A DNA stretch of 64,000 nt, taken from NCBI GenBank assembly GCA_943787485.1, contig CALSMP010000017.1, forward strand, positions 1 through 64,000, read 5' to 3'. This DNA comes from an uncultured Luminiphilus sp. (GTDB taxonomy: Bacteria > Pseudomonadota > Gammaproteobacteria > Pseudomonadales > Halieaceae). The translations under genes and the position numbers were made by a program. Positions 1 to 64,000 of this stretch are shown piece after piece. Position 1 is the first letter of the stretch. Each line of letters begins with the position of its first letter. The notes under the pieces are model-generated. The model did not search any database and was not told the origin of the DNA. It saw only the letters and a list, made by a program, of their open reading frames with translations.

Positions 1-1861
1 CGTCGCGCGAGGGAACCGGCGCGGTGAACGCCTCTGAAAACCAATGGCGCCGTTCGTTCAACAAGCCTTGCACGTGGGCCTCGAGTCGCGCGAGCTCGGT
101 AGGACTCAGTCTCCTGATAAACATCAGATCACTCAGCGCATTGCTCGCTTGCGCGGCCTGAAATATGTTAGCCACAGTCTGCTCTAGGTCGACTTTGTTC
201 ACGGCGGGAAAGACCCAAACATCGGCAAGGTCGCGCACCGCCGCCAGCAGCGCCTCACGACGCACTTCAGTCGAACCGCTCGCGGGCAGATAGTCGTCGA
301 CCGACGCGACGTAGGCCACCGAAGGTGAGGCCTTTAAGGCCTCAGTCATTGGCGCCATGTCCGTCTCGGCAACAAGACTGGAAATACTGTAATCGGTCAT
401 CAGTTCGGCCTGCTGAAGTTGCTCCAGCACTTGCATTCCCGGCGACTGTAAATTGCGCATCCCAGCGACGGAATAATCAAAGTTCGCGTGCCTGGCAGCC
501 AGCATCCCCACGCCACCCAGAATCAACCAAAAAACGATGACTACTTTGGGCGAGGGCAGGGCTTTCGGCGAGGGCAAGGCCCAGCCACCGCGGAGGGCAC
601 CGGCCTTGGTCGGCTTGGGTAAGCCTACGACACCAAAAATAGCTGGCAACAAGGTAAGTGTCAGGAAAAAGGCCACCAGCATACCCAGCGCTGAAATAAT
701 GCCAAGTTCCCCCAGGCCCGTGTACTCGGTGGGCGAAAAGGACAAAAACGCCAGCGCCGTCGACAGGGCTGACAGCGCCAGCGCCGATCCTGTTTTCCGC
801 ACCGCACTCTGGATTGCTACCGCGTCATCCGGCGACTCACCCACCGCGAGGCCATAGTGCAAACCAAAATCCACACCTAACCCAAAAAACATAACGATAA
901 AGGCCAGCGAAAGCGTGTTGTAAGTGCCTACGATCCCCATCGCGAGGGAGTGAGTCCAGATGCTGCCGACGAAAATAAGCAGCAGCAAGCTAAGTGTCAG
1001 GCGCCAACAGCGCACGCCAAAGGTGATAACCAGAATCAGAAATATCACGGACAGCGTACCCGCAAGTTTCACCCCGCCCAGAGCATCACTGATTTCTTCG
1101 TTGGCGAGCACCAAATCACCCGTCAATCCGAAGTCAACATTGGGATGGGCTGGGGCAATATCGCTAATCCATTCCTCGATTAAACCCACGACCCGCGCGG
1201 CGGGAAGCTGTTCGTCAAAATTTGGTGTGGCGCTGACGACGACAAGCTCATAAAAACGCCCATCCGCACCCGCCAAGCTCTGTAGCAACACCGGTAGCGA
1301 CTCAACAAAGTTAGTCCCGTCGTGGGCTTCCTGAAGCAGCTCAGTGAGCGCATTGACGGTTTGTTCATCGTTGGAGAGCCGAGCCAGAGACACACCCTGA
1401 AGGAGGCCTGCCACAGCGCCGGTTGATTGCAACTGTTTGCCGGTTTCTCCCAACGCGAGCGCCGCCTCGATCAGCTGATCAAACGCGTCCTGCTCTGCAT
1501 AATAAGCCCAGGAAGACTCAAACAGAGGCTCCCGATTCGGTACAGTCACCAGGTCGATGAGTCCATCATCCGGGACTCGTGCAAGCAGCCCGTCGGTGGC
1601 ACGGCTGACGTCAGCGGCCGTGCCGCCACTCAGCACCACCAACACCGTCTGACGAAACTGGGGGAACGCACGCTTGAGCCGGTCATCCTCGTAGTACCAG
1701 GTATCAGCAGCGCGCGGCGTGATTACCCTGTCCATATCGGAGTTGAGCCCGAAGTGGACAAAGCCGTACCCCCCCAAGAGCCCCGTGATCACAAACACGA
1801 GGGCCAGCACTGACCAACCCCGCTGAAAACATCCTGCGGCCCAGCGCTCAAGCCAGCGCAC
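1..1861 (-). CDS. MMPL/RND-family exporter, 3' end outside window
   Basis: An open frame runs without a stop from a GTG at 1861 to the left edge (about 620 codons), so the C-terminal part is missing. A good ribosome binding site (AGAAGAGG) lies 6 bases before the GTG, and the start overlaps the end of the upstream glycosyltransferase by 14 bases, indicating one transcript. The protein has an N-terminal membrane helix, a long periplasmic loop, then a block of helices containing the MMPL-like motif FFGLGVDFGLHY, followed by a second loop. This is the two-fold repeated architecture of MMPL/HpnN-type RND exporters, inner-membrane proton-driven lipid or small-molecule pumps. The glycosyltransferase partner suggests a lipid or glycolipid substrate, but that is inference. 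The family call is firm; the substrate is unknown. Confidence 0.85.
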   Translation of the reverse strand, partial: MRWLERWAAGCFQRGWSVLALVFVITGLLGGYGFVHFGLNSDMDRVITPRAADTWYYEDDRLKRAFPQFRQTVLVVLSGGTAADVSRATDGLLARVPDDGLIDLVTVPNREPLFESSWAYYAEQDAFDQLIEAALALGETGKQLQSTGAVAGLLQGVSLARLSNDEQTVNALTELLQEAHDGTNFVESLPVLLQSLAGADGRFYELVVVSATPNFDEQLPAARVVGLIEEWISDIAPAHPNVDFGLTGDLVLANEEISDALGGVKLAGTLSVIFLILVITFGVRCWRLTLSLLLLIFVGSIWTHSLAMGIVGTYNTLSLAFIVMFFGLGVDFGLHYGLAVGESPDDAVAIQSAVRKTGSALALSALSTALAFLSFSPTEYTGLGELGIISALGMLVAFFLTLTLLPAIFGVVGLPKPTKAGALRGGWALPSPKALPSPKVVIVFWLILGGVGMLAARHANFDYSVAGMRNLQSPGMQVLEQLQQAELMTDYSISSLVAETDMAPMTEALKASPSVAYVASVDDYLPASGSTEVRREALLAAVRDLADVWVFPAVNKVDLEQTVANIFQAAQASNALSDLMFIRRLSPTELARLEAHVQGLLNERRHWFSEAFTAPVPSRD

Positions 1862-3014
1862 GGTCAGCCTCTTCTCGGCGGATTTGGGTATCCAGCAAGG
1901 CGCGATACGTGCTGGCCAGCTGAGCGACCGAATTCTCGAGTTTTAAGCCGCGGGCGGCGGCGTGCCCCGCCGCGCTTAAGACCGCAACCGGGCCCTCTGG
2001 CGCGCAAAGAAGGTTTATCTGTGACGACAAGTGGCTCGGGTTTGGAAACGTAAAGCGCGCTATTTGCTGCGTCATCAGCGTAGAGGCGGCTGAGTCAACG
2101 GAGTCGGAAACGATGGTCGGCACACCCGCTGCCATTGCCTGCATGACCGACATACCCTCGAGTTCACTTTCGCCAGCATGTAAAAACAGATCAGCCTGCT
2201 GGTACAGCACCTCTAATTCATTGTCTGAGGGCGCGACAAAGCGCGCATTGATACCGCGAGCCTGACTCCGGCGCTTTAATACCGAAGCCACCGGCCCCGA
2301 GCCGACAAAGGTCACCCGCAGTCGATCTCGGAACGCGCTTTTCGCCACGGCGTCGATCACGATATCGTAGCGCTTTTCCCTCGCCAGCCTGCCCACACAT
2401 AGCACGTTGATTTGTTCCGGCATCGAGGTGCGTAATCGATACGCTCTCAATTGGTATTCAGGAATACCATTGGAGAGCACATCGACCGGCACATCGACGG
2501 GCATTTCTCGCTCCAGTAGCTGCTTGGCAAAGCGAGAGGGAGCCAGAATATGATCACTCCGAAGATAGATCCATCGGTGCATCAAGCCATAAATCCAACG
2601 CTTGAAAAACACGTTAGGCAGCTTCAGATTTCTGAGGATGTTCTCTGGCTGCAGGTGAAACGATGACACCACGGGTATTCGCTGCTTCTTGGCTTCGGTG
2701 ACCGCGACCGCCGCCGCAAAAAGCGGAAATTGAACGTGTAAAATCGAGGCGCCTTCGAGGGCTTTTCTGATGATGTCCCTGTTGGGCAAGGCAACCGGCA
2801 CCCGCATCTGATCAATAACGTGATTCAGGCCCGGCACTGACAGCTTCGGCATCTCGAACAGCTCCACGCCCGGGAGTTCTCGTTCACGCCCCCGGATCGC
2901 AAGCACGCGCACCTGAACACCGCGGGCCATAAGGGCCTCTGCAAAACGTCGAGAGGACACCACGGTGCCATTGAAAGGCTGATCCCAGGCGTCAACCACC
3001 ATCACGACAATCAT
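1848..3014 (-). CDS. glycosyltransferase family 4
   Basis: This 388-residue cytoplasmic enzyme is expected to transfer a sugar from a nucleotide donor to a lipid or glycan acceptor. The N-terminal Rossmann half starts VVDAWDQPFNG, and the C-terminal GT1-type half begins near residue 205 with LCVGRLAREKRYDIVIDA. The E-x7-E donor-binding region is represented by ELEGMSVMQAMAAGVPT near residue 285. Length is normal for GT4. The ATG is preceded by GGAAGG at good spacing. It starts 6 bases from the stop of the upstream molybdopterin oxidoreductase and overlaps the downstream MMPL exporter, so these may be co-transcribed. The acceptor and sugar cannot be read from the sequence. Confidence 0.88.
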   Translation of the reverse strand: MIVVMVVDAWDQPFNGTVVSSRRFAEALMARGVQVRVLAIRGRERELPGVELFEMPKLSVPGLNHVIDQMRVPVALPNRDIIRKALEGASILHVQFPLFAAAVAVTEAKKQRIPVVSSFHLQPENILRNLKLPNVFFKRWIYGLMHRWIYLRSDHILAPSRFAKQLLEREMPVDVPVDVLSNGIPEYQLRAYRLRTSMPEQINVLCVGRLAREKRYDIVIDAVAKSAFRDRLRVTFVGSGPVASVLKRRSQARGINARFVAPSDNELEVLYQQADLFLHAGESELEGMSVMQAMAAGVPTIVSDSVDSAASTLMTQQIARFTFPNPSHLSSQINLLCAPEGPVAVLSAAGHAAARGLKLENSVAQLASTYRALLDTQIRREEADRALA

Positions 3015-3019
3015 GGCGG

Positions 3020-5227
3020 TTACCTTCCGGACCAGCTCGCGGGATTTATAGGCCCCACGGCTTTCGTAATGGCGACATGGACCGCTGATAAGCGCGCCAT
3101 TCCTGACAAGGGCTCAATGGCCTCTGGGCCATCCGCCGCGAGAATATTCACGTTGGCACCGCGCAATCGACTCGCCACCGACAGCCCTTGGGCATGCTGA
3201 TGACCCCAGCCGTGAGGCACCGCCACAACGCCATTTTGCAGCGCAGCAAGCGCTTCCACGGGCAGCCGAATCGCCCCCACCGGCGACGCGATATCAACAG
3301 CATTCCCCGCTTCCACGCCCAGCGCTTCCATATCATCTGGATGCATATACACCACGTTGGTTTGCTCATTTTCGCCGCGGGTAAGAGACGCAACATTTTG
3401 GGTCCAGCTGTTGTGCGTGTTATGCCGGCGCTTGGTAATCAGGCGGAACACCGGTTGCTTGCTGTCATGTCCGTCCGGTAGGACAGCGGCTTTACGCAGT
3501 TCTGCGAGGAAATCGGCGGGGGCGAGCTGAACGCGGCCATTGCCGGTGGTGACACGCTTACCGAGAAAACTCCCCGGTTGAGCGCCTCGCCAGGGATGAC
3601 CGTCAGGGTGTTGTAACAAGGCGTTGAAATCGGGCTGGTGATTGTGACGAAGGATGCGATTGAGAAGCCAGCGCTGGGGAAAATGACGAGCCCCGCGGGT
3701 CAACAATCCGTTGATCCACGTGATCGCATTTAACAGCCCAGTGAGCACACGACTCCCAAAGAGACCCACGCCACTGGCTGCCGCGAGTCGTACATAAATT
3801 GTCGCTTCATCGAGCACATCACCTCGCGGCGCTACCACGGCCTCGGTCGCAGCGAGATAGGGAATCGACTGCATCCCTAAAAAGAGGGGAAACACAAAGG
3901 GCAAGTCAGGTCGCTCCAACGGAGTCGTAGCAGGCAGCACGTAATGAGCCAAACTCGCTGTCTCATTCAAGTAGATATCGGTGACGACAAGGCAAGACAA
4001 GCTGTCAAACGCCGTTTTCAAGCGCTCTGCCCCCGGCATGGTCATCAGCGGGTTGCCGCCAGTGACAAACAGGGTCGTGAGTTGTTCGGGGCCCTCGGTG
4101 AGAATCTCATCGGCCAGAATACCGCCGGGCATTGCGCCGTTGAGTTCGCGAAAGCCGCCAATACGCGATCGTGTTGCTCTCGAAAACATCCCTTTCTTCT
4201 TGGCGTAGGCCGCGAAGTCAAATATGCCCTCGCCCACCAGGTGGCCGCCCTGTCGGTCGAGATTGCCAGACAGCGCGATGATGACCTCTACCAACCACTG
4301 CACCAAGGTGCCCTGTCCACTCATGCCAATACCGGTGCCGGTGATGATAGAAGCGCCCTTCGCCGAACAAAAATCCTGCACCATGGCGCGCAAAGCCTCG
4401 GGGGCAATGCCTGTGATCTCCGCGGTTACTTCGGGGGGCCAATCCGCCACCCACGCTACGATGTCTTTCACCCCATCGTAGTGGTCACTGTTGAGCACCG
4501 CGGGATCGATGCCGCGATCCACCATGACCTGCAAGAAACTGAGTGCAAACCACAAGTCAGTACCGGGACGAATCGCTTGATACTCCCCGGCCACTTTGGC
4601 GGTCTCATTGTGGCGGGGATCGACCACCATAACGCGGCCACCCCGTTTTAGAATGCCCTTCAACCGCTTGACCGGATGGGCTACCTGTAAAAACGTCCAC
4701 TTCGACACCACCGGATTGGTGCCCAGCACCAGTAAATACTCGACATGCTCAAGATCGGGAAAGGGCTGGGTAAAAGGAAAGCCATAAACAGCCTGTGCCG
4801 CCGCAAAGCGGTTGGCGCAGTCCTGAGTCGCTGAGCTATAGACATTGCGCGAGCCCGTGCCGTCCATAAAGCCCTGGGCAAAAATCGGATGGAGCAGGCT
4901 GAAACCCGCCGCCGTTCCTACATACATACCAATGCGATGCGGGCTGACCTTGCGCTCAGTGCGGACCTGCGCCCCAATCTCACGGAAGGCCTGCTCCCAG
5001 CTGATGGGTTCAAACTGATCGCCGACCCGTTTCAGCGGCTGGGTGAGACGGTCGGGGGAATCGTACATCTCTGCCTGGGCAAGGCCCTTCATGCACGCAA
5101 AACCCAACGTGCCTCGATGCGTAGTTCGGGGGGCTATATCCACCACCCGATCCGCCTCGACTTCAACATCAAGGGCGCAACTGGCCTCACAAATTCGACA
5201 AAATGTGTGCTTGATCAAACAGACCAC
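3020..5227 (-). CDS. molybdopterin-dependent oxidoreductase (4Fe-4S, FdhF/BisC-like)
   Basis: The 735-residue protein belongs to the Mo/W-bis-MGD enzyme family. It begins with a 4Fe-4S binding pattern C-x2-C-x3-C (CRICEASC) followed about 27 residues later by FACMKG, which supplies the fourth Cys and the conserved Lys. The centre has the expected cofactor-binding blocks (LVLGTNPVVS, VTGGNPLMTMPGAE), and the last ~120 residues form the molydopterin-dinucleotide-binding domain (THNSWTQN, HPDDMEALGVEAGN, VPHGWGH). No Tat signal is present, so it is probably cytoplasmic. The usual Sec/Cys/Ser metal-ligand position is not obvious, so formate dehydrogenase activity should not be assumed. The sulfurtransferase gene ends 87 bases upstream on the same strand. 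Confidence 0.88.
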   Translation of the reverse strand: MVCLIKHTFCRICEASCALDVEVEADRVVDIAPRTTHRGTLGFACMKGLAQAEMYDSPDRLTQPLKRVGDQFEPISWEQAFREIGAQVRTERKVSPHRIGMYVGTAAGFSLLHPIFAQGFMDGTGSRNVYSSATQDCANRFAAAQAVYGFPFTQPFPDLEHVEYLLVLGTNPVVSKWTFLQVAHPVKRLKGILKRGGRVMVVDPRHNETAKVAGEYQAIRPGTDLWFALSFLQVMVDRGIDPAVLNSDHYDGVKDIVAWVADWPPEVTAEITGIAPEALRAMVQDFCSAKGASIITGTGIGMSGQGTLVQWLVEVIIALSGNLDRQGGHLVGEGIFDFAAYAKKKGMFSRATRSRIGGFRELNGAMPGGILADEILTEGPEQLTTLFVTGGNPLMTMPGAERLKTAFDSLSCLVVTDIYLNETASLAHYVLPATTPLERPDLPFVFPLFLGMQSIPYLAATEAVVAPRGDVLDEATIYVRLAAASGVGLFGSRVLTGLLNAITWINGLLTRGARHFPQRWLLNRILRHNHQPDFNALLQHPDGHPWRGAQPGSFLGKRVTTGNGRVQLAPADFLAELRKAAVLPDGHDSKQPVFRLITKRRHNTHNSWTQNVASLTRGENEQTNVVYMHPDDMEALGVEAGNAVDIASPVGAIRLPVEALAALQNGVVAVPHGWGHQHAQGLSVASRLRGANVNILAADGPEAIEPLSGMARLSAVHVAITKAVGPINPASWSGR

Positions 5228-5313
5228 CCCTGAGCCGGGAACATCATCAATCAGCCATAGATTGACCCCATCCCGAAGGGTACAGGAAACCGCCCGGGCA
5301 TACCCTTATCAAA

Positions 5314-6171
5314 TTACGGATTTTGTCCGACCGCGATCTGGTGGGCGGGTTGTCGACTGGCCCATTCACACCAGGAACCGTCGTATATTCGCGGTTTTAT
5401 CCCGATTTCCGCGAGCGCCAACCCCAAAATGCAGGCGCTGACGCCACTGCCACAGCTCGTGATCACGGGGGTTGTCGGGGTGATGCCGCACGTTGCAAAG
5501 AGCGAAGCAAGCTCAGGGGACGGCCGTAAATTGCTACCCTGTGGGTCGAGGACCTGCTGAAAGGGCAGGCTCTTCGCGCGGGGCATGTGCCCACTGGGCA
5601 AACCCGGACGCGGTTCAGGTTGGGCACCCGAGAATCTGTCCGCAGATCGGGCGTCGAGAACCACCGCGTCGCCGCTCGCCAAGGCGGCTTCGACCTGCGC
5701 CATGTCCGCGATCCAAGTAGCATCGCGCTCACCAGTGAAATCGCCACTGCCGGGTGGGTGCGCGGGTGGCGTGGTCTCGACGGCGAAGCCCGATTGTCGC
5801 CATGCTGGCATGCCGCCGGCGAGCACGGATACGAAGGGGTGACCAAAGACCTTGAACATCCACCAAGCACGGGGCGCCGAGAAAAGCCCAAGCGCATCGT
5901 AAATCACGACGTGAGTGTCTTGGCCAATCCCGAGGGCAGCGACAGCGCTCGCGAAGTCGTCGGCCGCTGGCAGCATATGGGGCAAGTCGGTATTGCTGTC
6001 GCTGATCTCGTCGATATCAAAAAATCGTGCCCCGGGCAGCCGCCGATGGCCGAATTCTTCGCTGCCCGATCGACCCGTGGCAGGCATATGCCACGACGCG
6101 TCGAGAATTATGAGCTTCGGGTCTAGCAGCGATTCGCTCAGCCACGCGGGGGAAACGATGTTGCCGGTCAT
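5314..6171 (-). CDS. sseA: 3-mercaptopyruvate/thiosulfate sulfurtransferase
   Basis: A 285-residue two-domain rhodanese. The C-terminal active-site loop reads SCGSGVSAC, matching the CGSGVTA loop of 3-mercaptopyruvate sulfurtransferases, with the catalytic Cys at about residue 240. It transfers sulfane sulfur to a thiol acceptor in the cytoplasm. I place the start at the ATG at 6171 (MTGNIVSPAWL): a TTGGAG ribosome binding site lies 7 bases upstream and homology begins there; an upstream in-frame extension to 6342 looks non-coding. It is transcribed toward the molybdopterin enzyme, and sulfurtransferases can supply sulfur for Mo-cofactor enzymes, so a functional link is possible but unproven. 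Confidence 0.88.
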   Translation of the reverse strand: MTGNIVSPAWLSESLLDPKLIILDASWHMPATGRSGSEEFGHRRLPGARFFDIDEISDSNTDLPHMLPAADDFASAVAALGIGQDTHVVIYDALGLFSAPRAWWMFKVFGHPFVSVLAGGMPAWRQSGFAVETTPPAHPPGSGDFTGERDATWIADMAQVEAALASGDAVVLDARSADRFSGAQPEPRPGLPSGHMPRAKSLPFQQVLDPQGSNLRPSPELASLFATCGITPTTPVITSCGSGVSACILGLALAEIGIKPRIYDGSWCEWASRQPAHQIAVGQNP

Positions 6172-6362
6172 GTGATCACTCCAAGTCTGTCGCGGCCCCC
6201 AAACGGACCGAGCCGTCACTGTATCCCTGAGCACCGACGGATACCAAGTGCCGATCTGCGCAGGACAGATAAGCATCAAACCGCTACACTCATGCGCGCA
6301 GCGGGGCCGCGACACAGCGGTCTCCGCCTGTGCGATGCACACTAAAATCCATAGGTACCACG

Positions 6363-7778
6363 ATGATTCGATTACTCTTAGCGACCGTCATGATTTCTCT
6401 CGCCGCGCACGGCTGGGCCCAGTCATCCGTCAATGCGTCGGTGGCGGCACACCGCGACAGCATCATCGCAACCGCCGATGCGCTCTGGGGTTTTGCCGAG
6501 CTGGGTTATTTGGAAACCGAGAGCAGCGCCACGCTGCAAGGCGTGCTAGAGACAGCCGGGTTTTCAATCACCCGCGGCGTCGCCGATATCCCCACCGCCT
6601 TTATCGCGTCGTATGGCAGCGGCAGTCCCGTGATCGCCATCCTCGGTGAATTCGACGCGCTGCCGGGCATCTCGCAGGCGGCAGTGCCCTACCCATCTCC
6701 CATCGAAGGGAAGACCAGTGGCCAGGCCTGCGGCCATAACCTGTTCGGCGCGGGCTCTATGGGCGCCGCCCTCGCGGTAAAGGACTGGCTCGACCAAACA
6801 GGCCAGACCGGTACCATTCGATTCTATGGCACGCCCGCCGAGGAAGGCGGTTCGGGCAAAGTGTACCTAGTCCGCGCGGGCCTGTTTGATGACGTGGATG
6901 CCGCCCTGCACTGGCACCCCGCCTCAATTAACGGTGCCAATGCCGAGAGTAGCTTGGCCAACAAGTCGGCGAAATTCCGTTTCAGCGGCGTATCGTCCCA
7001 CGCCGCCCGCGCCCCCGAGCGTGGCCGCTCGGCCCTCGATGGCGTAGAGGCCATGAACTTCATGGTAAACCTGCTGCGTGAACACGTGCCGGAAGAAACG
7101 CGTATTCACTACGTCATCACTGACGGCGGTATTGCGCCCAACGTGGTGCCCAATTTCGCTGAGTCCTTTTATTACTTGCGCCACCCAAATGCCGCCGTAC
7201 TCAGCGAGCTGTGGGAACGCCTAATCGCCACCGCAGAAGCCGCCGCCCTCGGCACCGGTACACAACTTGAGATGGAAGTCATCCACGGTAATCACAGCAC
7301 GCTGCCCAATTCGGTACTGTCGCAGGTCGTGCACCAGCAGCTATCGAATCTCGGAGGCATTCACTACAACGAGGAAGAGCAAAAATTTGCCGAAGCACTG
7401 GCGCAAACCCTGCCCGAGGGCAGTTACTATCCAGGGCGTGAGAGCGAGATAGAACCCTACGCGGAATCAATCACCAAGGGTTCGACCGATGTGGGGGACG
7501 TGAGTTGGAACGTCCCGACAGCGGGGCTGCGCACAGCGACCTTTGTTCCCGGAACGGGACTCCACTCCTGGCAGGCCGTTGCCACCGGCGGTATGTCAAT
7601 TGGTCACAAGGGCGCCCTCCTCGCGTCAAAAACCCTCGCTGCCTCGGCGATTGAGCTGATCAAGAATCCGGATATCTTGAGTGCCGCCAAAGCGGAATTC
7701 GACACGCGACGCGGCCCTAACTTCAGTTACCGTGCTCTGCTTGGGGACCGCGACCCGCCCCTGGATTACCGCCGGTGA
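6363..7778 (+). CDS. secreted M20-family amidohydrolase (AbgB-like)
   Basis: A 471-residue protein with a clear signal peptide (MIRLLLATVMISLAAHGWAQ), so it acts outside the cytoplasm. The zinc-peptidase core shows the M20 blocks GEFDALPG, ACGHNLFGAG, GTPAEEGGSGK and DAALHWHP, then the lid/dimerisation insert and the C-terminal STDVGDVSWNVP block. This set resembles aminobenzoyl-glutamate utilisation protein B and related amidohydrolases that hydrolyse N-acyl amino acids. The start at 6363 is chosen because it gives the signal peptide; the upstream in-frame codon does not. It is divergent from the sulfurtransferase, with a 190-base shared intergenic region. Confidence 0.87.
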   Translation: MIRLLLATVMISLAAHGWAQSSVNASVAAHRDSIIATADALWGFAELGYLETESSATLQGVLETAGFSITRGVADIPTAFIASYGSGSPVIAILGEFDALPGISQAAVPYPSPIEGKTSGQACGHNLFGAGSMGAALAVKDWLDQTGQTGTIRFYGTPAEEGGSGKVYLVRAGLFDDVDAALHWHPASINGANAESSLANKSAKFRFSGVSSHAARAPERGRSALDGVEAMNFMVNLLREHVPEETRIHYVITDGGIAPNVVPNFAESFYYLRHPNAAVLSELWERLIATAEAAALGTGTQLEMEVIHGNHSTLPNSVLSQVVHQQLSNLGGIHYNEEEQKFAEALAQTLPEGSYYPGRESEIEPYAESITKGSTDVGDVSWNVPTAGLRTATFVPGTGLHSWQAVATGGMSIGHKGALLASKTLAASAIELIKNPDILSAAKAEFDTRRGPNFSYRALLGDRDPPLDYRR

Positions 7779-7779
7779 A

Positions 7780-8376
7780 TCAGCGGGCCGACAGCAAAAA
7801 CTGCTGCAAGGCACCACTTTGTAACCAGCGTTGGCCGGTTTGGCCCGAGAGCCCTGACAAAATAAGCGAGGTCTGCAGCGACGACGATAGCGCCGTCGCC
7901 ATCATGCGCTGTTGATAGGGTAGCTGTTGTTCGTAGACAGGAAGCGCCGCCTCGAGGGAAGCGGACTCGCTCACACGCTCAATAAAACCCCGAAGATGCC
8001 CCTCTAAGGCCGAAAGCAGCCGCGGGTCCTCGCCCACCTCTGGCGCGAGGGCAACCGACCAGGTCATGTCCTCAGCCAGTTCGCATTGCGCTACCCAGCT
8101 ACCCGGGAGACGCTGACCCCACTCGTCGGGCGAAATCAGCGAAAGCTGCCAACCGTGGGCACCGTGATACAGGTAATAGGTATTGCCCGGCACGACCCGG
8201 AAATCAAACCGCGCCGACAACACCAGCGTGGACAGACAGAACTCCCGGAGAATTTGATCCGCCGACTTCACATCGGGCTGCCAGGCCTGAAGTGCGTGCA
8301 GCGCATCCAGCACCGGCACGGCCCCTTTGCCCTGAGGGTTAGCCTGAGGCTTTTTAGTCCTGGGGTTTGTCATCAC
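7780..8376 (-). CDS. hypothetical protein, possibly DUF2452 family
   Basis: A 198-residue cytoplasmic protein without signal peptide or membrane segment. The N-terminal NPQGKGAVPVLDAL stretch and the YYLYHG motif recall the DUF2452 family as I remember it, but I cannot confirm this. The rest is alpha/beta with a Leu-rich C-terminus. Its ATG overlaps the stop of the upstream thioesterase by 4 bases (ATGA), so the two are translationally coupled. It converges with the amidohydrolase gene, whose stop is 1 base away. No function is proposed. Confidence 0.7.
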   Translation of the reverse strand: MMTNPRTKKPQANPQGKGAVPVLDALHALQAWQPDVKSADQILREFCLSTLVLSARFDFRVVPGNTYYLYHGAHGWQLSLISPDEWGQRLPGSWVAQCELAEDMTWSVALAPEVGEDPRLLSALEGHLRGFIERVSESASLEAALPVYEQQLPYQQRMMATALSSSLQTSLILSGLSGQTGQRWLQSGALQQFLLSAR

Positions 8377-8801
8377 CCCGACGCCAATTCCGGCTGGCGC
8401 GCGATGATGGTCGCCCTAAACGTTTCGGGCATAGGGCAGCTCTTTCGCGTGGTTTTATCAACGAACACGCTGGTAAAGGTGCCCTTGGCAGCGGCCTCAC
8501 CGGTGCGCCGGTTGGTCATGAGAAATTCCGCCGTCAGGCTGGTATTGCCGATGCGGGAGAAGCCGACGCCGACATCGAGCCAGTCACCACCGAGGCATTC
8601 GTTCATAAAATCGATGTTCACGTTGACGGTAAAAACCAGGCAGGGAGACGCGTCGACGTCGTAGATGTCCCACCCTAAATCAACCCAGTACTCACTCATA
8701 ACTTCATCGGCAAAAACCATGTAGTTGCCAAAATAGGTATGACCATTGGCATCGGTATCCGCGAATCTCACTTTTACTTCGCTGGTGTAAGGGTGTGACA
8801 T
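8373..8801 (-). CDS. acyl-CoA thioesterase, hot-dog fold (FadM/YbgC-like)
   Basis: The 142-residue protein carries the 4-hydroxybenzoyl-CoA-thioesterase-type opening RFADTDANGHTYFGNYMVFADE, in which the early Asp and the N-x-Y segment form the active-site turn of hot-dog thioesterases. It would hydrolyse acyl-CoA esters in the cytoplasm. Length and the V-FVD-T strand near the C-terminus are typical. It is the first gene of a two-gene unit with the following hypothetical protein (4-base overlap). The acyl specificity cannot be told from the sequence. Confidence 0.85.
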   Translation of the reverse strand: MSHPYTSEVKVRFADTDANGHTYFGNYMVFADEVMSEYWVDLGWDIYDVDASPCLVFTVNVNIDFMNECLGGDWLDVGVGFSRIGNTSLTAEFLMTNRRTGEAAAKGTFTSVFVDKTTRKSCPMPETFRATIIARQPELASG

Positions 8802-9040
8802 AAATTGACTCCGAAAAATCCTGCGCGGTTGAGGTACGCCGTCTTACCGGCGGGGAACGACCTAGGACAGCACAGAGTGCCGTAAATACCGCAGCGCTAT
8901 GCCAGTTTACAGGGTTAGCCGGTCGGCTCCGCAGTTGCTGTAAATTAAAACCAGACAAAGCTCGCGACAAAAGTGGGCTCCCGAGGCCGGTCTCGCCAAA
9001 TCATGCAATACTGAAACCCTCTCAGCAAACTGGAATCACC

Positions 9041-9568
9041 GTGGCAAGCTCTTCCTCCCAGCCAGATACCCGGCGCACTATTGGGCGCTTCATGGCTATT
9101 ATTTTTTGGCTTCTGGTGCTCATTGCTCTCACCAGTGCTTTTCAGCGATTTCTTGCCTACAAAAACAACCCCAATCAGCGGGTGGCCTCCAGTATCGGCG
9201 TCGATGGTCGGCCAGAGGTGGTATTGAAGCGCAATCAACAGGGTCACTATGTGGCCAATGGCTTTATTAATGACGTCAGCGTCACCTTTTTGTTGGATAC
9301 GGGCGCTACCGGGGTGGCCCTGCCGCTGGCGGTCGCTCGGGCAGCAGGCGTGCCGCGAGGGCCCACCGTCACCACCCAGACCGCAAACGGACCCGCGCAG
9401 GGGTTTTTGACTGAACTTGAGACCGTTCGACTTGGGGCAATCGAGCAGCGCGCCGTCGGGGCGGTCGTCTCTCCCGGACTGGCCATGGATGAGGTTCTTC
9501 TCGGTATGACTTTCCTCAAAAACCTGGAAATCATTCAACGGGGTAACACGCTAACGCTTCGGCAATGA
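9041..9568 (+). CDS. membrane-anchored retropepsin-like aspartic protease (clan AA)
   Basis: A 175-residue protein with one N-terminal membrane anchor (IIFWLLVLIALTSAF) followed by a periplasmic aspartyl-protease domain. The active-site motif is LLDTGATGVAL, and the domain ends with DEVLLGMTFLKN and LRQ, as in the single-domain TIGR02281-type proteases that work as dimers. I use the GTG start at 9041; there is no ATG that would keep the anchor. A decayed paralogue sits at about 48.2-48.6 kb in this same window. Its substrate is unknown. Confidence 0.85.
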   Translation: MASSSSQPDTRRTIGRFMAIIFWLLVLIALTSAFQRFLAYKNNPNQRVASSIGVDGRPEVVLKRNQQGHYVANGFINDVSVTFLLDTGATGVALPLAVARAAGVPRGPTVTTQTANGPAQGFLTELETVRLGAIEQRAVGAVVSPGLAMDEVLLGMTFLKNLEIIQRGNTLTLRQ

Positions 9569-9691
9569 TGTACCCGTTTGACCCTTCAACTTTTATCGAG
9601 AAACCCTTATCATGCGCGGCGCCGTAAGCGGCGCCACCACATTACGATCCTCGCCAACACAACGACAACGCATCATTAGGAGTCATTGCGC

Positions 9692-10130
9692 ATGAACACT
9701 AACGCCGCCCTCGCCCTATTTCTGATCATTACTACAGGACTTATTTGGGCAGGCACCCAGAGCAACGACCCTAGCTGGACCGGTAACAAAAACCAATGCG
9801 TTGGCGAGTGCTATGAGGACTGGAAAGAGGCCAATGGTGGTGGGGTTGCAGCGACCGAGCAGGCCAAACAAGCGGCGTTGGCCGCCGCATCTCCCGAAGC
9901 TTTAGGCGAGAGTTATTACGGCCAGTGCATTGCCTGCCACGGCGCTAACGGCCAGGGCGGCATCGGCCCTCAAGTTCAAGGACAGGCAGCCGCTGATATC
10001 GCATCAAAATTGACGGCCTACCGCAGCGGTGAGCAGCGCGGCAGCCAGTCTGCGCCTGATGTGGCCAGTCGCGAAACCGATGAGCGATAGCGACATCGAC
10101 AATTTAGCCGCCTATATTTCGTCAATGTAG
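9692..10130 (+). pseudogene. small c-type cytochrome with a frameshift near 10055
   Basis: From the ATG at 9692 the frame encodes a signal-anchor (ALALFLIITTGLIWAG), a spacer and a class I cytochrome c domain with CIACHG as heme site. After SQSA the frame changes and stops at 10090. If one C is removed near 10054-10055, the reading continues LMWPVAKP, then MSDSDIDNLAAYISSM and a stop at 10128-10130. That is the normal C-terminus of this cytochrome type, including the Met that serves as axial heme ligand. The gene is therefore either freshly inactivated or carries a sequence error. A strong hairpin follows. Confidence 0.8.
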
Positions 10131-10150
10131 CCGGACCCTAATGGAATAAA

Positions 10151-10176
10151 AGAAAGCCACCCTCGGGTGGCTTTCT
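10151..10176 (+). terminator. hairpin terminator after the cytochrome gene
   Basis: A 12-bp perfect stem (AGAAAGCCACCC with its complement) and a 2-base loop lie 20 bases after the restored cytochrome stop. The trailing T-run is short, but it may serve both this gene and the convergent desaturase-like gene. Confidence 0.75.
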
Positions 10177-10253
10177 TGTCTATGAAGGCGGCAGTTCTTT
10201 TGTCAGGTCAGTGTGTGGGTTGTGGCCGGCTGATTTCACACGCCGGTGTGGCC

Positions 10254-11499
10254 TCATGATCCAACACGAGAAGTCTCTCCACCATTCCATTGCCACTTTC
10301 GAGCTGCCACGCTCGTCATCAGAAAGGCAACGCTGCTAATCCACCACAACCCGAGCAAGGCGCCCCAGAGTGCATCGGCGGCGTGCACCCACGTGAACAC
10401 CGCCAGCGACGCCAGCCGCGCAAGGTCAAAGAGGAGAATAGGCGCACCGGCTCGTCCCTCAAGCCACCAGGCAGTAGCGACTCCGGTCCACAATAGCAGT
10501 ATAAAAATTAACCACGCCTGAGTCCCGTTCAGTACCTGAAGCTGGGCCCAGAGGAGCAACAGGCGTGGCACCCAGGATTTGAAGGCCACCGTAAACACGC
10601 CGTGCCGAAGCGACGGCGGGATCGTAGACATGAAACTGACTTAAGTCGTTTTTCTGCCGTCGGGCCGCCTCGGGAATGCTTCCCGGTTGCCAGCCGGTTT
10701 TGGCGATAAGCACCTGGCACCGCTCGCCCCAGGATGCCGCCTGCCGAATATCATTGAGCATATCGATATAGATATGGGTGAGAGCCCTTAGAGGACTCCA
10801 GCTCAGCAGTGGACCGCGAATGCCGTAAATACACGGCGTGTCGGCGAGCTCGGGTTGGTAGGTTCCAAACAGGCGATCCCACACAATAAAAACGCCCCCG
10901 TAGTTTTTGTCCACGTAGCAGTCATTCTGGGCGTGGTGAACGCGATGATTGGAGGGGGTAATAAACACGTATTCCAGCCAACCTAACTCAGGCACATGCC
11001 GCGTGTGGACCCAAAATTGATAAATGAGATTCACCGCACCCACACTCACGACCACCTCTGGAGGAATACCCAACACGAAGAGGGGGATATAAAAAATCCA
11101 CCCGAACAAAAACCCAGTGCTGGTTTGTCGCAAGGCAGTGGACAGGTTGTACTCTTCACTCTGATGATGTGCGACGTGCGCCGCCCACAACAGCTGACGC
11201 TCATGACTGATTCGATGGAGCCAGTAGTAGCAAAGATCGTACAAGACAAACGCGACAAACCACGTCGTCCACGCATCGACCCGCCAGTAATCAAGTCCCA
11301 CGCTGGACCCTATCCAGGCATAGACCACGCCCCCGACACCGAGCCGAAGAAACTTTTGTGCCTGACTGAGAATACCCAGCATCAAACTGGAAAAACTGTC
11401 ATTGAGTCGGTAAGTATTGCGACCCACCCACCAGCCCCACAGCAACTCTGCGGCAATGGCAAGTAAAAAGAACGGGACCGCTACTCGTATTAGATCCAT
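10254..11499 (-). pseudogene. sterol desaturase/fatty acid hydroxylase family protein, frameshifted near its C-terminus
   Basis: The N-terminal three quarters (from ATG 11499) is an integral membrane di-iron hydroxylase: His motifs HRISH, HVAHHQSEE and HRVHHAQ with several membrane helices. Around 10585-10620 the homologous frame switches: the first frame degenerates to an unrelated tail ending at 10459, while another frame, ending at 10254, encodes two more hydrophobic helices and a LLLWTGVATAWWLEGR segment typical of the C-terminus of long members of this family. I therefore join both pieces. The break could be real or a sequence error. The start at 11499 is preferred over 11517, which sits inside the upstream terminator. 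Confidence 0.75.
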
Positions 11500-11515
11500 G
11501 GCGTGTATTCCATCC

Positions 11516-11547
11516 AAAAAAAAGCCGGCGTTACTCAGCCGGCTTTT
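11516..11547 (-). terminator. intrinsic terminator of the fadL-like gene
   Basis: On the minus strand a 10-bp stem (AAAAGCCGGC and its complement, 8-base loop) is followed by a run of eight T. It lies about 40 bases after the FadL stop and just before the sterol desaturase start, separating the two minus-strand genes. Confidence 0.88.
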
Positions 11548-11585
11548 CCCTTGCTCACGCTCTTTTAGAGCGCTCCGCCGTCTGC

Positions 11586-12965
11586 TCAGAAAGTATAGGC
11601 GAATTCAAACTCCCATTGATCCATTCGCAGGGTGATCTCCTGGGTAGGATCAAAGAAGTTTGTGCCGGTCACTTCCTTCTCGGGCGCATACATAAACGCC
11701 GTCGATATACGGTGACCATTGGAAAGATCAAAATCGGCTCCCACCGTGAAATGCTGTTCAACTACCGCAGGTGCCAAAATATTGATGACGGCGTTCTCAC
11801 CGCTGATCGGTTGCTCACCGTAGTTGAACCCGGCACGGAGGGTAATGCCATCGAGACTGTCAGGCGTCCACTTCATACCAAACTGATACACCGTCACATC
11901 ATCCCAACCAAAGCCAAAACCTTCACTGCCGCCAAGACAGGCGTCCGGATTCATCCCGCCTTGACCCGCGGTGGGGCAACCCGCGATATTGCTCAACGGG
12001 TTAGCGACCGACGCAACCTTGCTGTAATAGGTACGCTCAACATCAACATGCAGGCTTAGGTTGGGGGTGGTTTGAAAACTGGCGCCGATGCGCGCAGTAG
12101 CCGGGATATCAAAGCCACCAGCCTCGGCAAAAAGATCGCTGTAGTCATCAAACTCATCCATATCAGTTTCGGTTTGATAGGCCGCTTGCAGCGCAAGCCG
12201 ATCCGATACGTTCCAAATAAGCCCCGCCTTCAGACCAAATCCCAGGCTGTTATCAGTGCCGTTGTTGGTCAAATTTTCGGGCATCACCGGCGCGCCGTTA
12301 AAGAAGCCCTGCACGTAGGTTTTGGTGTAGGGCGAGAATGCCATTACGCCCTCGGCTTCAAACATCTGGTAGGCAATCACCGGCGCGATACCCACCGCAA
12401 GATTATCGGTGAGCTTGGCGCTAAAGGTCAGCTCCAGAAAGGCCTGGTTTAAATTGACCCCGGTAGTGCCGCCACCAAAAACGCCGGGCAAACTCATGAT
12501 CGGCGCCGGACCGGGCCCATCGGGGTCGAAGGTAGCGCTACCTGATCTGAAGTCGGTGTTCATGCCGCCGCGGCCGTAAAACGCCAAGGTGAACGCGACC
12601 GTCTCGCTGAAGTGCCAATTGCTGGCGACGTAGGGGATAGGAAAATATTCGCTATCGCTGTCAATCGTGCCTGCATCCAGCGAAAAAGCGCCAAAGTTAC
12701 CGTTGAGTTGGCTTTGGCTCGCAGAGTAAGACCGTCGAGGAGAAAAAACGGCAATGCCCAAATCGACACTGGGCTCAACCAAAATGCCCGATGCAGGATT
12801 GTTGGCCACATCAATGGCCATCTCGGGCATGGCATCTCCGGCCCCAGCCATCGCTTTGGAGTTGGTGCCGACGCCGTGGGTAAAATAGCCATTGGTGGCC
12901 CAACCCTGTTGCGCGGCGGCAATCAGTAAGAGCGCCGATGCGCTGCGGATAAATGTGGTTTTCAT
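11586..12965 (-). CDS. fadL: FadL/OmpP1-family outer-membrane long-chain fatty acid channel
   Basis: A 459-residue porin-like protein. The signal peptide (MKTTFIRSASALLLIAAAQQGWA) is followed directly by TNGYFTHGVGTNSKAMAGAG, the N-terminal hatch region of FadL-family channels, and the protein ends in the strand WEFEFAYTF with the terminal Phe needed for outer-membrane assembly. It should import hydrophobic substrates such as long-chain fatty acids, fitting the beta-oxidation genes downstream in the window. The ATG at 12965 is preceded by GGGGGAGG at 6 bases; the longer upstream extension lacks homology. It has its own terminator. Confidence 0.9.
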   Translation of the reverse strand: MKTTFIRSASALLLIAAAQQGWATNGYFTHGVGTNSKAMAGAGDAMPEMAIDVANNPASGILVEPSVDLGIAVFSPRRSYSASQSQLNGNFGAFSLDAGTIDSDSEYFPIPYVASNWHFSETVAFTLAFYGRGGMNTDFRSGSATFDPDGPGPAPIMSLPGVFGGGTTGVNLNQAFLELTFSAKLTDNLAVGIAPVIAYQMFEAEGVMAFSPYTKTYVQGFFNGAPVMPENLTNNGTDNSLGFGLKAGLIWNVSDRLALQAAYQTETDMDEFDDYSDLFAEAGGFDIPATARIGASFQTTPNLSLHVDVERTYYSKVASVANPLSNIAGCPTAGQGGMNPDACLGGSEGFGFGWDDVTVYQFGMKWTPDSLDGITLRAGFNYGEQPISGENAVINILAPAVVEQHFTVGADFDLSNGHRISTAFMYAPEKEVTGTNFFDPTQEITLRMDQWEFEFAYTF

Positions 12966-13243
12966 GGTGGTCCTCCCCCGAGTCCCTTGGTCATTATTGT
13001 CTTTGAGTTTGCGGCACCAATAGCGAAAGACCATTGTATCGCCACCGCCCCGACTCACAGGGCTAAACTTACCGCATTTACTCTCTCATGCCAAATAGTA
13101 ATTTTCTAATAGCTTTTTGGAATAACAGGTGTTTTTCATGGCACCCGTGGCTGATTCCCCAGGCGCAGTGCCCCCGGCTAGGCGGTGTAGGCATTACACA
13201 GTACCATGCCGCGCCAGCTCTCTTAACCGCGAGGCAGACCATT

Positions 13244-17493
<4,250 letters not shown>

Positions 17494-17529
17494 TTAGGCG
17501 GTGGCAGGGGATTGGTATTGTCTCGCAGC

Positions 17530-18675
17530 TTAAATCACTTCGCTCGCCGCAAGCGCATCGACATCGAGACCCATGGCGGCGAGGACTTCATGCGTATGCT
17601 GCCCGGGCAGCGGACACGGCCCCACCTCCTGCGGGGTGGCACTCATCTTTGGCGCCGGTGCTGGCTGAACAATACCATCAATATTTAAAAACGTTCCCCG
17701 CGCCACATTATGGGGATGTTGGGTGGCTTCGGTCATATTTAGCACCGGCGCAAAACACGCATCGGTGCCCTCCAACAGCGCACACCACTCCTCACGGGAG
17801 CGTTCCAGAAATAGCGCGCGCAGCTTGTCTTTGCCGGCGGGCCACTGACTCGTATCCCACTGATTGGCAAACACGGGATCATCACTCAATCCGAGTAGCG
17901 TGATGCACTCTCGATAAAAGTTTGGTTCCAGCGGGCAGATAGTAATGTGCTTGCCATCGGCACAGGTATAGGTGTCATGCCAGGGCGAACCAAAATCAGC
18001 CCACCCTGTGCCGGGCTCATCAGAAAGTTGTCCGGTGTTGTGCATCATCCGCAACAGGGAACAGAGATAAGCTGAGCCGTCAGTCATCGCCGCGTCGATA
18101 ACCTGTCCTTCACCTGTTCGCTGGGCATGCACCAGCGCACTGAGCAGGCCGAATAACAGCATCATAGAGCCGCCGCCGATATCACCCACCAAGGTGAGCG
18201 GTGCCGTCGGCACCCGGTCCTTGCTCCCCCCTGGCCACAGTGCGCCGCTCAGGGCAATGTAGTTGGGGTCGTGACCGGCGGCATGGGCAAGCGGTCCGGT
18301 TTGACCCCAGCCGGTCATGCGGCCGTAAATCAAGCGCGGATTTCGCGCCAAGCAAACCTCGGGGCCTAACCCTAAGCGTTCCATCACCCCCGGTCTAAAC
18401 CCTTCGACAAACAAATCGGCGGAAGCCAGCAGCGATAGCACCACATCGGCGGCCTCGGGCTTCTTTAAGTCGAGCGCTATCGAGCGCTTTCCCCGGTTGT
18501 AATAGGTGTGCTTGGCACTCGCCTCCGACATGGACACCGCCGCGTTTGCATTGGCAATGCGGCGCTCGATGACGACGACTTCAGCCCCCATGTCCGCCAG
18601 CATCATCGCCGCCACTGGGCCCGGCCCAATGCCACCCATCTCAACCACTTTTATTCCTGACAGGGGACCCGCCAT
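17530..18675 (-). CDS. CaiB/BaiF CoA-transferase family protein, alpha-methylacyl-CoA racemase-like
   Basis: A 381-residue member of the class III CoA-transferase family. The N-terminus (LSGIKVVEMGGIGPGPVAAMMLADMGAEVVVIER) and the blocks AGHDPNYIALSGAL and LVGDIGGGSMM, with the catalytic Asp in GDIGGG, match alpha-methylacyl-CoA racemases better than formyl-CoA transferases. Such racemases invert the 2-methyl centre of branched acyl-CoA so that beta-oxidation can proceed. I chose the ATG at 18675, preceded by GAGGTAACACAC; an ATG 7 codons upstream has no site. Its neighbours, an acyl-CoA dehydrogenase and FadH, support a role in branched-lipid catabolism. Confidence 0.85.
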   Translation of the reverse strand: MAGPLSGIKVVEMGGIGPGPVAAMMLADMGAEVVVIERRIANANAAVSMSEASAKHTYYNRGKRSIALDLKKPEAADVVLSLLASADLFVEGFRPGVMERLGLGPEVCLARNPRLIYGRMTGWGQTGPLAHAAGHDPNYIALSGALWPGGSKDRVPTAPLTLVGDIGGGSMMLLFGLLSALVHAQRTGEGQVIDAAMTDGSAYLCSLLRMMHNTGQLSDEPGTGWADFGSPWHDTYTCADGKHITICPLEPNFYRECITLLGLSDDPVFANQWDTSQWPAGKDKLRALFLERSREEWCALLEGTDACFAPVLNMTEATQHPHNVARGTFLNIDGIVQPAPAPKMSATPQEVGPCPLPGQHTHEVLAAMGLDVDALAASEVI

Positions 18676-18745
18676 GTGTGTTACCTCATTGGTCATGCCA
18701 AATGATCAGCAGACGTCACTGTCACCTTGGCCTGACAGATTGCCG

Positions 18746-19897
18746 CTAAGCTGCCAGCAATTCACGTCCGATGATCAGTTTCATAATTTCGCTGGTGCCA
18801 CCATAAATTCGCTGCACCCGAGCGTCGGCATACGCTCTGGCAATGGGGTACTCCGACATATACCCGTAGCCCCCGTGCATTTGCAGGCACTGGTCGACGA
18901 CCTTGCCCTGCAACTCGGTCGCCAGCAGTTTGGCCTTGGAGGCCTCAACCGTGGTCAAATCGCCGGTGAGATGAAGCTCCGAACAGCGGTCGATAAACAC
19001 CCGCATGGCGGAAACCTCGGCGTCGAGCTGAGCGAGAGAAAACTGGGTGTGCTGGAAATCAGCGACGCGCTTCCCGAAGGCCTGCCGTTCTTTCACATAA
19101 TCAACCGTCATGCGAAGAGCGGCCTCAGTCGCCGATATGGCCGAAGCGGCAATCGTCAACCGCTCCTGCGGCAACTCCTGCATGAGATACATAAACCCCA
19201 TGCCCTCCTGGCCCAGCAGGTTTTCCTTTGGCACCCGGACATCATGAAAAAACAACTCAGAGGTATCCGCTGCTTTTTGCCCTATCTTGTCGAGATTGCG
19301 CCCGCGCTCAAAGCCCGGCATGCCCGCCTCGACAATCAACAAACTGAACGCTTTAGCCCCCGCCTCAGGGTCCGGATTAGTCCGACACACAACGATAACG
19401 ATGTCCGCCTGTTGACCGGAACTGATGAAGGTCTTTGAGCCATTGAGCAGGTAATGATCACCCTGATCGCTGGCCGTGGTTCGGATGCCCTGGAGATCGG
19501 AGCCCGTGCCGGGCTCCGTCATGGCAATGGCCGTGACGATCTCGCCGCTGATGCAGCCCGGCAGGTATTTTTGTTTTTGCTCCTCAGTGCCGACATTTTC
19601 TAGATAGGGAACCACAATATCAGAATGCAAAATAAAACCGATGCCCGAGAAACCCTTGTCGCTGAGCTCCTCACCGACAATAAGATTGTAGCGATAGTCT
19701 GCCCCGGCCCCGCCATAGGTTTCAGAGACCGTTGGACACAAAAATCCCTGGGCCCCTGCCTTATTCCACAGCGCCCGATCAATCTGACCATCATGCTCCC
19801 ACTGTTCGTAATACGGCACAGCCTCCGCGTCCAAAAATCGACGGAAAGAATCGCGGAACTGTTCATGCTCAGACTCGTAAAGTGTTCTCGGAATCAT
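18746..19897 (-). CDS. acyl-CoA dehydrogenase
   Basis: A 383-residue flavoprotein that would introduce the alpha-beta double bond into an acyl-CoA. The signature blocks are present in order: TEPGTGSDLQGI (FAD contact), the ETLSG-like segment, and near the C-terminus CLQMHGGYGYMSEYPIARAYADARVQRIYGGTSE, cut here into known family motifs, ending with EIMKLIIGREL. The catalytic Glu is expected in this YGGTSE region, as in long-chain and isovaleryl-type enzymes. The ATG is preceded by AGGGGGAT. First gene of the minus-strand group with the CaiB-like protein and fadH. Confidence 0.92.
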   Translation of the reverse strand: MIPRTLYESEHEQFRDSFRRFLDAEAVPYYEQWEHDGQIDRALWNKAGAQGFLCPTVSETYGGAGADYRYNLIVGEELSDKGFSGIGFILHSDIVVPYLENVGTEEQKQKYLPGCISGEIVTAIAMTEPGTGSDLQGIRTTASDQGDHYLLNGSKTFISSGQQADIVIVVCRTNPDPEAGAKAFSLLIVEAGMPGFERGRNLDKIGQKAADTSELFFHDVRVPKENLLGQEGMGFMYLMQELPQERLTIAASAISATEAALRMTVDYVKERQAFGKRVADFQHTQFSLAQLDAEVSAMRVFIDRCSELHLTGDLTTVEASKAKLLATELQGKVVDQCLQMHGGYGYMSEYPIARAYADARVQRIYGGTSEIMKLIIGRELLAA

Positions 19898-20112
19898 TGG
19901 GTATCCCCCTTATATTTCGCGCACGCAGTTTGGTCACAATGCAATGAAAGGTCAACGGGACGGTGAACAAGAACGGGACAAAAAGGGTGAGTCCTAGGCT
20001 GTTCCTAAATCTGCTCGAGAACAATTGGGGTAACTTGGCAAGCAGTGATACCCTTTGGCCCCATCGAAAACTTAAGACAAACGCAGATCGGCTATGCGGA
20101 GAACTCTATTTC

Positions 20113-21684
20113 ATGAATGGTGCTGATGCCTTAATTAAGGCGCTCGCCGATGCGGGTGTCGACGTGTGCTTCGCCAATCCCGGCACCTCGGAGATGCAGT
20201 TGGTTGCCGCTATCGACAAGGAACCCAGAATGCGGGCGATTCTTGGGTTGTTCGAAGGCGTGGTGACCGGCGCCGCCGACGGCTACGGCCGGATGTTGGA
20301 CAAACCCGCCCTCACCCTCCTCCACCTCGGTCCCGGTTTTGGGAACGGCTCAGCCAATCTCCACAACGCCCGGCGAGCCCGAAGCCCGATCATTAACATG
20401 ATCGGCGAACACGCGACCTACCACCGGCAGTACGACGCCCCGCTCACCGCTGATATTGAAGGCTTCGCCAAACCCGTATCCCATTGGGTTGGCCTTTCGG
20501 CGAGTCCCGAATCACTTGCACAAACAGGCCTGGATGCCCTTGAAGTCGCGCTCAGCTATCCGGGGAAAGTCGCCAGCTTTATTGCCCCAGCCGACCACGC
20601 CTGGACCGAGATTGATGCCGCAGCCGTGCCGAGCACGACCGCATCGACACCCGCGCCCGCAGTCGTCCATGATGACACCGTGGCGGAAGCCGCTAACGCC
20701 CTGAAGACGGGCAACACCGCGGTGTTGTTCCTCGGGGGCATGGCGCTTAGGGAAGAGGCTTTGTTCCAAGCGGGTCGCATTCAAGCCCGCACGGGTGTCC
20801 GGCTCATTACGGAAACATTTTGTGCACGCCACCAACGGGGGGCTGGTCGGGTCAGTACAGAGCGTCTTCCCTACTTTGCCGAGCAGGCAATAGCGGCGCT
20901 CGAAGGCACGGATCAATTTATCATCGTAGGCTCCAAGCCGCCGGTTTCGTTTTTTGCTTATCCCGACAAACCCAGCGTGCTGGTACCCGAGACCGCCACG
21001 ACAATCCTTCTAGCCGACCCGCGCACAGATGCACTGGATGCCCTGACTCGACTGGCCGACGCACTGGATGCGCCGGCGGAACCCGCTCGCCTGCAAACTC
21101 GTGTACTCCATAAGCTTGAGCCAGGGGACATCAATATGGTCGAACTCGGCAAGGTGGTTGCCAATCGGCTCCCCGCCGACGCTATTGTCTCTGATGAGGG
21201 GGCAACCAATGGGTTCGGCGCTTTCATGTACACCAACACCGCCGAACCCCATGACTGGCTGATGCTAACCGGTGGCTCCATTGGCCAGGGACTGCCCTTA
21301 GCCGTCGGCGCCGCTACCGCCTGTCCCGATCGCAAAGTCATCGCCTTGCAGGCGGATGGCTCGGCGATGTACACCCTGCAGGCGCTGTGGACGATGGCGC
21401 GTGAAGCGCTCGATATCACGGTCGTACTGTTAAACAACCGATCCTATGCGATTCTCAATATCGAGATGGAACGGGTGGGGGTTGCCGAGTCCTCGACAAA
21501 AGCCCGCTCCCTGCTCGATCTGAGTAATCCCGATCTTGATTGGGTAAAACTGGCCGAGGGCATGGGCGTTGCGGCAGAACAGGTTGTGTCGGTGGAGCAA
21601 TTTGATGACGCCATGGGTAAAGCCTTAGCGACACCCGGGCCGTATCTGATCGAGGTGATCCTCCCGGGCTATGAGTCCGCCTGA
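20113..21684 (+). CDS. thiamine-diphosphate-dependent enzyme, acetolactate-synthase-like
   Basis: A 523-residue three-domain ThDP enzyme. The N-terminal pyrimidine-binding domain has the cofactor-activating Glu in LGLFEGVVTGAADGYGR; the C-terminal pyrophosphate domain has the GDG-like metal motif QADGSAMYTLQALWTMAREALDITVVLLNN, read here as ADGSAMY plus the distal NN. The start at 20113 matches the family N-terminus (NGADALIKALADAGV); an upstream in-frame extension to 19963 is not conserved. No regulatory small subunit is adjacent, so true acetolactate synthase is unlikely. The neighbouring AMACR-like and acyl-CoA genes raise the possibility of a 2-hydroxyacyl-CoA lyase, but this is inference. 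Confidence 0.82.
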   Translation: MNGADALIKALADAGVDVCFANPGTSEMQLVAAIDKEPRMRAILGLFEGVVTGAADGYGRMLDKPALTLLHLGPGFGNGSANLHNARRARSPIINMIGEHATYHRQYDAPLTADIEGFAKPVSHWVGLSASPESLAQTGLDALEVALSYPGKVASFIAPADHAWTEIDAAAVPSTTASTPAPAVVHDDTVAEAANALKTGNTAVLFLGGMALREEALFQAGRIQARTGVRLITETFCARHQRGAGRVSTERLPYFAEQAIAALEGTDQFIIVGSKPPVSFFAYPDKPSVLVPETATTILLADPRTDALDALTRLADALDAPAEPARLQTRVLHKLEPGDINMVELGKVVANRLPADAIVSDEGATNGFGAFMYTNTAEPHDWLMLTGGSIGQGLPLAVGAATACPDRKVIALQADGSAMYTLQALWTMAREALDITVVLLNNRSYAILNIEMERVGVAESSTKARSLLDLSNPDLDWVKLAEGMGVAAEQVVSVEQFDDAMGKALATPGPYLIEVILPGYESA

Positions 21685-21850
21685 TTTTTCGCCGACGTCA
21701 GGTGGCTCACCCTGTCGTCGTGGCTACGGTAAAGCTGAAAGTCGCATACAATAGACGCTCGGGCGGCAGTCTCCACCAGGGTGGTCATAACCACGCCTTT
21801 CGTGGAAACGAGACCGCGAGTTGCGTTCCTGAACCAAAATAGGATTTTTT

Positions 21851-22963
21851 ATGGCTCTGCCCATCGCCTCTGCAGGCAAAGCAACCGTCACCGGTGTGCT
21901 GATTTGTTGGCTGGCCGCCTGCTCGCAGGACGACGCTCCCTCGAGTAGCCCATGGACCGCTAACCAGCAAGCCATCCCGGTAGTGTTAGAACCGGTGACG
22001 TTACTGCCACTGAACGAACGCGTTCAGTCTGTGGGTACAGCTCGCGCGCTGCGGAGTGTGCTCGTTTACCCGGAGACCTCCGGCATTGTGACCGAACTGA
22101 CGATTGAAGCCGATCGAACTGTCGCAACCGGGGACGTGTTATTACGACTCGATGCAAGGGATGAGGAACTTGCCGTCGAGCTTGCGCAGGTTCAGCTAGA
22201 AGACGCGGAACGTGTGGTGAAACGCTACAAATCCGTCAACACCTTAAACACCAATATTGCTGAAAGCCAGATTGATGAAGCCCAAGCCACCCTCGATACG
22301 GCGCGCATCGCCCTGGCCCAAGCCGAGATTAACCTTACCCGACGATCCATTACCGCGCCCTTTTCCGGACATGTCGGTATTACTGAGATCGATGTCGGTG
22401 ACCGCATCGACACCAATTCTGTCATCACCACTCTCGACGACCGCAGCCAACTATTAATTAATTTTGCCGTACCGGAAGTCTACGTTCAGCAGGTGGTTCC
22501 CGGCAGTCCGGTCGACGTCCAGTTGTGGGATGGAGCCCCGCAAGAAATTGGCGGGGAAATCGTTGCTGTCGATTCGCGCATTAATGAAGGATCAAGGGCA
22601 TTCATCGCGCGAGCCGCGATCGATAACAGCGACGACCGCTTTAGGCCGGGTATGGCGTTTGAAATAGCCCTCAATGTCTCCCGCGGGAGCTTCCTCTCGG
22701 TCCCCGATGTGGCCGTGCAGTGGGGCGCTGATGGCGCCTACATCTGGATCGATAACGAGGGCAAAGCGGATCGGCGCGAGGCGCGTTTAATCAAAAGGCT
22801 CCCGGGTATGTTGTTGGTCGAGGGTGACTTCGCTGAGGGTAATTTCGTGGTCACCGAAGGTATTCAAGCCGTACGCCAAGGCGCGCAATTAAGAGCGCTC
22901 AATGCCAACAGTCTCGATGGCAATATTCGCGCCGAGCTCGGCAGTGGCGAAGGACAACGCTGA
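21851..22963 (+). CDS. RND efflux periplasmic adaptor lipoprotein (HlyD/AcrA family)
   Basis: A 370-residue lipoprotein (lipobox LAAC near residue 24) of the membrane-fusion-protein family. It shows the split lipoyl halves (VYPETSGIVTEL and ITAPFSGHVGITEIDVGDRI) on either side of an alpha-helical hairpin (about residues 95-150), then a beta-barrel domain. It should link the downstream RND pump to an outer-membrane channel; no TolC-like gene is in the window. Its stop abuts the likely GTG start of the pump gene, so the two are one operon. Confidence 0.92.
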   Translation: MALPIASAGKATVTGVLICWLAACSQDDAPSSSPWTANQQAIPVVLEPVTLLPLNERVQSVGTARALRSVLVYPETSGIVTELTIEADRTVATGDVLLRLDARDEELAVELAQVQLEDAERVVKRYKSVNTLNTNIAESQIDEAQATLDTARIALAQAEINLTRRSITAPFSGHVGITEIDVGDRIDTNSVITTLDDRSQLLINFAVPEVYVQQVVPGSPVDVQLWDGAPQEIGGEIVAVDSRINEGSRAFIARAAIDNSDDRFRPGMAFEIALNVSRGSFLSVPDVAVQWGADGAYIWIDNEGKADRREARLIKRLPGMLLVEGDFAEGNFVVTEGIQAVRQGAQLRALNANSLDGNIRAELGSGEGQR

Positions 22964-22964
22964 G

Positions 22965-25900
22965 GTGTCGCGCTATCAGCTGGGCGGAGGCTTACCTGAA
23001 CTCGGTGTGAGACGTCCCTGGCTCACGCTAGTGATGAATTTACTTATCGCAATCGCAGGTGTCGCCGCCCTGCTGGCCATCGAGGTCCGCGAGCTTCCCG
23101 ATGTCGATCGCCCGATTGTATCGGTGAGAGCGCTTATGCCCGGCGCTTCACCAGAGACCATGGACGCGGAAGTGACCCGACTGCTTGAAGGTGCCGTCGC
23201 TCGCGTATCGGGGGTGGTTGAAATAAACTCCGCGAGCGAAGAAAACAACACACGCATCTGGATCGAATTTCGACCCGGGACCGAGGTTGATCAGGCCGCG
23301 GCCGACGTTCGAGAGGCAGTGAGTCGCATCGAGCGAGAGCTGCCCGATTCAGTGGAACAGGTCTCAATTTTCAAGGCGGATCAAGAGTCCGAGGAGACAA
23401 TCCGCATCGCCGTTCAAAGCGCGCTGTACTCCGAGGCAGAACTCGAGCGCATAATCGAACAGGATGTGGTGCCCCAGTTTGTTTCCCTACCCGGGGTGGC
23501 AGACGTGCCGTTATTTGGGGCCCGCCAGCGCGTCTTAAGGATTATTCTCGATCCGCTGCGGTTGACTAGCTACGGCCTGACTGTTGCCGATGTAACAGCG
23601 GTGTTGCGAGCCGCGCCCCTTGATGTACCCGCAGGGAGCTTCCGCGCAGGCGATCAGCAGCTGCTGGTTCGGGCCGATGCGGCGGTTACTAAAGAGGATG
23701 ACATAGCATCGCTTATTGTGCGCGATGACATTCGTATAGGTGACGTGGCGAAAGTCGCATTTTCTCCCGAGGACGCGGAAGGCTTTGTCCGACTCAACGG
23801 TGAGCGAGTCGTTGGCATTGGCATCATCCGTCAGGCGGGGTCCAACACGATAGAAATATCGAATGGCGTAGCGACTGTCGTTGAGGATCTCAATCAACGA
23901 CTTAAAGACATCACGCTATCGGTCATTTCAGATGATGCGGTATTTATTCGTGGCGCCGTGAAAGAGGTTTTCGCCACGCTTCTTATTTCGATCATCGTGG
24001 TGATTACCACGATACGCGTCTTTTCGGGGTCCATGCGACTCACACTGATTCCCGCGATCGCCATTCCTATTTCGCTCTTGGGAACACTGGCAGTCAGCTG
24101 GCTGCTAGGGTTCTCCATTAACATTCTCACCCTGTTGGCTCTGGTGCTCGCAGCGGGCCTTATCGTGGATGATGCAATCGTTGTCCTTGAGAGCGTGCAG
24201 CGACGGCGCGCCGAGGGATTAGGGTCAAGGGCTGCGGCGGTGGTCGGTACCCGCCAGGTTTTTTTCGCTGTGATCGCAACTACCGTGGTGTTGGTCGCTG
24301 TTTTTATCCCCATCGCGTTCTTACCCGGCACGGCGGGCCGCTTGTTCCGGGAGTTCGGGCTTGTACTTGCGGTGGCGGTGGCCATTTCTTCTTTTGTCGC
24401 CCTCAGTCTGGTCCCCGCAGCCATGGCAACGCTGGATAGCCACCAAGACAGAGACCGGCGACTGACTGGGCTGGGTAATGCGCTCGCTGAGTTTTATCAC
24501 AGCACCCTGGGCTGGGTTCTTGGTCACCCCAAGCTATCACTCACCTTCTGCTTGCTTGCGACGATGATATCGGCCTCACTCTATTTCGAGCTCGAGCAAG
24601 AACTTCTGCCGCCCGAGGATAGAGGATCGGTAGTTTTATTTGCCCGAGGTCCCGATGGTGTCGGCCTTTCTTACACCGAGCGTCAGGCCGATCGCATGGA
24701 AAATATTTTGGTTCCCCTGATAGAAAATGGTGAAATTGAGTCGCTGTATTCAGTGATTGGGCGCTGGGATCCCAATATTGTCTTTATGGTTGCCAGACTC
24801 GCACCCTGGAATGAGCGCGAGCGCAGTCAGCAAGAGATCGCCGCCGAACTCAAACCACTGTTTGCCAATCTTCCCGGCATGACCACGCGCATTTTCAGCG
24901 CGAACTCACTGAACATTCGGGGCGCCTCCAATGGCGGCGTGAGCCTGGCGCTGCTGGGAACCGACTACGAAGACATCTTCGCTGCCGCACGGCGCTATTC
25001 GGACGCCATTCGTGAACAACTCGATACGGTCAGCAGACCGCGCATCAGCTATGATCCATCGCAGCCCCAGCTCTCTGTCCGTATCGACCGGGAGCGTGCG
25101 TCTGACCTGGACATCTCGCTCGAGGATATCGCACAAACCCTGCGCGTCATGGTCGATGGCTTTCGCGTGATCGACCTCAATGCCAACGATCAAGCTGTAC
25201 CAATAATTTTGGAAGCAGGCTCGGATAAAATCGATGACCCTGATGATCTAGTTAATCTCTATGTGCGAACACGCGCGGGCGCTTTGGTTCCCTTGTCCAG
25301 CGTGGTCAGTCTGGAGGAACACGGTGTGGCGGGACAGTTAGACCGACGCCTGCAGCGACGCGCCATCGAGCTCGACGTTGAACTAAACCCAGGGGTAGCC
25401 CTGCAAACCGCCGTGGACGAGCTTTTGGCTTTGGGACGCGAGGTGCTTCCCAGCGACGTGACGCTTGTTACCCGCGGCGAGGCCGCGGCGCTCGATGAAG
25501 CAAATCGCGATACGTTGGCGACTTACGGGTTTGCCCTGCTGGTTGTTTTCCTAGTGTTGGTCGCCCAATTCGAGGGGGTGATGTCAGCCGTTGTCATTAT
25601 GACTATCGTCCCCTTTGGACTCGCTGCCGCCATTTTCGCCTTATTTCTAACCGGTACCTCTCTGAACATTTACTCTCAAGTGGGCCTGGTCATGCTCATT
25701 GGTCTCATCGCTAAGAACGGCATTTTGCTGGTCGAGTTTGCTGATCAGTTGCGGGACGCCGGGCAGAACGTCAGGGAGGCCGTCACCGAGGCGGCAAGAA
25801 CTCGACTACGGCCTATTGCCATGACCCTGGTATCCACTGTTTTCGGCGCCCTGCCGCTGATATTGGCATCGGGCCCCGGTGCCGAAGCACGCTCCGCCGT

Positions 25901-26045
25901 GGGCTGGGTTGTGTTTGGCGGCATGGGGTTAGCCACCGTATTCACCCTTTACCTCACGCCACTGGTCTATTTGGGGCTTGCCGGATTTGCCAAACCGCGC
26001 TCGCAGGCTGGCAACCAGCTTCTTGAAGAATTCGATAGCCAGTAA
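22965..26045 (+). CDS. RND-family efflux transporter permease (HAE1-type)
   Basis: A roughly 1026-residue inner-membrane proton-driven pump. The typical features are the first helix followed by ELPDVDRPIVSVRALMPGASPE, the duplicated periplasmic porter domains, the GLIVDDAIVVLE motif of helix 4 with paired Asp for proton relay, and the second-half motif GLIAKNGILLVEFA. The C-terminus LTPLVYLGL is normal. I choose GTG 22965 as start because AAGGA lies at suitable distance and the start follows the adaptor stop by 1 base; an ATG at 22902 would add 21 residues inside the adaptor gene. Substrate unknown. Confidence 0.92.
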   Translation: MSRYQLGGGLPELGVRRPWLTLVMNLLIAIAGVAALLAIEVRELPDVDRPIVSVRALMPGASPETMDAEVTRLLEGAVARVSGVVEINSASEENNTRIWIEFRPGTEVDQAAADVREAVSRIERELPDSVEQVSIFKADQESEETIRIAVQSALYSEAELERIIEQDVVPQFVSLPGVADVPLFGARQRVLRIILDPLRLTSYGLTVADVTAVLRAAPLDVPAGSFRAGDQQLLVRADAAVTKEDDIASLIVRDDIRIGDVAKVAFSPEDAEGFVRLNGERVVGIGIIRQAGSNTIEISNGVATVVEDLNQRLKDITLSVISDDAVFIRGAVKEVFATLLISIIVVITTIRVFSGSMRLTLIPAIAIPISLLGTLAVSWLLGFSINILTLLALVLAAGLIVDDAIVVLESVQRRRAEGLGSRAAAVVGTRQVFFAVIATTVVLVAVFIPIAFLPGTAGRLFREFGLVLAVAVAISSFVALSLVPAAMATLDSHQDRDRRLTGLGNALAEFYHSTLGWVLGHPKLSLTFCLLATMISASLYFELEQELLPPEDRGSVVLFARGPDGVGLSYTERQADRMENILVPLIENGEIESLYSVIGRWDPNIVFMVARLAPWNERERSQQEIAAELKPLFANLPGMTTRIFSANSLNIRGASNGGVSLALLGTDYEDIFAAARRYSDAIREQLDTVSRPRISYDPSQPQLSVRIDRERASDLDISLEDIAQTLRVMVDGFRVIDLNANDQAVPIILEAGSDKIDDPDDLVNLYVRTRAGALVPLSSVVSLEEHGVAGQLDRRLQRRAIELDVELNPGVALQTAVDELLALGREVLPSDVTLVTRGEAAALDEANRDTLATYGFALLVVFLVLVAQFEGVMSAVVIMTIVPFGLAAAIFALFLTGTSLNIYSQVGLVMLIGLIAKNGILLVEFADQLRDAGQNVREAVTEAARTRLRPIAMTLVSTVFGALPLILASGPGAEARSAVGWVVFGGMGLATVFTLYLTPLVYLGLAGFAKPRSQAGNQLLEEFDSQ

Positions 26046-26090
26046 ACCGTCGGGATTCTGACTAGGCAGCGCACTCGAGAGACGGGCATA

Positions 26091-26717
26091 TCAAGAAAAA
26101 AGGTCCGGAGTTTTCCGATCATTGGCGGGTGGTTGTGCGTCGAGTTTAATCGCTTCAATCAGCGCCGCGTCGTCTTGGTTGGGCTTGTTCACACGCCGGC
26201 TCACGGGATGACAGCGGACACGATGTGTTGTGCTGCTGGCAAATAAATCATGGCCTGCCAGCCACGGCTCGATCGCCCGCTCCTCTAATAAGACGGGCTG
26301 TCGATGATGAATCTCGGCGAGATGGTCAATGGCTGCGCGGGTCACAATAGCGCAGCCCCCTTGTGTCGCCTGAATACCCGCAAAAAACAGCTGCTCGCCA
26401 TCGAGATGGTGGTACCAAGGTTGCTTCTGCCCGTCACGACGCTGCCACTCGTACCAGCCATCGGCGACAAACACACAGCGGTCTGCTTTGCGAAACGCAG
26501 GCTTCTCACGCAGGGTTTCGCTGCGCGCATTGGTGAGGCGCATGGGTTCTCGCGCCCAGCTCGGCGAGTAGTCCCAGGGCTTTAACGCATACTCTCCCTC
26601 AGACTCGATCACCAACACCTCAGATTGCGGGGCGATGTTAAATCGATCAGCGAGAGGAAGCCCGAGCGCCATTAACTTCGGGTGATGACTGATTTGCAGG
26701 GTATAGCGACCACACAT
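26091..26717 (-). CDS. yedK: abasic-site DNA-protein crosslink protein (YedK/HMCES, SRAP family)
   Basis: A 208-residue SRAP-domain protein. After removal of Met1 the catalytic Cys2 (MCGRYTL) forms a thiazolidine link with abasic sites in single-stranded DNA. Other active-site blocks are FNIAPQ, NARSET, DGWYEWQ and a His in EIHHRQPVLL, where most relatives have H-x-RMP; the Met-to-Gln change is slightly unusual. The protein protects replication forks from abasic lesions. It lies downstream of fadJ on the same strand with a 60-base gap and may be independently expressed. Confidence 0.92.
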   Translation of the reverse strand: MCGRYTLQISHHPKLMALGLPLADRFNIAPQSEVLVIESEGEYALKPWDYSPSWAREPMRLTNARSETLREKPAFRKADRCVFVADGWYEWQRRDGQKQPWYHHLDGEQLFFAGIQATQGGCAIVTRAAIDHLAEIHHRQPVLLEERAIEPWLAGHDLFASSTTHRVRCHPVSRRVNKPNQDDAALIEAIKLDAQPPANDRKTPDLFS

Positions 26718-26777
26718 CGTCTTTCCCCAAGGCGGGGCGAATACCCGCCTGCTTACTTACACGAACACGCGCTCAGC

Positions 26778-28925
26778 TTAAACCAGCAATTCCCCCGCCG
26801 CTAATTTTTCAGCAACGATCGCCGGGGCCGCAAATCGCTCTCCATAGGTGCTCGTGAGTTCCTCACAGCGGGCAACAAAGCGGGCAAGCCCATAGGTGTT
26901 CACGAACTGGATCAAGCCACCCGTCCAGACCGGAGCGCCAATGCCCATGATCGAGCCGATGTTGCCATCTGCCACCGAACGAAGGACGTTAGTCTCGTAA
27001 CACTTCAGTGCTTCAATGACCTGCCGGAACAACAGCCGATCTTTGACATCTTGCTCGGCCACCACGGTCTCCGGCTTGTAATAAAGATCCAACAGTTGGG
27101 GCCAAATCTTTTTGCTGCCATCCTCCGCGTATTCATAGAAACCGCCGCCGTGATGACGACCTCCTCGCTGATGTTCGTTCACCATGGTGGCCACAACATC
27201 GCGCACGATACTGCCATCGCCCCAGGGGTCTTCGATGCCCATCTCTTTCCAGGTCTCTGCGGCTTTGCGGGACAGCTCCAAACTCACCTCGTCGTAAACC
27301 GACAGCGGACCGACAGGCATCCCCACTGCCTTACCGAGATTGTCGATCTTGACCGGGTGCACGCCCTCGCTCAACAAACGCACGCCCTCGTCCAAATAGG
27401 TACCAAAAGTCCTTGAGGTAAAGAAACCGAGGGAGTCATTAACGACAATCGGTGTTTTGCGGATTTGCTGGGTGTAATCGAAGGCCTTAGCGAGGGCTAG
27501 ATCGCTAGTATGTTCACCCATGATAATTTCCACCAGCGGCATCTTGTCGACGGGGGAAAAGAAATGAATCCCGATAAAGTTTTCTGGCTTGGCACTGGCT
27601 TCAGCCAAACGCGTGATTGGCAGCGTGGAGGTATTCGAACCCCAAACGCCGCCCTCGGCTAAATACCCCTCAAGCTCCTGGGTCATCTTATGTTTGAGAC
27701 CGATGTTTTCAAAGACCGCCTCAATAATCAGATCGCAACCCGCCAAATCGTCGTTGCTCGCTGTCGGTGTAATCAACGCCAATACCGACTGCGCTTTTTC
27801 CTCCGTCATACGGCCTTTATCAACGCGCTTTTTGAGCAGCGTCTCCGAGTATTGCTTGCCCTTCTCAGCGGCCTCCTGCGTCAAATCCTTGAGCACAACT
27901 TCAATCCCAGCCATGGCAGATACATAGGCAATACCCTGCCCCATCATGCCAGCACCCAAGACGCCCACTTTTTTCGTCAACTGCTTTTCAACCCCTTCGG
28001 GTCGCGACGCGCCACCATTGACCTGGTTCATCTGAAAGAAGAATGTATTGATCATGTTTTTGGCTTGGGGCGTGTTGGCTAGATACGCCAGCCCACGACT
28101 CTCAACCCGCATCGCGGTTTCGAAATCCACTCGCAGCGCAGTCACGGCCACGTCCAGGATCTTCTCGGGGGCAGGCAACAAACCCCGGGTTTTTTGACGC
28201 AACATGGCGGAGGCCACCGGCAACATTTGCGCTACCGCCGGATGGCTCGCATTGCCGCCCGGGATTTTGTAACCCTTGGTATCCCAGGGCTGTGTTCTCG
28301 CCGCCTCATTGTCTTTGTTTTCCAACAGCCAGGCTCTGGCGCGCGGCAGCAGTTCCTCATGCGTAGCCACAGTCTCATCAATCAAACCGGCTGCCTGAGC
28401 CTGCTCGGGTGCAACTCGCTTGCCCTCGAGCAAATACTCGTTGGCCGCCATCAGGCCCATGAGGTAAATACCTTTCACTACACCGCCGCCCCCCGGCAAC
28501 AAACCCAAAGTCACCTCGGGAAATCCAAGCTGCACGGATTTATGATTCACCGCAATACGATAGTTGCACGCCAGCGCCAGCTCGAGACCCCCACCCAACG
28601 CAGCGCCGTTGATCGCCGCGACAATAGGCACCGGGAGCTTCTCTAGGCGGCGCATTTCCGCTTTAGTGGCTTCAACACCATGAAAAAACGTCTCGACGGT
28701 CTCGTCGGTGACCTGGCACAGCATGTTCAAATCACCGCCGGCAAAAAAAGTGCTTTTCGCCGAGGTCAACACAACGCCAGTGAGGCCGGTCTCTGACTCG
28801 AGCTTGGTCGCAGTCTCGGCGAGCAGGGGCAAGAACTCTTCACTCATGGAATTGACGGGACCCGCCATATCCATGGTGATCGTCACAATACCATCGCCGT
28901 CTTTTTCGTAATTAAATCCGCTCAT
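26778..28925 (-). CDS. fadJ: fatty acid oxidation complex alpha subunit (enoyl-CoA hydratase/3-hydroxyacyl-CoA dehydrogenase)
   Basis: A 715-residue bifunctional beta-oxidation enzyme. The N-terminal crotonase domain contains AAINGAALGGGLELALACNYRIA, with the oxyanion hole and catalytic Glu, and GFPEVTLGLLPGGGG; the second domain has the NAD-binding GVLGAGMMGQGIAYV and the dehydrogenase block IGIHFFSPVDKMPLVEII. It hydrates enoyl-CoA and oxidises the 3-hydroxyacyl-CoA. ATG 28925 is the conserved start (MSGFNYEKDGDGIVTI); an upstream extension is non-coding. It follows the thiolase gene by 26 bases, as expected for a fadI-fadJ operon. Assignment as FadJ rather than FadB rests on the order thiolase first and general sequence feel. 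Confidence 0.9.
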   Translation of the reverse strand: MSGFNYEKDGDGIVTITMDMAGPVNSMSEEFLPLLAETATKLESETGLTGVVLTSAKSTFFAGGDLNMLCQVTDETVETFFHGVEATKAEMRRLEKLPVPIVAAINGAALGGGLELALACNYRIAVNHKSVQLGFPEVTLGLLPGGGGVVKGIYLMGLMAANEYLLEGKRVAPEQAQAAGLIDETVATHEELLPRARAWLLENKDNEAARTQPWDTKGYKIPGGNASHPAVAQMLPVASAMLRQKTRGLLPAPEKILDVAVTALRVDFETAMRVESRGLAYLANTPQAKNMINTFFFQMNQVNGGASRPEGVEKQLTKKVGVLGAGMMGQGIAYVSAMAGIEVVLKDLTQEAAEKGKQYSETLLKKRVDKGRMTEEKAQSVLALITPTASNDDLAGCDLIIEAVFENIGLKHKMTQELEGYLAEGGVWGSNTSTLPITRLAEASAKPENFIGIHFFSPVDKMPLVEIIMGEHTSDLALAKAFDYTQQIRKTPIVVNDSLGFFTSRTFGTYLDEGVRLLSEGVHPVKIDNLGKAVGMPVGPLSVYDEVSLELSRKAAETWKEMGIEDPWGDGSIVRDVVATMVNEHQRGGRHHGGGFYEYAEDGSKKIWPQLLDLYYKPETVVAEQDVKDRLLFRQVIEALKCYETNVLRSVADGNIGSIMGIGAPVWTGGLIQFVNTYGLARFVARCEELTSTYGERFAAPAIVAEKLAAGELLV

Positions 28926-28951
28926 GTGATGTAATTCTCCGTAAGGTGGCG

Positions 28952-30160
28952 CTAAACACGCTCGATGATTGTAGAGATGCCCATGCCACCGCCTACGCAA
29001 AGCGAGAGCATGGCGCGCTTGGCATTGCGGCGCTCGAGCTCATCGAGCACGGTGCTGACCAGACAACCACCGGTGGCGCCCAGTGGATGGCCCATGGCAA
29101 TGGCGCCACCGTTAACGTTGGTGATCTCAAGATCGAGATCTAAATCCTTCATGTAACGCAAGACCACCGAAGCAAACGCCTCGTTGATTTCCCATAGATC
29201 GATATCGGCCGGTGTCATTCCCGCCCGCTTCAGACACTTTTTCGCCGCCGGTCCCGGACCCGTGAGCATAATGATGGGGTCGGTCGCCAGGATCGCAGTA
29301 GCGACTATACGACCGCGAGGAGTCATACCGAGATCCTTGCCGGCTTTCTCACTGCCAATTAGTACAGCCGATGACCCGTCGACAATGCCCGAGGAGTTCC
29401 CGGGGGTGTGCACATGATTCACGTGATCGAGCTCGGGGTACTTGGCGATGATGATATCGTCAAAGCCCAAGCCGCCGTGCATCTCAAAAGACGGCTTGAG
29501 TTGGCCTAGCCCCTCCAGGGTGGTTTGCGGCTTGATAAAGTCATCGCGCTCTAGAATCGTGACCCCATTTTCATCACGCACCGGAATGACCGAGCCGTCG
29601 AACCATCCGCTATCTCGGGCATGAGTCGCGCGCTGTTGAGAGGTAACGGCGTAGGTATCGACATCCTCACGACTCCAACCCTCGAGCGTGGCGATGGTAT
29701 CCGCGCCAATGCCCTGTGGAACGAAGCCGGTTTTCATCGAGAACCCGGGGTCCGAACCCATGACGCCACCGTTTGAACCCATGGGCACCCGGGACATGCA
29801 TTCCACGCCGCCCGCCACCACCAGGTCTTCCCAACCCGAGGCGATTTTCTGGGCGGCGATATTGACCGCCTCCAATCCCGAGGCACAAAAACGATCCAGC
29901 TGAACACCCGCTACCGACTCATCCCAATCGGCGTTTTGCACGATCATCTTGGCAATGTCGGACCCCTGTTCGCCAATCGGGGTCACGCATCCCATCACCA
30001 CATCATCAACGTAGGAAGTATCCAGGTCTTGACGCTGCTGTAAGGCACGTAACAGTCCCGCACCCAAATCAACGGGTTTCACCTCGTGCAGGGTGCCCTC
30101 TTTCTTGCCCTTGCTGCGGGGTGTTCGGACAGCGTCGTAAATGAATGCTGAGTGAGTCAT
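28952..30160 (-). CDS. fadI: acetyl-CoA C-acyltransferase (beta-ketothiolase)
   Basis: A 402-residue thiolase that cleaves 3-ketoacyl-CoA to acetyl-CoA in beta-oxidation. The acylated Cys lies in [12 protein letters not shown] near residue 90, and the C-terminal motifs [22 protein letters not shown] and CVGGGMG supply the remaining active-site Asn, His and Cys. The start at 30160 has a strong GGAGGAG site immediately upstream. It is the first gene of the unit with fadJ. The preceding ~200 bases, up to the OxyR-like gene on the same strand, hold no recognisable regulator site. Confidence 0.92.
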
Positions 30161-30356
30161 AGCTCCTCCAGTAAAAGCGCAATGGGTGGTCAGGCTAAAC
30201 GATGAAAGCTCTAAGCCTGCAGCCGCAAAAAATTGCCGGCGACAGGCAAAAAAACCGAACAGGAGAAAAACATACTCCAAGTTCAAATTCAATCGCCGCG
30301 GGGTAATTTGACCGACAAAAAGGGCGCGCTGCGAGGGTTTATTGCCCTACCAGCGC

Positions 30357-31286
30357 CTATTGGGCGGGAAGTAGCATCACCGTATCGCTGAGGTCAGCGG
30401 CAATCACATCCCGAATACGGTCGGTCAACTGTCGATAAAAACGTCGCGAGGGAGCCTGGCGCCGATAGAGCAAGGCGTGCTCTCGGTAGAGGCCGCGACC
30501 CTTCGAACTTTGGATGCGAAGCTCTTCGGGACGATGAATTTCACTGCGCACATACAGGGCCGGCAAAAAGGCCAAGCCCATCCCCATCACCACCATCTGG
30601 CGGAGGGTGTCCAAGCTAGTGCCTTCATAGTCACGGTTTAACTTAGCCCCGGTTTGCTCGCAAATCTGCTCAACTTCGCGCCGCAGGGTATGGCGCTCGT
30701 CCATCGCCAGAATATCGAGGCCGCTTAAATCACTCTCTGAAAAATCATCTCTGGGTGCTAGGGCCATGTCGACAGGACTGGCGAGTAGTAAAGGCTCACG
30801 AAACAGCGGCACGCGAACGATTGACTCCGACTCTGTGTTAATCGGGCCAATAACCAAATCAAACCGCCCTCCCTCCAGTCCCTGCAACAGCTGATCCGGC
30901 ACCTCCTCCCGCACATGCAGTCGGAGATTGGCAAAACGCTGGTGAATGGAGGGAAGTAACTGAGGCAGCAAGTAAGGTCCTAGGGTTTGGGGTACACCCA
31001 GCCGATATGTCGAGTGCGCATCATCGCTTAGCAGATGCGCACTCTCGACCACGTTGCGCCATTGGGAGAGCAAATTCATAGCGTCTGGAAGGAGCTCCCG
31101 CCCCGCGGGACTTAGCAGCGTTGCGTGTCGGGTCCGCTCAAACAGCTGTACGCCAAGTGTTTCCTCCAGGGCCGTGATCTGAACGGTCAGCGTGGGCTGC
31201 GTAACGCCCAATCGCCGCGCCGCCTGCCGAAGAGAACCTGTGTCAGCCACCGCCACGAGGTATTCCAGTTGTCGCAAAGAAGCCAT
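30357..31286 (-). CDS. OxyR-like LysR-family regulator lacking the peroxidatic Cys
   Basis: A 309-residue LysR regulator with an N-terminal helix-turn-helix (LRQLEYLVAVADTGSLRQAARRLGVTQPTL, shown as parts of the family pattern) and an effector domain that aligns with OxyR: TSLDTLRQMV, G-x-G-x-FLPALYV and the C-terminal RRQAPSRRFYRQL. In E. coli OxyR the sensor is GHCLRDQAMGFC; here the matching segment is RHTLRREVEQIC, so the peroxidatic Cys is Thr200 while the resolving-type Cys209 remains as the only Cys. It therefore cannot form the OxyR disulfide. It is divergent from the SulP gene, and the shared intergenic region holds an OxyR-type half-site. Confidence 0.85.
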   Translation of the reverse strand: MASLRQLEYLVAVADTGSLRQAARRLGVTQPTLTVQITALEETLGVQLFERTRHATLLSPAGRELLPDAMNLLSQWRNVVESAHLLSDDAHSTYRLGVPQTLGPYLLPQLLPSIHQRFANLRLHVREEVPDQLLQGLEGGRFDLVIGPINTESESIVRVPLFREPLLLASPVDMALAPRDDFSESDLSGLDILAMDERHTLRREVEQICEQTGAKLNRDYEGTSLDTLRQMVVMGMGLAFLPALYVRSEIHRPEELRIQSSKGRGLYREHALLYRRQAPSRRFYRQLTDRIRDVIAADLSDTVMLLPAQ

Positions 31287-31318
31287 GGTCTCTGGGCCTC
31301 GACCCGGGTGATGATGTT

Positions 31319-31337
31319 ATATAGAAAAAATCTATAT
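31319..31337. promoter_or_regulatory. OxyR-type operator half-site in the divergent promoter
   Basis: A 7-bp inverted repeat with 5-base A spacer lies between the OxyR-like gene and sulP. Inside it, ATAG-N7-CTAT (31321-31335) matches one half of the E. coli OxyR consensus exactly; a second half-site 7 bases further is weak. Likely bound by the adjacent regulator. Confidence 0.55.
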
Positions 31338-31409
31338 CAAATTGGTAAATCTGTCCATATATAAGTGCACGTAAGCTCCACCGCTATCATTTTTTGGAGA
31401 TCTCAGCCC

Positions 31410-33029
31410 ATGCTGTCCGCGTTCAAATTCGACCTGACCCATCTGCGTGGAGACATCTACGGCGGGCTGACGGCTGGCGTCGTTGCCATTCCGCTCGCAC
31501 TGGCTTTTGGTGTCGCCTCGGGGCTTGGGCCGATGGCCGGCATGTACGGCGCAATCATCGTCGGGTTCTTCGCTGCCTGGCTGGGGGGCACTCCAACTAA
31601 CGTATCGGGACCCACAGGCCCTATGGTCGTCGTCTTGGCCGGGCTTTTTGCGAGCCTATCTGGTGACGTGGGATTAATATTGACCGCGGTCGTTCTCGCG
31701 GGGCTTTTCCAGATTGCCTTCGGACTGGTCAAAATCGGCGACTTTATCCGACTCGTCCCCTATCCCGTCGTGTCAGGCTTTATGAGCGGCATCGGGGTCA
31801 TCATTATTATTTTGCAGCTCGATGCCACCGTCGGGCACATGGCACCGGCGGGCACGATCCCAGCTCTGCTTTATCTTCCCACAGCATTTTTGGATATTAA
31901 TTTTTCGGCCTTCATTGTTGCTGCGGTGACCTTAGTGGTGGTGTACACGTGGCCCACCGCCTGGGGTAAATACCTCCCCGGCGCACTAGCCGGTTTGATC
32001 GCCGGGACTGTGCTATCGCTGTTTCTTGGTGAGCTACCCATTCTTGGCAATATTCCGAGCGGGCTTCCGGAATTTCACATGCCGGCGTTCGAACAGTCTG
32101 CAATGCTGTTGGTCATCGAAGCCGCATTTATCTTGGCCATTTTGGGTTCCATCGATAGCCTGTTAACGTCACTGGTCGCGGATAACATGACCCGGACGCG
32201 CCACGACTCCAACCGGGAGCTCATTGGCCAGGGTGTCGGTAACGCGATCGCTGGGTTGTTCGGGGGCATTGCCGGGGCGGGCGCCACCATGCGAACCGTG
32301 GTGAACATCCGCTCCGGGGGCCACACCAAAATCTCCGGCATGATCCATTCGGCGGTCCTTGCCGCCATCGTCTTAGGCGTAGGGCCCATCGCCGCTTATA
32401 TCCCACACGCAGCCCTCGCGGGCGTGCTGATCAAAGTGGGGCTAGATATTATCGACTTCAGCTATCTCAAAAACGCTCACCGTGGTCCACGCTGGGACCT
32501 CGCGCTGATGGCTTTGGTCTTGGGCCTTACGGTGTTAGTTGATCTCATTACTGCGGTAGCGGCTGGCGTCGTGCTTGCTGCGCTCGCCTATGTGCGACAG
32601 GTAGCGAAAGTGCAGCTCGACGAATTGATGTCGCGACCACTCACCGCCAGCGACGATGAAGAGCTAGCGCTGCTTGATGCTCTGGGTGATAGGGTCACAG
32701 TGTTTGAATTCGGTGGTCCCCTCAGTTTCGGTGCGGCGGCGGATGTCGGCCACCATGTGCGGGAGCGCTATAAGGATGACATGCACGCCATTATTCTCGA
32801 CTTCCAACGCGTACCTTTCATGGATGTATCAGCGGCACGTGCCGTTGAAACCGTCGCCTGTGATGCCGATCGCGCAGGGAAAAAGGTCTTTATCGCCGGC
32901 ATGTCCGACGACATCGCCGAAACCATGGCGGGGCTTGAAGCCGACTGCTGTCTGGATATGGATGAGTGTCGATTTGAGGACCGACTCGAGGTGCTGAGAA
33001 TGCTGCACAGCCAAGTACAGCTAATCTAA
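31410..33029 (+). CDS. SulP-family anion transporter with STAS domain
   Basis: A 539-residue protein: about 11-12 membrane helices with the SulP blocks GGLTAGVVAIPLALAFGVASG, TGPMVVVLAGL and GNAIAGLFGGIAGAGATMRT, followed by a C-terminal cytoplasmic STAS domain (about residues 430-530, FEFGGPLSFGAA and VPFMDVSAARAVE). SulP proteins move sulfate, bicarbonate or dicarboxylates; the anion cannot be told. I chose ATG 31410, with GGAG 9 bases upstream. It is transcribed divergently from the OxyR-like gene, which probably regulates it. Confidence 0.9.
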   Translation: MLSAFKFDLTHLRGDIYGGLTAGVVAIPLALAFGVASGLGPMAGMYGAIIVGFFAAWLGGTPTNVSGPTGPMVVVLAGLFASLSGDVGLILTAVVLAGLFQIAFGLVKIGDFIRLVPYPVVSGFMSGIGVIIIILQLDATVGHMAPAGTIPALLYLPTAFLDINFSAFIVAAVTLVVVYTWPTAWGKYLPGALAGLIAGTVLSLFLGELPILGNIPSGLPEFHMPAFEQSAMLLVIEAAFILAILGSIDSLLTSLVADNMTRTRHDSNRELIGQGVGNAIAGLFGGIAGAGATMRTVVNIRSGGHTKISGMIHSAVLAAIVLGVGPIAAYIPHAALAGVLIKVGLDIIDFSYLKNAHRGPRWDLALMALVLGLTVLVDLITAVAAGVVLAALAYVRQVAKVQLDELMSRPLTASDDEELALLDALGDRVTVFEFGGPLSFGAAADVGHHVRERYKDDMHAIILDFQRVPFMDVSAARAVETVACDADRAGKKVFIAGMSDDIAETMAGLEADCCLDMDECRFEDRLEVLRMLHSQVQLI

Positions 33030-33108
33030 AAAAGGCGCAGGGGATGTTAAGGTTGCTCGCCCCGCGGCTGATCATTGAGCAACCCCACGGAACAAGGGAC
33101 TTCAACTG

Positions 33109-33483
33109 ATGACTCACGATGACATCATTCAGCTTTTCAGTAACTGGAATGACGCCATACAAACTGGCGACCCCGACAAGGTCACCGCCATGTACGCCGA
33201 CAACGCCGTGTTGCTACCCACGGTGTCCAACCAAGTACGCCACAACCACGCAGAGATTCGCGATTACTTTGTCAGCTTCCTAGGCAAAGTGCCCAGCGGC
33301 GTCATCAACGAAGCCAACCCCCGCCAACTCACCGACGACTTAGTGAGCAATGCCGGGGTTTACACCTTTACCTTTGGCGATGGCGCGCAGGTCATGGCTC
33401 GTTACAGCTATCTTTACCAGCGTATTGATGGTGACTGGAAAATTCTTGAGCACCACAGCTCGGCGATGCCTGAGCCGGTCTGA
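33109..33483 (+). CDS. SnoaL/CaMKII-association-domain-like small protein
   Basis: A 124-residue soluble protein of the cystatin-like NTF2 fold, by pattern: an N-terminal helix (IIQLFSNWNDAIQTGDPDKVTAMYADNAVLLPT, only the first and last parts diagnostic), then TFTFGDGAQVMARYSYLYQRIDGDWKILEHHSS. This matches bacterial SgcJ/EcaC or CaMKII association-domain homologues of unknown role. It follows sulP by 79 bases on the same strand and may be co-transcribed, perhaps binding a small ligand. No catalytic residues are assigned. Confidence 0.78.
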   Translation: MTHDDIIQLFSNWNDAIQTGDPDKVTAMYADNAVLLPTVSNQVRHNHAEIRDYFVSFLGKVPSGVINEANPRQLTDDLVSNAGVYTFTFGDGAQVMARYSYLYQRIDGDWKILEHHSSAMPEPV

Positions 33484-33518
33484 TAAGTACTGCGGCGTTT
33501 TTGCTTACTCTTCCAATA

Positions 33519-33546
33519 GTTACAACCCGCCCTAGCGGGTTGTAAC
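33519..33546. terminator. bidirectional hairpin between convergent genes
   Basis: A perfect 12-bp inverted repeat (GTTACAACCCGC and complement, 4-base loop) lies between the small NTF2-like gene and the convergent metalloprotease gene. Neither side has a clear T-run, so it may be a Rho-independent terminator of weak type or an mRNA end stabiliser. Confidence 0.6.
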
Positions 33547-33602
33547 GCTAGTGAAAAAGCTGCAAAGCATTGGCTGGACCGCTAAGAGGCCTTCACGAAC
33601 TC

Positions 33603-36600
33603 CTAGCGTCTCACCTCATTAGAAAACACAGTGTGGGTTCGCGCCCCTGCATCCTCGACGAGTTCTAGGGAAGCTTCTGGGCCTGATGAAGGCGATCTCA
33701 CCTCATCGGTGCTTTGAAGCAGGTTTAAAAATCTGATCGGCGCGCTTCCCCCCGTGGCAACCGACCCCAAAGTCACCGTTCCGGCGGGTCTCGACGCGCT
33801 CTGCCGAGGCGGCGTCACCGCCGAGTTTATCGCCCAGATTTCACACGAATACGACTGGCCGGCAGGAAGCTCGGCCAGCTCGATCGGCGAAACTTCACTC
33901 GTTTCAGCAAAGGTGTATTGAGCCTGTGTGATTCCCCAACTGTTTAGCACGCCAGTGTCTTGAGGTACCTTGTCAGAGACATACAAAGTCCAGGTTCCAG
34001 CCAGAGATTCGCCGGCCAGCTCTGAAAATGGCGTTTTGGAGTTCAAGGTAGTCGGGTACACGCCGGTCACGTTGTCACCACTATCATCTGTATCAATCTC
34101 GCGAAGCGTGATTCGCTTTCCACCGGGACTCTCAAGCTCAATCGCGACATCGCTTCGCCACGTGTGAGTGATATCGATCGCAACCCTGAATTCGTCAATC
34201 GATACAGTTCCCTCTGCACTGAGTTGAATGCTAGAACTAATCGGAGTAGCGTCATCAAAATAGGCATCGGGCCTGACGGAACCCTGAACCAGTCGGGGGG
34301 GTGTTATGCCAGCACCTGAGAGACTCCAGCTATTAAAAGTGCCTTCGTCACCCTCGTAATAATCGCTGACTTTTAGTAACCACTCTCCGGCCACCTCTTC
34401 CCCGAGCATGCCAACGACTGTATATGTCTCGACCACATCGTCAGCGCCGTCAGCGCCATCGTTGCTCTTTAACTGAACGGCGCGGCCTGTGGGTGCGACG
34501 AGATCTATTACCACGTCTCCTCGATAGGTGTGAGTAATGTCGACATCGACGGTCAAGCCCTCAGGGGGTACTACCCCCTCCCCATTCACCACAACGGATG
34601 ATCTTGCCGGGGAGGTATCGTCGAAGTCTGCCTCAGGCGAATCAGAAGCTGAGAAAGATGAATAGGTGGGGTCACCTGTACAAGCGGCCTCATGATAGCT
34701 GATACCACCACCTCCTCCGGGCTGAAAGGATATCTCGATGGTCTGATCACTGAGACCATACGCAGTCACAGAAAGCGGGGCCGGCACCTCCGGTGTTGCA
34801 GGCGCGGAGCCATCCAGGGAAAAGTCCTCATCAGAGATATCAAAAAAGATATTGCCGCTCCCCCTAGCCATAATGCGGGCGGAATCAGTGTCCACATCGT
34901 CTGGAAAAGCCACTCTCGCGTAGCCAGTGTTGGCAACCGTCGCAAACGGCTCAGTAGAAAATGTATTGCCCCCATCAATGGATAGAAATAAATCGATCTC
35001 ATTGACCGATATAGGGGGCTCATCAGTACCGCCCACATTCCAACGTACAGTCCCCTCGCTGCCGATATCACCCCCAAAATTTGGTTCTTCAATAGAAAAT
35101 GATCTTTCTGTTAATGGAGGAGAAATCACCTCTATCGAAGTAGTGTCAGAGTTTACCCCCCCACGCTGATCCCTCGCCGTAACGACCATAGTCATGGTAC
35201 GGGCGACACGTGGAAGTTTTTCTACGTTATCGACTTCACCCGAGACAACAGTCGAAAGCTTGGGCAAATACCTGATCGGAGTAGTCGATGGAGCCAGCGC
35301 CCTGAAAAGCGGTATGGACCCATCATCAGCGGAAGAGAGACTGGCGGCAGACCCCAAATCGCGTTGCTCCCAGGAATAAGTGAGCTCATGCCCGTCGGGA
35401 TCCGACCCATCTCCTTCAATAATCAGCGGCGTGCCAGAGGGCACTGAGTACCTCTTCCCCGCGTCGACCTGAGGAGACCTGTTACCGGTGTCAGTGCCAA
35501 CCCCACACACGGAACCAAAGGTTTCTAGGTAATCTGCCGCCTGCTCATAACTGAATGAGTGAAACATCGGATCAGAATTACTGGCCAGCAAACTGTTTTG
35601 AGGAATGTTGTCCGCACCGCAAAGGCCGTTGTAGCTCATGATGGTCGAACCTGCACCAGGTTCGAACGCGGCGCTACCCTCGCGATTGTCCACGCATGAT
35701 TCAGCGCTACTATTGAACGTATGAAACATGCCAAATTGGTGGCCCATCTCATGCGCCACAAAGTCAACAATAAAGAATTCCCCCTCGGTCCCTCCGGTCA
35801 CCCCACTGGCTTTGGAACCATTTCGACACGGGCCAATACCCGCCAACCCCCCACCAGTGCTACTAAAGGTATGGCCAATATCGTAATTGGCTTCACCAAT
35901 AACCTCATCAATGACACTTTGGGACTCATCAATGAGCACATCCAAATCATCATTACCTTCGAAAGGGTCGGTAAGGGGATCAGTGAACAGTATTTCATCA
36001 ATGTTTTCGACCAGCTCAAACCCGACTGACAACTCCGCATTAAAGATACCGTTAATACGATTTACCACTCTCACCACCGCAGACAACGTATCCTCGGTCG
36101 TGCCGCCATGGTATTCGCTGTACTCACCCGTCGTGGCAATAGCAAGCCGGTAGGTTCTTAGCTCTGCACCCCGACTTCTCGACTGCTCGCCAGCAGCGGC
36201 TGGTCGCTGGGCGACACCCAGTAGATTCGACGCAGTTTTTTTTGAGCCACGGATCGGATCGTGGTCAAAGCCGCACTGGAGCGGTGCCTGCGCGCGGCTG
36301 TCGTCCCGAGCAAAGTAACTCCTGACCTTGCTGGCATCCGATCCATCAATAGAATCAATCATCCAGCGACCCTGCACATCCAGAATTTGCGCGCTCAAGC
36401 CCGAGGTGGTGAGCTCCAGCTGCGCAGTCGATCCGTCCTTATCGATTGATCGGCCCTCGAAAGCCTGTATTTCAGGAAACTTCGCCGAGAGTCCAGGGCT
36501 GAGCGTGGTCGAGCGTCTAAACTCAAATCGCCTGAACTCACCCGTGGGGATAGGTAACTCAAGAGAGAATGTCTTCATAGAGGAAGACAACCCCTCTTCA

Positions 36601-36803
36601 ACTATCCTTGCGAGCTCAGCCTTGTCAAAAGACAAATACCTAACCGGCACGTCCTGCTCTGGGTGCTGATTGCTCGAGTGGCTCGCGGATTTCGTATCTG
36701 GAAATAATTCCAGCCAGACATCCCCTTGGGCGGAGGGTGCTGCAGCCACCAGACTGCACCCAGCGGCAATTGATGCTAACAAAACTGATCGAGTGACTTT
36801 CAC
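33603..36803 (-). CDS. large secreted zinc metalloprotease (metzincin) with two P-domains
   Basis: A 1066-residue exported protein. A signal peptide (SVLLASIAAGCSLVAAAPSAQG) is followed by a propeptide-like region, then a reprolysin-like catalytic domain with the zinc motif HEMGHQFGMFH near residue 355 and a Met-turn candidate STIMSYNGLCG. Next come Ig/PKD-like segments (NRSPQVDAGK, GDGSDPDGHELTYSWEQ) and two copies of the proprotein-convertase P-domain, each with ITHT-Y/W-R-x-DV and AGxWxLxVSD. It probably degrades extracellular protein. There is no clear sorting motif at the C-terminus. The gene stands alone, convergent with the NTF2-like gene. Confidence 0.88.
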   Translation of the reverse strand: MKVTRSVLLASIAAGCSLVAAAPSAQGDVWLELFPDTKSASHSSNQHPEQDVPVRYLSFDKAELARIVEEGLSSSMKTFSLELPIPTGEFRRFEFRRSTTLSPGLSAKFPEIQAFEGRSIDKDGSTAQLELTTSGLSAQILDVQGRWMIDSIDGSDASKVRSYFARDDSRAQAPLQCGFDHDPIRGSKKTASNLLGVAQRPAAAGEQSRSRGAELRTYRLAIATTGEYSEYHGGTTEDTLSAVVRVVNRINGIFNAELSVGFELVENIDEILFTDPLTDPFEGNDDLDVLIDESQSVIDEVIGEANYDIGHTFSSTGGGLAGIGPCRNGSKASGVTGGTEGEFFIVDFVAHEMGHQFGMFHTFNSSAESCVDNREGSAAFEPGAGSTIMSYNGLCGADNIPQNSLLASNSDPMFHSFSYEQAADYLETFGSVCGVGTDTGNRSPQVDAGKRYSVPSGTPLIIEGDGSDPDGHELTYSWEQRDLGSAASLSSADDGSIPLFRALAPSTTPIRYLPKLSTVVSGEVDNVEKLPRVARTMTMVVTARDQRGGVNSDTTSIEVISPPLTERSFSIEEPNFGGDIGSEGTVRWNVGGTDEPPISVNEIDLFLSIDGGNTFSTEPFATVANTGYARVAFPDDVDTDSARIMARGSGNIFFDISDEDFSLDGSAPATPEVPAPLSVTAYGLSDQTIEISFQPGGGGGISYHEAACTGDPTYSSFSASDSPEADFDDTSPARSSVVVNGEGVVPPEGLTVDVDITHTYRGDVVIDLVAPTGRAVQLKSNDGADGADDVVETYTVVGMLGEEVAGEWLLKVSDYYEGDEGTFNSWSLSGAGITPPRLVQGSVRPDAYFDDATPISSSIQLSAEGTVSIDEFRVAIDITHTWRSDVAIELESPGGKRITLREIDTDDSGDNVTGVYPTTLNSKTPFSELAGESLAGTWTLYVSDKVPQDTGVLNSWGITQAQYTFAETSEVSPIELAELPAGQSYSCEIWAINSAVTPPRQSASRPAGTVTLGSVATGGSAPIRFLNLLQSTDEVRSPSSGPEASLELVEDAGARTHTVFSNEVRR

Positions 36804-36970
36804 TTAATCACCTTCATATGGACGCTTTGCGTGACACTACCATCAAGTGCGCGCAAGGCAAACCTAAGCCATTTGATGAGCACTCATTCGGCACCGTCAC
36901 CGATCAGCTTAGTTACTCCGGGAAGTTTTCTGTTCTTAGTCTGGCACCACTGATAGCTGCCGCGAAAACT

Positions 36971-37186
36971 TTATAATTTATTTGCGAGCTCGGGTACGGC
37001 GAAGGTATCGGTAAGCCGATCTACATCCTTGCCTACACGAAAAAAGACCTCACCCTCAGGAGAGATAAGCAGCACCATGCAGCTCCCTTCATTGTAGATG
37101 ATTTCGTGATACTTCCTGACGCGGGCACCCAAAACACGAACAACAAGAGGTACGACACAATGAGGTGGCCTATTACCCTCATCTCA
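36971..37186 (-). other. small ORF or gene fragment of unknown origin in a 446-base gap
   Basis: Between the metalloprotease and purK (36804-37249) the minus strand keeps an open frame of about 70 codons ending at 36971. Its C-terminal 35 residues (from ATG 37078, with AAGGGAG just upstream) read like ordinary protein: CMVLLISPEGEVFFRVGKD and TFAVPELANKL. No ATG is available for the longer frame. I do not recognise it; it may be the end of a degraded gene. The rest of the gap holds nothing I can identify except the upstream region of the metalloprotease. Confidence 0.35.
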
Positions 37187-37249
37187 GCGCCTACTCACTT
37201 TCAAAGCACTCTACACCAATCGAGCGGCTGCTCTTGGCAGCAATGGGCA

Positions 37250-38323
37250 CTAGTGTAGCTCTGCGATCATCGCTTCAGCCGCACAGCGAAGGGCATCAGG
37301 GTCCGGACCAATCAAGGTAATGTGTCCCAACTTGCGCCCCTTGCGGAAGCCTTTACCGTAAGTCTGAATCAAACTACGAATAGGTCCCGCAGGCATTTCC
37401 CGGGGCAACGGCTTATCGAGCAGGTTAATGAGCGCGGCCGACTGCTCAAACACCGGTTGCTCGACGTGACCGCCCAGCACGCATGTGGTGTGCTGAGTGA
37501 ACTGGTCGGGACCCACAGCCCCGATGGTCCAGTGACCGGTGTTATGAACTCTGGGGGCGATTTCGTTAACGATTAGACGGCCCTCGGTCACAAAAAATTC
37601 GATGGCGAGTACGCCCACGTAGTTCATGGCATTCACCAACTTACAGGCCATGGTCGCCGCGTCATCAGCCGTCGCCTCATCAATCGATGCCGGGACAATA
37701 CTGCCGATGAGAATGCCATCGCGCATGTAGTTCTCAGTCACCGGGTAAACCACGGTGTTACCTTCGACATCGCGAGCGACAACAATGGCGAGTTCGCGAT
37801 CAATGGCTATCTCTGCTTCAGCAATGACTGGGTAGGCATCGTCAGGGATAACACCTGCGCTCGCTGCGACCGGCACTCGCCACTGCCCACCACCGTCGTA
37901 GCCTCCCAAAGTACGCTTGCAGCGCACCATCTCGCCCGGCAGGCTCGCCAATGCGTTAGCCAGCTCAGCGTCTGACGAGACCAGCACCCAGGGCGAGGTG
38001 GGTATTTCCAGTTTATCCAACATTGCCTTTTGGGTATCACGCTCACGCAAGACCACCAGCGCGTCATAACAGGGCGCCAACCCCACTTGGTCACGGGCGG
38101 CTTGTAACATGGCATCGGGAAGGCTCTCGCGCTCAACCGTGATGGCGTCGCAGGCCGCTAAAAACTCGTCGAATTCACGCTCATGATAGACACGGCCTAA
38201 GCCATGAACCACGGGGGTCTCGTCTACGCAGAGAAAGCTGACTTCAGCGCCACGCCGTCTAGCCGCCTCGGCCATCATCTGGCTTAGCTGACCACAGCCC
38301 ATGATGCCTAGGCGCTGCTTCAT
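37250..38323 (-). CDS. purK: 5-(carboxyamino)imidazole ribonucleotide synthase
   Basis: A 357-residue ATP-grasp enzyme of purine synthesis converting AIR, ATP and bicarbonate into N5-CAIR. The N-terminus has [21 protein letters not shown], the ATP-grasp core includes [17 protein letters not shown], and the C-terminal part shows [28 protein letters not shown], here cited as separate family motifs EFFV and [13 protein letters not shown]. Length is normal. Its ATG overlaps the purE stop by 4 bases, the common purEK coupling. Confidence 0.95.
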
Positions 38324-38802
38324 CCGCGCGGGTCCTCGGGGACCTCCGCCGTTTGATGGTCACGGTATTCATCCAGCGCTTGTGCCAATGCCGGATCGTG
38401 ATTAGCAAGCATCGCCGCCGCGAAGAGTGCCGCGTTGATGGCACCGGGCTGACCAATGGCAAAGGTTGCCACGGGAATTCCCTTCGGCATTTGAGCGATC
38501 GATAGCATCGCATCGGCGCCATTGAGAACAGTTGCCGCAATGGGCACACCCAAGACCGGCACGGGTGTCATGGCAGCCGTCATCCCGGGCAAATGGGCCG
38601 CACCACCGGCACCGGCAATGATCGCTTGGTATCCTTGCGCTCTCGCGGCCTTCGCGAACGCTACAAGACGGTCAGGAGTTCGGTGAGCAGAGACGACGTT
38701 GGCGTCGTAACTAATGCCCAAAGACTCGAGTGTTTCTGCCGCGCTCTCCATCACCGACCAGTCGGAGGTGGATCCCATGATGATTGCTATTTTCGCTGTC
38801 AT
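38320..38802 (-). CDS. purE: N5-CAIR mutase (class I)
   Basis: A 160-residue protein that moves the carboxyl group of N5-CAIR to form CAIR, the step after PurK. Diagnostic segments are [21 protein letters not shown] (catalytic His) and [12 protein letters not shown]. The length matches the octameric bacterial PurE. ATG 38802 has a weak GGA site. It is the promoter-proximal gene of purEK, and the desaturase terminator lies about 90 bases upstream, so the pair has its own promoter. Confidence 0.96.
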
Positions 38803-38887
38803 GTCTTCCGCCGTGCTTGCTGCCGTGTTTGCTACTAAATCGCTTCTGTTCCGGAGGCCATTTCGCTATCGATTTGACCCCAAAACA

Positions 38888-38908
38888 AAAACCCCCTTGC
38901 GGGGGTTT
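38888..38908 (-). terminator. intrinsic terminator of the acyl-CoA desaturase gene
   Basis: Read on the minus strand, an AAACCCCC stem with loop GCAA and complement GGGGGTTT is followed by TTGTTTT. It lies 50 bases after the desaturase stop and separates it from purEK. Confidence 0.9.
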
Positions 38909-38957
38909 GCGAGATTTTACTCCAAAATCCGGGTAAAAGCTCTAGAAACTGCCTCAG

Positions 38958-40244
38958 TTAACCGACGGCCAAGTTAGCCAGTCTAAGGTCTTGCAGTGCC
39001 GTAAAAAAATCATCCTTGCGAGCCTTAAAATGCTGACGGGCTCGTTGCACCTCCGCGCGCACCCCATCCAGACGCCCCTTTAACTCTCGCAGCACTTCAT
39101 CTTGTGTACTGCCCACGTGCTTGATTTGCTGCTTTAGCCGGCGGTGCTCAAGCCTGGTTTGGTCCCAGGCCTTGGCCGCGGCCAACCACTCTTCGCTCAG
39201 GGCAATAAGTCTCGTTTCCCACTGCTGCCATACCGAAGAGCTTGAGATAGCCGCACTGTCTCTGACTTTTCGATGACTGATAATCTGGGCTTCCTGCAGA
39301 CGACTGGCGCGGTTGAGGCCGCCGACCAACCCAAGTGCCCTCAGAAGCAGAATGGCGTAGCGGGTTGGATCAAGCAGCCAACCACTCCAGCCGAATCCAT
39401 TGCGAAAGTCCCGGGGGTGATCGTGATGGTCTGCATGGTGATTGCCCTCGCCCAAGGGACCCAACCAGACATAGTTGTTTTTGGCCGAGCTCCACAAGCC
39501 ATCTTTGAAGCCCCACATATGAGTCACACTATTTACAGTCCACGTATTGTGCTGGGCCAGCACAAACCCAGCACCGCTAGCCATCAACATACATAGACCG
39601 CCCAGCCACCCCGCAAGCATTGCACCTACTGCCATAGGAAAAACAAAGTTGGCGATAATGATAAGCGGCAGATAATGCCGGTCCTGCCACACTATTGCGG
39701 CATGCGACTTGGCATCAAATGCGGCATCGAACTCTTCGGAGGGCGGGTGATTGAACAGATAGGTCAGCATGTGAGACCACAGAAAATTGCGCCAGGCGGT
39801 GTCGAACCAAGTCGCGGAATAGGGGTCGAGGTGAACCTGACCAGTTTTATCTACCGCGTGATGAATGACGTGCTGGGCAGACCAGCGCCTGACACTTCCT
39901 TGTACCGCAAACAACTGTAGACATAGAAACATGGCGTGCGTGGGCAGTCGGATGTCCTTGGCAGCGCCGTGGGAAATAAGCCGGTGAGCGTAGACAGTTG
40001 TCGCAAGCGCCCCCACCAACATGTGGACCACCGTCCATAGCAGCATGATCTTCCACAGCCCCTCGGGCGCGTAGACGTAAGCGACTGGCGTCAATAGCAA
40101 GACGGCCAAGTGACTGACAACCAAAAAAGATCCGATACCCCAGTCAACACTGAAGCCCTCGGAAAAAAGATCGCTAAAACAACGGTAAAGCGGCTGACTC
40201 ACGCCAGGCGCGGAGGCTCTTTGTTTTGACAATGTAGCTGACAT
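38958..40244 (-). CDS. acyl-CoA desaturase with C-terminal coiled coil
   Basis: A 428-residue membrane di-iron desaturase. The three His boxes are HRLISH (87-92), HVIHH (125-129) and HHADHH near residue 285, with hydrophobic helices before and between them as in Delta-9 acyl-CoA/acyl-lipid desaturases that make monounsaturated fatty acids. The last ~100 residues are unusual: a highly charged, alanine- and leucine-rich stretch (for example DEVLRELKGRLDGVRAEVQ) predicted to be a coiled coil. The start has GAAGAG 4 bases upstream of ATG. It carries its own terminator and is monocistronic. Confidence 0.88.
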   Translation of the reverse strand: MSATLSKQRASAPGVSQPLYRCFSDLFSEGFSVDWGIGSFLVVSHLAVLLLTPVAYVYAPEGLWKIMLLWTVVHMLVGALATTVYAHRLISHGAAKDIRLPTHAMFLCLQLFAVQGSVRRWSAQHVIHHAVDKTGQVHLDPYSATWFDTAWRNFLWSHMLTYLFNHPPSEEFDAAFDAKSHAAIVWQDRHYLPLIIIANFVFPMAVGAMLAGWLGGLCMLMASGAGFVLAQHNTWTVNSVTHMWGFKDGLWSSAKNNYVWLGPLGEGNHHADHHDHPRDFRNGFGWSGWLLDPTRYAILLLRALGLVGGLNRASRLQEAQIISHRKVRDSAAISSSSVWQQWETRLIALSEEWLAAAKAWDQTRLEHRRLKQQIKHVGSTQDEVLRELKGRLDGVRAEVQRARQHFKARKDDFFTALQDLRLANLAVG

Positions 40245-40420
40245 TGAACTCTTCGCTAGTTAAGTTGCAGAACAGTCATGGGGCTACTGTAGCCCAGGAA
40301 GTGCCATGCGATAAAGGGCAAAAGGGTCATGGAAGGTGACACACCTCTTGGCTTTTAGTAGGCTCTTGTGATTCACGACAGGGACGGCGTGGCAGTAAAG
40401 CCGATACCAGAGGGCGGACA

Positions 40421-40766
40421 GGGCTGGGTCGCTGTTGGGCACAAGTATGGCTCCTCTTGCAAAAACGCGCGGAACGACTTTTCGTTCCGACTCTTTCGTT
40501 GATTTGAAACGACTGCATTACCCCCGCTATCTGACCAGAAGATTACTATAAGCCTCAAGAATACCCCCTATGACGAAAAACCATGGGGCTGGGTCGCTGT
40601 TGGGCACAAGTATGGCTCCTCTTGCAAAAACGCGCGGAACGACTTTTCGTTCCGACTCTTTCGTTGATTTGAAACGACTGCATTACCCCCGCTATCTGAC
40701 CAGAAGATTACTATAAGCCTCAAGAATACCCCCTATGACGAAAAACCATGGGGCTGGGTCGCTGTT
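40421..40766 (+). repeat. perfect 165-bp tandem duplication upstream of cydA
   Basis: Two consecutive copies (40421-40585 and 40586-40750) appear identical base for base, followed by the first 16 bases of a third (40751-40766). Each copy holds an 8-bp inverted repeat CGGAACGA-N4-TCGTTCCG (40470-40489 and 40635-40654). The array occupies the cydA upstream region. The 40245-40420 stretch before it has no recognisable gene. Confidence 0.95.
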
Positions 40767-40812
40767 ACGGCCCAAGTTGCTTATGCTTGCGCTCAAACTT
40801 CAGAGGTGCCTC

Positions 40813-42175
40813 ATGGATTTTGACCCATTCGTGCTCTCACGGATCCAATTTGCCGCGAACATCACTTTTCATATCCTGTTCCCGACCATCACCATCGGGC
40901 TGGGCTGGTTTCTGTTTTTCTTTCGCGTGCGTTACACCACCTCTGGCAACATGCCTACTGGGAGCACGCCTACAACTTTTGGGTCAAGGTCTACGCCCTG
41001 ACCTTCGCGCTTGGCGTTGTCTCGGGCATTACGATGAGCTTCCAGTTCGGCACCAACTGGCCCGGCTTTATGGAGCGCGCGGGCAACATCGCGGGGCCTC
41101 TGCTTGGCTACGAGGTCCTCACCGCGTTTTTCCTAGAGGCGTCTTTTCTGGGCATCATGCTGTTCGGCAAGCAGCGCGTGTCCAATCGCACCCACCTGAT
41201 CTCCACTTTCTCTGGTCGCCTTCGGCACCTCACTCTCGGCCTTCTGGATTTTGGCGCTCAACTCGTGGATGCACACACCCGCGGGCTACGACCATTCGAG
41301 ACGGACAGTTCTTTGCCGAGAGCTGGTCTGGCATTATCTTTAACCCGTCCTTCCCTTATCGCTTTACCCACATGATGCTCGCCAGCCTTTTGACCGCCGC
41401 GTTTTTGGTTGCCGGTGTGTGCGCCTGGCGCATTCGCCAACGGGTCGATGGTCCCGCCACCAAGATGGTCCTGAAGTCGGGCATCTACACCGCCGCTGTG
41501 GTGATACCGCTGCAGATTCTGGCGGGCGACTTACACGGCCTCAATACCCTGGAGCACCAGCCCGCCAAGGTCGCCGCCATGGAAGCCGTTTGGGAAACCC
41601 AGCGAGGGCGCCGGTTTCACGCTGATCGGCCTCCCCGACGAGGACGCCCGTGAGACACGCTATGGCGATGAAGATCCCCTACGCGGCGAGCCTCATTCTG
41701 ACCCACGAGCTCGACGGCGAGGTCAAGGGCCTCAACGATTTTGATGCGCACCCCCCAGTGGCCCCGGTGTTCTGGTCTTTCCGCGTAATGACCGGCGTTG
41801 GCACCTTGATGCTGCTTGGTGTCGTGGTGGGGCGCTTGGCAGCTTGTTCCGCCGCGGATCAATTGCTCGAGCCTTGCGCTCTCTGCAGTGTCCTGGATGA
41901 CCTTCTCGGGCTGGGTGGCGAGCGTCGCCGGATGGTATGTCACCGAGATTGGCCGTCAACCTTGGATTGTGCAGGGATTGGTCTCCACCGCCGACGTGGT
42001 TGCCCAGCATCCCTCAGCGACCCTGGCCGGCACGCTGTTTGGATACGTCGGCCTCTACATTGCCCTCATGATCGCCTACATGAAGGCGCTGCGTATCATG
42101 GCTATTAAACCCGCGAAGTCGCTTGAGCAGGACTCCAATCCCCTAGGCACGCCGTTAGTTGGGGCCGCAACGTGA
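40813..42175 (+). pseudogene. cydA: cytochrome bd (cyanide-insensitive type) oxidase subunit I, multiple frameshifts
   Basis: Clear CydA/CioA sequence is spread over all three forward frames: MDFDPFVLSRIQFA and FPTITIGLGWF (frame of 40813), then HLWQHAYWEHAYNFW and MSFQFGTNWPGFMERAGN, then FAESWSGIIFNPSFPYRF and LAGDLHGLNTLEHQPAK, then IPYAASLILTHELDGEVKGL, and finally WVASVAGWYVTEIGRQPW to the stop at 42175. I count about seven or eight single-base indels (for example near 40943, 41208, 41290, 41605, 41665, 41815) and no substitution stop. The quinol-binding and heme-ligand regions are otherwise preserved. The enzyme would be a membrane quinol oxidase. Recent decay or poor base calling are both possible. 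Confidence 0.85.
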
Positions 42176-43165
42176 GTGAAGCGCTACCCTTATTTTTTGT
42201 GTTCGCGATGGGTTTGTCGCTTCTGCTTTATGTTGATGCTCGACGGCTTCGATCTGGGCGTGGGTATGCTGCTGCCCTTTGGTAACGATGCCGAGAAAGA
42301 CACCATGATCGCCTCAATTGGCCCCTTCTGGGACGCCAACGAGACGTGGATCGTGATGGGCGTAGGCGTGCTGCTGATCGCCTTCCCCAAGGCCCACGGC
42401 ATTATTCTCACCGCGCTCTATATTCCCGTGACCATTATGTTGGTGGGCTTATTTGCGCGGGGCGGCGTTCGACTTTCGCGTGAAGTCGGCCGACCACCGC
42501 CAGCCCATGTGGAACAAGCTCTTTGCGCTTGGGCTCCCTAATGGCCTCAATGGCGCAGGGCTGGATGCTCGGGGCCTACATCACCGGCCTCACGGGCGAT
42601 CGCCATCAGCGTGGCGTTTTCTGTTCTCATCTCGCTCACGCTGCCCGCGCTCTACATCATGCTCGGCGGGCGCGTGGCTGCTGATCAAAACCGAAGACGA
42701 ACTCTTTGATAAAGCCGCGCACTGGTGCCGCCTGGCGCTGCCGCCCATGGCCTTTGCGCTGCTGTTGGTGTCGATTGCGACCCCGCTGGTGAGCAGGACA
42801 TTGCCGATCGCTGGTTCAAGCTACCCGATGCCATTGGCTTACTACCGATTCCCATGACCTGCGCGCTGGCGGTTCTCGGTATGGATTGGATGCTGCGACG
42901 CCCGAAGGTGCTGCATGCGGGCTACGGCTGGTTTATTTTTGTGGCGCTGATGGTCATTTGCCTGATGGCCGCAATCGGTCTGGCGTACAGCATCTACCCC
43001 GATATTGTTATCGGGCGCATGACCTTATACGAAGCTGCCGCCGCCACCGAGTCTCTCCAGTTTATCTTTTGGGGTGCCATCGTGACGTTGCCCGCCATAC
43101 TCGGCTATACCCTCTATGTGCACCGAGTGTTCTCCGGTAAGGCAACAGCGCTCTCTTACGACTGA
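42172..43165 (+). pseudogene. cydB: cytochrome bd oxidase subunit II, multiple frameshifts
   Basis: The gene would start at GTG 42172, overlapping the cydA stop. Recognisable blocks in different frames are LPLFFVFAMGLSLLLYV, then MLDGFDLGVGMLLPFGND and FWDANETWIVMGVG, then FDFRVKSADHRQPMWN, then LMASMAQGWMLGAYITGLTG, then GAWLLIKTEDELFDKAAHW, and an unbroken end from GEQDIADRWFKLPDAIGLL to RVFSGKATALSYD at 43165. At least five single-base indels separate them. The protein stabilises the diheme centre with CydA. No CydX-like short subunit follows. Confidence 0.83.
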
Positions 43166-43180
43166 TCAGCTGAGTGGCGC

Positions 43181-43205
43181 AAAAAAGCCCACACAAGGCG
43201 GGCTT
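43181..43205 (-). terminator. terminator between cydB and the CsgG-like fragment
   Basis: A hairpin with 6-bp outer stem (AAGCCC/GGGCTT) is followed on the minus strand by six T. It would end minus-strand transcription from the CsgG-like fragment and may also act weakly on cydAB. Confidence 0.7.
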
Positions 43206-43272
43206 AATGTTTATGGCGGCGGAGGTCAGTCTGGACAGGTATCGTCTCCGGGAAGTTCCCTGAAAAACCGCC

Positions 43273-43557
43273 TCAGGTTTCTTCATCACCCGCCGATTCC
43301 GGCTCCCGCACAACGATAGCTGAAGGCACCCCCGGGAAACTTGTAGTAATAATATCATCAGCTGCCTTATCAATCATTTTTTGAACCGCCCGGCCGAGAG
43401 GGGAAGCCATGAAGGCTGACAGCTCACCAAATCCCGCGATGGAAATGCCTCCCTTCGCCACCTCAGCCACGGGCTTGGAGTAAACGACCTGACCATTGGT
43501 GGCGTCAATCATACGCAATTGTTCACAGCGGGACAGTGGAGGTGCGCATAGGGGCAA
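43273..43557 (-). pseudogene. C-terminal fragment of a CsgG/LpoB-like lipoprotein
   Basis: The 94-codon frame has the look of the end of CsgG-type outer-membrane assembly proteins: RMIDATNGQVVYSK, followed by GISIAGFGELSAFMASPLGRAV and a helix MIDKAADDII. The preceding signal peptide and most of the domain are missing because tRNA-Ser lies only 100 bases upstream, so I regard it as a truncated gene left at an island boundary. A terminator follows. Confidence 0.55.
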
Positions 43558-43660
43558 AACATCGTGAATGGCTTTGGACGGATATGTGGCCGAAGGCGAC
43601 TTATTTGCGTTGTTTTCCTAGATCAGAAGGTATGGAGTGGAACATCCCTGAACTGCTAGC

Positions 43661-43751
43661 TGGCGGAGAAGGAGGGATTCGAACCCTCGATACGCTATTA
43701 ACGTATACACCCTTAGCAGGGGCGCGCCTTCAGCCACTCGGCCACTTCTCC
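43661..43751 (-). tRNA. tRNA-Ser (GCU anticodon)
   Basis: The minus strand folds into a class II tRNA: acceptor GGAGAAG pairs with CTTCTCC, the anticodon loop is CTGCTAA (anticodon GCT), a long variable arm follows, the T loop is GTTCGAATC, and the 3' CCA is encoded at 43661-43663. A truncated integrase gene starts about 80 bases from its 5' end, suggesting this tRNA has been an insertion site. Confidence 0.96.
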
Positions 43752-43831
43752 GGTATTTAAAATCAAACACTTACGTGTCTTCTCTTGCGCTCCCAGCCAC
43801 ACTAGCTACAAAAGTGGCTACAACTTACCCG

Positions 43832-44064
43832 CTACGCCCATGAACGCTGTATGTCGCGGAGGTGCGATGCTATCACACCCTCTCCCATCTGCGATATTAC
43901 ATGACCGTACACGTTCATTGTAGTGGCCGTGGAAGCATGCCCTGCCCGCCTGCTCAACACCAACGGGGGCACATTGCGCATTAACAACTGCGTAATATGC
44001 GTATGGCGAAGCGTATGAAGCCCATAACCTTTATCACCATGACCCGCTCGCTTGAGCAATCGGG
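43832..44064 (-). pseudogene. C-terminal fragment of a tyrosine recombinase/integrase
   Basis: About 77 codons remain, cut at the edge of the IS remnant at 44065. They contain the catalytic LHTLRHTHITQLL (Arg and His of the R-H-x-x-R box), AGHASTATTMNVYGHV (second His/Arg region and nucleophilic Tyr), and a typical short C-terminal tail. The N-terminal arm and core-binding domains are absent on the other side of the IS. It is probably the integrase of an island that used tRNA-Ser. Confidence 0.85.
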
Positions 44065-44536
44065 TGACGTGCCCCCTGGAACGAGTCCAGCTATAGCGTT
44101 AGAGCGCCATTAATTTTGCCTCTGTTTGCACAATGGGCACTACCCAGTTCACATTCGACTGTTTAGCCTGGGGCGCCGGTGGCTTGTAGCCCAATGAACT
44201 ATGTGGTCGCACCTCGTTGTAATGCCTGCGCCACCGCTCGACCAGTATCTGGGCTTCCCTCAGCGTACAGAATAGCTCCCCATTCAGGAATTCGTCCCGG
44301 AGCCTGCCATTGAAACTTTCGTTATAACCATTCTCCCAGGGGCTCCCCGGCTCGATGAACAGCGTTTTCACCCCCAGTCTTGCCAACCAATTCCGGACAG
44401 CTAAGGCGGCGAACTCTGATCCATTGTCAGAGCGAATTTGTTTCTGGCTTGACGCGCTTTCTTGCCATGATCTGATACTCCTTGTTGCTAGTGAAAGTCT
44501 CTCTCACAAGCTGGGGTCGATCTAGGGGGCACGTCA
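44065..44536 (-). mobile_element. internally deleted IS3-family element
   Basis: Terminal inverted repeats of about 27 bases, 44065-44091 and 44510-44536, both begin TGACGTGCCCCCT and end in CCAGC. Between them on the minus strand the first codons of orfA (MARKRVKPE, with AAGGAG upstream) run directly into the end of orfB. Only the 472-bp remnant is left, so it could be moved only by a transposase in trans. I see no matching target-site duplication at its edges. Confidence 0.8.
44099..44429 (-). pseudogene. IS3 transposase OrfB, C-terminal integrase-core remnant
   Basis: The open frame starts with RSDNGSEF (second Asp of the DDE triad) and continues with [21 protein letters not shown], holding the catalytic Glu, and [18 protein letters not shown], the standard IS3 OrfB ending. 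The first Asp and the whole helix-turn-helix region are deleted, so no active transposase is made. Confidence 0.82.
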
Positions 44537-44740
44537 GCCGGGCATAGTTAATCGCCGAAATCTGGCTGGCCATACAATTTCTCGCTCTGCTACTATATTT
44601 ACGAGCTGGAATTAATAAATGAAGTTTTGGCTCTCAAAAAAACACCAAACGCAGCGCAATGACGCGGTTGCCGCAGCAATGGTAGCAATAAAGAGTTCCA
44701 CCCGATGCCATGTTCGGTGAGACCTAAGGGAGCCCGAAAA

Positions 44741-47005
44741 ATGATGCTGAGCCTAACGTGCGCACAACCAAGTAAGTGCGCGCTCTGGATATCTCTTGCC
44801 TTTGCTGCCTTATTAACCGCTTGCGATAACGTCGAAGACCGTCAAATAAACAGCGTTGACGACGTCGCAACAGCACGTATTGGTGTTACTTCGGGGTCAA
44901 CTACGGCGCAACTGGCGTATGAGCGATTCCCCAACGCCACGATCAGTGAATTCGCTGATTATGCAGACATCATCGGCGCGTTGAAGGCGAATCATATCGA
45001 CGCGACAGTTACCGTCACGGCAAATGCCAATCTGATTGTCCAAAAGAATCGGGATTTAAAAGTCATCGAGACCACATTGCGTGAAGAGCCGACCTGCGCC
45101 GCTGTGGCAAAGGGAAACACAAAGCTCTTAAATCAACTAAACGCCATCATCGACGACATCCGCGCGGATGGAACGCTGGCAGACATGAGCCGACGCTGGT
45201 TTAAAAAAGAACCCGGACCTTATGAGCACCACGACTATCGAGTGCCCGCCGAGGGTGATGTTCTGAAAGTGGGTGTTAGTGCGACGCGCGAGCCGATGTC
45301 TTTTGTCGACGCAGAGGGGCGCGTTACGGGACATGATGGCGAGCTCGCCCGTCTATTTGCAGAGCGACTCAACCGGCCAATCGAGTTTGTAAACTCGCGC
45401 TGGGACGCCCTGATCCCCGCACTCGAATCAGGGAAGGTCGACATTATTGTCACTGGCATGAGCTATACCGACGAACGCGCGAAGCGTATCGACTTTACCG
45501 ACACCTACTACACAAACCGCCTCGTGTTGCTTGTTCGCAACGGAACAGCAATAAATTCCACGTCAGGCAAGCAACTGAGTGAAACAGATCAGCTCGCTAA
45601 CGAATCCATTGCGATTTTGCAGGGCTCGGCCTTTGATGTGTTCGCGCAAGAAGTCTATCCAGATGCGGACCTGCAATTTTACAACACCATCGCTGACATG
45701 CTAGCAGCGGTAGAGAAGGGCAAGGCAACGGCGGGGTTCTCGGATTTTGATTTACTGCACCAGGCGCTAAAGGCAAATCCGCAGCTCGCTATTTTGGGCG
45801 ATCCCATATTCACCTCTCAGGTGGCAGCCGCATTCAACAAAGAAAATCAGCGGCACCGGGACTTGTTTAATGAGTTTTTAGCTTCGCTACGTGCTGATGG
45901 CACTCTCGCCGACATGGAACAGCGCTGGTTCATCGATGGAAATTTCGAGATGCCGGACTTCGAGTTCGACCCCAATGCGCCTACATTTACTATCGGCAAC
46001 GCGATTATAGGCCTCCCTCAAGTCGCGCAGATCGAGGGTGAGATCGCCGGTTTCGATGTGGAGCTAGCACTTCGCTTCGGGCAGTACACTGGACAGAACA
46101 TCCGGTTTGTCACCGTTGACTGGGCGGCGCTAATCCCTGCGCTAATTGGGGGTAAAGTCGACAGTATTGTGTCTTCCATGTTTGTAACACCTGAGCGGCG
46201 CGAGCGGGTGAACTTCTCTGATTCCTACCATACGGTTGATAGTTATGCGTTTGTCCTGAAAAAGAATCTAGCCGGCGCTGCCAGTAGCGTTGCCAATGAG
46301 CCGACGACTGGATTCTGGGAATCTAGTAAGCAAAGTTTTTATGACAACATTATTCGTGAAGACCGCTATTTACTGTTGTGGGACGGGCTCATCGTCACCA
46401 TCATTATTTCTCTACTCTCGGCGTTCTTCGGCACGCTGTTAGGCGGATTAATTTGCATGATGCGCATGTCACAAAACGGTTTTTTGCAAATGCCTGCGAG
46501 GATTTACATCGAGGTAATGCGGGGCACGCCTGTGCTGGTACTTTTGATGCTGATTTTCTACGTCCTGTTTGCGTCAATAGATATTGATCCTGTATTGGTC
46601 GCCGTGTTTGCCTTCGGGCTCCACTTTGCTGCATACATCGCCGAAATTTTCCGCGCTGGAGTGAGGAGCATTGATGATGGGCAGACCGAGGCTGGTATCG
46701 CAATGGGGTTCAGCAGAGTACAAACCTTCATTTACATCATCATGCCGCAAACGGTGCAGAGGATAATGCCGGTTTACAAAGGCGAATTTATTTCACTGGT
46801 GAAGATGACGTCGATCGTCGGATACGTGGCGGTTCAAGACCTCACAAAGGCCTCCGATATCATTCGTAGCCGCACATTTGATGCGTTTTTCCCGCTTATC
46901 ATGGTAGCCATTCTTTATTTCATTTTGGCCTGGGTACTTACCAGAGCTCTCGAATACATCGAACAGCGCACGGACCCTGAACTCCGAAGGGGTAAAAAGT
47001 CATGA
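44741..47005 (+). CDS. fused permuted substrate-binding protein and ABC amino-acid-type permease
   Basis: A 754-residue lipoprotein-permease fusion (lipobox LLTAC, Cys28). Residues ~36-155 resemble only the C-terminal half of an SBP_bac_3 protein, ending [14 protein letters not shown]; ~173-400 form a complete SBP_bac_3 domain ([12 protein letters not shown], ending with the same [13 protein letters not shown]); ~420-520 resemble only an N-terminal half ([24 protein letters not shown]). Then comes a HisM/GlnP-type permease (~540-740) with the EAA loop [20 protein letters not shown]. It would import amino acids or similar solutes with the ATPase encoded next, whose ATG overlaps its stop by 4 bases. 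ATG 44741 has GGGAG upstream. The permuted half-domains are unusual. Confidence 0.85.
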
Positions 47006-48123
47006 TTAGTGTCATGGGGTTGACCAAGGACTTTGGCTCACTGTCTGTTTTAAGGGGAGTCGATGCGGAGATTACCAAGGGTGAGGTCGTATCGATTATA
47101 GGACCCTCAGGCTGTGGTAAGAGCACCTTTTTACGCTGCATCAACCGTTTAGAAACGCCGACATCTGGGACAATTTGGGTTGATGGCGTTGATCTGATGG
47201 ATCCAACAGTCAACCTTCCCAAAGTACGCCAACACATGAATATGGTGTTCCAAGGCTTTAATTTATACGAACATTTGACGGTATTGGAGAACCTCACCCT
47301 AGCTCCCATCAAGCTTGCGGGTATGTCACAGGCGGACGCGGAAGAGCGTGCGCGCGAACTGCTTCACCAAGTGGGTCTTGCAGAACGTGAGGATCATTTT
47401 CCAAAGGAGCTTTCAGGCGGGCAAAAGCAGCGAGTTGCCATTGCTCGTTGCCTGGCGATGGACCCTGACGTGGTTTTGTTGGATGAGCCAACCTCGGCGC
47501 TTGACCCAACGATGGTGACCGAGGTGCTTGCTGTTATTCGGAATCTTGCGAAACAAGGCTTGACGATGCTAATCGTGACCCACGAGATGGATTTTGCACG
47601 CGAAGTGTCAAATCGAGTCTTTTTTATGAAGGACGGTGTCATTCATGAACAAGGCCCTCCAAGCCAAATTTTTGATGCGCCCAAGCTAGAAGAGACGCGT
47701 GCCTTTACGCAGCGCGTAAGAAGCCTCGAACTCAATCTGGATAGTCTTGCAATCGATCTATACGGCATGCAGGGCCAGGTTGTCCGTTTCTGTGAGAAAC
47801 ACCTTCTCACCAAGAACATCCAGTTCAATTTGACTGTGATCTTGGAGGAGGTTTATCAGTTATTAAAACCCGCAATAGCCGACGGTCACAAGTTTTCGGT
47901 CAGCATTCAATACTCCGAAAAGCAGCGGGCTACACAGTTTGTACTGACGATGCCCATAGGCTACGAAGGTGTAATGCAGGAGTTTGTCCATGAGCGCGAA
48001 GCTTATGAGGCAAAAGATCTTGGGACTCAATTGATAAGCGGTATGACCTCCGCCGTGGCCCTCGAAGAAGGCGCTTTGACGACACGTCTGGTCCTCGAGA
48101 TTGCAGATAGGACGGCAAGTTGA
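47002..48123 (+). CDS. ABC transporter ATPase with C-terminal GHKL-like domain
   Basis: A 373-residue protein. Residues 1-245 are a GlnQ/HisP-type ATPase: Walker A GPSGCGKS (34-41), signature LSGGQ (137-141), Walker B VVLLDEP, H-loop His194. Residues ~250-370 are extra and resemble anti-sigma-kinase-type GHKL domains: a helix [10 protein letters not shown] (EE at 282-283), central strands, and a KDLGTQLI turn (339-341) with a final strand TRLVLEI. The Asn of the usual N-box is absent, so ATP binding by this tail is doubtful. It energises the fused permease encoded just upstream. The tail may sense or dock a regulator. Confidence 0.88.
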
Positions 48124-48194
48124 ACGCCAGACGACGACTGGGAATGGTCGCTCGCTGCCGCATGCTAGGGATTATCGCCTATTAGGGCAGCCTA

Positions 48195-48645
48195 TTAATA
48201 TTGCCTAAGGATGAGAGTGTCGCCGCGCTGAGTAAACTCAATGTGCTTCAAGGAACTCATTCCTAATAAACTCTCTTTACCAAGCAATCCGGGCGCAATC
48301 GTCGCGTCAACATTACCCACGGACACTCTACCGACACTTACGCTGTTACGCCTTGTTAGCTAGGATTTGGCTGTTCCGTTTGCGGTTCGAGTGGCAATAG
48401 GTCTGCCACGCTTCAGATCCAGTGTTCTGGCGACAGGTGCTGGCATGGCAACGCCCGTGGCACCGGTATCGAGCAAGAAAGTGACGGATTTGTTGTTGAT
48501 GGTGCCTGACGTAACGTAATGCCCCAGCTTATTTCGCTGAAGTCGAACTTCCGCAATATCTGCGGATGTGCAGTGTTTCGATATACCGATTAGGCTTGTG
48601 TTGCGCCTCGAGCCGATCTCCGAAGAAAAGTACGCCCAAGGCCAT
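48195..48645 (-). pseudogene. decayed retropepsin-like protease paralogue
   Basis: Translation gives GHYVTSGTINNKSVTFLLDTGATGVAMPAPVAR, cited only as the active-site block LLDTGATGVAMP, which closely matches the intact protease near 9.3 kb, and an end LLGMSSLKHIEFTQRG before LRQY. The N-terminal anchor (MALGVLFFG) lies in another frame, so a frameshift occurs near 48580, and an in-frame TAG interrupts the sequence after TANGTAKS near 48360. Both lesions show it is inactive. Confidence 0.85.
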
Positions 48646-48879
48646 GAAACTTAGCTAGGCGAGTGCCTGCAGTACAAAACCCACGCGTCGACTTTGCTGC
48701 ACACCACCTCCCAAACTGTATTATTTTGGGTAGCTTACCAAGGAGTAACTTATGAAATAAATCTGTGCAGGTACCTTGCAGCGCTTGAGTTTGCGAATGG
48801 ACTACTCGGGGCGTTCCTCGCACTAAGAATGTTGGTCCGGTCTGGTCGGCAGATATTTGCCAAGTCAGATATGGTCTCT

Positions 48880-49150
48880 GGTTATTGAAGAGTCGACAAT
48901 TCGAAAAGCGATCCATAGGCTACCGCTATACGAACATGAAGCCTCCCTAACACGGTGGCATTTTGGGTAGTGTTTCACGGCACTGTTAAGTATTGAAGGA
49001 GGCCACTTTATGCGTACCGCATTGCCAAAATCGATGTCGACGATTCCATCGTCTAAAAGTGCTGACCCTACTTCTTTTGTGTAAGCATTTGCGATTTCAG
49101 GGACAACGGGTGTGCCCAAGCTTGTTCGGCACAGTAACTCTATTATTAGC
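48880..49150 (-). pseudogene. possible STAS-domain fragment
   Basis: In the gap between the protease pseudogene and the propeller gene (48646-49168) the minus strand encodes TVPNKLGTPVVPEIANAY followed by LLDDGIVDIDFGNAVRI, which has the shape of a STAS domain (strand, helix, strand, loop before the DSS motif). After this the frame becomes unrelated, and no start exists upstream. I regard it as a broken STAS gene with moderate-to-low confidence; nothing else is recognised in the gap. Confidence 0.4.
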
Positions 49151-49168
49151 TAACAGCGACTCTGAAGG

Positions 49169-50254
49169 TTATGGCAGAAATGTCTTGGTTACCCCCGAAG
49201 AACCGGCCGCTAGCCAGACAACATCGCCATCCACCCAAAGATCGCCTACGCGACCTGGCACATCGTTGAGCTCGCGATGCGCTTCAACGCTCAAACCCGC
49301 CTCTCCTAGACTTAGTCGCGTCAATTGGAAGTGTTTACCGGCATCACCAGCCACCAATACCTGATCGCCAAAAACAGTAATTGCAGTGAGTGGGTAACCA
49401 ACATCAATGACTTTTTCTAAAACCGCACTCTCGTTGCTCAAGGCAATGATGGCGAGACCACCGCCGTGAGCAACCAGTAGGCGATCGTTAATAAGCGCAG
49501 ATTGAATGGGAAAGTTTGCAGGGCGGTGCCCACCGCGTGTGAATCCCGCTTCTGAGAGCGCAATGTAGGAAAGGTCAGTAATCGAAGCACCACCTTCTCT
49601 GATTTCTGCCCAGATGACACCGAAATCAGGGCCACTAATGTGCGCTGAAATCACCGCATTTTCACCATCAGGCGTAAGCAATATGTCAGGTTGACCGCGT
49701 CCAAAATCGGGACGTGAGCGCGCATCAGAGATGATCCCCTGAGAATCATAGTCGAACCACGCCATGGGCTTTGTGCCGCCAGAAACGGCCATCACACCCT
49801 TCGCTGCAGACACCCCAGAAAATGGCCCAACCTCGACCGGTTGCGCCGGACCTGTTAACCCCCAGTCTTTAGCAGGGTCGAGGACAGCAACTGCGCCCGG
49901 CGCACGCGCATCAAGCACAAACACTAGATCATCGGCAACGAATACGTCATCAATCGACTGAAGTCCCTCCGGTGGGGCTAGAACCACCATCGCGCCTGTT
50001 CTACGCTGAATACGCTGAAGCCCCTGTTCGCTTGCGGCAGCGAGCACCTCGTCCTCGTAATTTGCTAGGTTTAGTACATCAGTCGGGCCTGCGTCTTTGT
50101 AGATCAGAAAACCTATACCCAGCTCTATCCAGCCTCCGGCCATGGCCCCCATTGCAAAGAGCGCTGACGAAAGGCTCACGACGAATACGGCCAAACCGGA
50201 GCGAAACCCCCTATCTCGTCTGATTTCTATTTTTGGAATGTGTGACGTGTGCAT
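49169..50254 (-). CDS. membrane-anchored beta-propeller-like protein of unknown function
   Basis: A 361-residue protein with one long hydrophobic segment (residues ~19-52, LAVFVVSLSSALFAMGAMAG and GIGFLIY) and a periplasmic domain with repeating short strands of the type VFVADDLVFVLDARAPGAVAVLD, typical of propeller folds. No catalytic motif is seen. The ATG has GAGGTAATTCG upstream. It is divergent from the propeller lipoprotein at 50.8 kb. The family is not recognised; a surface or scaffolding role is possible but unproven. Confidence 0.7.
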   Translation of the reverse strand: MHTSHIPKIEIRRDRGFRSGLAVFVVSLSSALFAMGAMAGGWIELGIGFLIYKDAGPTDVLNLANYEDEVLAAASEQGLQRIQRRTGAMVVLAPPEGLQSIDDVFVADDLVFVLDARAPGAVAVLDPAKDWGLTGPAQPVEVGPFSGVSAAKGVMAVSGGTKPMAWFDYDSQGIISDARSRPDFGRGQPDILLTPDGENAVISAHISGPDFGVIWAEIREGGASITDLSYIALSEAGFTRGGHRPANFPIQSALINDRLLVAHGGGLAIIALSNESAVLEKVIDVGYPLTAITVFGDQVLVAGDAGKHFQLTRLSLGEAGLSVEAHRELNDVPGRVGDLWVDGDVVWLAAGSSGVTKTFLP

Positions 50255-50639
50255 CGAATTACCTCGACCGCTTCTGTAATGTTGATCTACATTCGCTGCA
50301 CCAAAAAAGTTTGGGGCATCTCAGTCGCACAACTTGGAGCCTAAGACCAGCACTCGCTGCTGCACAATGATCTACTCGCAACCTAAGCCGCCTTCATGAA
50401 ACATTCAATACTCGTGGCGCGCCCGACTGTCGCCTTTTATTGCCTGTACCTTATTCCCCGCGCGTTATCGTCCGTGCGTCAGAGTAAATCCAAGGCAATT
50501 TGAAGGCCGCTGAGCGCTTAGCATGAGCTGTCGCGCGCACCCGTTCAGCATTGACTAGATAGGAATGGTATGTCAAACACCGCGAACAGGATTTTCGGGT
50601 CAATAGATGGAAACTTCGACAGGTCTGCAGGTCCGTTCA

Positions 50640-50694
50640 GCACAGTCAGCGAGTATGTCTACTCTCGATAGGTCGTTAATATGTCCTATACTTC
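50640..50694 (+). repeat. dispersed 55-bp repeat, copy 1
   Basis: Matches 52341-52395 at about 48 of 55 positions (shared core ATGTCTACTCTCGATAGG). It lies about 95 bases before the propeller lipoprotein gene, so it could be part of a shared promoter or operator. The rest of the 50255-50788 gap shows only a 33-codon ORF (MSNTANRIFGS from 50571) that ends inside the repeat. Confidence 0.75.
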
Positions 50695-50788
50695 AACGAC
50701 AGTCTATAACCCGCCAGCACGAGAAAGTATGTAACTACTCCCAAGGGACCACTACCCTACGCCAATTGAACTTTTAAGGATTGTACAG

Positions 50789-52264
50789 ATGTATTTTTCA
50801 ACGCTTTTCACACCCCTATCTTGGTCATTGGTTGCTGCTCTACTGATAGTAGGCTGCAGTTCTAGTAATTCACCGTCGGAGCCCCAAGACCCGAGCGACA
50901 ACGATGAAACTACAGAAGAGCCAGCGAGAACAAAATTTTTGTATACACAAACCAACGATGCCCGAGGTAATCAAGTGATCGGATTCTCGGTTACCGACAA
51001 TGGCGATCTCGTTGAGATGGGCGCGTATGAAACCGGCTCTGTGGGCGATGCTGACGAGGGTGACTTTGATAGCCAAAGTTCCGTGAGGGTTTACGAGGAC
51101 TTTTTATTGGTCGCAAACCCGGGCGATACCAGCGGCGAGTCGGGCATTACCGACGGTAACAGTGCAATTACCGTTTTTTCCATTAGCGACAATGGCAGTC
51201 TTCAACGCGTAGATCAGAATGCTGAGATTGACGGCCTTCAGAATGCCGATAGTCACGGCGTCCGGGCTGTCAGTGTCGACTTTTATTCCGAAGGCGACGT
51301 CACCCGGGTCGCCGTCGCTAATCAAGGCACAAATCGCGTCTGTGTCAGCCCAGAAGCCAACGGCACCCTGGGCACCTGTAGTGATCAGTTCGGTAATACC
51401 TTAGGCGACCTACTCACTGACGAGTCACCCGCCGCCGACATTCAGTTATTTTCATTGAGTGAAAGCGGTGTTCTTTCCCACGAATCCGAAATAGCTACGT
51501 TCGCAGCGAATCGCGGAGGTCCATCGCAGGTAGCATTCAGCCCTGATGGCACCCGTTTATCCGCAACGCTCCTAGGCATACCTCACCTTTCATTTCCCGC
51601 CGACCCCGCCAATCAGCAGCCGAGCCGGACCTATCTTTGGGATTTCGAGGGATCGGCCGGAACAGTCAGCAACGAACGCTTTTTCGAGCATCCAGGTATT
51701 GCTGGGAGCATTGGCTTCGGCTGGAGCCCCAATTCCGACTTCCTTTATGTTTCGAGCGCCACACTCGACGCAGGTGCGCTAGAGGCCAATGTTGTCGCTC
51801 TGGACAGTAGCGACACAGATTCCGTATTTACGAGCGATGGCAATTCGCTCTGGTCTGGCTCTGGCGCCGTGCCCACCGAGGTTCGACCGGCGGCCTGCTG
51901 GGTCTGGGTTAATGAGGCTGCCGATCGGGTATACACGGTTGGCTTTCTTACCAACACGATCTCAACCTTTGAGACTAACGGCGCTGATATGACGCATCTG
52001 CAAACTGTGTATCGTCAGGGCATTGACCTCGAGGACGCAAAAGACCTCGTTTTCTCAGCTGACGGGAAGTATGCCTACGTCATGGGTGCGTTTTTTAGCC
52101 ACACGATTTCCATATTCGATGTGAACGCTGACGGAACCCTAGCAGAGCGAACAACATCACCTTTGGCGATCAGTGCATCGCGGATAAACGGCGCGCCACT
52201 AGACCCCAGTCAAGTCGCTTATCAAGGGCTTGATGCTTATCCCTCAGTTTATGTTGGCTACTAA
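50789..52264 (+). CDS. lactonase-like beta-propeller lipoprotein
   Basis: A 491-residue lipoprotein (lipobox IVGC near residue 23) with an acidic Ser/Asp linker and then a seven-bladed propeller-like domain. Strand patterns such as VIGFSVTDNGDLVEMGAYETG, FSPDGTRLSATLLG and FSADGKYAYVMGAF resemble YbhE/6-phosphogluconolactonase-like propellers, though catalytic residues are not conserved enough to claim lactonase activity. AAGGA sits 9 bases before the ATG. A 55-bp repeat precedes it and another precedes the next gene, so both may share control. Confidence 0.8.
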   Translation: MYFSTLFTPLSWSLVAALLIVGCSSSNSPSEPQDPSDNDETTEEPARTKFLYTQTNDARGNQVIGFSVTDNGDLVEMGAYETGSVGDADEGDFDSQSSVRVYEDFLLVANPGDTSGESGITDGNSAITVFSISDNGSLQRVDQNAEIDGLQNADSHGVRAVSVDFYSEGDVTRVAVANQGTNRVCVSPEANGTLGTCSDQFGNTLGDLLTDESPAADIQLFSLSESGVLSHESEIATFAANRGGPSQVAFSPDGTRLSATLLGIPHLSFPADPANQQPSRTYLWDFEGSAGTVSNERFFEHPGIAGSIGFGWSPNSDFLYVSSATLDAGALEANVVALDSSDTDSVFTSDGNSLWSGSGAVPTEVRPAACWVWVNEAADRVYTVGFLTNTISTFETNGADMTHLQTVYRQGIDLEDAKDLVFSADGKYAYVMGAFFSHTISIFDVNADGTLAERTTSPLAISASRINGAPLDPSQVAYQGLDAYPSVYVGY

Positions 52265-52340
52265 GCAAACGCATGACATGAGCAGAGCGGGCCTTATGAG
52301 GGTACTCAGAATCAATTCATCCCACTAACGTTGAATCGCA

Positions 52341-52395
52341 GCACAATCAGCGAGGATGTCTACTCTCGATAGGCCGTTTATCTGTCCTATGCTCC
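52341..52395 (+). repeat. dispersed 55-bp repeat, copy 2
   Basis: Second copy of the 50640-50694 element, 69 bases upstream of the small exported-protein gene. The similarity continues on both sides of the TAG that ends the short reading frame in each copy, so selection or origin is at DNA level. Confidence 0.75.
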
Positions 52396-52463
52396 CATCA
52401 GGAGAAATGAAATAACAAGAGTGACCGGGTAAGGGAACACGCTCAACCGAAAGATAAGTTACC

Positions 52464-52718
52464 ATGATAAAACCGCACCGTCCCCAACTGCTTTTGTCAA
52501 TCCTTATCGGCATGGGCTGCTGCGCGCCCGGTTTTGCGGACCCTAGGCCCGCCAGCGTGCGCGCCGGGCTGGGCGTCGCCACGTCGCAGAGTACCGCCTT
52601 TTCCGACACGGACTGTGAGGCAATCTTGCCGGTGTTAGTTGAACTGCAGCCAGCTAAATGTAACGGTGTCACTACCTCTTTGGGCTTCGAAAATAACAAC
52701 GAATCTCTATGGCTCTAA
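52464..52718 (+). CDS. small putative exported protein
   Basis: An 84-residue frame with an N-terminal basic, hydrophobic stretch (PQLLLSILIGMGCCAPGFA) that looks like a signal peptide, followed by a Cys-containing mature part (CEAILPVLVELQPAKC). No family is recognised. It ends 10 bases inside the next gene and could couple its translation, since the DUF2062 gene lacks a ribosome site. An alternative is that this is just leader sequence. Confidence 0.45.
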   Translation: MIKPHRPQLLLSILIGMGCCAPGFADPRPASVRAGLGVATSQSTAFSDTDCEAILPVLVELQPAKCNGVTTSLGFENNNESLWL

Positions 52719-53194
52719 AATTGCTTGAAGAAAAGGTATTAAAACCGATTCGGGGCTTGCTCTCGCAAGGCGTCACGCCAAAAAAAATGTCTCAAGCGGC
52801 AGCCGCAGGGTTTGTGCTTGGTATGACCCCAATGCTTGGTGTCTCGACTCCTCTTGCGGTGGTGGTGGCGGGGGTATTCAAGCTCAATCAGGTCGCCATT
52901 CAGGTGGCAAACTATGCGGCTTATCCCGCTCAGATTGTCATGTTCGTACCTTTTATCCGTCTCGGTGAATGGGTATTTGGTCTAGAACCCGCAGCGATCA
53001 ATCCGTCTGATATTACAATGATGTTCAGCAATGATTTTCAGGCTTCGGTGCAGCATTATGGCCAGTCGCTTCTTGCTGGATGGTTCTCCTGGTTAATAGC
53101 GGCAGTACCGTTAGCACTGGTTATCAGCTGGCCCGCAGAGAAGTTGCTCACAAAATATTTTGCTCAATCGGAGGTCCTGGACGAGGAGCCTTGA
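52709..53194 (+). CDS. DUF2062 membrane protein
   Basis: A 161-residue inner-membrane protein with 3-4 hydrophobic segments and the DUF2062 hallmarks AAGFVLGMTPMLGVSTPLA and ANYAAYPAQIVMFVPFIRLGE. Members are often near glycosyltransferases or lipid enzymes, but their function is unknown. No Shine-Dalgarno site precedes the ATG, which overlaps the end of the small upstream frame, suggesting coupling. Confidence 0.82.
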   Translation: MALKLLEEKVLKPIRGLLSQGVTPKKMSQAAAAGFVLGMTPMLGVSTPLAVVVAGVFKLNQVAIQVANYAAYPAQIVMFVPFIRLGEWVFGLEPAAINPSDITMMFSNDFQASVQHYGQSLLAGWFSWLIAAVPLALVISWPAEKLLTKYFAQSEVLDEEP

Positions 53195-53379
53195 TCTTTT
53201 GACAACCGAAAGGCGCTCAACCAAGGCTCCCAAACCCCTACAAGCGCCCTAGAAATTGGTTGAGCTGCTTACCGCTATAGTGTGGTCTAAGGCCGACTGC
53301 GGACCATTAAGATCCAACCATGCTGGCGTTTCATAATGGAGCCTCAGTCGCCAGTCTTCAGAAAGGTTGGCTTCTGTTT

Positions 53380-53511
53380 TTGGATGGTGTTTACATCTAT
53401 CGCGATAACCTACCACTCGATCGGCCCGATCCCAGGCTGGAACGCGTCGCCAAGGCCAACGGGTTCTCACTGCACGCCGGCGTGAGCTGCGAAGGACATC
53501 AATCAGGGTAA
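53380..53511 (+). pseudogene. IS91-family transposase fragment, N-terminal side, internally deleted
   Basis: The frame shows LLFLDGVYIYRDN joined after a gap to RVAKANGFSLHAGVSCEGHQ, two blocks that are far apart in intact IS91/IS801 transposases. The catalytic HUH region is absent. The remaining bases of 53195-53694 hold nothing further that I recognise. Confidence 0.65.
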
Positions 53512-53694
53512 CGCAGCTGACGCGTCGTCGGAGTAAGAGACCAGTGAATCATTGGGTGCCTAGTGCGGCCAATGTGATTGAACAGCAGCGCCGCGAATTG
53601 CCCATTAATGGCAGGTGAGCCCGCTTCCTTCGCTTCTATCGCCTATTAAGGTAACTTGAGGTCTCTAATCTGAATAGCAGGGCATACAAAGATA

Positions 53695-54564
53695 ATGACA
53701 TTAACATCGCTGCCTGACGGGCTAGAACTCGACTTAATGACGGACGTTGAATTAGATACCCTACGCGACTGGGCTGTAGCCGAAGGTTGGAACCCAGGCA
53801 TCTCTGATATGGCGATTGCACGAAAGTATGACCCCGAAGCCTTTATCGCGCTTCGCCGAGGAGATGAACTGCTAGGGGGCGGCTCTATTTTGAGCTATGA
53901 ATCGGCCTGTGGATTTATGGGCTTATTCATCATGCGTGAAGACTTGCGGCAGCAAGGGTTAGGTAACCTGCTCTGGCAGCACCGACGGAACCGCCTCCAA
54001 GGAAGACTCAAAGAAGGGGCGCCGATTGGTATGGATGGCGTGCTGCACATGGTGCCCTATTACGGTCGTGGCGGTTTTGCCTACTTGTACGAAGACGTTC
54101 GTTTTCAAGGAACTGCATCGGGCGCGAAGAGCCGACATTGTGCGCCGATGAGTGAAGCTGATTTTGATAAACTAATGGCCTTGGATATCACCTGCTTCCC
54201 TGGTGATCGCAGCCGGTTTTTGAAGCCATGGCTGTCTGCACCCGGCGTAAAAACAGCAGTTCTCAAAAGCAATGAGGGTCTACAAGCTTTTGGTGCATTG
54301 CGGCCCGCCGAGGAGGGGTACAAGTTTGGTCCTGTTTTAGCCTACTCTGCGACCGCTGCCGAGGAAGTCATATCTCACCTGATGTCAGCTGTAGGCGGCG
54401 AACAGATTCAGCTCGACATTCCCGAGATAAATGCCGCAGCTATGAAGATTGCGAGCTCATTTGACCTCACCGATGTGTTCCGATGCGCAAAAATGATTCT
54501 AGGTAAGCAGCCAGAGCTGCGCACAGATCGCGTCTTTGGTCTTACCTCCTTCGAATTCGGATGA
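53695..54564 (+). CDS. GNAT-family acetyltransferase, YitH/DUF1248-like
   Basis: A 289-residue acetyl-CoA-dependent acetyltransferase. The N-terminal GNAT fold has the acetyl-CoA loop in EDLRQQGLGNLLWQH (R/Q-x-x-G-x-G/A pattern) near residue 90, then PYYGRGGFAYLYEDVRF; the C-terminal half (from ~160) is a second GNAT-like domain found in YitH-type proteins. The substrate is unknown. It lies between an IS91 N-terminal fragment and a Tag/IS91 chimera, so it may be mobile-element cargo. The ribosome site is weak. Confidence 0.82.
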   Translation: MTLTSLPDGLELDLMTDVELDTLRDWAVAEGWNPGISDMAIARKYDPEAFIALRRGDELLGGGSILSYESACGFMGLFIMREDLRQQGLGNLLWQHRRNRLQGRLKEGAPIGMDGVLHMVPYYGRGGFAYLYEDVRFQGTASGAKSRHCAPMSEADFDKLMALDITCFPGDRSRFLKPWLSAPGVKTAVLKSNEGLQAFGALRPAEEGYKFGPVLAYSATAAEEVISHLMSAVGGEQIQLDIPEINAAAMKIASSFDLTDVFRCAKMILGKQPELRTDRVFGLTSFEFG

Positions 54565-54571
54565 ATGGTCG

Positions 54572-54766
54572 GTGAACACCCCAGGCTACGACGAACTCTA
54601 CCAACGCGCCTATGCTCGCAAAGGCGGCGAAGCCGAGGTTGAGGCACTTCAGCCCTCTTTTGCTTCCAAACAGTATTTCAGGACCCTAGGGTCAGACCGC
54701 CACCTCGCGGAGTTCACGCGCAAGGTCTTTCAATCGGGTATCGTATGGCGAATCGTAAATAACAAA
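54572..54766 (+). pseudogene. N-terminal fragment of a Tag-like 3-methyladenine DNA glycosylase
   Basis: About 65 codons from GTG 54572 (VNTPGYDELYQRAYARKGG, then DRHLAEFTRKVFQSGIVWRIVNNK) match the opening of the DNA-3-methyladenine glycosylase I-like family, which normally continues WPGFEEAF. Here the sequence switches at NNK into an IS91 transposase tail, so the glycosylase is cut off and inactive. Confidence 0.6.
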
Positions 54767-54895
54767 CGCCTAAAGCGGGTTTTCAATATTGACATAGAGA
54801 CCTGTGGCCGGTGTAGCGGGTCGTTGAAAGTCATCGCTTGCATTGAGGATCAGGACATCATCGACAGGATCCTAGCTCATCTCCGCGAGATGAAA
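54767..54895 (+). pseudogene. IS91-family transposase C-terminal fragment
   Basis: The sequence RLKRVFNIDIETCGRCSG and DIIDRILAHLREMK is the zinc-finger-like C-terminus of IS91/IS801 transposases (usually RVFDIDMEHCPNCGG). It is in frame with the truncated glycosylase and in the same orientation as the fragment at 53.4 kb. Beyond it, up to 55015, I see nothing coding. Confidence 0.75.
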
Positions 54896-55015
54896 GTTAC
54901 ATGGACTCTAATGTGTAAGCCAATGGTATGTGTTCTACCCACATTCATGTTGACGGGCGGCTTTCTAAAGCGATAACGAGAAACGTAAAAAAAATTAAAA
55001 GGGCAGCAAAAATTC

Positions 55016-55888
55016 TTGAAAGAAGCAGTCGAAAAAAAACAACCGACCAAATTATCAGATGAGACATTAACGGCAGTGGTTTACGGTGGCGATCATTCGC
55101 CTTGGGTTCAGGCGGTGTTGATGGGCTTGAGCGAAAAAGGCTTCCCGTGGTCCTTGAGATCAACACCACCGATCGCAACGTTTTACAAATGGGGCGTATT
55201 GATGCCGACGCTGTCGCTCAACGGCGGGCCGTGGCAGAAGGAGTCGACGGCCATGCTGATCGCCCTCGGGTTTGACGCGTTGTCGGATGAGGACAACGCC
55301 GCTATCCAAGGAGCATGGCAGGGTGTGGTCTACCGGCCTCAGAACCCCGTTCGATTTTTACATTCGTTTGCTGAAGCGGGTGATGTTTCTTCATCTGCTC
55401 TGACGAGAAGCCTCAGAAATATGGCGCGCGGTTTTATCGCGTTTTACATGATTACTTTAATCACGATTGTTCGGACCTTAAAAAAAGTTACTGATCCAGA
55501 AGACTGGGGTCAGCAGTTTCTCCATTGGGATGAAGCGTTGGCGTGCTCGGACGGCCCGTTTATCGACGGCGCGGCACCCGGTAGTCGCGACCTTCTGTTA
55601 TTCGGGATTGTGCAGTGCCACAGCAGTATTCCCGTACCTCCCCTAGAAGCACTAAGGAGCGATCAGCGCCTCGGCCACCTTCGCGCGTGGATAGGGCGCA
55701 TGCAAACACGGTTTGCCACCTCCGGACATTTATACTCTGGGCAATACTTTAAACCATTCATCGACCCGCATGCGGCAGCGAGCCGTCTACAACAAGGTCT
55801 TTTCTACCTTGGGTTCACATGCGTTTTGCTTTGCTTGCCCATCACTTTGCCACTCGTACTTTTTTACGTCTTAAGGACGCCAAGGTGA
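55016..55888 (+). CDS. glutathione S-transferase-like protein with C-terminal membrane segment
   Basis: A 290-residue protein. The N-terminal part (AVVYGGDHSPWVQAVLMGLSEKGFPW) has the strand-turn-helix of a GST/glutaredoxin thioredoxin fold, and PTLSLNGGPWQKESTAMLIAL corresponds to the cis-Pro and Ser/Glu glutathione-binding region. A helical domain follows, and the C-terminus ends in a hydrophobic helix (TCVLLCLPITLPLVLFYV), suggesting membrane attachment. I use TTG 55016 because no early ATG exists. The reaction is unknown. Confidence 0.65.
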   Translation: MKEAVEKKQPTKLSDETLTAVVYGGDHSPWVQAVLMGLSEKGFPWSLRSTPPIATFYKWGVLMPTLSLNGGPWQKESTAMLIALGFDALSDEDNAAIQGAWQGVVYRPQNPVRFLHSFAEAGDVSSSALTRSLRNMARGFIAFYMITLITIVRTLKKVTDPEDWGQQFLHWDEALACSDGPFIDGAAPGSRDLLLFGIVQCHSSIPVPPLEALRSDQRLGHLRAWIGRMQTRFATSGHLYSGQYFKPFIDPHAAASRLQQGLFYLGFTCVLLCLPITLPLVLFYVLRTPR

Positions 55889-55923
55889 GTAGTGCAATAA
55901 GCCCCCTTCTCGCCAAAGGCTCA

Positions 55924-56028
55924 GGGATGAACTATTGACCGGAGAATTGTTCTACACGCTCCGGGATGCCCAAGTACTGATGGGCCTGTGGCGGGTGGTT
56001 TACAATACAAAGCGACCGCACAGCTGAC
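55924..56028 (+). pseudogene. IS3-family transposase fragment
   Basis: The plus strand reads RDELLTGELFYTLRDAQVL then WRVVYNTKRPHS and a stop, a piece of the OrfB C-terminus. It differs from the IS3 remnant at 44 kb and lies on the other strand. The surrounding gap (55889-56280) contains nothing else recognisable. Confidence 0.75.
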
Positions 56029-56280
56029 TGGACTACAGATCGCACAAATCCGAAACAACGATCCCTGATCAAGAAATACCTATGCATATATATGCTGCGT
56101 GAACTAACCTTCACACTGGACTAGTTACTGCAAGCAGGTCAGCGGAAGCGGTGTGCAATGACAAGGTCAAACAAACAGCGACTGGAGATTTTCTGCTGAA
56201 CTCTATGTGAATTTGCAAGGCTGATAGGATTGCTCGGGTCTTGTCAGGGAGAATTAAACTAGCTTTTGCTGAGATAGATT

Positions 56281-57447
56281 ATGATTAATGTTGTGTCTTG
56301 GGCGGCCAGCTATGGAAACCTTGATCATCGAAATCTTGTTGAGGCAGGTTTTACTGATAAGGATGTAACTGCTTGCGCTGACCTTGATGGTCCAGAGTTG
56401 TTGCAGGTTTTCGATCCATCGGATGAACGCAAAGTGCCCTTCGCTGCGACCAGAGCAGCAGCTGTATTGGACGCGGCCTGGACGAAGGCAGGCTTACGCT
56501 CGGCACGCAACCGTCTCGATGGAAGAGGAGACCGTATTAGGTATCCCGATACCGCACTGGTTGTAGGTAGCTCTCTTGCGCTTGCGGATGAGGCCTGCGA
56601 AGCCACCGAAAACCCCGATAAGCGAATGGGCCCTTATGCTCTGTCAAAGCTGCGCGGCAACGCGCTGACCGCACCGCTTGCGATTCGTTTTGGCTTAGGT
56701 GGCGGTAGTCATTGTGTGAGCGCTGCAAGCGCCACGGGTGGTGCTGCGATGGTGCATGCCGCCAGTTTGATTCGCGCTAAGCAAGCTGACCGAGTTGCCG
56801 TAGTTTGCCTTGATGAAATGCGTCATAACGTCATTACGAGTGGGCTTGGCTCTACCGGCGCGAGCAGTCTCTCAAAAAAGTCTCAACCGCTCTCTGTCGA
56901 TCGCAATGGCATGCGTCCTATTACTGCGGCGGTAGCTATGATTTTGGAGACCGATGAATCTTGCCAAGCGCGAGGCCAGGGCAGTATGGCGCAATGGGTT
57001 GGGGGCTGCGTGCGTCATGAATGCCATCATCTCATGGTCCCCATTCCTTCGGGCGATGCGCTGATTGAGGCAAGCCTTAGCTCACTTGAGCAAGCTGGCT
57101 TGACCACTGGCACCATTGACTGGGTATCGCTTCATGCAACGGGAACACGCGTTTGGGACGATCTGGAAGTGCGGTGTGCAAAGCGTTTATTCGGTTCTCG
57201 CTTGCCTCACCTAAGCGCGTTCAAGCGAAGCTTTGGACATACCATGGGAGCTGCAGGCTTATTGGAAGCTGGCTTACTCTGCGAGGGCCTGGCTAGTCGG
57301 CGTTTACCACCTTGGCCTTGCCCGACAGACCCCGCGCTTGAATTGACCAAGCCGTTGAAGATTCGAAGCTATGCAACCAATGCCATGATGTGGTCTGCCG
57401 GGATGGGGGGCGACGTTGCAGCCAACATATTTTCTGCGTCGGCGTGA
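56281..57447 (+). CDS. beta-ketoacyl-ACP synthase (KAS II-like)
   Basis: A 388-residue condensing enzyme that would join an acyl thioester to a malonyl-type extender. The active site is complete: Cys145 in HCVSAASATGG, His284 in SLHATGTRVWD, Lys314 and His319 in KRSFGHTMGAAG. The N-terminal part is divergent from housekeeping FabF. It overlaps by 4 bases the gene for an adenylation-ACP-thioesterase protein, so the pair probably acts together on an ACP-bound substrate. No dedicated acyltransferase or ketoreductase is nearby; the product is unknown. Confidence 0.85.
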   Translation: MINVVSWAASYGNLDHRNLVEAGFTDKDVTACADLDGPELLQVFDPSDERKVPFAATRAAAVLDAAWTKAGLRSARNRLDGRGDRIRYPDTALVVGSSLALADEACEATENPDKRMGPYALSKLRGNALTAPLAIRFGLGGGSHCVSAASATGGAAMVHAASLIRAKQADRVAVVCLDEMRHNVITSGLGSTGASSLSKKSQPLSVDRNGMRPITAAVAMILETDESCQARGQGSMAQWVGGCVRHECHHLMVPIPSGDALIEASLSSLEQAGLTTGTIDWVSLHATGTRVWDDLEVRCAKRLFGSRLPHLSAFKRSFGHTMGAAGLLEAGLLCEGLASRRLPPWPCPTDPALELTKPLKIRSYATNAMMWSAGMGGDVAANIFSASA

Positions 57448-59567
57448 CAAGGCCGGTGATTGATCCAACCCCCCCAAAAACTTGGTATGATCCCACAACG
57501 GGTCAGCTATGTTTCCGTGCCGCTTGGGAACAAGCTGTAGCTAGTTGTGGGGATGATGTTGCTTGGTGGCGCCTTGGTAAACCAATTAGTTATCGCACGC
57601 TTCATGACTTAGCTTTAGCCTGTGAAACACCGTCATCACCCGTATGGATTGATGGCTATGAAATAGATTGGTTGGTCCAGGCTCTTGCGAGTTGGTTGCG
57701 AGATAAGGCCGTGGTTTTTTATGATAGGACTTGCTTGAGACCCAACCTATCTGCAACCGAGATTGACGCACTACCGCCTGGCACTCATGCGATCTACTTT
57801 ACATCGGGTACCACTGGTACCCCTAAAGCCATTGTACGCAGTACTGCTTTTGCTTTGCGGGAGGCTTGGGCGTACGCGCAGGACCTTGCGGTACCACAAG
57901 GCTCTAGAGCTCTCGCATTGGTATATCCGTGGTTCGGCGCCTTAACGAAACATAATTTAGGCATGTTGTTGTCTGGCACGGCTCAAGTTTTTGCTCAGGC
58001 AACCGACGCTGTAGATGTCAAGGCGAACGTACTTTATTGCACACCTTCGCAGGCGCTCGCTCTCAGGGGCGATCCCACCTGGGACTTGATTAGCCTTACA
58101 GGCGAACCAATTTCAGATCATCACCGACAGCATCTCTGTGCTATGTTAACGCCCGATGGTCGCGTGCTTGATGCGTTTGGAAGCACAGAGTGCGGGGTGA
58201 TCGCCAGGCGCTGGCTCGATCGAGCTGCTCTGGCTGAAACGCTGGACAGTTTCGCAGGCGAGGTATTACCGGGAAAATCGGTAACGGTGGACAAGCAAAA
58301 GCGCTTATCCGTTACGTTATTCGACAATCGGCGCGTTTTTACTGGTGATCTAGCCGCCCTCCGAAATGGCAAGCTGGAGCTACTAGGGCGGTCAACGGCG
58401 TTACGTAAAGTCCATGGCGTTTGGCATGACAGCACGCCGGTCCTAAGAGCGTTGCGCAATCACCCTGACATTACGCATGTGGAACTGGCGCCAGAAGGTA
58501 CCGACCAGCAGCAATTAATTGTCCGCGTTGCATGCCCTGAAACTTTGGCTTTAGCCAACCTGGAGTCTTGGCTACTGGAGAACATATCCGATCTCTGCCT
58601 GTTTCCTGTCATTGAGTGTTTCCATTCTGAACCGACCCTGGGGCCAACCGGAAAGCGGCAGTTTTGTGGAACGCCATCCCGTGTTTCTAAAGCTCGCAGC
58701 AAGGCCGTTTTAGTCGCTGACATCGTACTCGAGCACCTGCCACTCCCCGATGACTCGCCGATAAAAAAAACGAGTTTTGATTCGCTGGGCGTGGACTCTC
58801 TCGACCTCACCGAAGTGGCTCTAGAGCTTGAGGCTCGCACGGGTGCCAAGGTGGCTGAGTCATTGCTGCCATCAGACACACCTTGGTCAATAGCGCAGCG
58901 CTTGAGCAACGACCTAGTATTGCCATTTGAGTTACGTGAGCTTGCTAGTGATAACGGTGTGCCAGAGGTTATTTGTGTTGGTCGTAGCTTGGTGTTTACT
59001 CTCCCTACCCTCAGCCCAACGAATAGTTTCAAATTCAGTCCGTGCCTGCGCGCACAAAATGACCGTTTTACGATTGCTTCATTGGCGAAAAATTTGCTTG
59101 ACCACAATCCTCGGCTTCTTGAGAGCGCTGTTTCTAAATACATTATAGGTTTTTCATTAGATGCGGTGTTGGCCATCGAGCTCGCTTTCGTGTTGGAATC
59201 ACAGGGGCTAACCGTGGGTGCGGTATTTTTACTCGACCCACCAACACGAAAACGCAGATCTTGGTTGCGCATACGCACCCCAATTTTGGGTGAATGGTTA
59301 ATCCGGCCGTGGTTCAGATCTCGACCGTCTTTTGCGCGAGAATTGCGTCGTCGTGCGATCGCGCTACAGCCAACTCGTCGGATCAATGCGCCAGTCACTG
59401 TGTTACATCGAGGTGAGGCTGACTGCTGTTGGCTCGACCAACAAACGCCTACGACTTACATCAAACTGACAGACGGATCACACAAGGCACTGATTGAAGA
59501 CTCGGCGGTTCGCGCTGGCTGGTCGGTGTACTTTGAGCAGTGGGCTGCAGCGCATGGGCTTTGTTAG
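57444..59567 (+). CDS. adenylation-ACP-thioesterase multidomain protein
   Basis: A 707-residue three-domain enzyme. The adenylation domain (~20-410) has the A3-like motif TSGTTGTPK (121-128), AFGSTECG (~244-251), FTGDL and a C-terminal Lys in GPTGKRQ. An acyl carrier domain follows with the phosphopantetheine Ser in FDSLGVDSLDL (Ser452). The C-terminal part (~510-700) looks like an alpha/beta hydrolase/type I thioesterase with nucleophile Ser571 in IGFSLDAVLAIELAF. The start is a GTG overlapping the ketosynthase stop. The protein would activate a carboxylic acid, load it on its own ACP and release a product after ketosynthase action. Substrate unknown. Confidence 0.85.
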   Translation: MTRPVIDPTPPKTWYDPTTGQLCFRAAWEQAVASCGDDVAWWRLGKPISYRTLHDLALACETPSSPVWIDGYEIDWLVQALASWLRDKAVVFYDRTCLRPNLSATEIDALPPGTHAIYFTSGTTGTPKAIVRSTAFALREAWAYAQDLAVPQGSRALALVYPWFGALTKHNLGMLLSGTAQVFAQATDAVDVKANVLYCTPSQALALRGDPTWDLISLTGEPISDHHRQHLCAMLTPDGRVLDAFGSTECGVIARRWLDRAALAETLDSFAGEVLPGKSVTVDKQKRLSVTLFDNRRVFTGDLAALRNGKLELLGRSTALRKVHGVWHDSTPVLRALRNHPDITHVELAPEGTDQQQLIVRVACPETLALANLESWLLENISDLCLFPVIECFHSEPTLGPTGKRQFCGTPSRVSKARSKAVLVADIVLEHLPLPDDSPIKKTSFDSLGVDSLDLTEVALELEARTGAKVAESLLPSDTPWSIAQRLSNDLVLPFELRELASDNGVPEVICVGRSLVFTLPTLSPTNSFKFSPCLRAQNDRFTIASLAKNLLDHNPRLLESAVSKYIIGFSLDAVLAIELAFVLESQGLTVGAVFLLDPPTRKRRSWLRIRTPILGEWLIRPWFRSRPSFARELRRRAIALQPTRRINAPVTVLHRGEADCCWLDQQTPTTYIKLTDGSHKALIEDSAVRAGWSVYFEQWAAAHGLC

Positions 59568-59803
59568 TTATGCTTTATCGCCGCAACCGTTTTCTCAGCA
59601 GATAGTTTGGCTTTTCTGGGCATCATCATTTTCCTCTTGGGGTAAACGATGAGCTAAAACCCTCTCTTAGACAAATGACTGAATTAGTCCAACAGGGGCT
59701 GACGGGATACAACTTAACCTGATGAGCGAAGCCGTCTCTTAAATCAGATCGCATAAATTCCAACTTCATCCGACGACGTACAAGTGAGAAAGACCCTTAT
59801 GAC

Positions 59804-60064
59804 ATGATTTCAGTAAGGCTGTGGACTGATGGTATCCGAGTTATTAGTTGTCGTTTCAAGCCCCTTGCGTCGACCCAATCCGTTATCGAATCGTTGAAAG
59901 CGGGTGAGGGTGCGGTGACTATCCCGGAATTTATCATTAACTGGCTTGAATGCATTACCGGCGATATGGCGGGGGTGGTAAAGATTCTTGAGGAGCAGGT
60001 TGATAGTGTCGTAGAGTTAAGCGATACGATGGATGTGGCAGCGGTGCGCCAAAAACAAATATGA
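59804..60064 (+). pseudogene. fragment of a CorA/ZntB-like metal transporter
   Basis: The 86-codon frame resembles the cytoplasmic N-terminal part of CorA/ZntB proteins: RLWTDGIRVISCRFKPLAS, an E-x-LKAGEGAVTIPEFI region and a helix VVKILEEQVDSVVEL. The transmembrane helices and the GMN motif are missing after a stop at 60064, and there is no proper start region. It is probably a relic. Confidence 0.6.
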
Positions 60065-60194
60065 CTGAGGCGAGTTAAATGCGCAGGCTCCAGCTAAAGC
60101 CCTTGTGTTTTCATCCACAGTTCAGCACCATTACCCCGCTGGAGACATAAAAGTTAAAACCTAGGACAATATCATCGCTAATAATGAGGAAAAC

Positions 60195-61016
60195 ATGAAA
60201 ACAACAGCTTTAATGACAGGGGTCGCCGCGCTGTCGATGGCGAGTGCAGTATTTGGCGCAATGCTCCCTGACGCAGTACAGGGACAAGCGTCCGCGGGTC
60301 TGATTCAAATTGCAACAACAGGAAATCCTGAGGGCTTGCATGCAGAGCTCGGTGGTGAGGTTACTGAATCATCAGTGATTGCAGAGACTGTTGGTCAAGC
60401 CACGCTTAACGGCCTTCTCAACGTTGACGAGAACGAGCACCTCGCGCCCATGGCTCTGGTAGTTAACGGAACGATATACGCGATGGTTGCACCAACCATT
60501 ACCAAAGATAACTTTATCCTCGTCACTGACGATGGCGTGACTCGTCGTATGGACGTGGGCAACTCTGAAGGCACAAACGAGCCTTTTATTGTTGCTGAAG
60601 TCGATCCAAACGCACTGCCTGAGACAGTGACTAGCAAAGCCTCTGCAGGACTGATCCAAATTGCAACGACGGGCAACCCAGAGGGTTTACAGGCTGAACT
60701 GGGCGGCGAAATTGTAGAGTCCTCCATTGTGGCTGAGACAGCGGGCCAGGATGCTCTTAACGCACTGCTAATGGTCGACCAAGACGAACATCTCGCACCC
60801 ATGGCGCTCGTCGCGCCGTCTGGCGAAATTTATGCCATGGTTGCACCGACGATTACCAAGGATAATTTCGTTCTAGTTACTCGAGGTGGAGACGCTATCC
60901 GTATGGACGTCGGCTCAACCGAGGGTACTAACCAGCCCTTCCAAGTTACCAACGTCGTATCAGACGGTGGCACACCTTGGTACGTTGAGTTCTGGTACTG
61001 GTTAACGGGTGCCTAA
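60195..61016 (+). CDS. secreted protein of two near-identical 117-residue units
   Basis: A 273-residue exported protein with a signal peptide (MKTTALMTGVAALSMASAVFG). Two copies of one domain follow, at residues 32-133 and 149-252, each starting ASAGLIQIATTGNPEGL and containing EHLAPMALV, IYAMVAPTITKDNF and MDVG-x-x-EGTN. The period is 117 residues. It ends with an aromatic tail TPWYVEFWYWLTGA that could anchor or bind. No family is recognised. AGGAAAAC precedes the ATG, and a strong terminator follows, so it is monocistronic. Confidence 0.85.
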   Translation: MKTTALMTGVAALSMASAVFGAMLPDAVQGQASAGLIQIATTGNPEGLHAELGGEVTESSVIAETVGQATLNGLLNVDENEHLAPMALVVNGTIYAMVAPTITKDNFILVTDDGVTRRMDVGNSEGTNEPFIVAEVDPNALPETVTSKASAGLIQIATTGNPEGLQAELGGEIVESSIVAETAGQDALNALLMVDQDEHLAPMALVAPSGEIYAMVAPTITKDNFVLVTRGGDAIRMDVGSTEGTNQPFQVTNVVSDGGTPWYVEFWYWLTGA

Positions 61017-61040
61017 GCGTCAGTAGGTCTGTGAAATAAG

Positions 61041-61072
61041 AGCGCTGCCCCGCGGGTCGGCGCTTTTTTTTG
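61041..61072 (+). terminator. intrinsic terminator after the repeat protein gene
   Basis: A GC-rich hairpin (AGCGC outer stem, 61041-61064) is followed by a run of eight or more T, 25 bases after the stop of the duplicated-domain gene. Confidence 0.9.
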
Positions 61073-61098
61073 TCTTGGCACTTCCCATGGAGATCACA

Positions 61099-62649
61099 AT
61101 GAATAAAACGTTAAATGGGGTCATTCCAGCCTTCTTGTTGGCTGCTTGCGCAACCACTGCGGTTCAGTCAGAAAGCACGCAGTTTCAGCCAATTGAGATC
61201 GACTTTAAGGTGGTTTGGGATCAGGACGTCCACCCGTTTACTGGCGCAACGGCTATCGACATCGACGGCGATGGTCGTGATGAGGTATTCATTGGGGGCG
61301 GACTCAATCAAGCCGATCGTCTCTATCAGTGGCGCAATGGGGCACTCGCCAATATTGAGCCCGGCACAGGCATTTCATCAATGGATGCCACTCACGGCGC
61401 CATGTCGCTCGATATGGACAGCGACGGGGATGTGGACCTTATTTTAGCAAGAGCAGGCGGTATTTATCTCTACCTAAATAATGGCGAAGGCGTATTTTCT
61501 GAGAAATTGATCAGGGTGCCATCACAGCCAGATGAGTCCGAGCCCTTTCAGGTTGCGGTCACCGATTACGACCGCGACGGTGACGTTGATCTATATGTTA
61601 GCTACTTCGTCGCTTTTCCCTTCTTCATGAGTGCAACCTTCAATGATCCGAAGCATTCTAAGACAAATATTTTGCTGCGAAACGATGGTGATCTTCGGTT
61701 TACCGATGTTACAGCAGAAGCAGGCGTCGCCGGGCATGCAAACACCTTTGGCGCAATATTGCTCGACCTTAATGGGGATTTTTATGACGATCTGGTGGTT
61801 GCGCAAAACACCTGGGAAGTCGAGATCTTCGAAAATATGAAAGACGGCACCTTCGAATCCAGACCCACCAATACCGGTTACGGCTTTTGGATGGGGGTAG
61901 GCGCAGGTGATATCGATAACGATGGTGACCAGGACCTGTTTTTTCCAAATGTCGGTAATTCAATACCATCATGGCTAACCATGGGCGATATTTTTCCAGA
62001 TCAGCGACACTCGCATGACTGGTCACTGCTAAGAAACGATGGCAATTTCAGATTTACCGAAACGGTTTCAGACTGGGAGATCGACAACGAAGGGTTTGCT
62101 TGGGGAGGCGTCTTCGAAGACGTCAACCTTGACGGAAAACTGGATCTCTTTGTTGCTCAAAACTACGTGAAATGGCCAATTCATCGTTTATTCAAACTTG
62201 AGGGTCGTGCCTATTTGCAAGACACCAAAGCGTCCGGCGCCCCCTTTTTCCGGCACGCCCCAGAGCTCGGTTTAAAAAATAAACGCTACGGGCAATCCTC
62301 GTTGTTTGTCGACCTAGACGGTGACTATCGACTCGACTACTTCTGGGTGAATATGAACGATGAACAGGCTGCATTCTTAAACAAGAGCGAAGGTAATTTC
62401 GTTTCTTTCAGGTTGCCTGACGATATCGCTCATCTGGGTACGCAAATCTATATCGTGACACAGAATGGTAAGAGCTATACCCGGCAATTCATTGCGGGCG
62501 AAGGTTATCTGACCGATCAATCGAGTGATCTAGTTTTCGGCTTGGATGGCGCCGAGGCTGTCGAGAAGGCAGTGGTGACGTGGCCTGATGGCACGAGCCT
62601 AGAAATCGCCAACCCAGCCATCAACACACGTCATTCACTCAGTCGTTAG
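61099..62649 (+). CDS. FG-GAP/VCBS-repeat lipoprotein with UnbV/ASPIC-like C-terminus
   Basis: A 516-residue lipoprotein (lipobox LAAC near residue 18) with repeated calcium-binding loops of the form DxDGDGxDE (IDIDGDGRDEV, DMDSDGDVDL, DYDRDGDVDLY, DIDNDGDQDLF, DVNLDGKLDLF, DLDGDYRLDY), giving an integrin-like propeller. The C-terminus (SDLVFGLDGAEAVEKAVVTWPDGTSLEI) matches the ASPIC/UnbV domain that often closes such proteins. ATG 61099 has GGAG 6 bases upstream. Probably a surface or extracellular binding protein; ligand unknown. Confidence 0.85.
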   Translation: MNKTLNGVIPAFLLAACATTAVQSESTQFQPIEIDFKVVWDQDVHPFTGATAIDIDGDGRDEVFIGGGLNQADRLYQWRNGALANIEPGTGISSMDATHGAMSLDMDSDGDVDLILARAGGIYLYLNNGEGVFSEKLIRVPSQPDESEPFQVAVTDYDRDGDVDLYVSYFVAFPFFMSATFNDPKHSKTNILLRNDGDLRFTDVTAEAGVAGHANTFGAILLDLNGDFYDDLVVAQNTWEVEIFENMKDGTFESRPTNTGYGFWMGVGAGDIDNDGDQDLFFPNVGNSIPSWLTMGDIFPDQRHSHDWSLLRNDGNFRFTETVSDWEIDNEGFAWGGVFEDVNLDGKLDLFVAQNYVKWPIHRLFKLEGRAYLQDTKASGAPFFRHAPELGLKNKRYGQSSLFVDLDGDYRLDYFWVNMNDEQAAFLNKSEGNFVSFRLPDDIAHLGTQIYIVTQNGKSYTRQFIAGEGYLTDQSSDLVFGLDGAEAVEKAVVTWPDGTSLEIANPAINTRHSLSR

Positions 62650-62714
62650 CCTTCTGCCAGTCTTAGTCGAGGGGAGCCGCATTTGCGCTGGACTTGGACG
62701 TCTTACATTCAAAC

Positions 62715-64000
62715 TTAACTCAAGCCCGCACTGCGTATGACTCTTTGGTTGAGTCGCAAGATCAGGAATTCGCCATTGCTGAATTGCTGATGCTTCAAGT
62801 CATCTGTCATGTATTTCAAGACCTTCAAACCCAGATCGGCGGGGTTCTCGGAGGCATCAATGCTTCGCAGTTGGGTTTCAATATTGGACTTTGTTTCGCC
62901 ACAGCGAATTTCCACCTCAGCGTATTCAGCAGCAGCGCGGATCCGAAGTTCAAGCTCAGAGACGCCCTCGGGTGTATTCGTCATCATGTAGACAAAGGCT
63001 TCCTCAACGGCGAGTACAAGGCGATTTAAACTTTCACCTCGCCAGTCCGACTCCCGGGCTTTCTCAGTGACAAAGGCCAGTGCGCCGGCAAGTCCGGCTT
63101 TGTCCAATGGCTGCACATTTCTCGCTTGGCGTTTGTTCTTGAGCGAGACCAACCAGCTGAGAAACACCGCGGCAACGCCGCCGGCCGTCATTCCATTGTT
63201 AAGCAGGCTCGCTAAATAATCGGGCAACAAACCGCTAAACAGCTGCTGATTTTGGAACCCTATACCTAACCACAATGCCAGACCAAAAACGATGCCGTTA
63301 TCAAAAGACATGCCTTCTGACATCACAAGACGAATACCGTGCGAAAATAAAAGCACTAGAAATACAATGATGAAAGCACCGGCAACAGGCGTTGGAATAG
63401 CTTGTAATAAGGCTGAGAGCTTGGGTACAAAGGCCAGTCCCAGCAGAATAATGCCGCCGTAGAGTCCCACTTTGCGAGACGCTACGCCCGTTAAATCGAC
63501 AACCGATATCGACGTGGAGTAAGTAGTATTTGGAAGAGTTCCGGCGAGGCCGCTTAAGAAATTACCAAGGCCGTCGGCGTTCACCGCACCTTGAACGACA
63601 CGATAATCGGTGGTTTTCACTTTTTTACTGGAAATATCCTGAATGGCGATGCCATCTCCGAATGTCTCGAGAGCGCCGATAATAGTCACAATGATAAATG
63701 AGGGGAGCAGGGTCCAAAAAGCCGCGTCGAAGTCAGTATTAAGTCCTGGCCAACCTTGATCGGGCAGGCCGACCCATGAGGCTTCCGACACCGCTGTTAA
63801 ATCCGTCAAATTGAGTGGCCAAGCCACCAAAAATCCAATGATGATTCCGATCAGAGGTGCCCAAAGTCGTTTTTTCCCCGCTGTATAAAAACTTAACAGC
63901 AAAATAACCACCAGCGTAATAGTGGCGACTACAGCGGGTGCGGAAGCAAAGGTGTTGAACCCCTCAGGTACGGTCGACACCATGTCAAACCCAATGGGCA
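62715..64000 (-). CDS. NCS2-family nucleobase permease with C-terminal GHKL-like domain, N-terminus outside window
   Basis: The open frame continues past the right edge (PIGFD precedes the first internal Met), so the start is missing. About 290 residues of membrane helices carry NCS2 features: VVQGAVNADGLGNFLSGLAG, TLPNTTYSTSISVVDLTGVASRKVG, given as parts of the family blocks, and IPTPVAGAFIIVFL. After a basic linker (KNKRQARNV) a ~115-residue soluble domain follows with LVLAVEEAFVYMM, strands, and NPADLGLKVLKYM ending in EFLILRL. This resembles anti-sigma-kinase-type GHKL domains but lacks the N-box Asn. A similar tail is on the ABC ATPase at 47-48 kb. Substrate probably xanthine, uracil or similar. 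Confidence 0.85.
   Translation of the reverse strand, partial: PIGFDMVSTVPEGFNTFASAPAVVATITLVVILLLSFYTAGKKRLWAPLIGIIIGFLVAWPLNLTDLTAVSEASWVGLPDQGWPGLNTDFDAAFWTLLPSFIIVTIIGALETFGDGIAIQDISSKKVKTTDYRVVQGAVNADGLGNFLSGLAGTLPNTTYSTSISVVDLTGVASRKVGLYGGIILLGLAFVPKLSALLQAIPTPVAGAFIIVFLVLLFSHGIRLVMSEGMSFDNGIVFGLALWLGIGFQNQQLFSGLLPDYLASLLNNGMTAGGVAAVFLSWLVSLKNKRQARNVQPLDKAGLAGALAFVTEKARESDWRGESLNRLVLAVEEAFVYMMTNTPEGVSELELRIRAAAEYAEVEIRCGETKSNIETQLRSIDASENPADLGLKVLKYMTDDLKHQQFSNGEFLILRLNQRVIRSAGLS

Follow-up and report, generated by a model that had tools for sequence, protein, structure and literature searches.

Why should two unrelated transporters encoded in one window (the whole 64,000-nucleotide stretch analysed here, from an uncultured Luminiphilus sp.) end in similar domains, and what might these domains do? 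An earlier note on this DNA had described degenerate GHKL-type tails on an ABC ATPase and on an NCS2 permease, and had proposed that they link transport to a partner switch involving a STAS protein. The relevant features are as follows.

44705..47005, plus strand: permease partner of the ABC importer (Pfam SBP_bac_3, 229.8 bits in three stretches; BPD_transp_1, 78.2 bits)
47002..48123, plus strand: GlnQ-like ABC ATPase of 373 aa, tail at the C-terminus (Pfam ABC_tran, 133.1 bits)
47698..48120, plus strand: predicted degenerate SpoIIAB/RsbW-like tail of the ABC ATPase, 141 aa as aligned and modelled (profiles, model, residue alignment)
48241..62716: stretch of about 14.5 kb, missing between the transporter genes in UBA4475 (blastn)
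62715..63983, minus strand: NCS2 (SLC23) permease, of whose 581 aa 422 lie in the window (Pfam Xan_ur_permease, 139.8 bits)
62718..63113, minus strand: predicted degenerate SpoIIAB/RsbW-like tail of the NCS2 permease, 132 aa (HATPase_c_2, profiles, model, residue alignment)

Judged by sequence, the ABC ATPase is a close relative of GlnQ, which was the best among the models listed (NF007027, 296.3 bits over residues 1-239, below the equivalog cut-off of 379); no substrate is assigned. Its permease partner consists of half a substrate-binding domain, a full SBP_bac_3 domain, another half domain, and the BPD_transp_1 transmembrane domain. This half-full-half set is unusual and was found in 33 of the 35 permease partners scanned. 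The motifs quoted in the earlier note are present in the ABC ATPase tail and, as LAVEEAFVYMM, ADLGLKVL and EFLILRL, in the permease. The permease, which the note had placed at 62715-64000, does carry the tail; its extent and strand had to be corrected, as it is encoded on the minus strand with its last 422 residues in the window, and the gene crosses the window edge and continues to C17:64460 (full ORF 581 aa). The full-length permease of the UBA4475 assembly (locus L018) scores 166.1 bits with Xan_ur_permease, above the curated score.

The window ABC tail alone has no match in Pfam, and a search of PDB sequences with the ABC-tail profile matched no chain. Within the family, 38 of 61 ABC tails match HATPase_c_2 at E<=1 (best 2.4e-8). 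The window NCS2 tail matches the same domain with 22.5 bits (E=1.2e-4, residues 294-404), below the curated cut-off of 27.4. This gathering score (27.4 bits) is reached by neither window tail, and two NCS2 tails (L066, L046) did not reach HATPase_c_2 in Pfam. Profile-profile comparison and structure prediction, both suggested in the earlier note as checks, came out in its favour. The ABC tails match the RsbW proteins encoded near such loci (Prob 98.6, E=1.2e-15), the NCS2 tails match RsbW (Prob 96.2, E=2.4e-9), and the two sets of tails match each other (Prob 90.2, E=1.5e-6). The predicted model of the ABC tail has a pLDDT of 87.9, and all 16 of its Foldseek matches in PDB at E<=0.001 are SpoIIAB, RsbW, UsfX or SiaB. 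For the NCS2 tail (pLDDT 86.0), 14 matches pass the same limit, two to DesK and the other 12 to UsfX, RsbW or SpoIIAB; this model leans to RsbW, as its input was four NCS2 and eight RsbW rows, and an alignment of NCS2 tails only gave a poor fit. On these family Pfam matches, Foldseek matches and profile-profile scores, chance similarity was rejected. That both transporters end in a SpoIIAB/RsbW-like fold is well supported by the profiles and the predicted models.

The two window tails do not appear close to each other in sequence and are linked through RsbW: the ABC-tail HMM finds the window NCS2 tail at E=0.062 only. In a quick tree the 61 ABC tails group together (support 0.66; the alignment leaves out L026, which has a masked stretch, L046, which is incomplete, and L018, which is the same as the window). 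The nine NCS2 tails do not form a clean group and have one RsbW among them, so that a single shared fusion event is neither favoured nor disfavoured.

The N-box Asn, whose absence from both tails had been noted earlier, is missing in all 61 ABC tails and all nine NCS2 tails, and is present in all 13 neighbour RsbW proteins. The G1 Asp is found in 4/61 ABC tails, 0/9 NCS2 tails and 13/13 neighbour RsbW proteins. Both residues belong to the ATP-Mg site. The median spacing of the G1 and G2 glycines is 15 residues in the ABC tails against 25 in RsbW; in the NCS2 tails the stretch has its full length (median 25) and the glycines are gone. The N-box Glu is retained in 59/61 ABC and 8/9 NCS2 tails, as would suit an active GHKL ATPase or kinase. 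However, the loss of the Asn in every tail, the loss of the G1 Asp in 57/61 ABC and 9/9 NCS2 tails, and the shortened stretch in the ABC tails argue against such activity, which is very improbable and was rejected on this loss. As far as the alignment can tell, the ATP site of the tails is ruined.

Immediately 5' of the NCS2 gene, past the window edge, lie genes for RsbW and STAS, with a PP2C gene (SpoIIE, 174.4 bits, C17:70698-71564) 6 kb beyond them. The STAS product scores 55.3 bits in Pfam (cut-off 22.6). STAS sequences carry an SSAGLR-type loop with a conserved Ser, which we take to be equivalent to the SpoIIAA phosphosite. The RsbW gene is frame-broken in the window organism and intact in UBA4475, where its product scores 67.3 bits with HATPase_c_2. 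The parts of a partner switch are present: a STAS protein with the conserved Ser, a kinase with an intact N-box and a PP2C phosphatase. The single RsbW-like gene of the organism's own genome is the one in the NCS2 cassette. In this genome (89.7% complete), none of four matches to SigB/F/G-type sigma factors is above the TIGR02980 cut-off. A third candidate fusion on contig C10 of the same genome was rejected, as only the latter half of an NCS2-type tail is there and its frames are shifted. The ORF next to it looked, on inspection by eye, like a binding-protein/TRIC-like fusion.

In the UBA4475 assembly, which represents the same species, the two tailed transporter genes are adjacent: by blastn, positions 128-3845 of L018 correspond to window positions 44523-48240 (99.6%) and positions 3840-5122 to 62717-64000 (99.5%). 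The two tailed genes share a neighbourhood with STAS and RsbW or SpoIIE genes in three lineages, namely UBA4475, a Burkholderiales MAG and Ca. Formimonas. The titles of the records that hold tailed ABC ATPases name at least eight phyla, and some of these labels may be mis-binned. Cultured carriers include Thiohalocapsa marina DSM 19078 (L036) and Rhodocyclus purpureus DSM 168 (L032). Searches of plasmids for the ABC tail and of viral contigs for the NCS2 tail found none, and the whole tailed ABC protein was covered to 80% in none of the best 5000 plasmid records.

Partner-switch genes were found near 19 of 63 tailed ABC loci and near one of 36 tail-less ABC genes, a difference whose Fisher values are nominal because the 63 loci include near-duplicates (e.g. 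L025/L028, L037/L039, L076/L078/L080). Most of the 63 loci are MAG contigs, 38 of them at least 12 kb long, and same-strand gene strings occur at ten. The control regions come from 17 of 24 genomes, ten of them from one genome (Ca. Formimonas), and were picked by hand from matches whose open frames do not exceed 304 aa; a few rows were passed over, besides at least one that lies within 8 kb of a tail gene. They are GlnQ-like at E<=1e-50 only, so some belong to other ABC families. Since the 24 genomes were partly picked for STAS at their loci, the control count should, if anything, be raised. Among nine further regions with tail-bearing paralogs, seven have no partner-switch gene and the other two are L032 and L033 again. 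Tailed NCS2 genes have partner-switch neighbours in four of eight species (two of six without the two found via ABC loci). The survey for neighbouring STAS and PP2C genes suggested earlier thus found them near tailed transporters in other genomes, and, at the level of gene neighbourhood, the proposed link to a STAS partner switch appears to hold.

Might the tail be merely a structural or dimerisation domain with no STAS partner? RsbW-type proteins are dimers, other ABC ATPases (MetN, ModC, MalK) have C-terminal regulatory domains, and at 44 of the 63 tailed ABC loci the DNA examined shows no partner-switch gene. However, the enrichment of STAS, RsbW and SpoIIE genes near the tailed genes, and the occurrence of such genes near a second, unrelated class of tailed transporters, make this quite unlikely.

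We lean towards a reading in which the tails are pseudo-anti-sigma-kinase docking domains that let a phospho-regulated STAS protein set transport. A SpoIIAB/RsbW fold with a lost ATP site would be fused to the cytoplasmic end of the ABC ATPase and of the NCS2 permease, and we infer that a stand-alone STAS protein docks on it. This protein would receive a phosphate on its conserved serine from a working RsbW-type kinase and lose it again to a SpoIIE/PP2C phosphatase, which in many cases is a membrane sensor. The unphosphorylated STAS protein would then bind the tails and set transport activity, the end target of the switch being the transporter and not a sigma factor. The arrangement suggests that the partner switch controls uptake directly rather than genes. 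That one phosphorylatable STAS protein, read by the pseudo-anti-sigma tails, sets the ABC importer and the SLC23 permease at once is a proposal for and against which we see about equal weight.

The signal could also run in reverse, the transporter being the sensor and its tail binding or freeing STAS by transport state, and so governing the STAS that reaches RsbW and a further output. The tails and the gene linkage would fit this too, the binding-domain set of the permease partner would suit a receptor, and the window organism's cassette also codes for a hybrid kinase and for a GGDEF-bearing response regulator. On the other hand, seven of ten SpoIIE proteins scanned have an extracellular-type sensor of their own (Cache/PDC with HAMP), which suggests that the input is there, and no SigB/F/G-type sigma factor in the organism's genome is above the cut-off. 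We consider this direction unlikely.

Full-text literature searches found no description of such transporter tails. The docking proposal resembles SpoIIAB/SpoIIAA and RsbW/RsbV (PDB 1tid, 1th8, 6m36, 6m37) in the fold of the tail and in the STAS, kinase and PP2C genes alongside; it differs in the loss of ATP-site residues from the tails, in their fusion to transporters, and in the own genome having no SigB/F/G-type target above the cut-off. In the SiaABCD system of Pseudomonas aeruginosa the PP2C SiaA, the kinase SiaB and the antagonist SiaC act on a diguanylate cyclase, so the switch is aimed at an enzyme and not at a sigma factor, and PDB 6kko is matched by the ABC-tail model; the available text of PMC7647112 mentions neither a transporter nor a pseudo-kinase tail. 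The STAS protein MlaB binds the ABC ATPase MlaF and is needed for its stability (available text of PMC7367683). However, MlaB sits on the ABC domain itself, whereas the putative docking site here is a SpoIIAB-like domain of its own, and genes for a kinase and a phosphatase lie close by. GlnPQ-type importers likewise have a permease that carries binding domains in tandem and a GlnQ-like ATPase (excerpts of PMC8025302), but neither the extra SpoIIAB-like tail nor the half-full-half order appears there. SLC26/SulP transporters have a C-terminal STAS tail (excerpts of PMC8256260) and are related to SLC23/NCS2 by membrane fold (excerpts of PMC6497670). Both families thus have a partner-switch domain at the C-terminus, the SpoIIAA-like half in SLC26 and the predicted SpoIIAB-like half in NCS2.

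If the docking proposal is true, the tailed transporters would be a mirror image of SLC26, whose transporter carries the STAS half. Post-translational control of ABC transporters is called not well understood in the available text of PMC7367683, whose authors left it open if a STAS protein on an ABC ATPase, there MlaB on MlaF, is under the control of phosphorylation. In the families found here, the genes for the transporter with its SpoIIAB-like candidate dock, for the STAS protein and for its kinase and phosphatase stand in single gene strings of culturable bacteria, so that a role of STAS phosphorylation in transport control could be put to a direct test.

Two transporter genes, one for a GlnQ-type ABC ATPase and the other for an NCS2 permease, encode C-terminal tails in which the motifs quoted in the earlier note were found. 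The genes considered here lie in the window and directly beyond it, on contig CALSMP010000017.1 (C17):

44705-47005, plus strand: permease partner of the ABC ATPase, its 3' end meeting the ATPase start
47002-48123, plus strand: GlnQ-like ABC ATPase, ABC domain at residues 1-239, tail up to residue 373
last 422 residues inside the window, gene running on to C17:64460, minus strand: NCS2 permease ORF
C17 about 64476-64890, minus strand: RsbW-like gene just outside the window, with a frame shift in this assembly
C17 64932-65261, minus strand: STAS gene, likewise outside the window and oriented like the NCS2 gene
C17 70698-71564, strand opposite to the NCS2 gene: SpoIIE phosphatase, following a hybrid kinase

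In the permease partner the binding domains are split: a C-terminal half comes first, then one to three full SBP_bac_3 domains and an N-terminal half, with the membrane domain last. This order was observed in 33 of 35 permease ORFs longer than 600 aa (window and L018-L079, the loci from other genomes) and resembles a circular permutation of tandem binding domains. Elsewhere in the window, a STAS domain (32688-32936) ends a 554-aa frame that is probably a SulP transporter.

The earlier note had taken both tails for degenerate GHKL domains of the SpoIIAB/RsbW type. This observation is real: profile-profile comparison and structure prediction give RsbW/SpoIIAB-type matches for each tail. The window ABC tail on its own has no Pfam match; within its family, 38 of the 61 tails match HATPase_c_2 at E<=1 (best 2.4e-8), and the NCS2 tail matches it with E=1.2e-4, below the curated cut-off. 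An HMM of 61 ABC tails picks up RsbW-type proteins among the loci (RsbW part of L062, E=1.3e-8). An HMM of seven NCS2 tails picks up the RsbW of L031 (E=2.3e-8) and two NCS2 tails not included in it, from L066 (2.3e-23) and L046 (9.3e-13). Compared with the 13 RsbW proteins encoded near tailed transporters, the ABC and NCS2 tail profiles score Prob 98.6 and 96.2, respectively, and Prob 90.2 with each other. AlphaFold2, given 61 rows, modelled the ABC tail with pLDDT 87.9 and pTM 0.83, and this model has 16 PDB matches at E<=0.001, without exception SpoIIAB, RsbW, UsfX or SiaB chains. The NCS2-tail model (pLDDT 86.0) has 14 such matches, 12 to UsfX, RsbW or SpoIIAB and two to the histidine kinase DesK, and leans to RsbW because eight of its 12 input rows are RsbW proteins. 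The TM-scores against PDB are moderate (about 0.5-0.7), as expected from 10-17% identity.

In the GHKL fold, N-box and G1/G2 residues hold ATP and Mg, and the G1-G2 stretch holds the ATP lid. In the joint alignment the N-box Glu is retained in 59/61 ABC and 8/9 NCS2 tails. The N-box Asn, as claimed earlier, is absent from both (0/61 and 0/9) and present in 13/13 neighbour RsbW proteins; the G1 Asp occurs in 13/13 RsbW proteins, 4/61 ABC tails and 0/9 NCS2 tails. The median G1-G2 glycine spacing is 15 residues in ABC tails against 25 in RsbW; NCS2 tails have kept the length (25) and lost the glycines. Since ATP- and Mg-holding residues are lost, both tails look, by sequence, like pseudo-enzymes. 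A stand-alone protein between two STAS genes (L033 1544-2194) weakly matches the ABC-tail HMM (E=0.0018) and is possibly a free pseudo-RsbW.

Scanning one genome per species, UBA4475 included, gave 63 ABC+tail loci, mostly from MAGs; intact NCS2+tail genes were observed in eight species. By record title, the former come from Pseudomonadota, Bacteroidota with Ignavibacteria, Bacillota, Acidobacteriota, Verrucomicrobiota, Cloacimonadota, Neomarinimicrobiota and KSB1, among others. The latter are the window species, genomes G009 and G708, Azospirillum thermophilum, Pseudoroseomonas cervicalis, Ca. Thiodictyon syntrophicum, Ca. Formimonas warabiya (L066) and a Burkholderiales MAG (L046). Close to the window organism both are rare: with its own genome counted, the ABC tail occurs in 4/390 genomes of the order, and the NCS2 tail in 3/58 relatives and 2/398 genomes of the phylum.

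Partner-switch genes (STAS, RsbW, SpoIIE), at which the earlier note had guessed, stand beyond the window's NCS2 gene and near 19/63 ABC+tail loci, against 1/36 control regions around tail-less GlnQ-like ABC genes of the same genomes, searched with identical phmmer queries and threshold (nominal Fisher p=5e-4), or 13/38 against 0/32 when only regions of at least 12 kb are considered (p=1e-4); these p values are optimistic because of near-duplicates among the 63 loci. All 19 linked loci include STAS. Ten of the 63 have a same-strand string of partner-switch and transporter genes, with the order SpoIIE-RsbW-STAS-permease-ABC in Thiohalocapsa marina and a Bacteroidetes MAG. In L032 and L079 the partner-switch genes are 2-6 kb off on the opposite strand, and in L061 the STAS sits inside a 799-aa frame. 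No STAS, RsbW or SpoIIE match was observed by phmmer in the available region of 44/63 loci. Of nine further regions with tail-bearing paralogs, seven had no partner-switch genes and two were the L032 and L033 places again. For NCS2+tail genes the linkage is 4/8 species, or more fairly 2/6, as L066 and L046 were found through their ABC+tail gene. Besides two NCS2+tail genes, the Thiodictyon plasmid pTs417 carries STAS and SpoIIE genes and an RsbW frame, all inside 11 kb. UBA4475, Formimonas and the Burkholderiales MAG each have a neighbourhood in which the two classes of tailed transporter occur together with STAS and with RsbW or SpoIIE.

The UBA4475 contig DGOD01000314.1 is 99.5-99.8% identical to the window across aligned blocks. 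There the ABC+tail and NCS2+tail genes are convergent neighbours separated by about 120 bp, and next come an intact RsbW and the STAS and GPP34 genes also present in the window organism; the frame shift in the window organism is either a real loss or an assembly error. In the window organism, GPP34, DM13, a response regulator with GGDEF and the hybrid kinase follow STAS on the NCS2 strand. About 14.5 kb (48241-62716) separates the two tailed genes in the window and is missing there in the UBA4475 assembly; it has ACTCA at each side and an ORF judged by eye to be transposase-like (54536-54976). A GPP34 (GOLPH3-like) gene adjoins STAS and RsbW in two lineages (L008 5281-5946, L035 11340-12002). 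Broken NCS2-type tail remnants (G000:C10 20270-20529 in the own genome, and L013, G018:C18) suggest repeated gain and loss of the tail module.

Seven of ten SpoIIE proteins scanned have Cache/PDC and HAMP domains and one a receiver domain; no sensor domain was seen in the other two. The only RsbW-like gene of the own genome is located in the NCS2 cassette, and no SigB/F/G-type sigma factor above the cut-off was found in this genome (89.7% complete). A second STAS and SpoIIE pair of this genome lies away from the transporters (G000:C8 23467-24374). We infer a signal path from phosphatase via STAS and tail to transport. The sensor phosphatase SpoIIE would act on STAS, which would dock on the pseudo-RsbW tail; the tail with docked STAS would switch transport on or off, and RsbW would phosphorylate STAS, resetting the system. 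The main alternative is the reverse direction, with the transporter as the sensor.

In SiaABC a partner switch controls an enzyme (PMC7647112). The STAS protein MlaB binds the ABC ATPase MlaF and makes it more stable, phospho-control of MlaB being left open by the authors (PMC7367683), and SLC26 transporters bear a STAS tail (PMC8256260). None of these systems, in the excerpts of the cited papers, combines a transporter with a SpoIIAB-like tail, as the ABC and NCS2 proteins considered here do. No account of such a fusion or link was found in the full-text literature searched, which covered a minority of subscription journals and no bioRxiv preprints. The component domains are already known; to our knowledge, their arrangement is undescribed, and it would represent a new form of partner switching, aimed at transporters.
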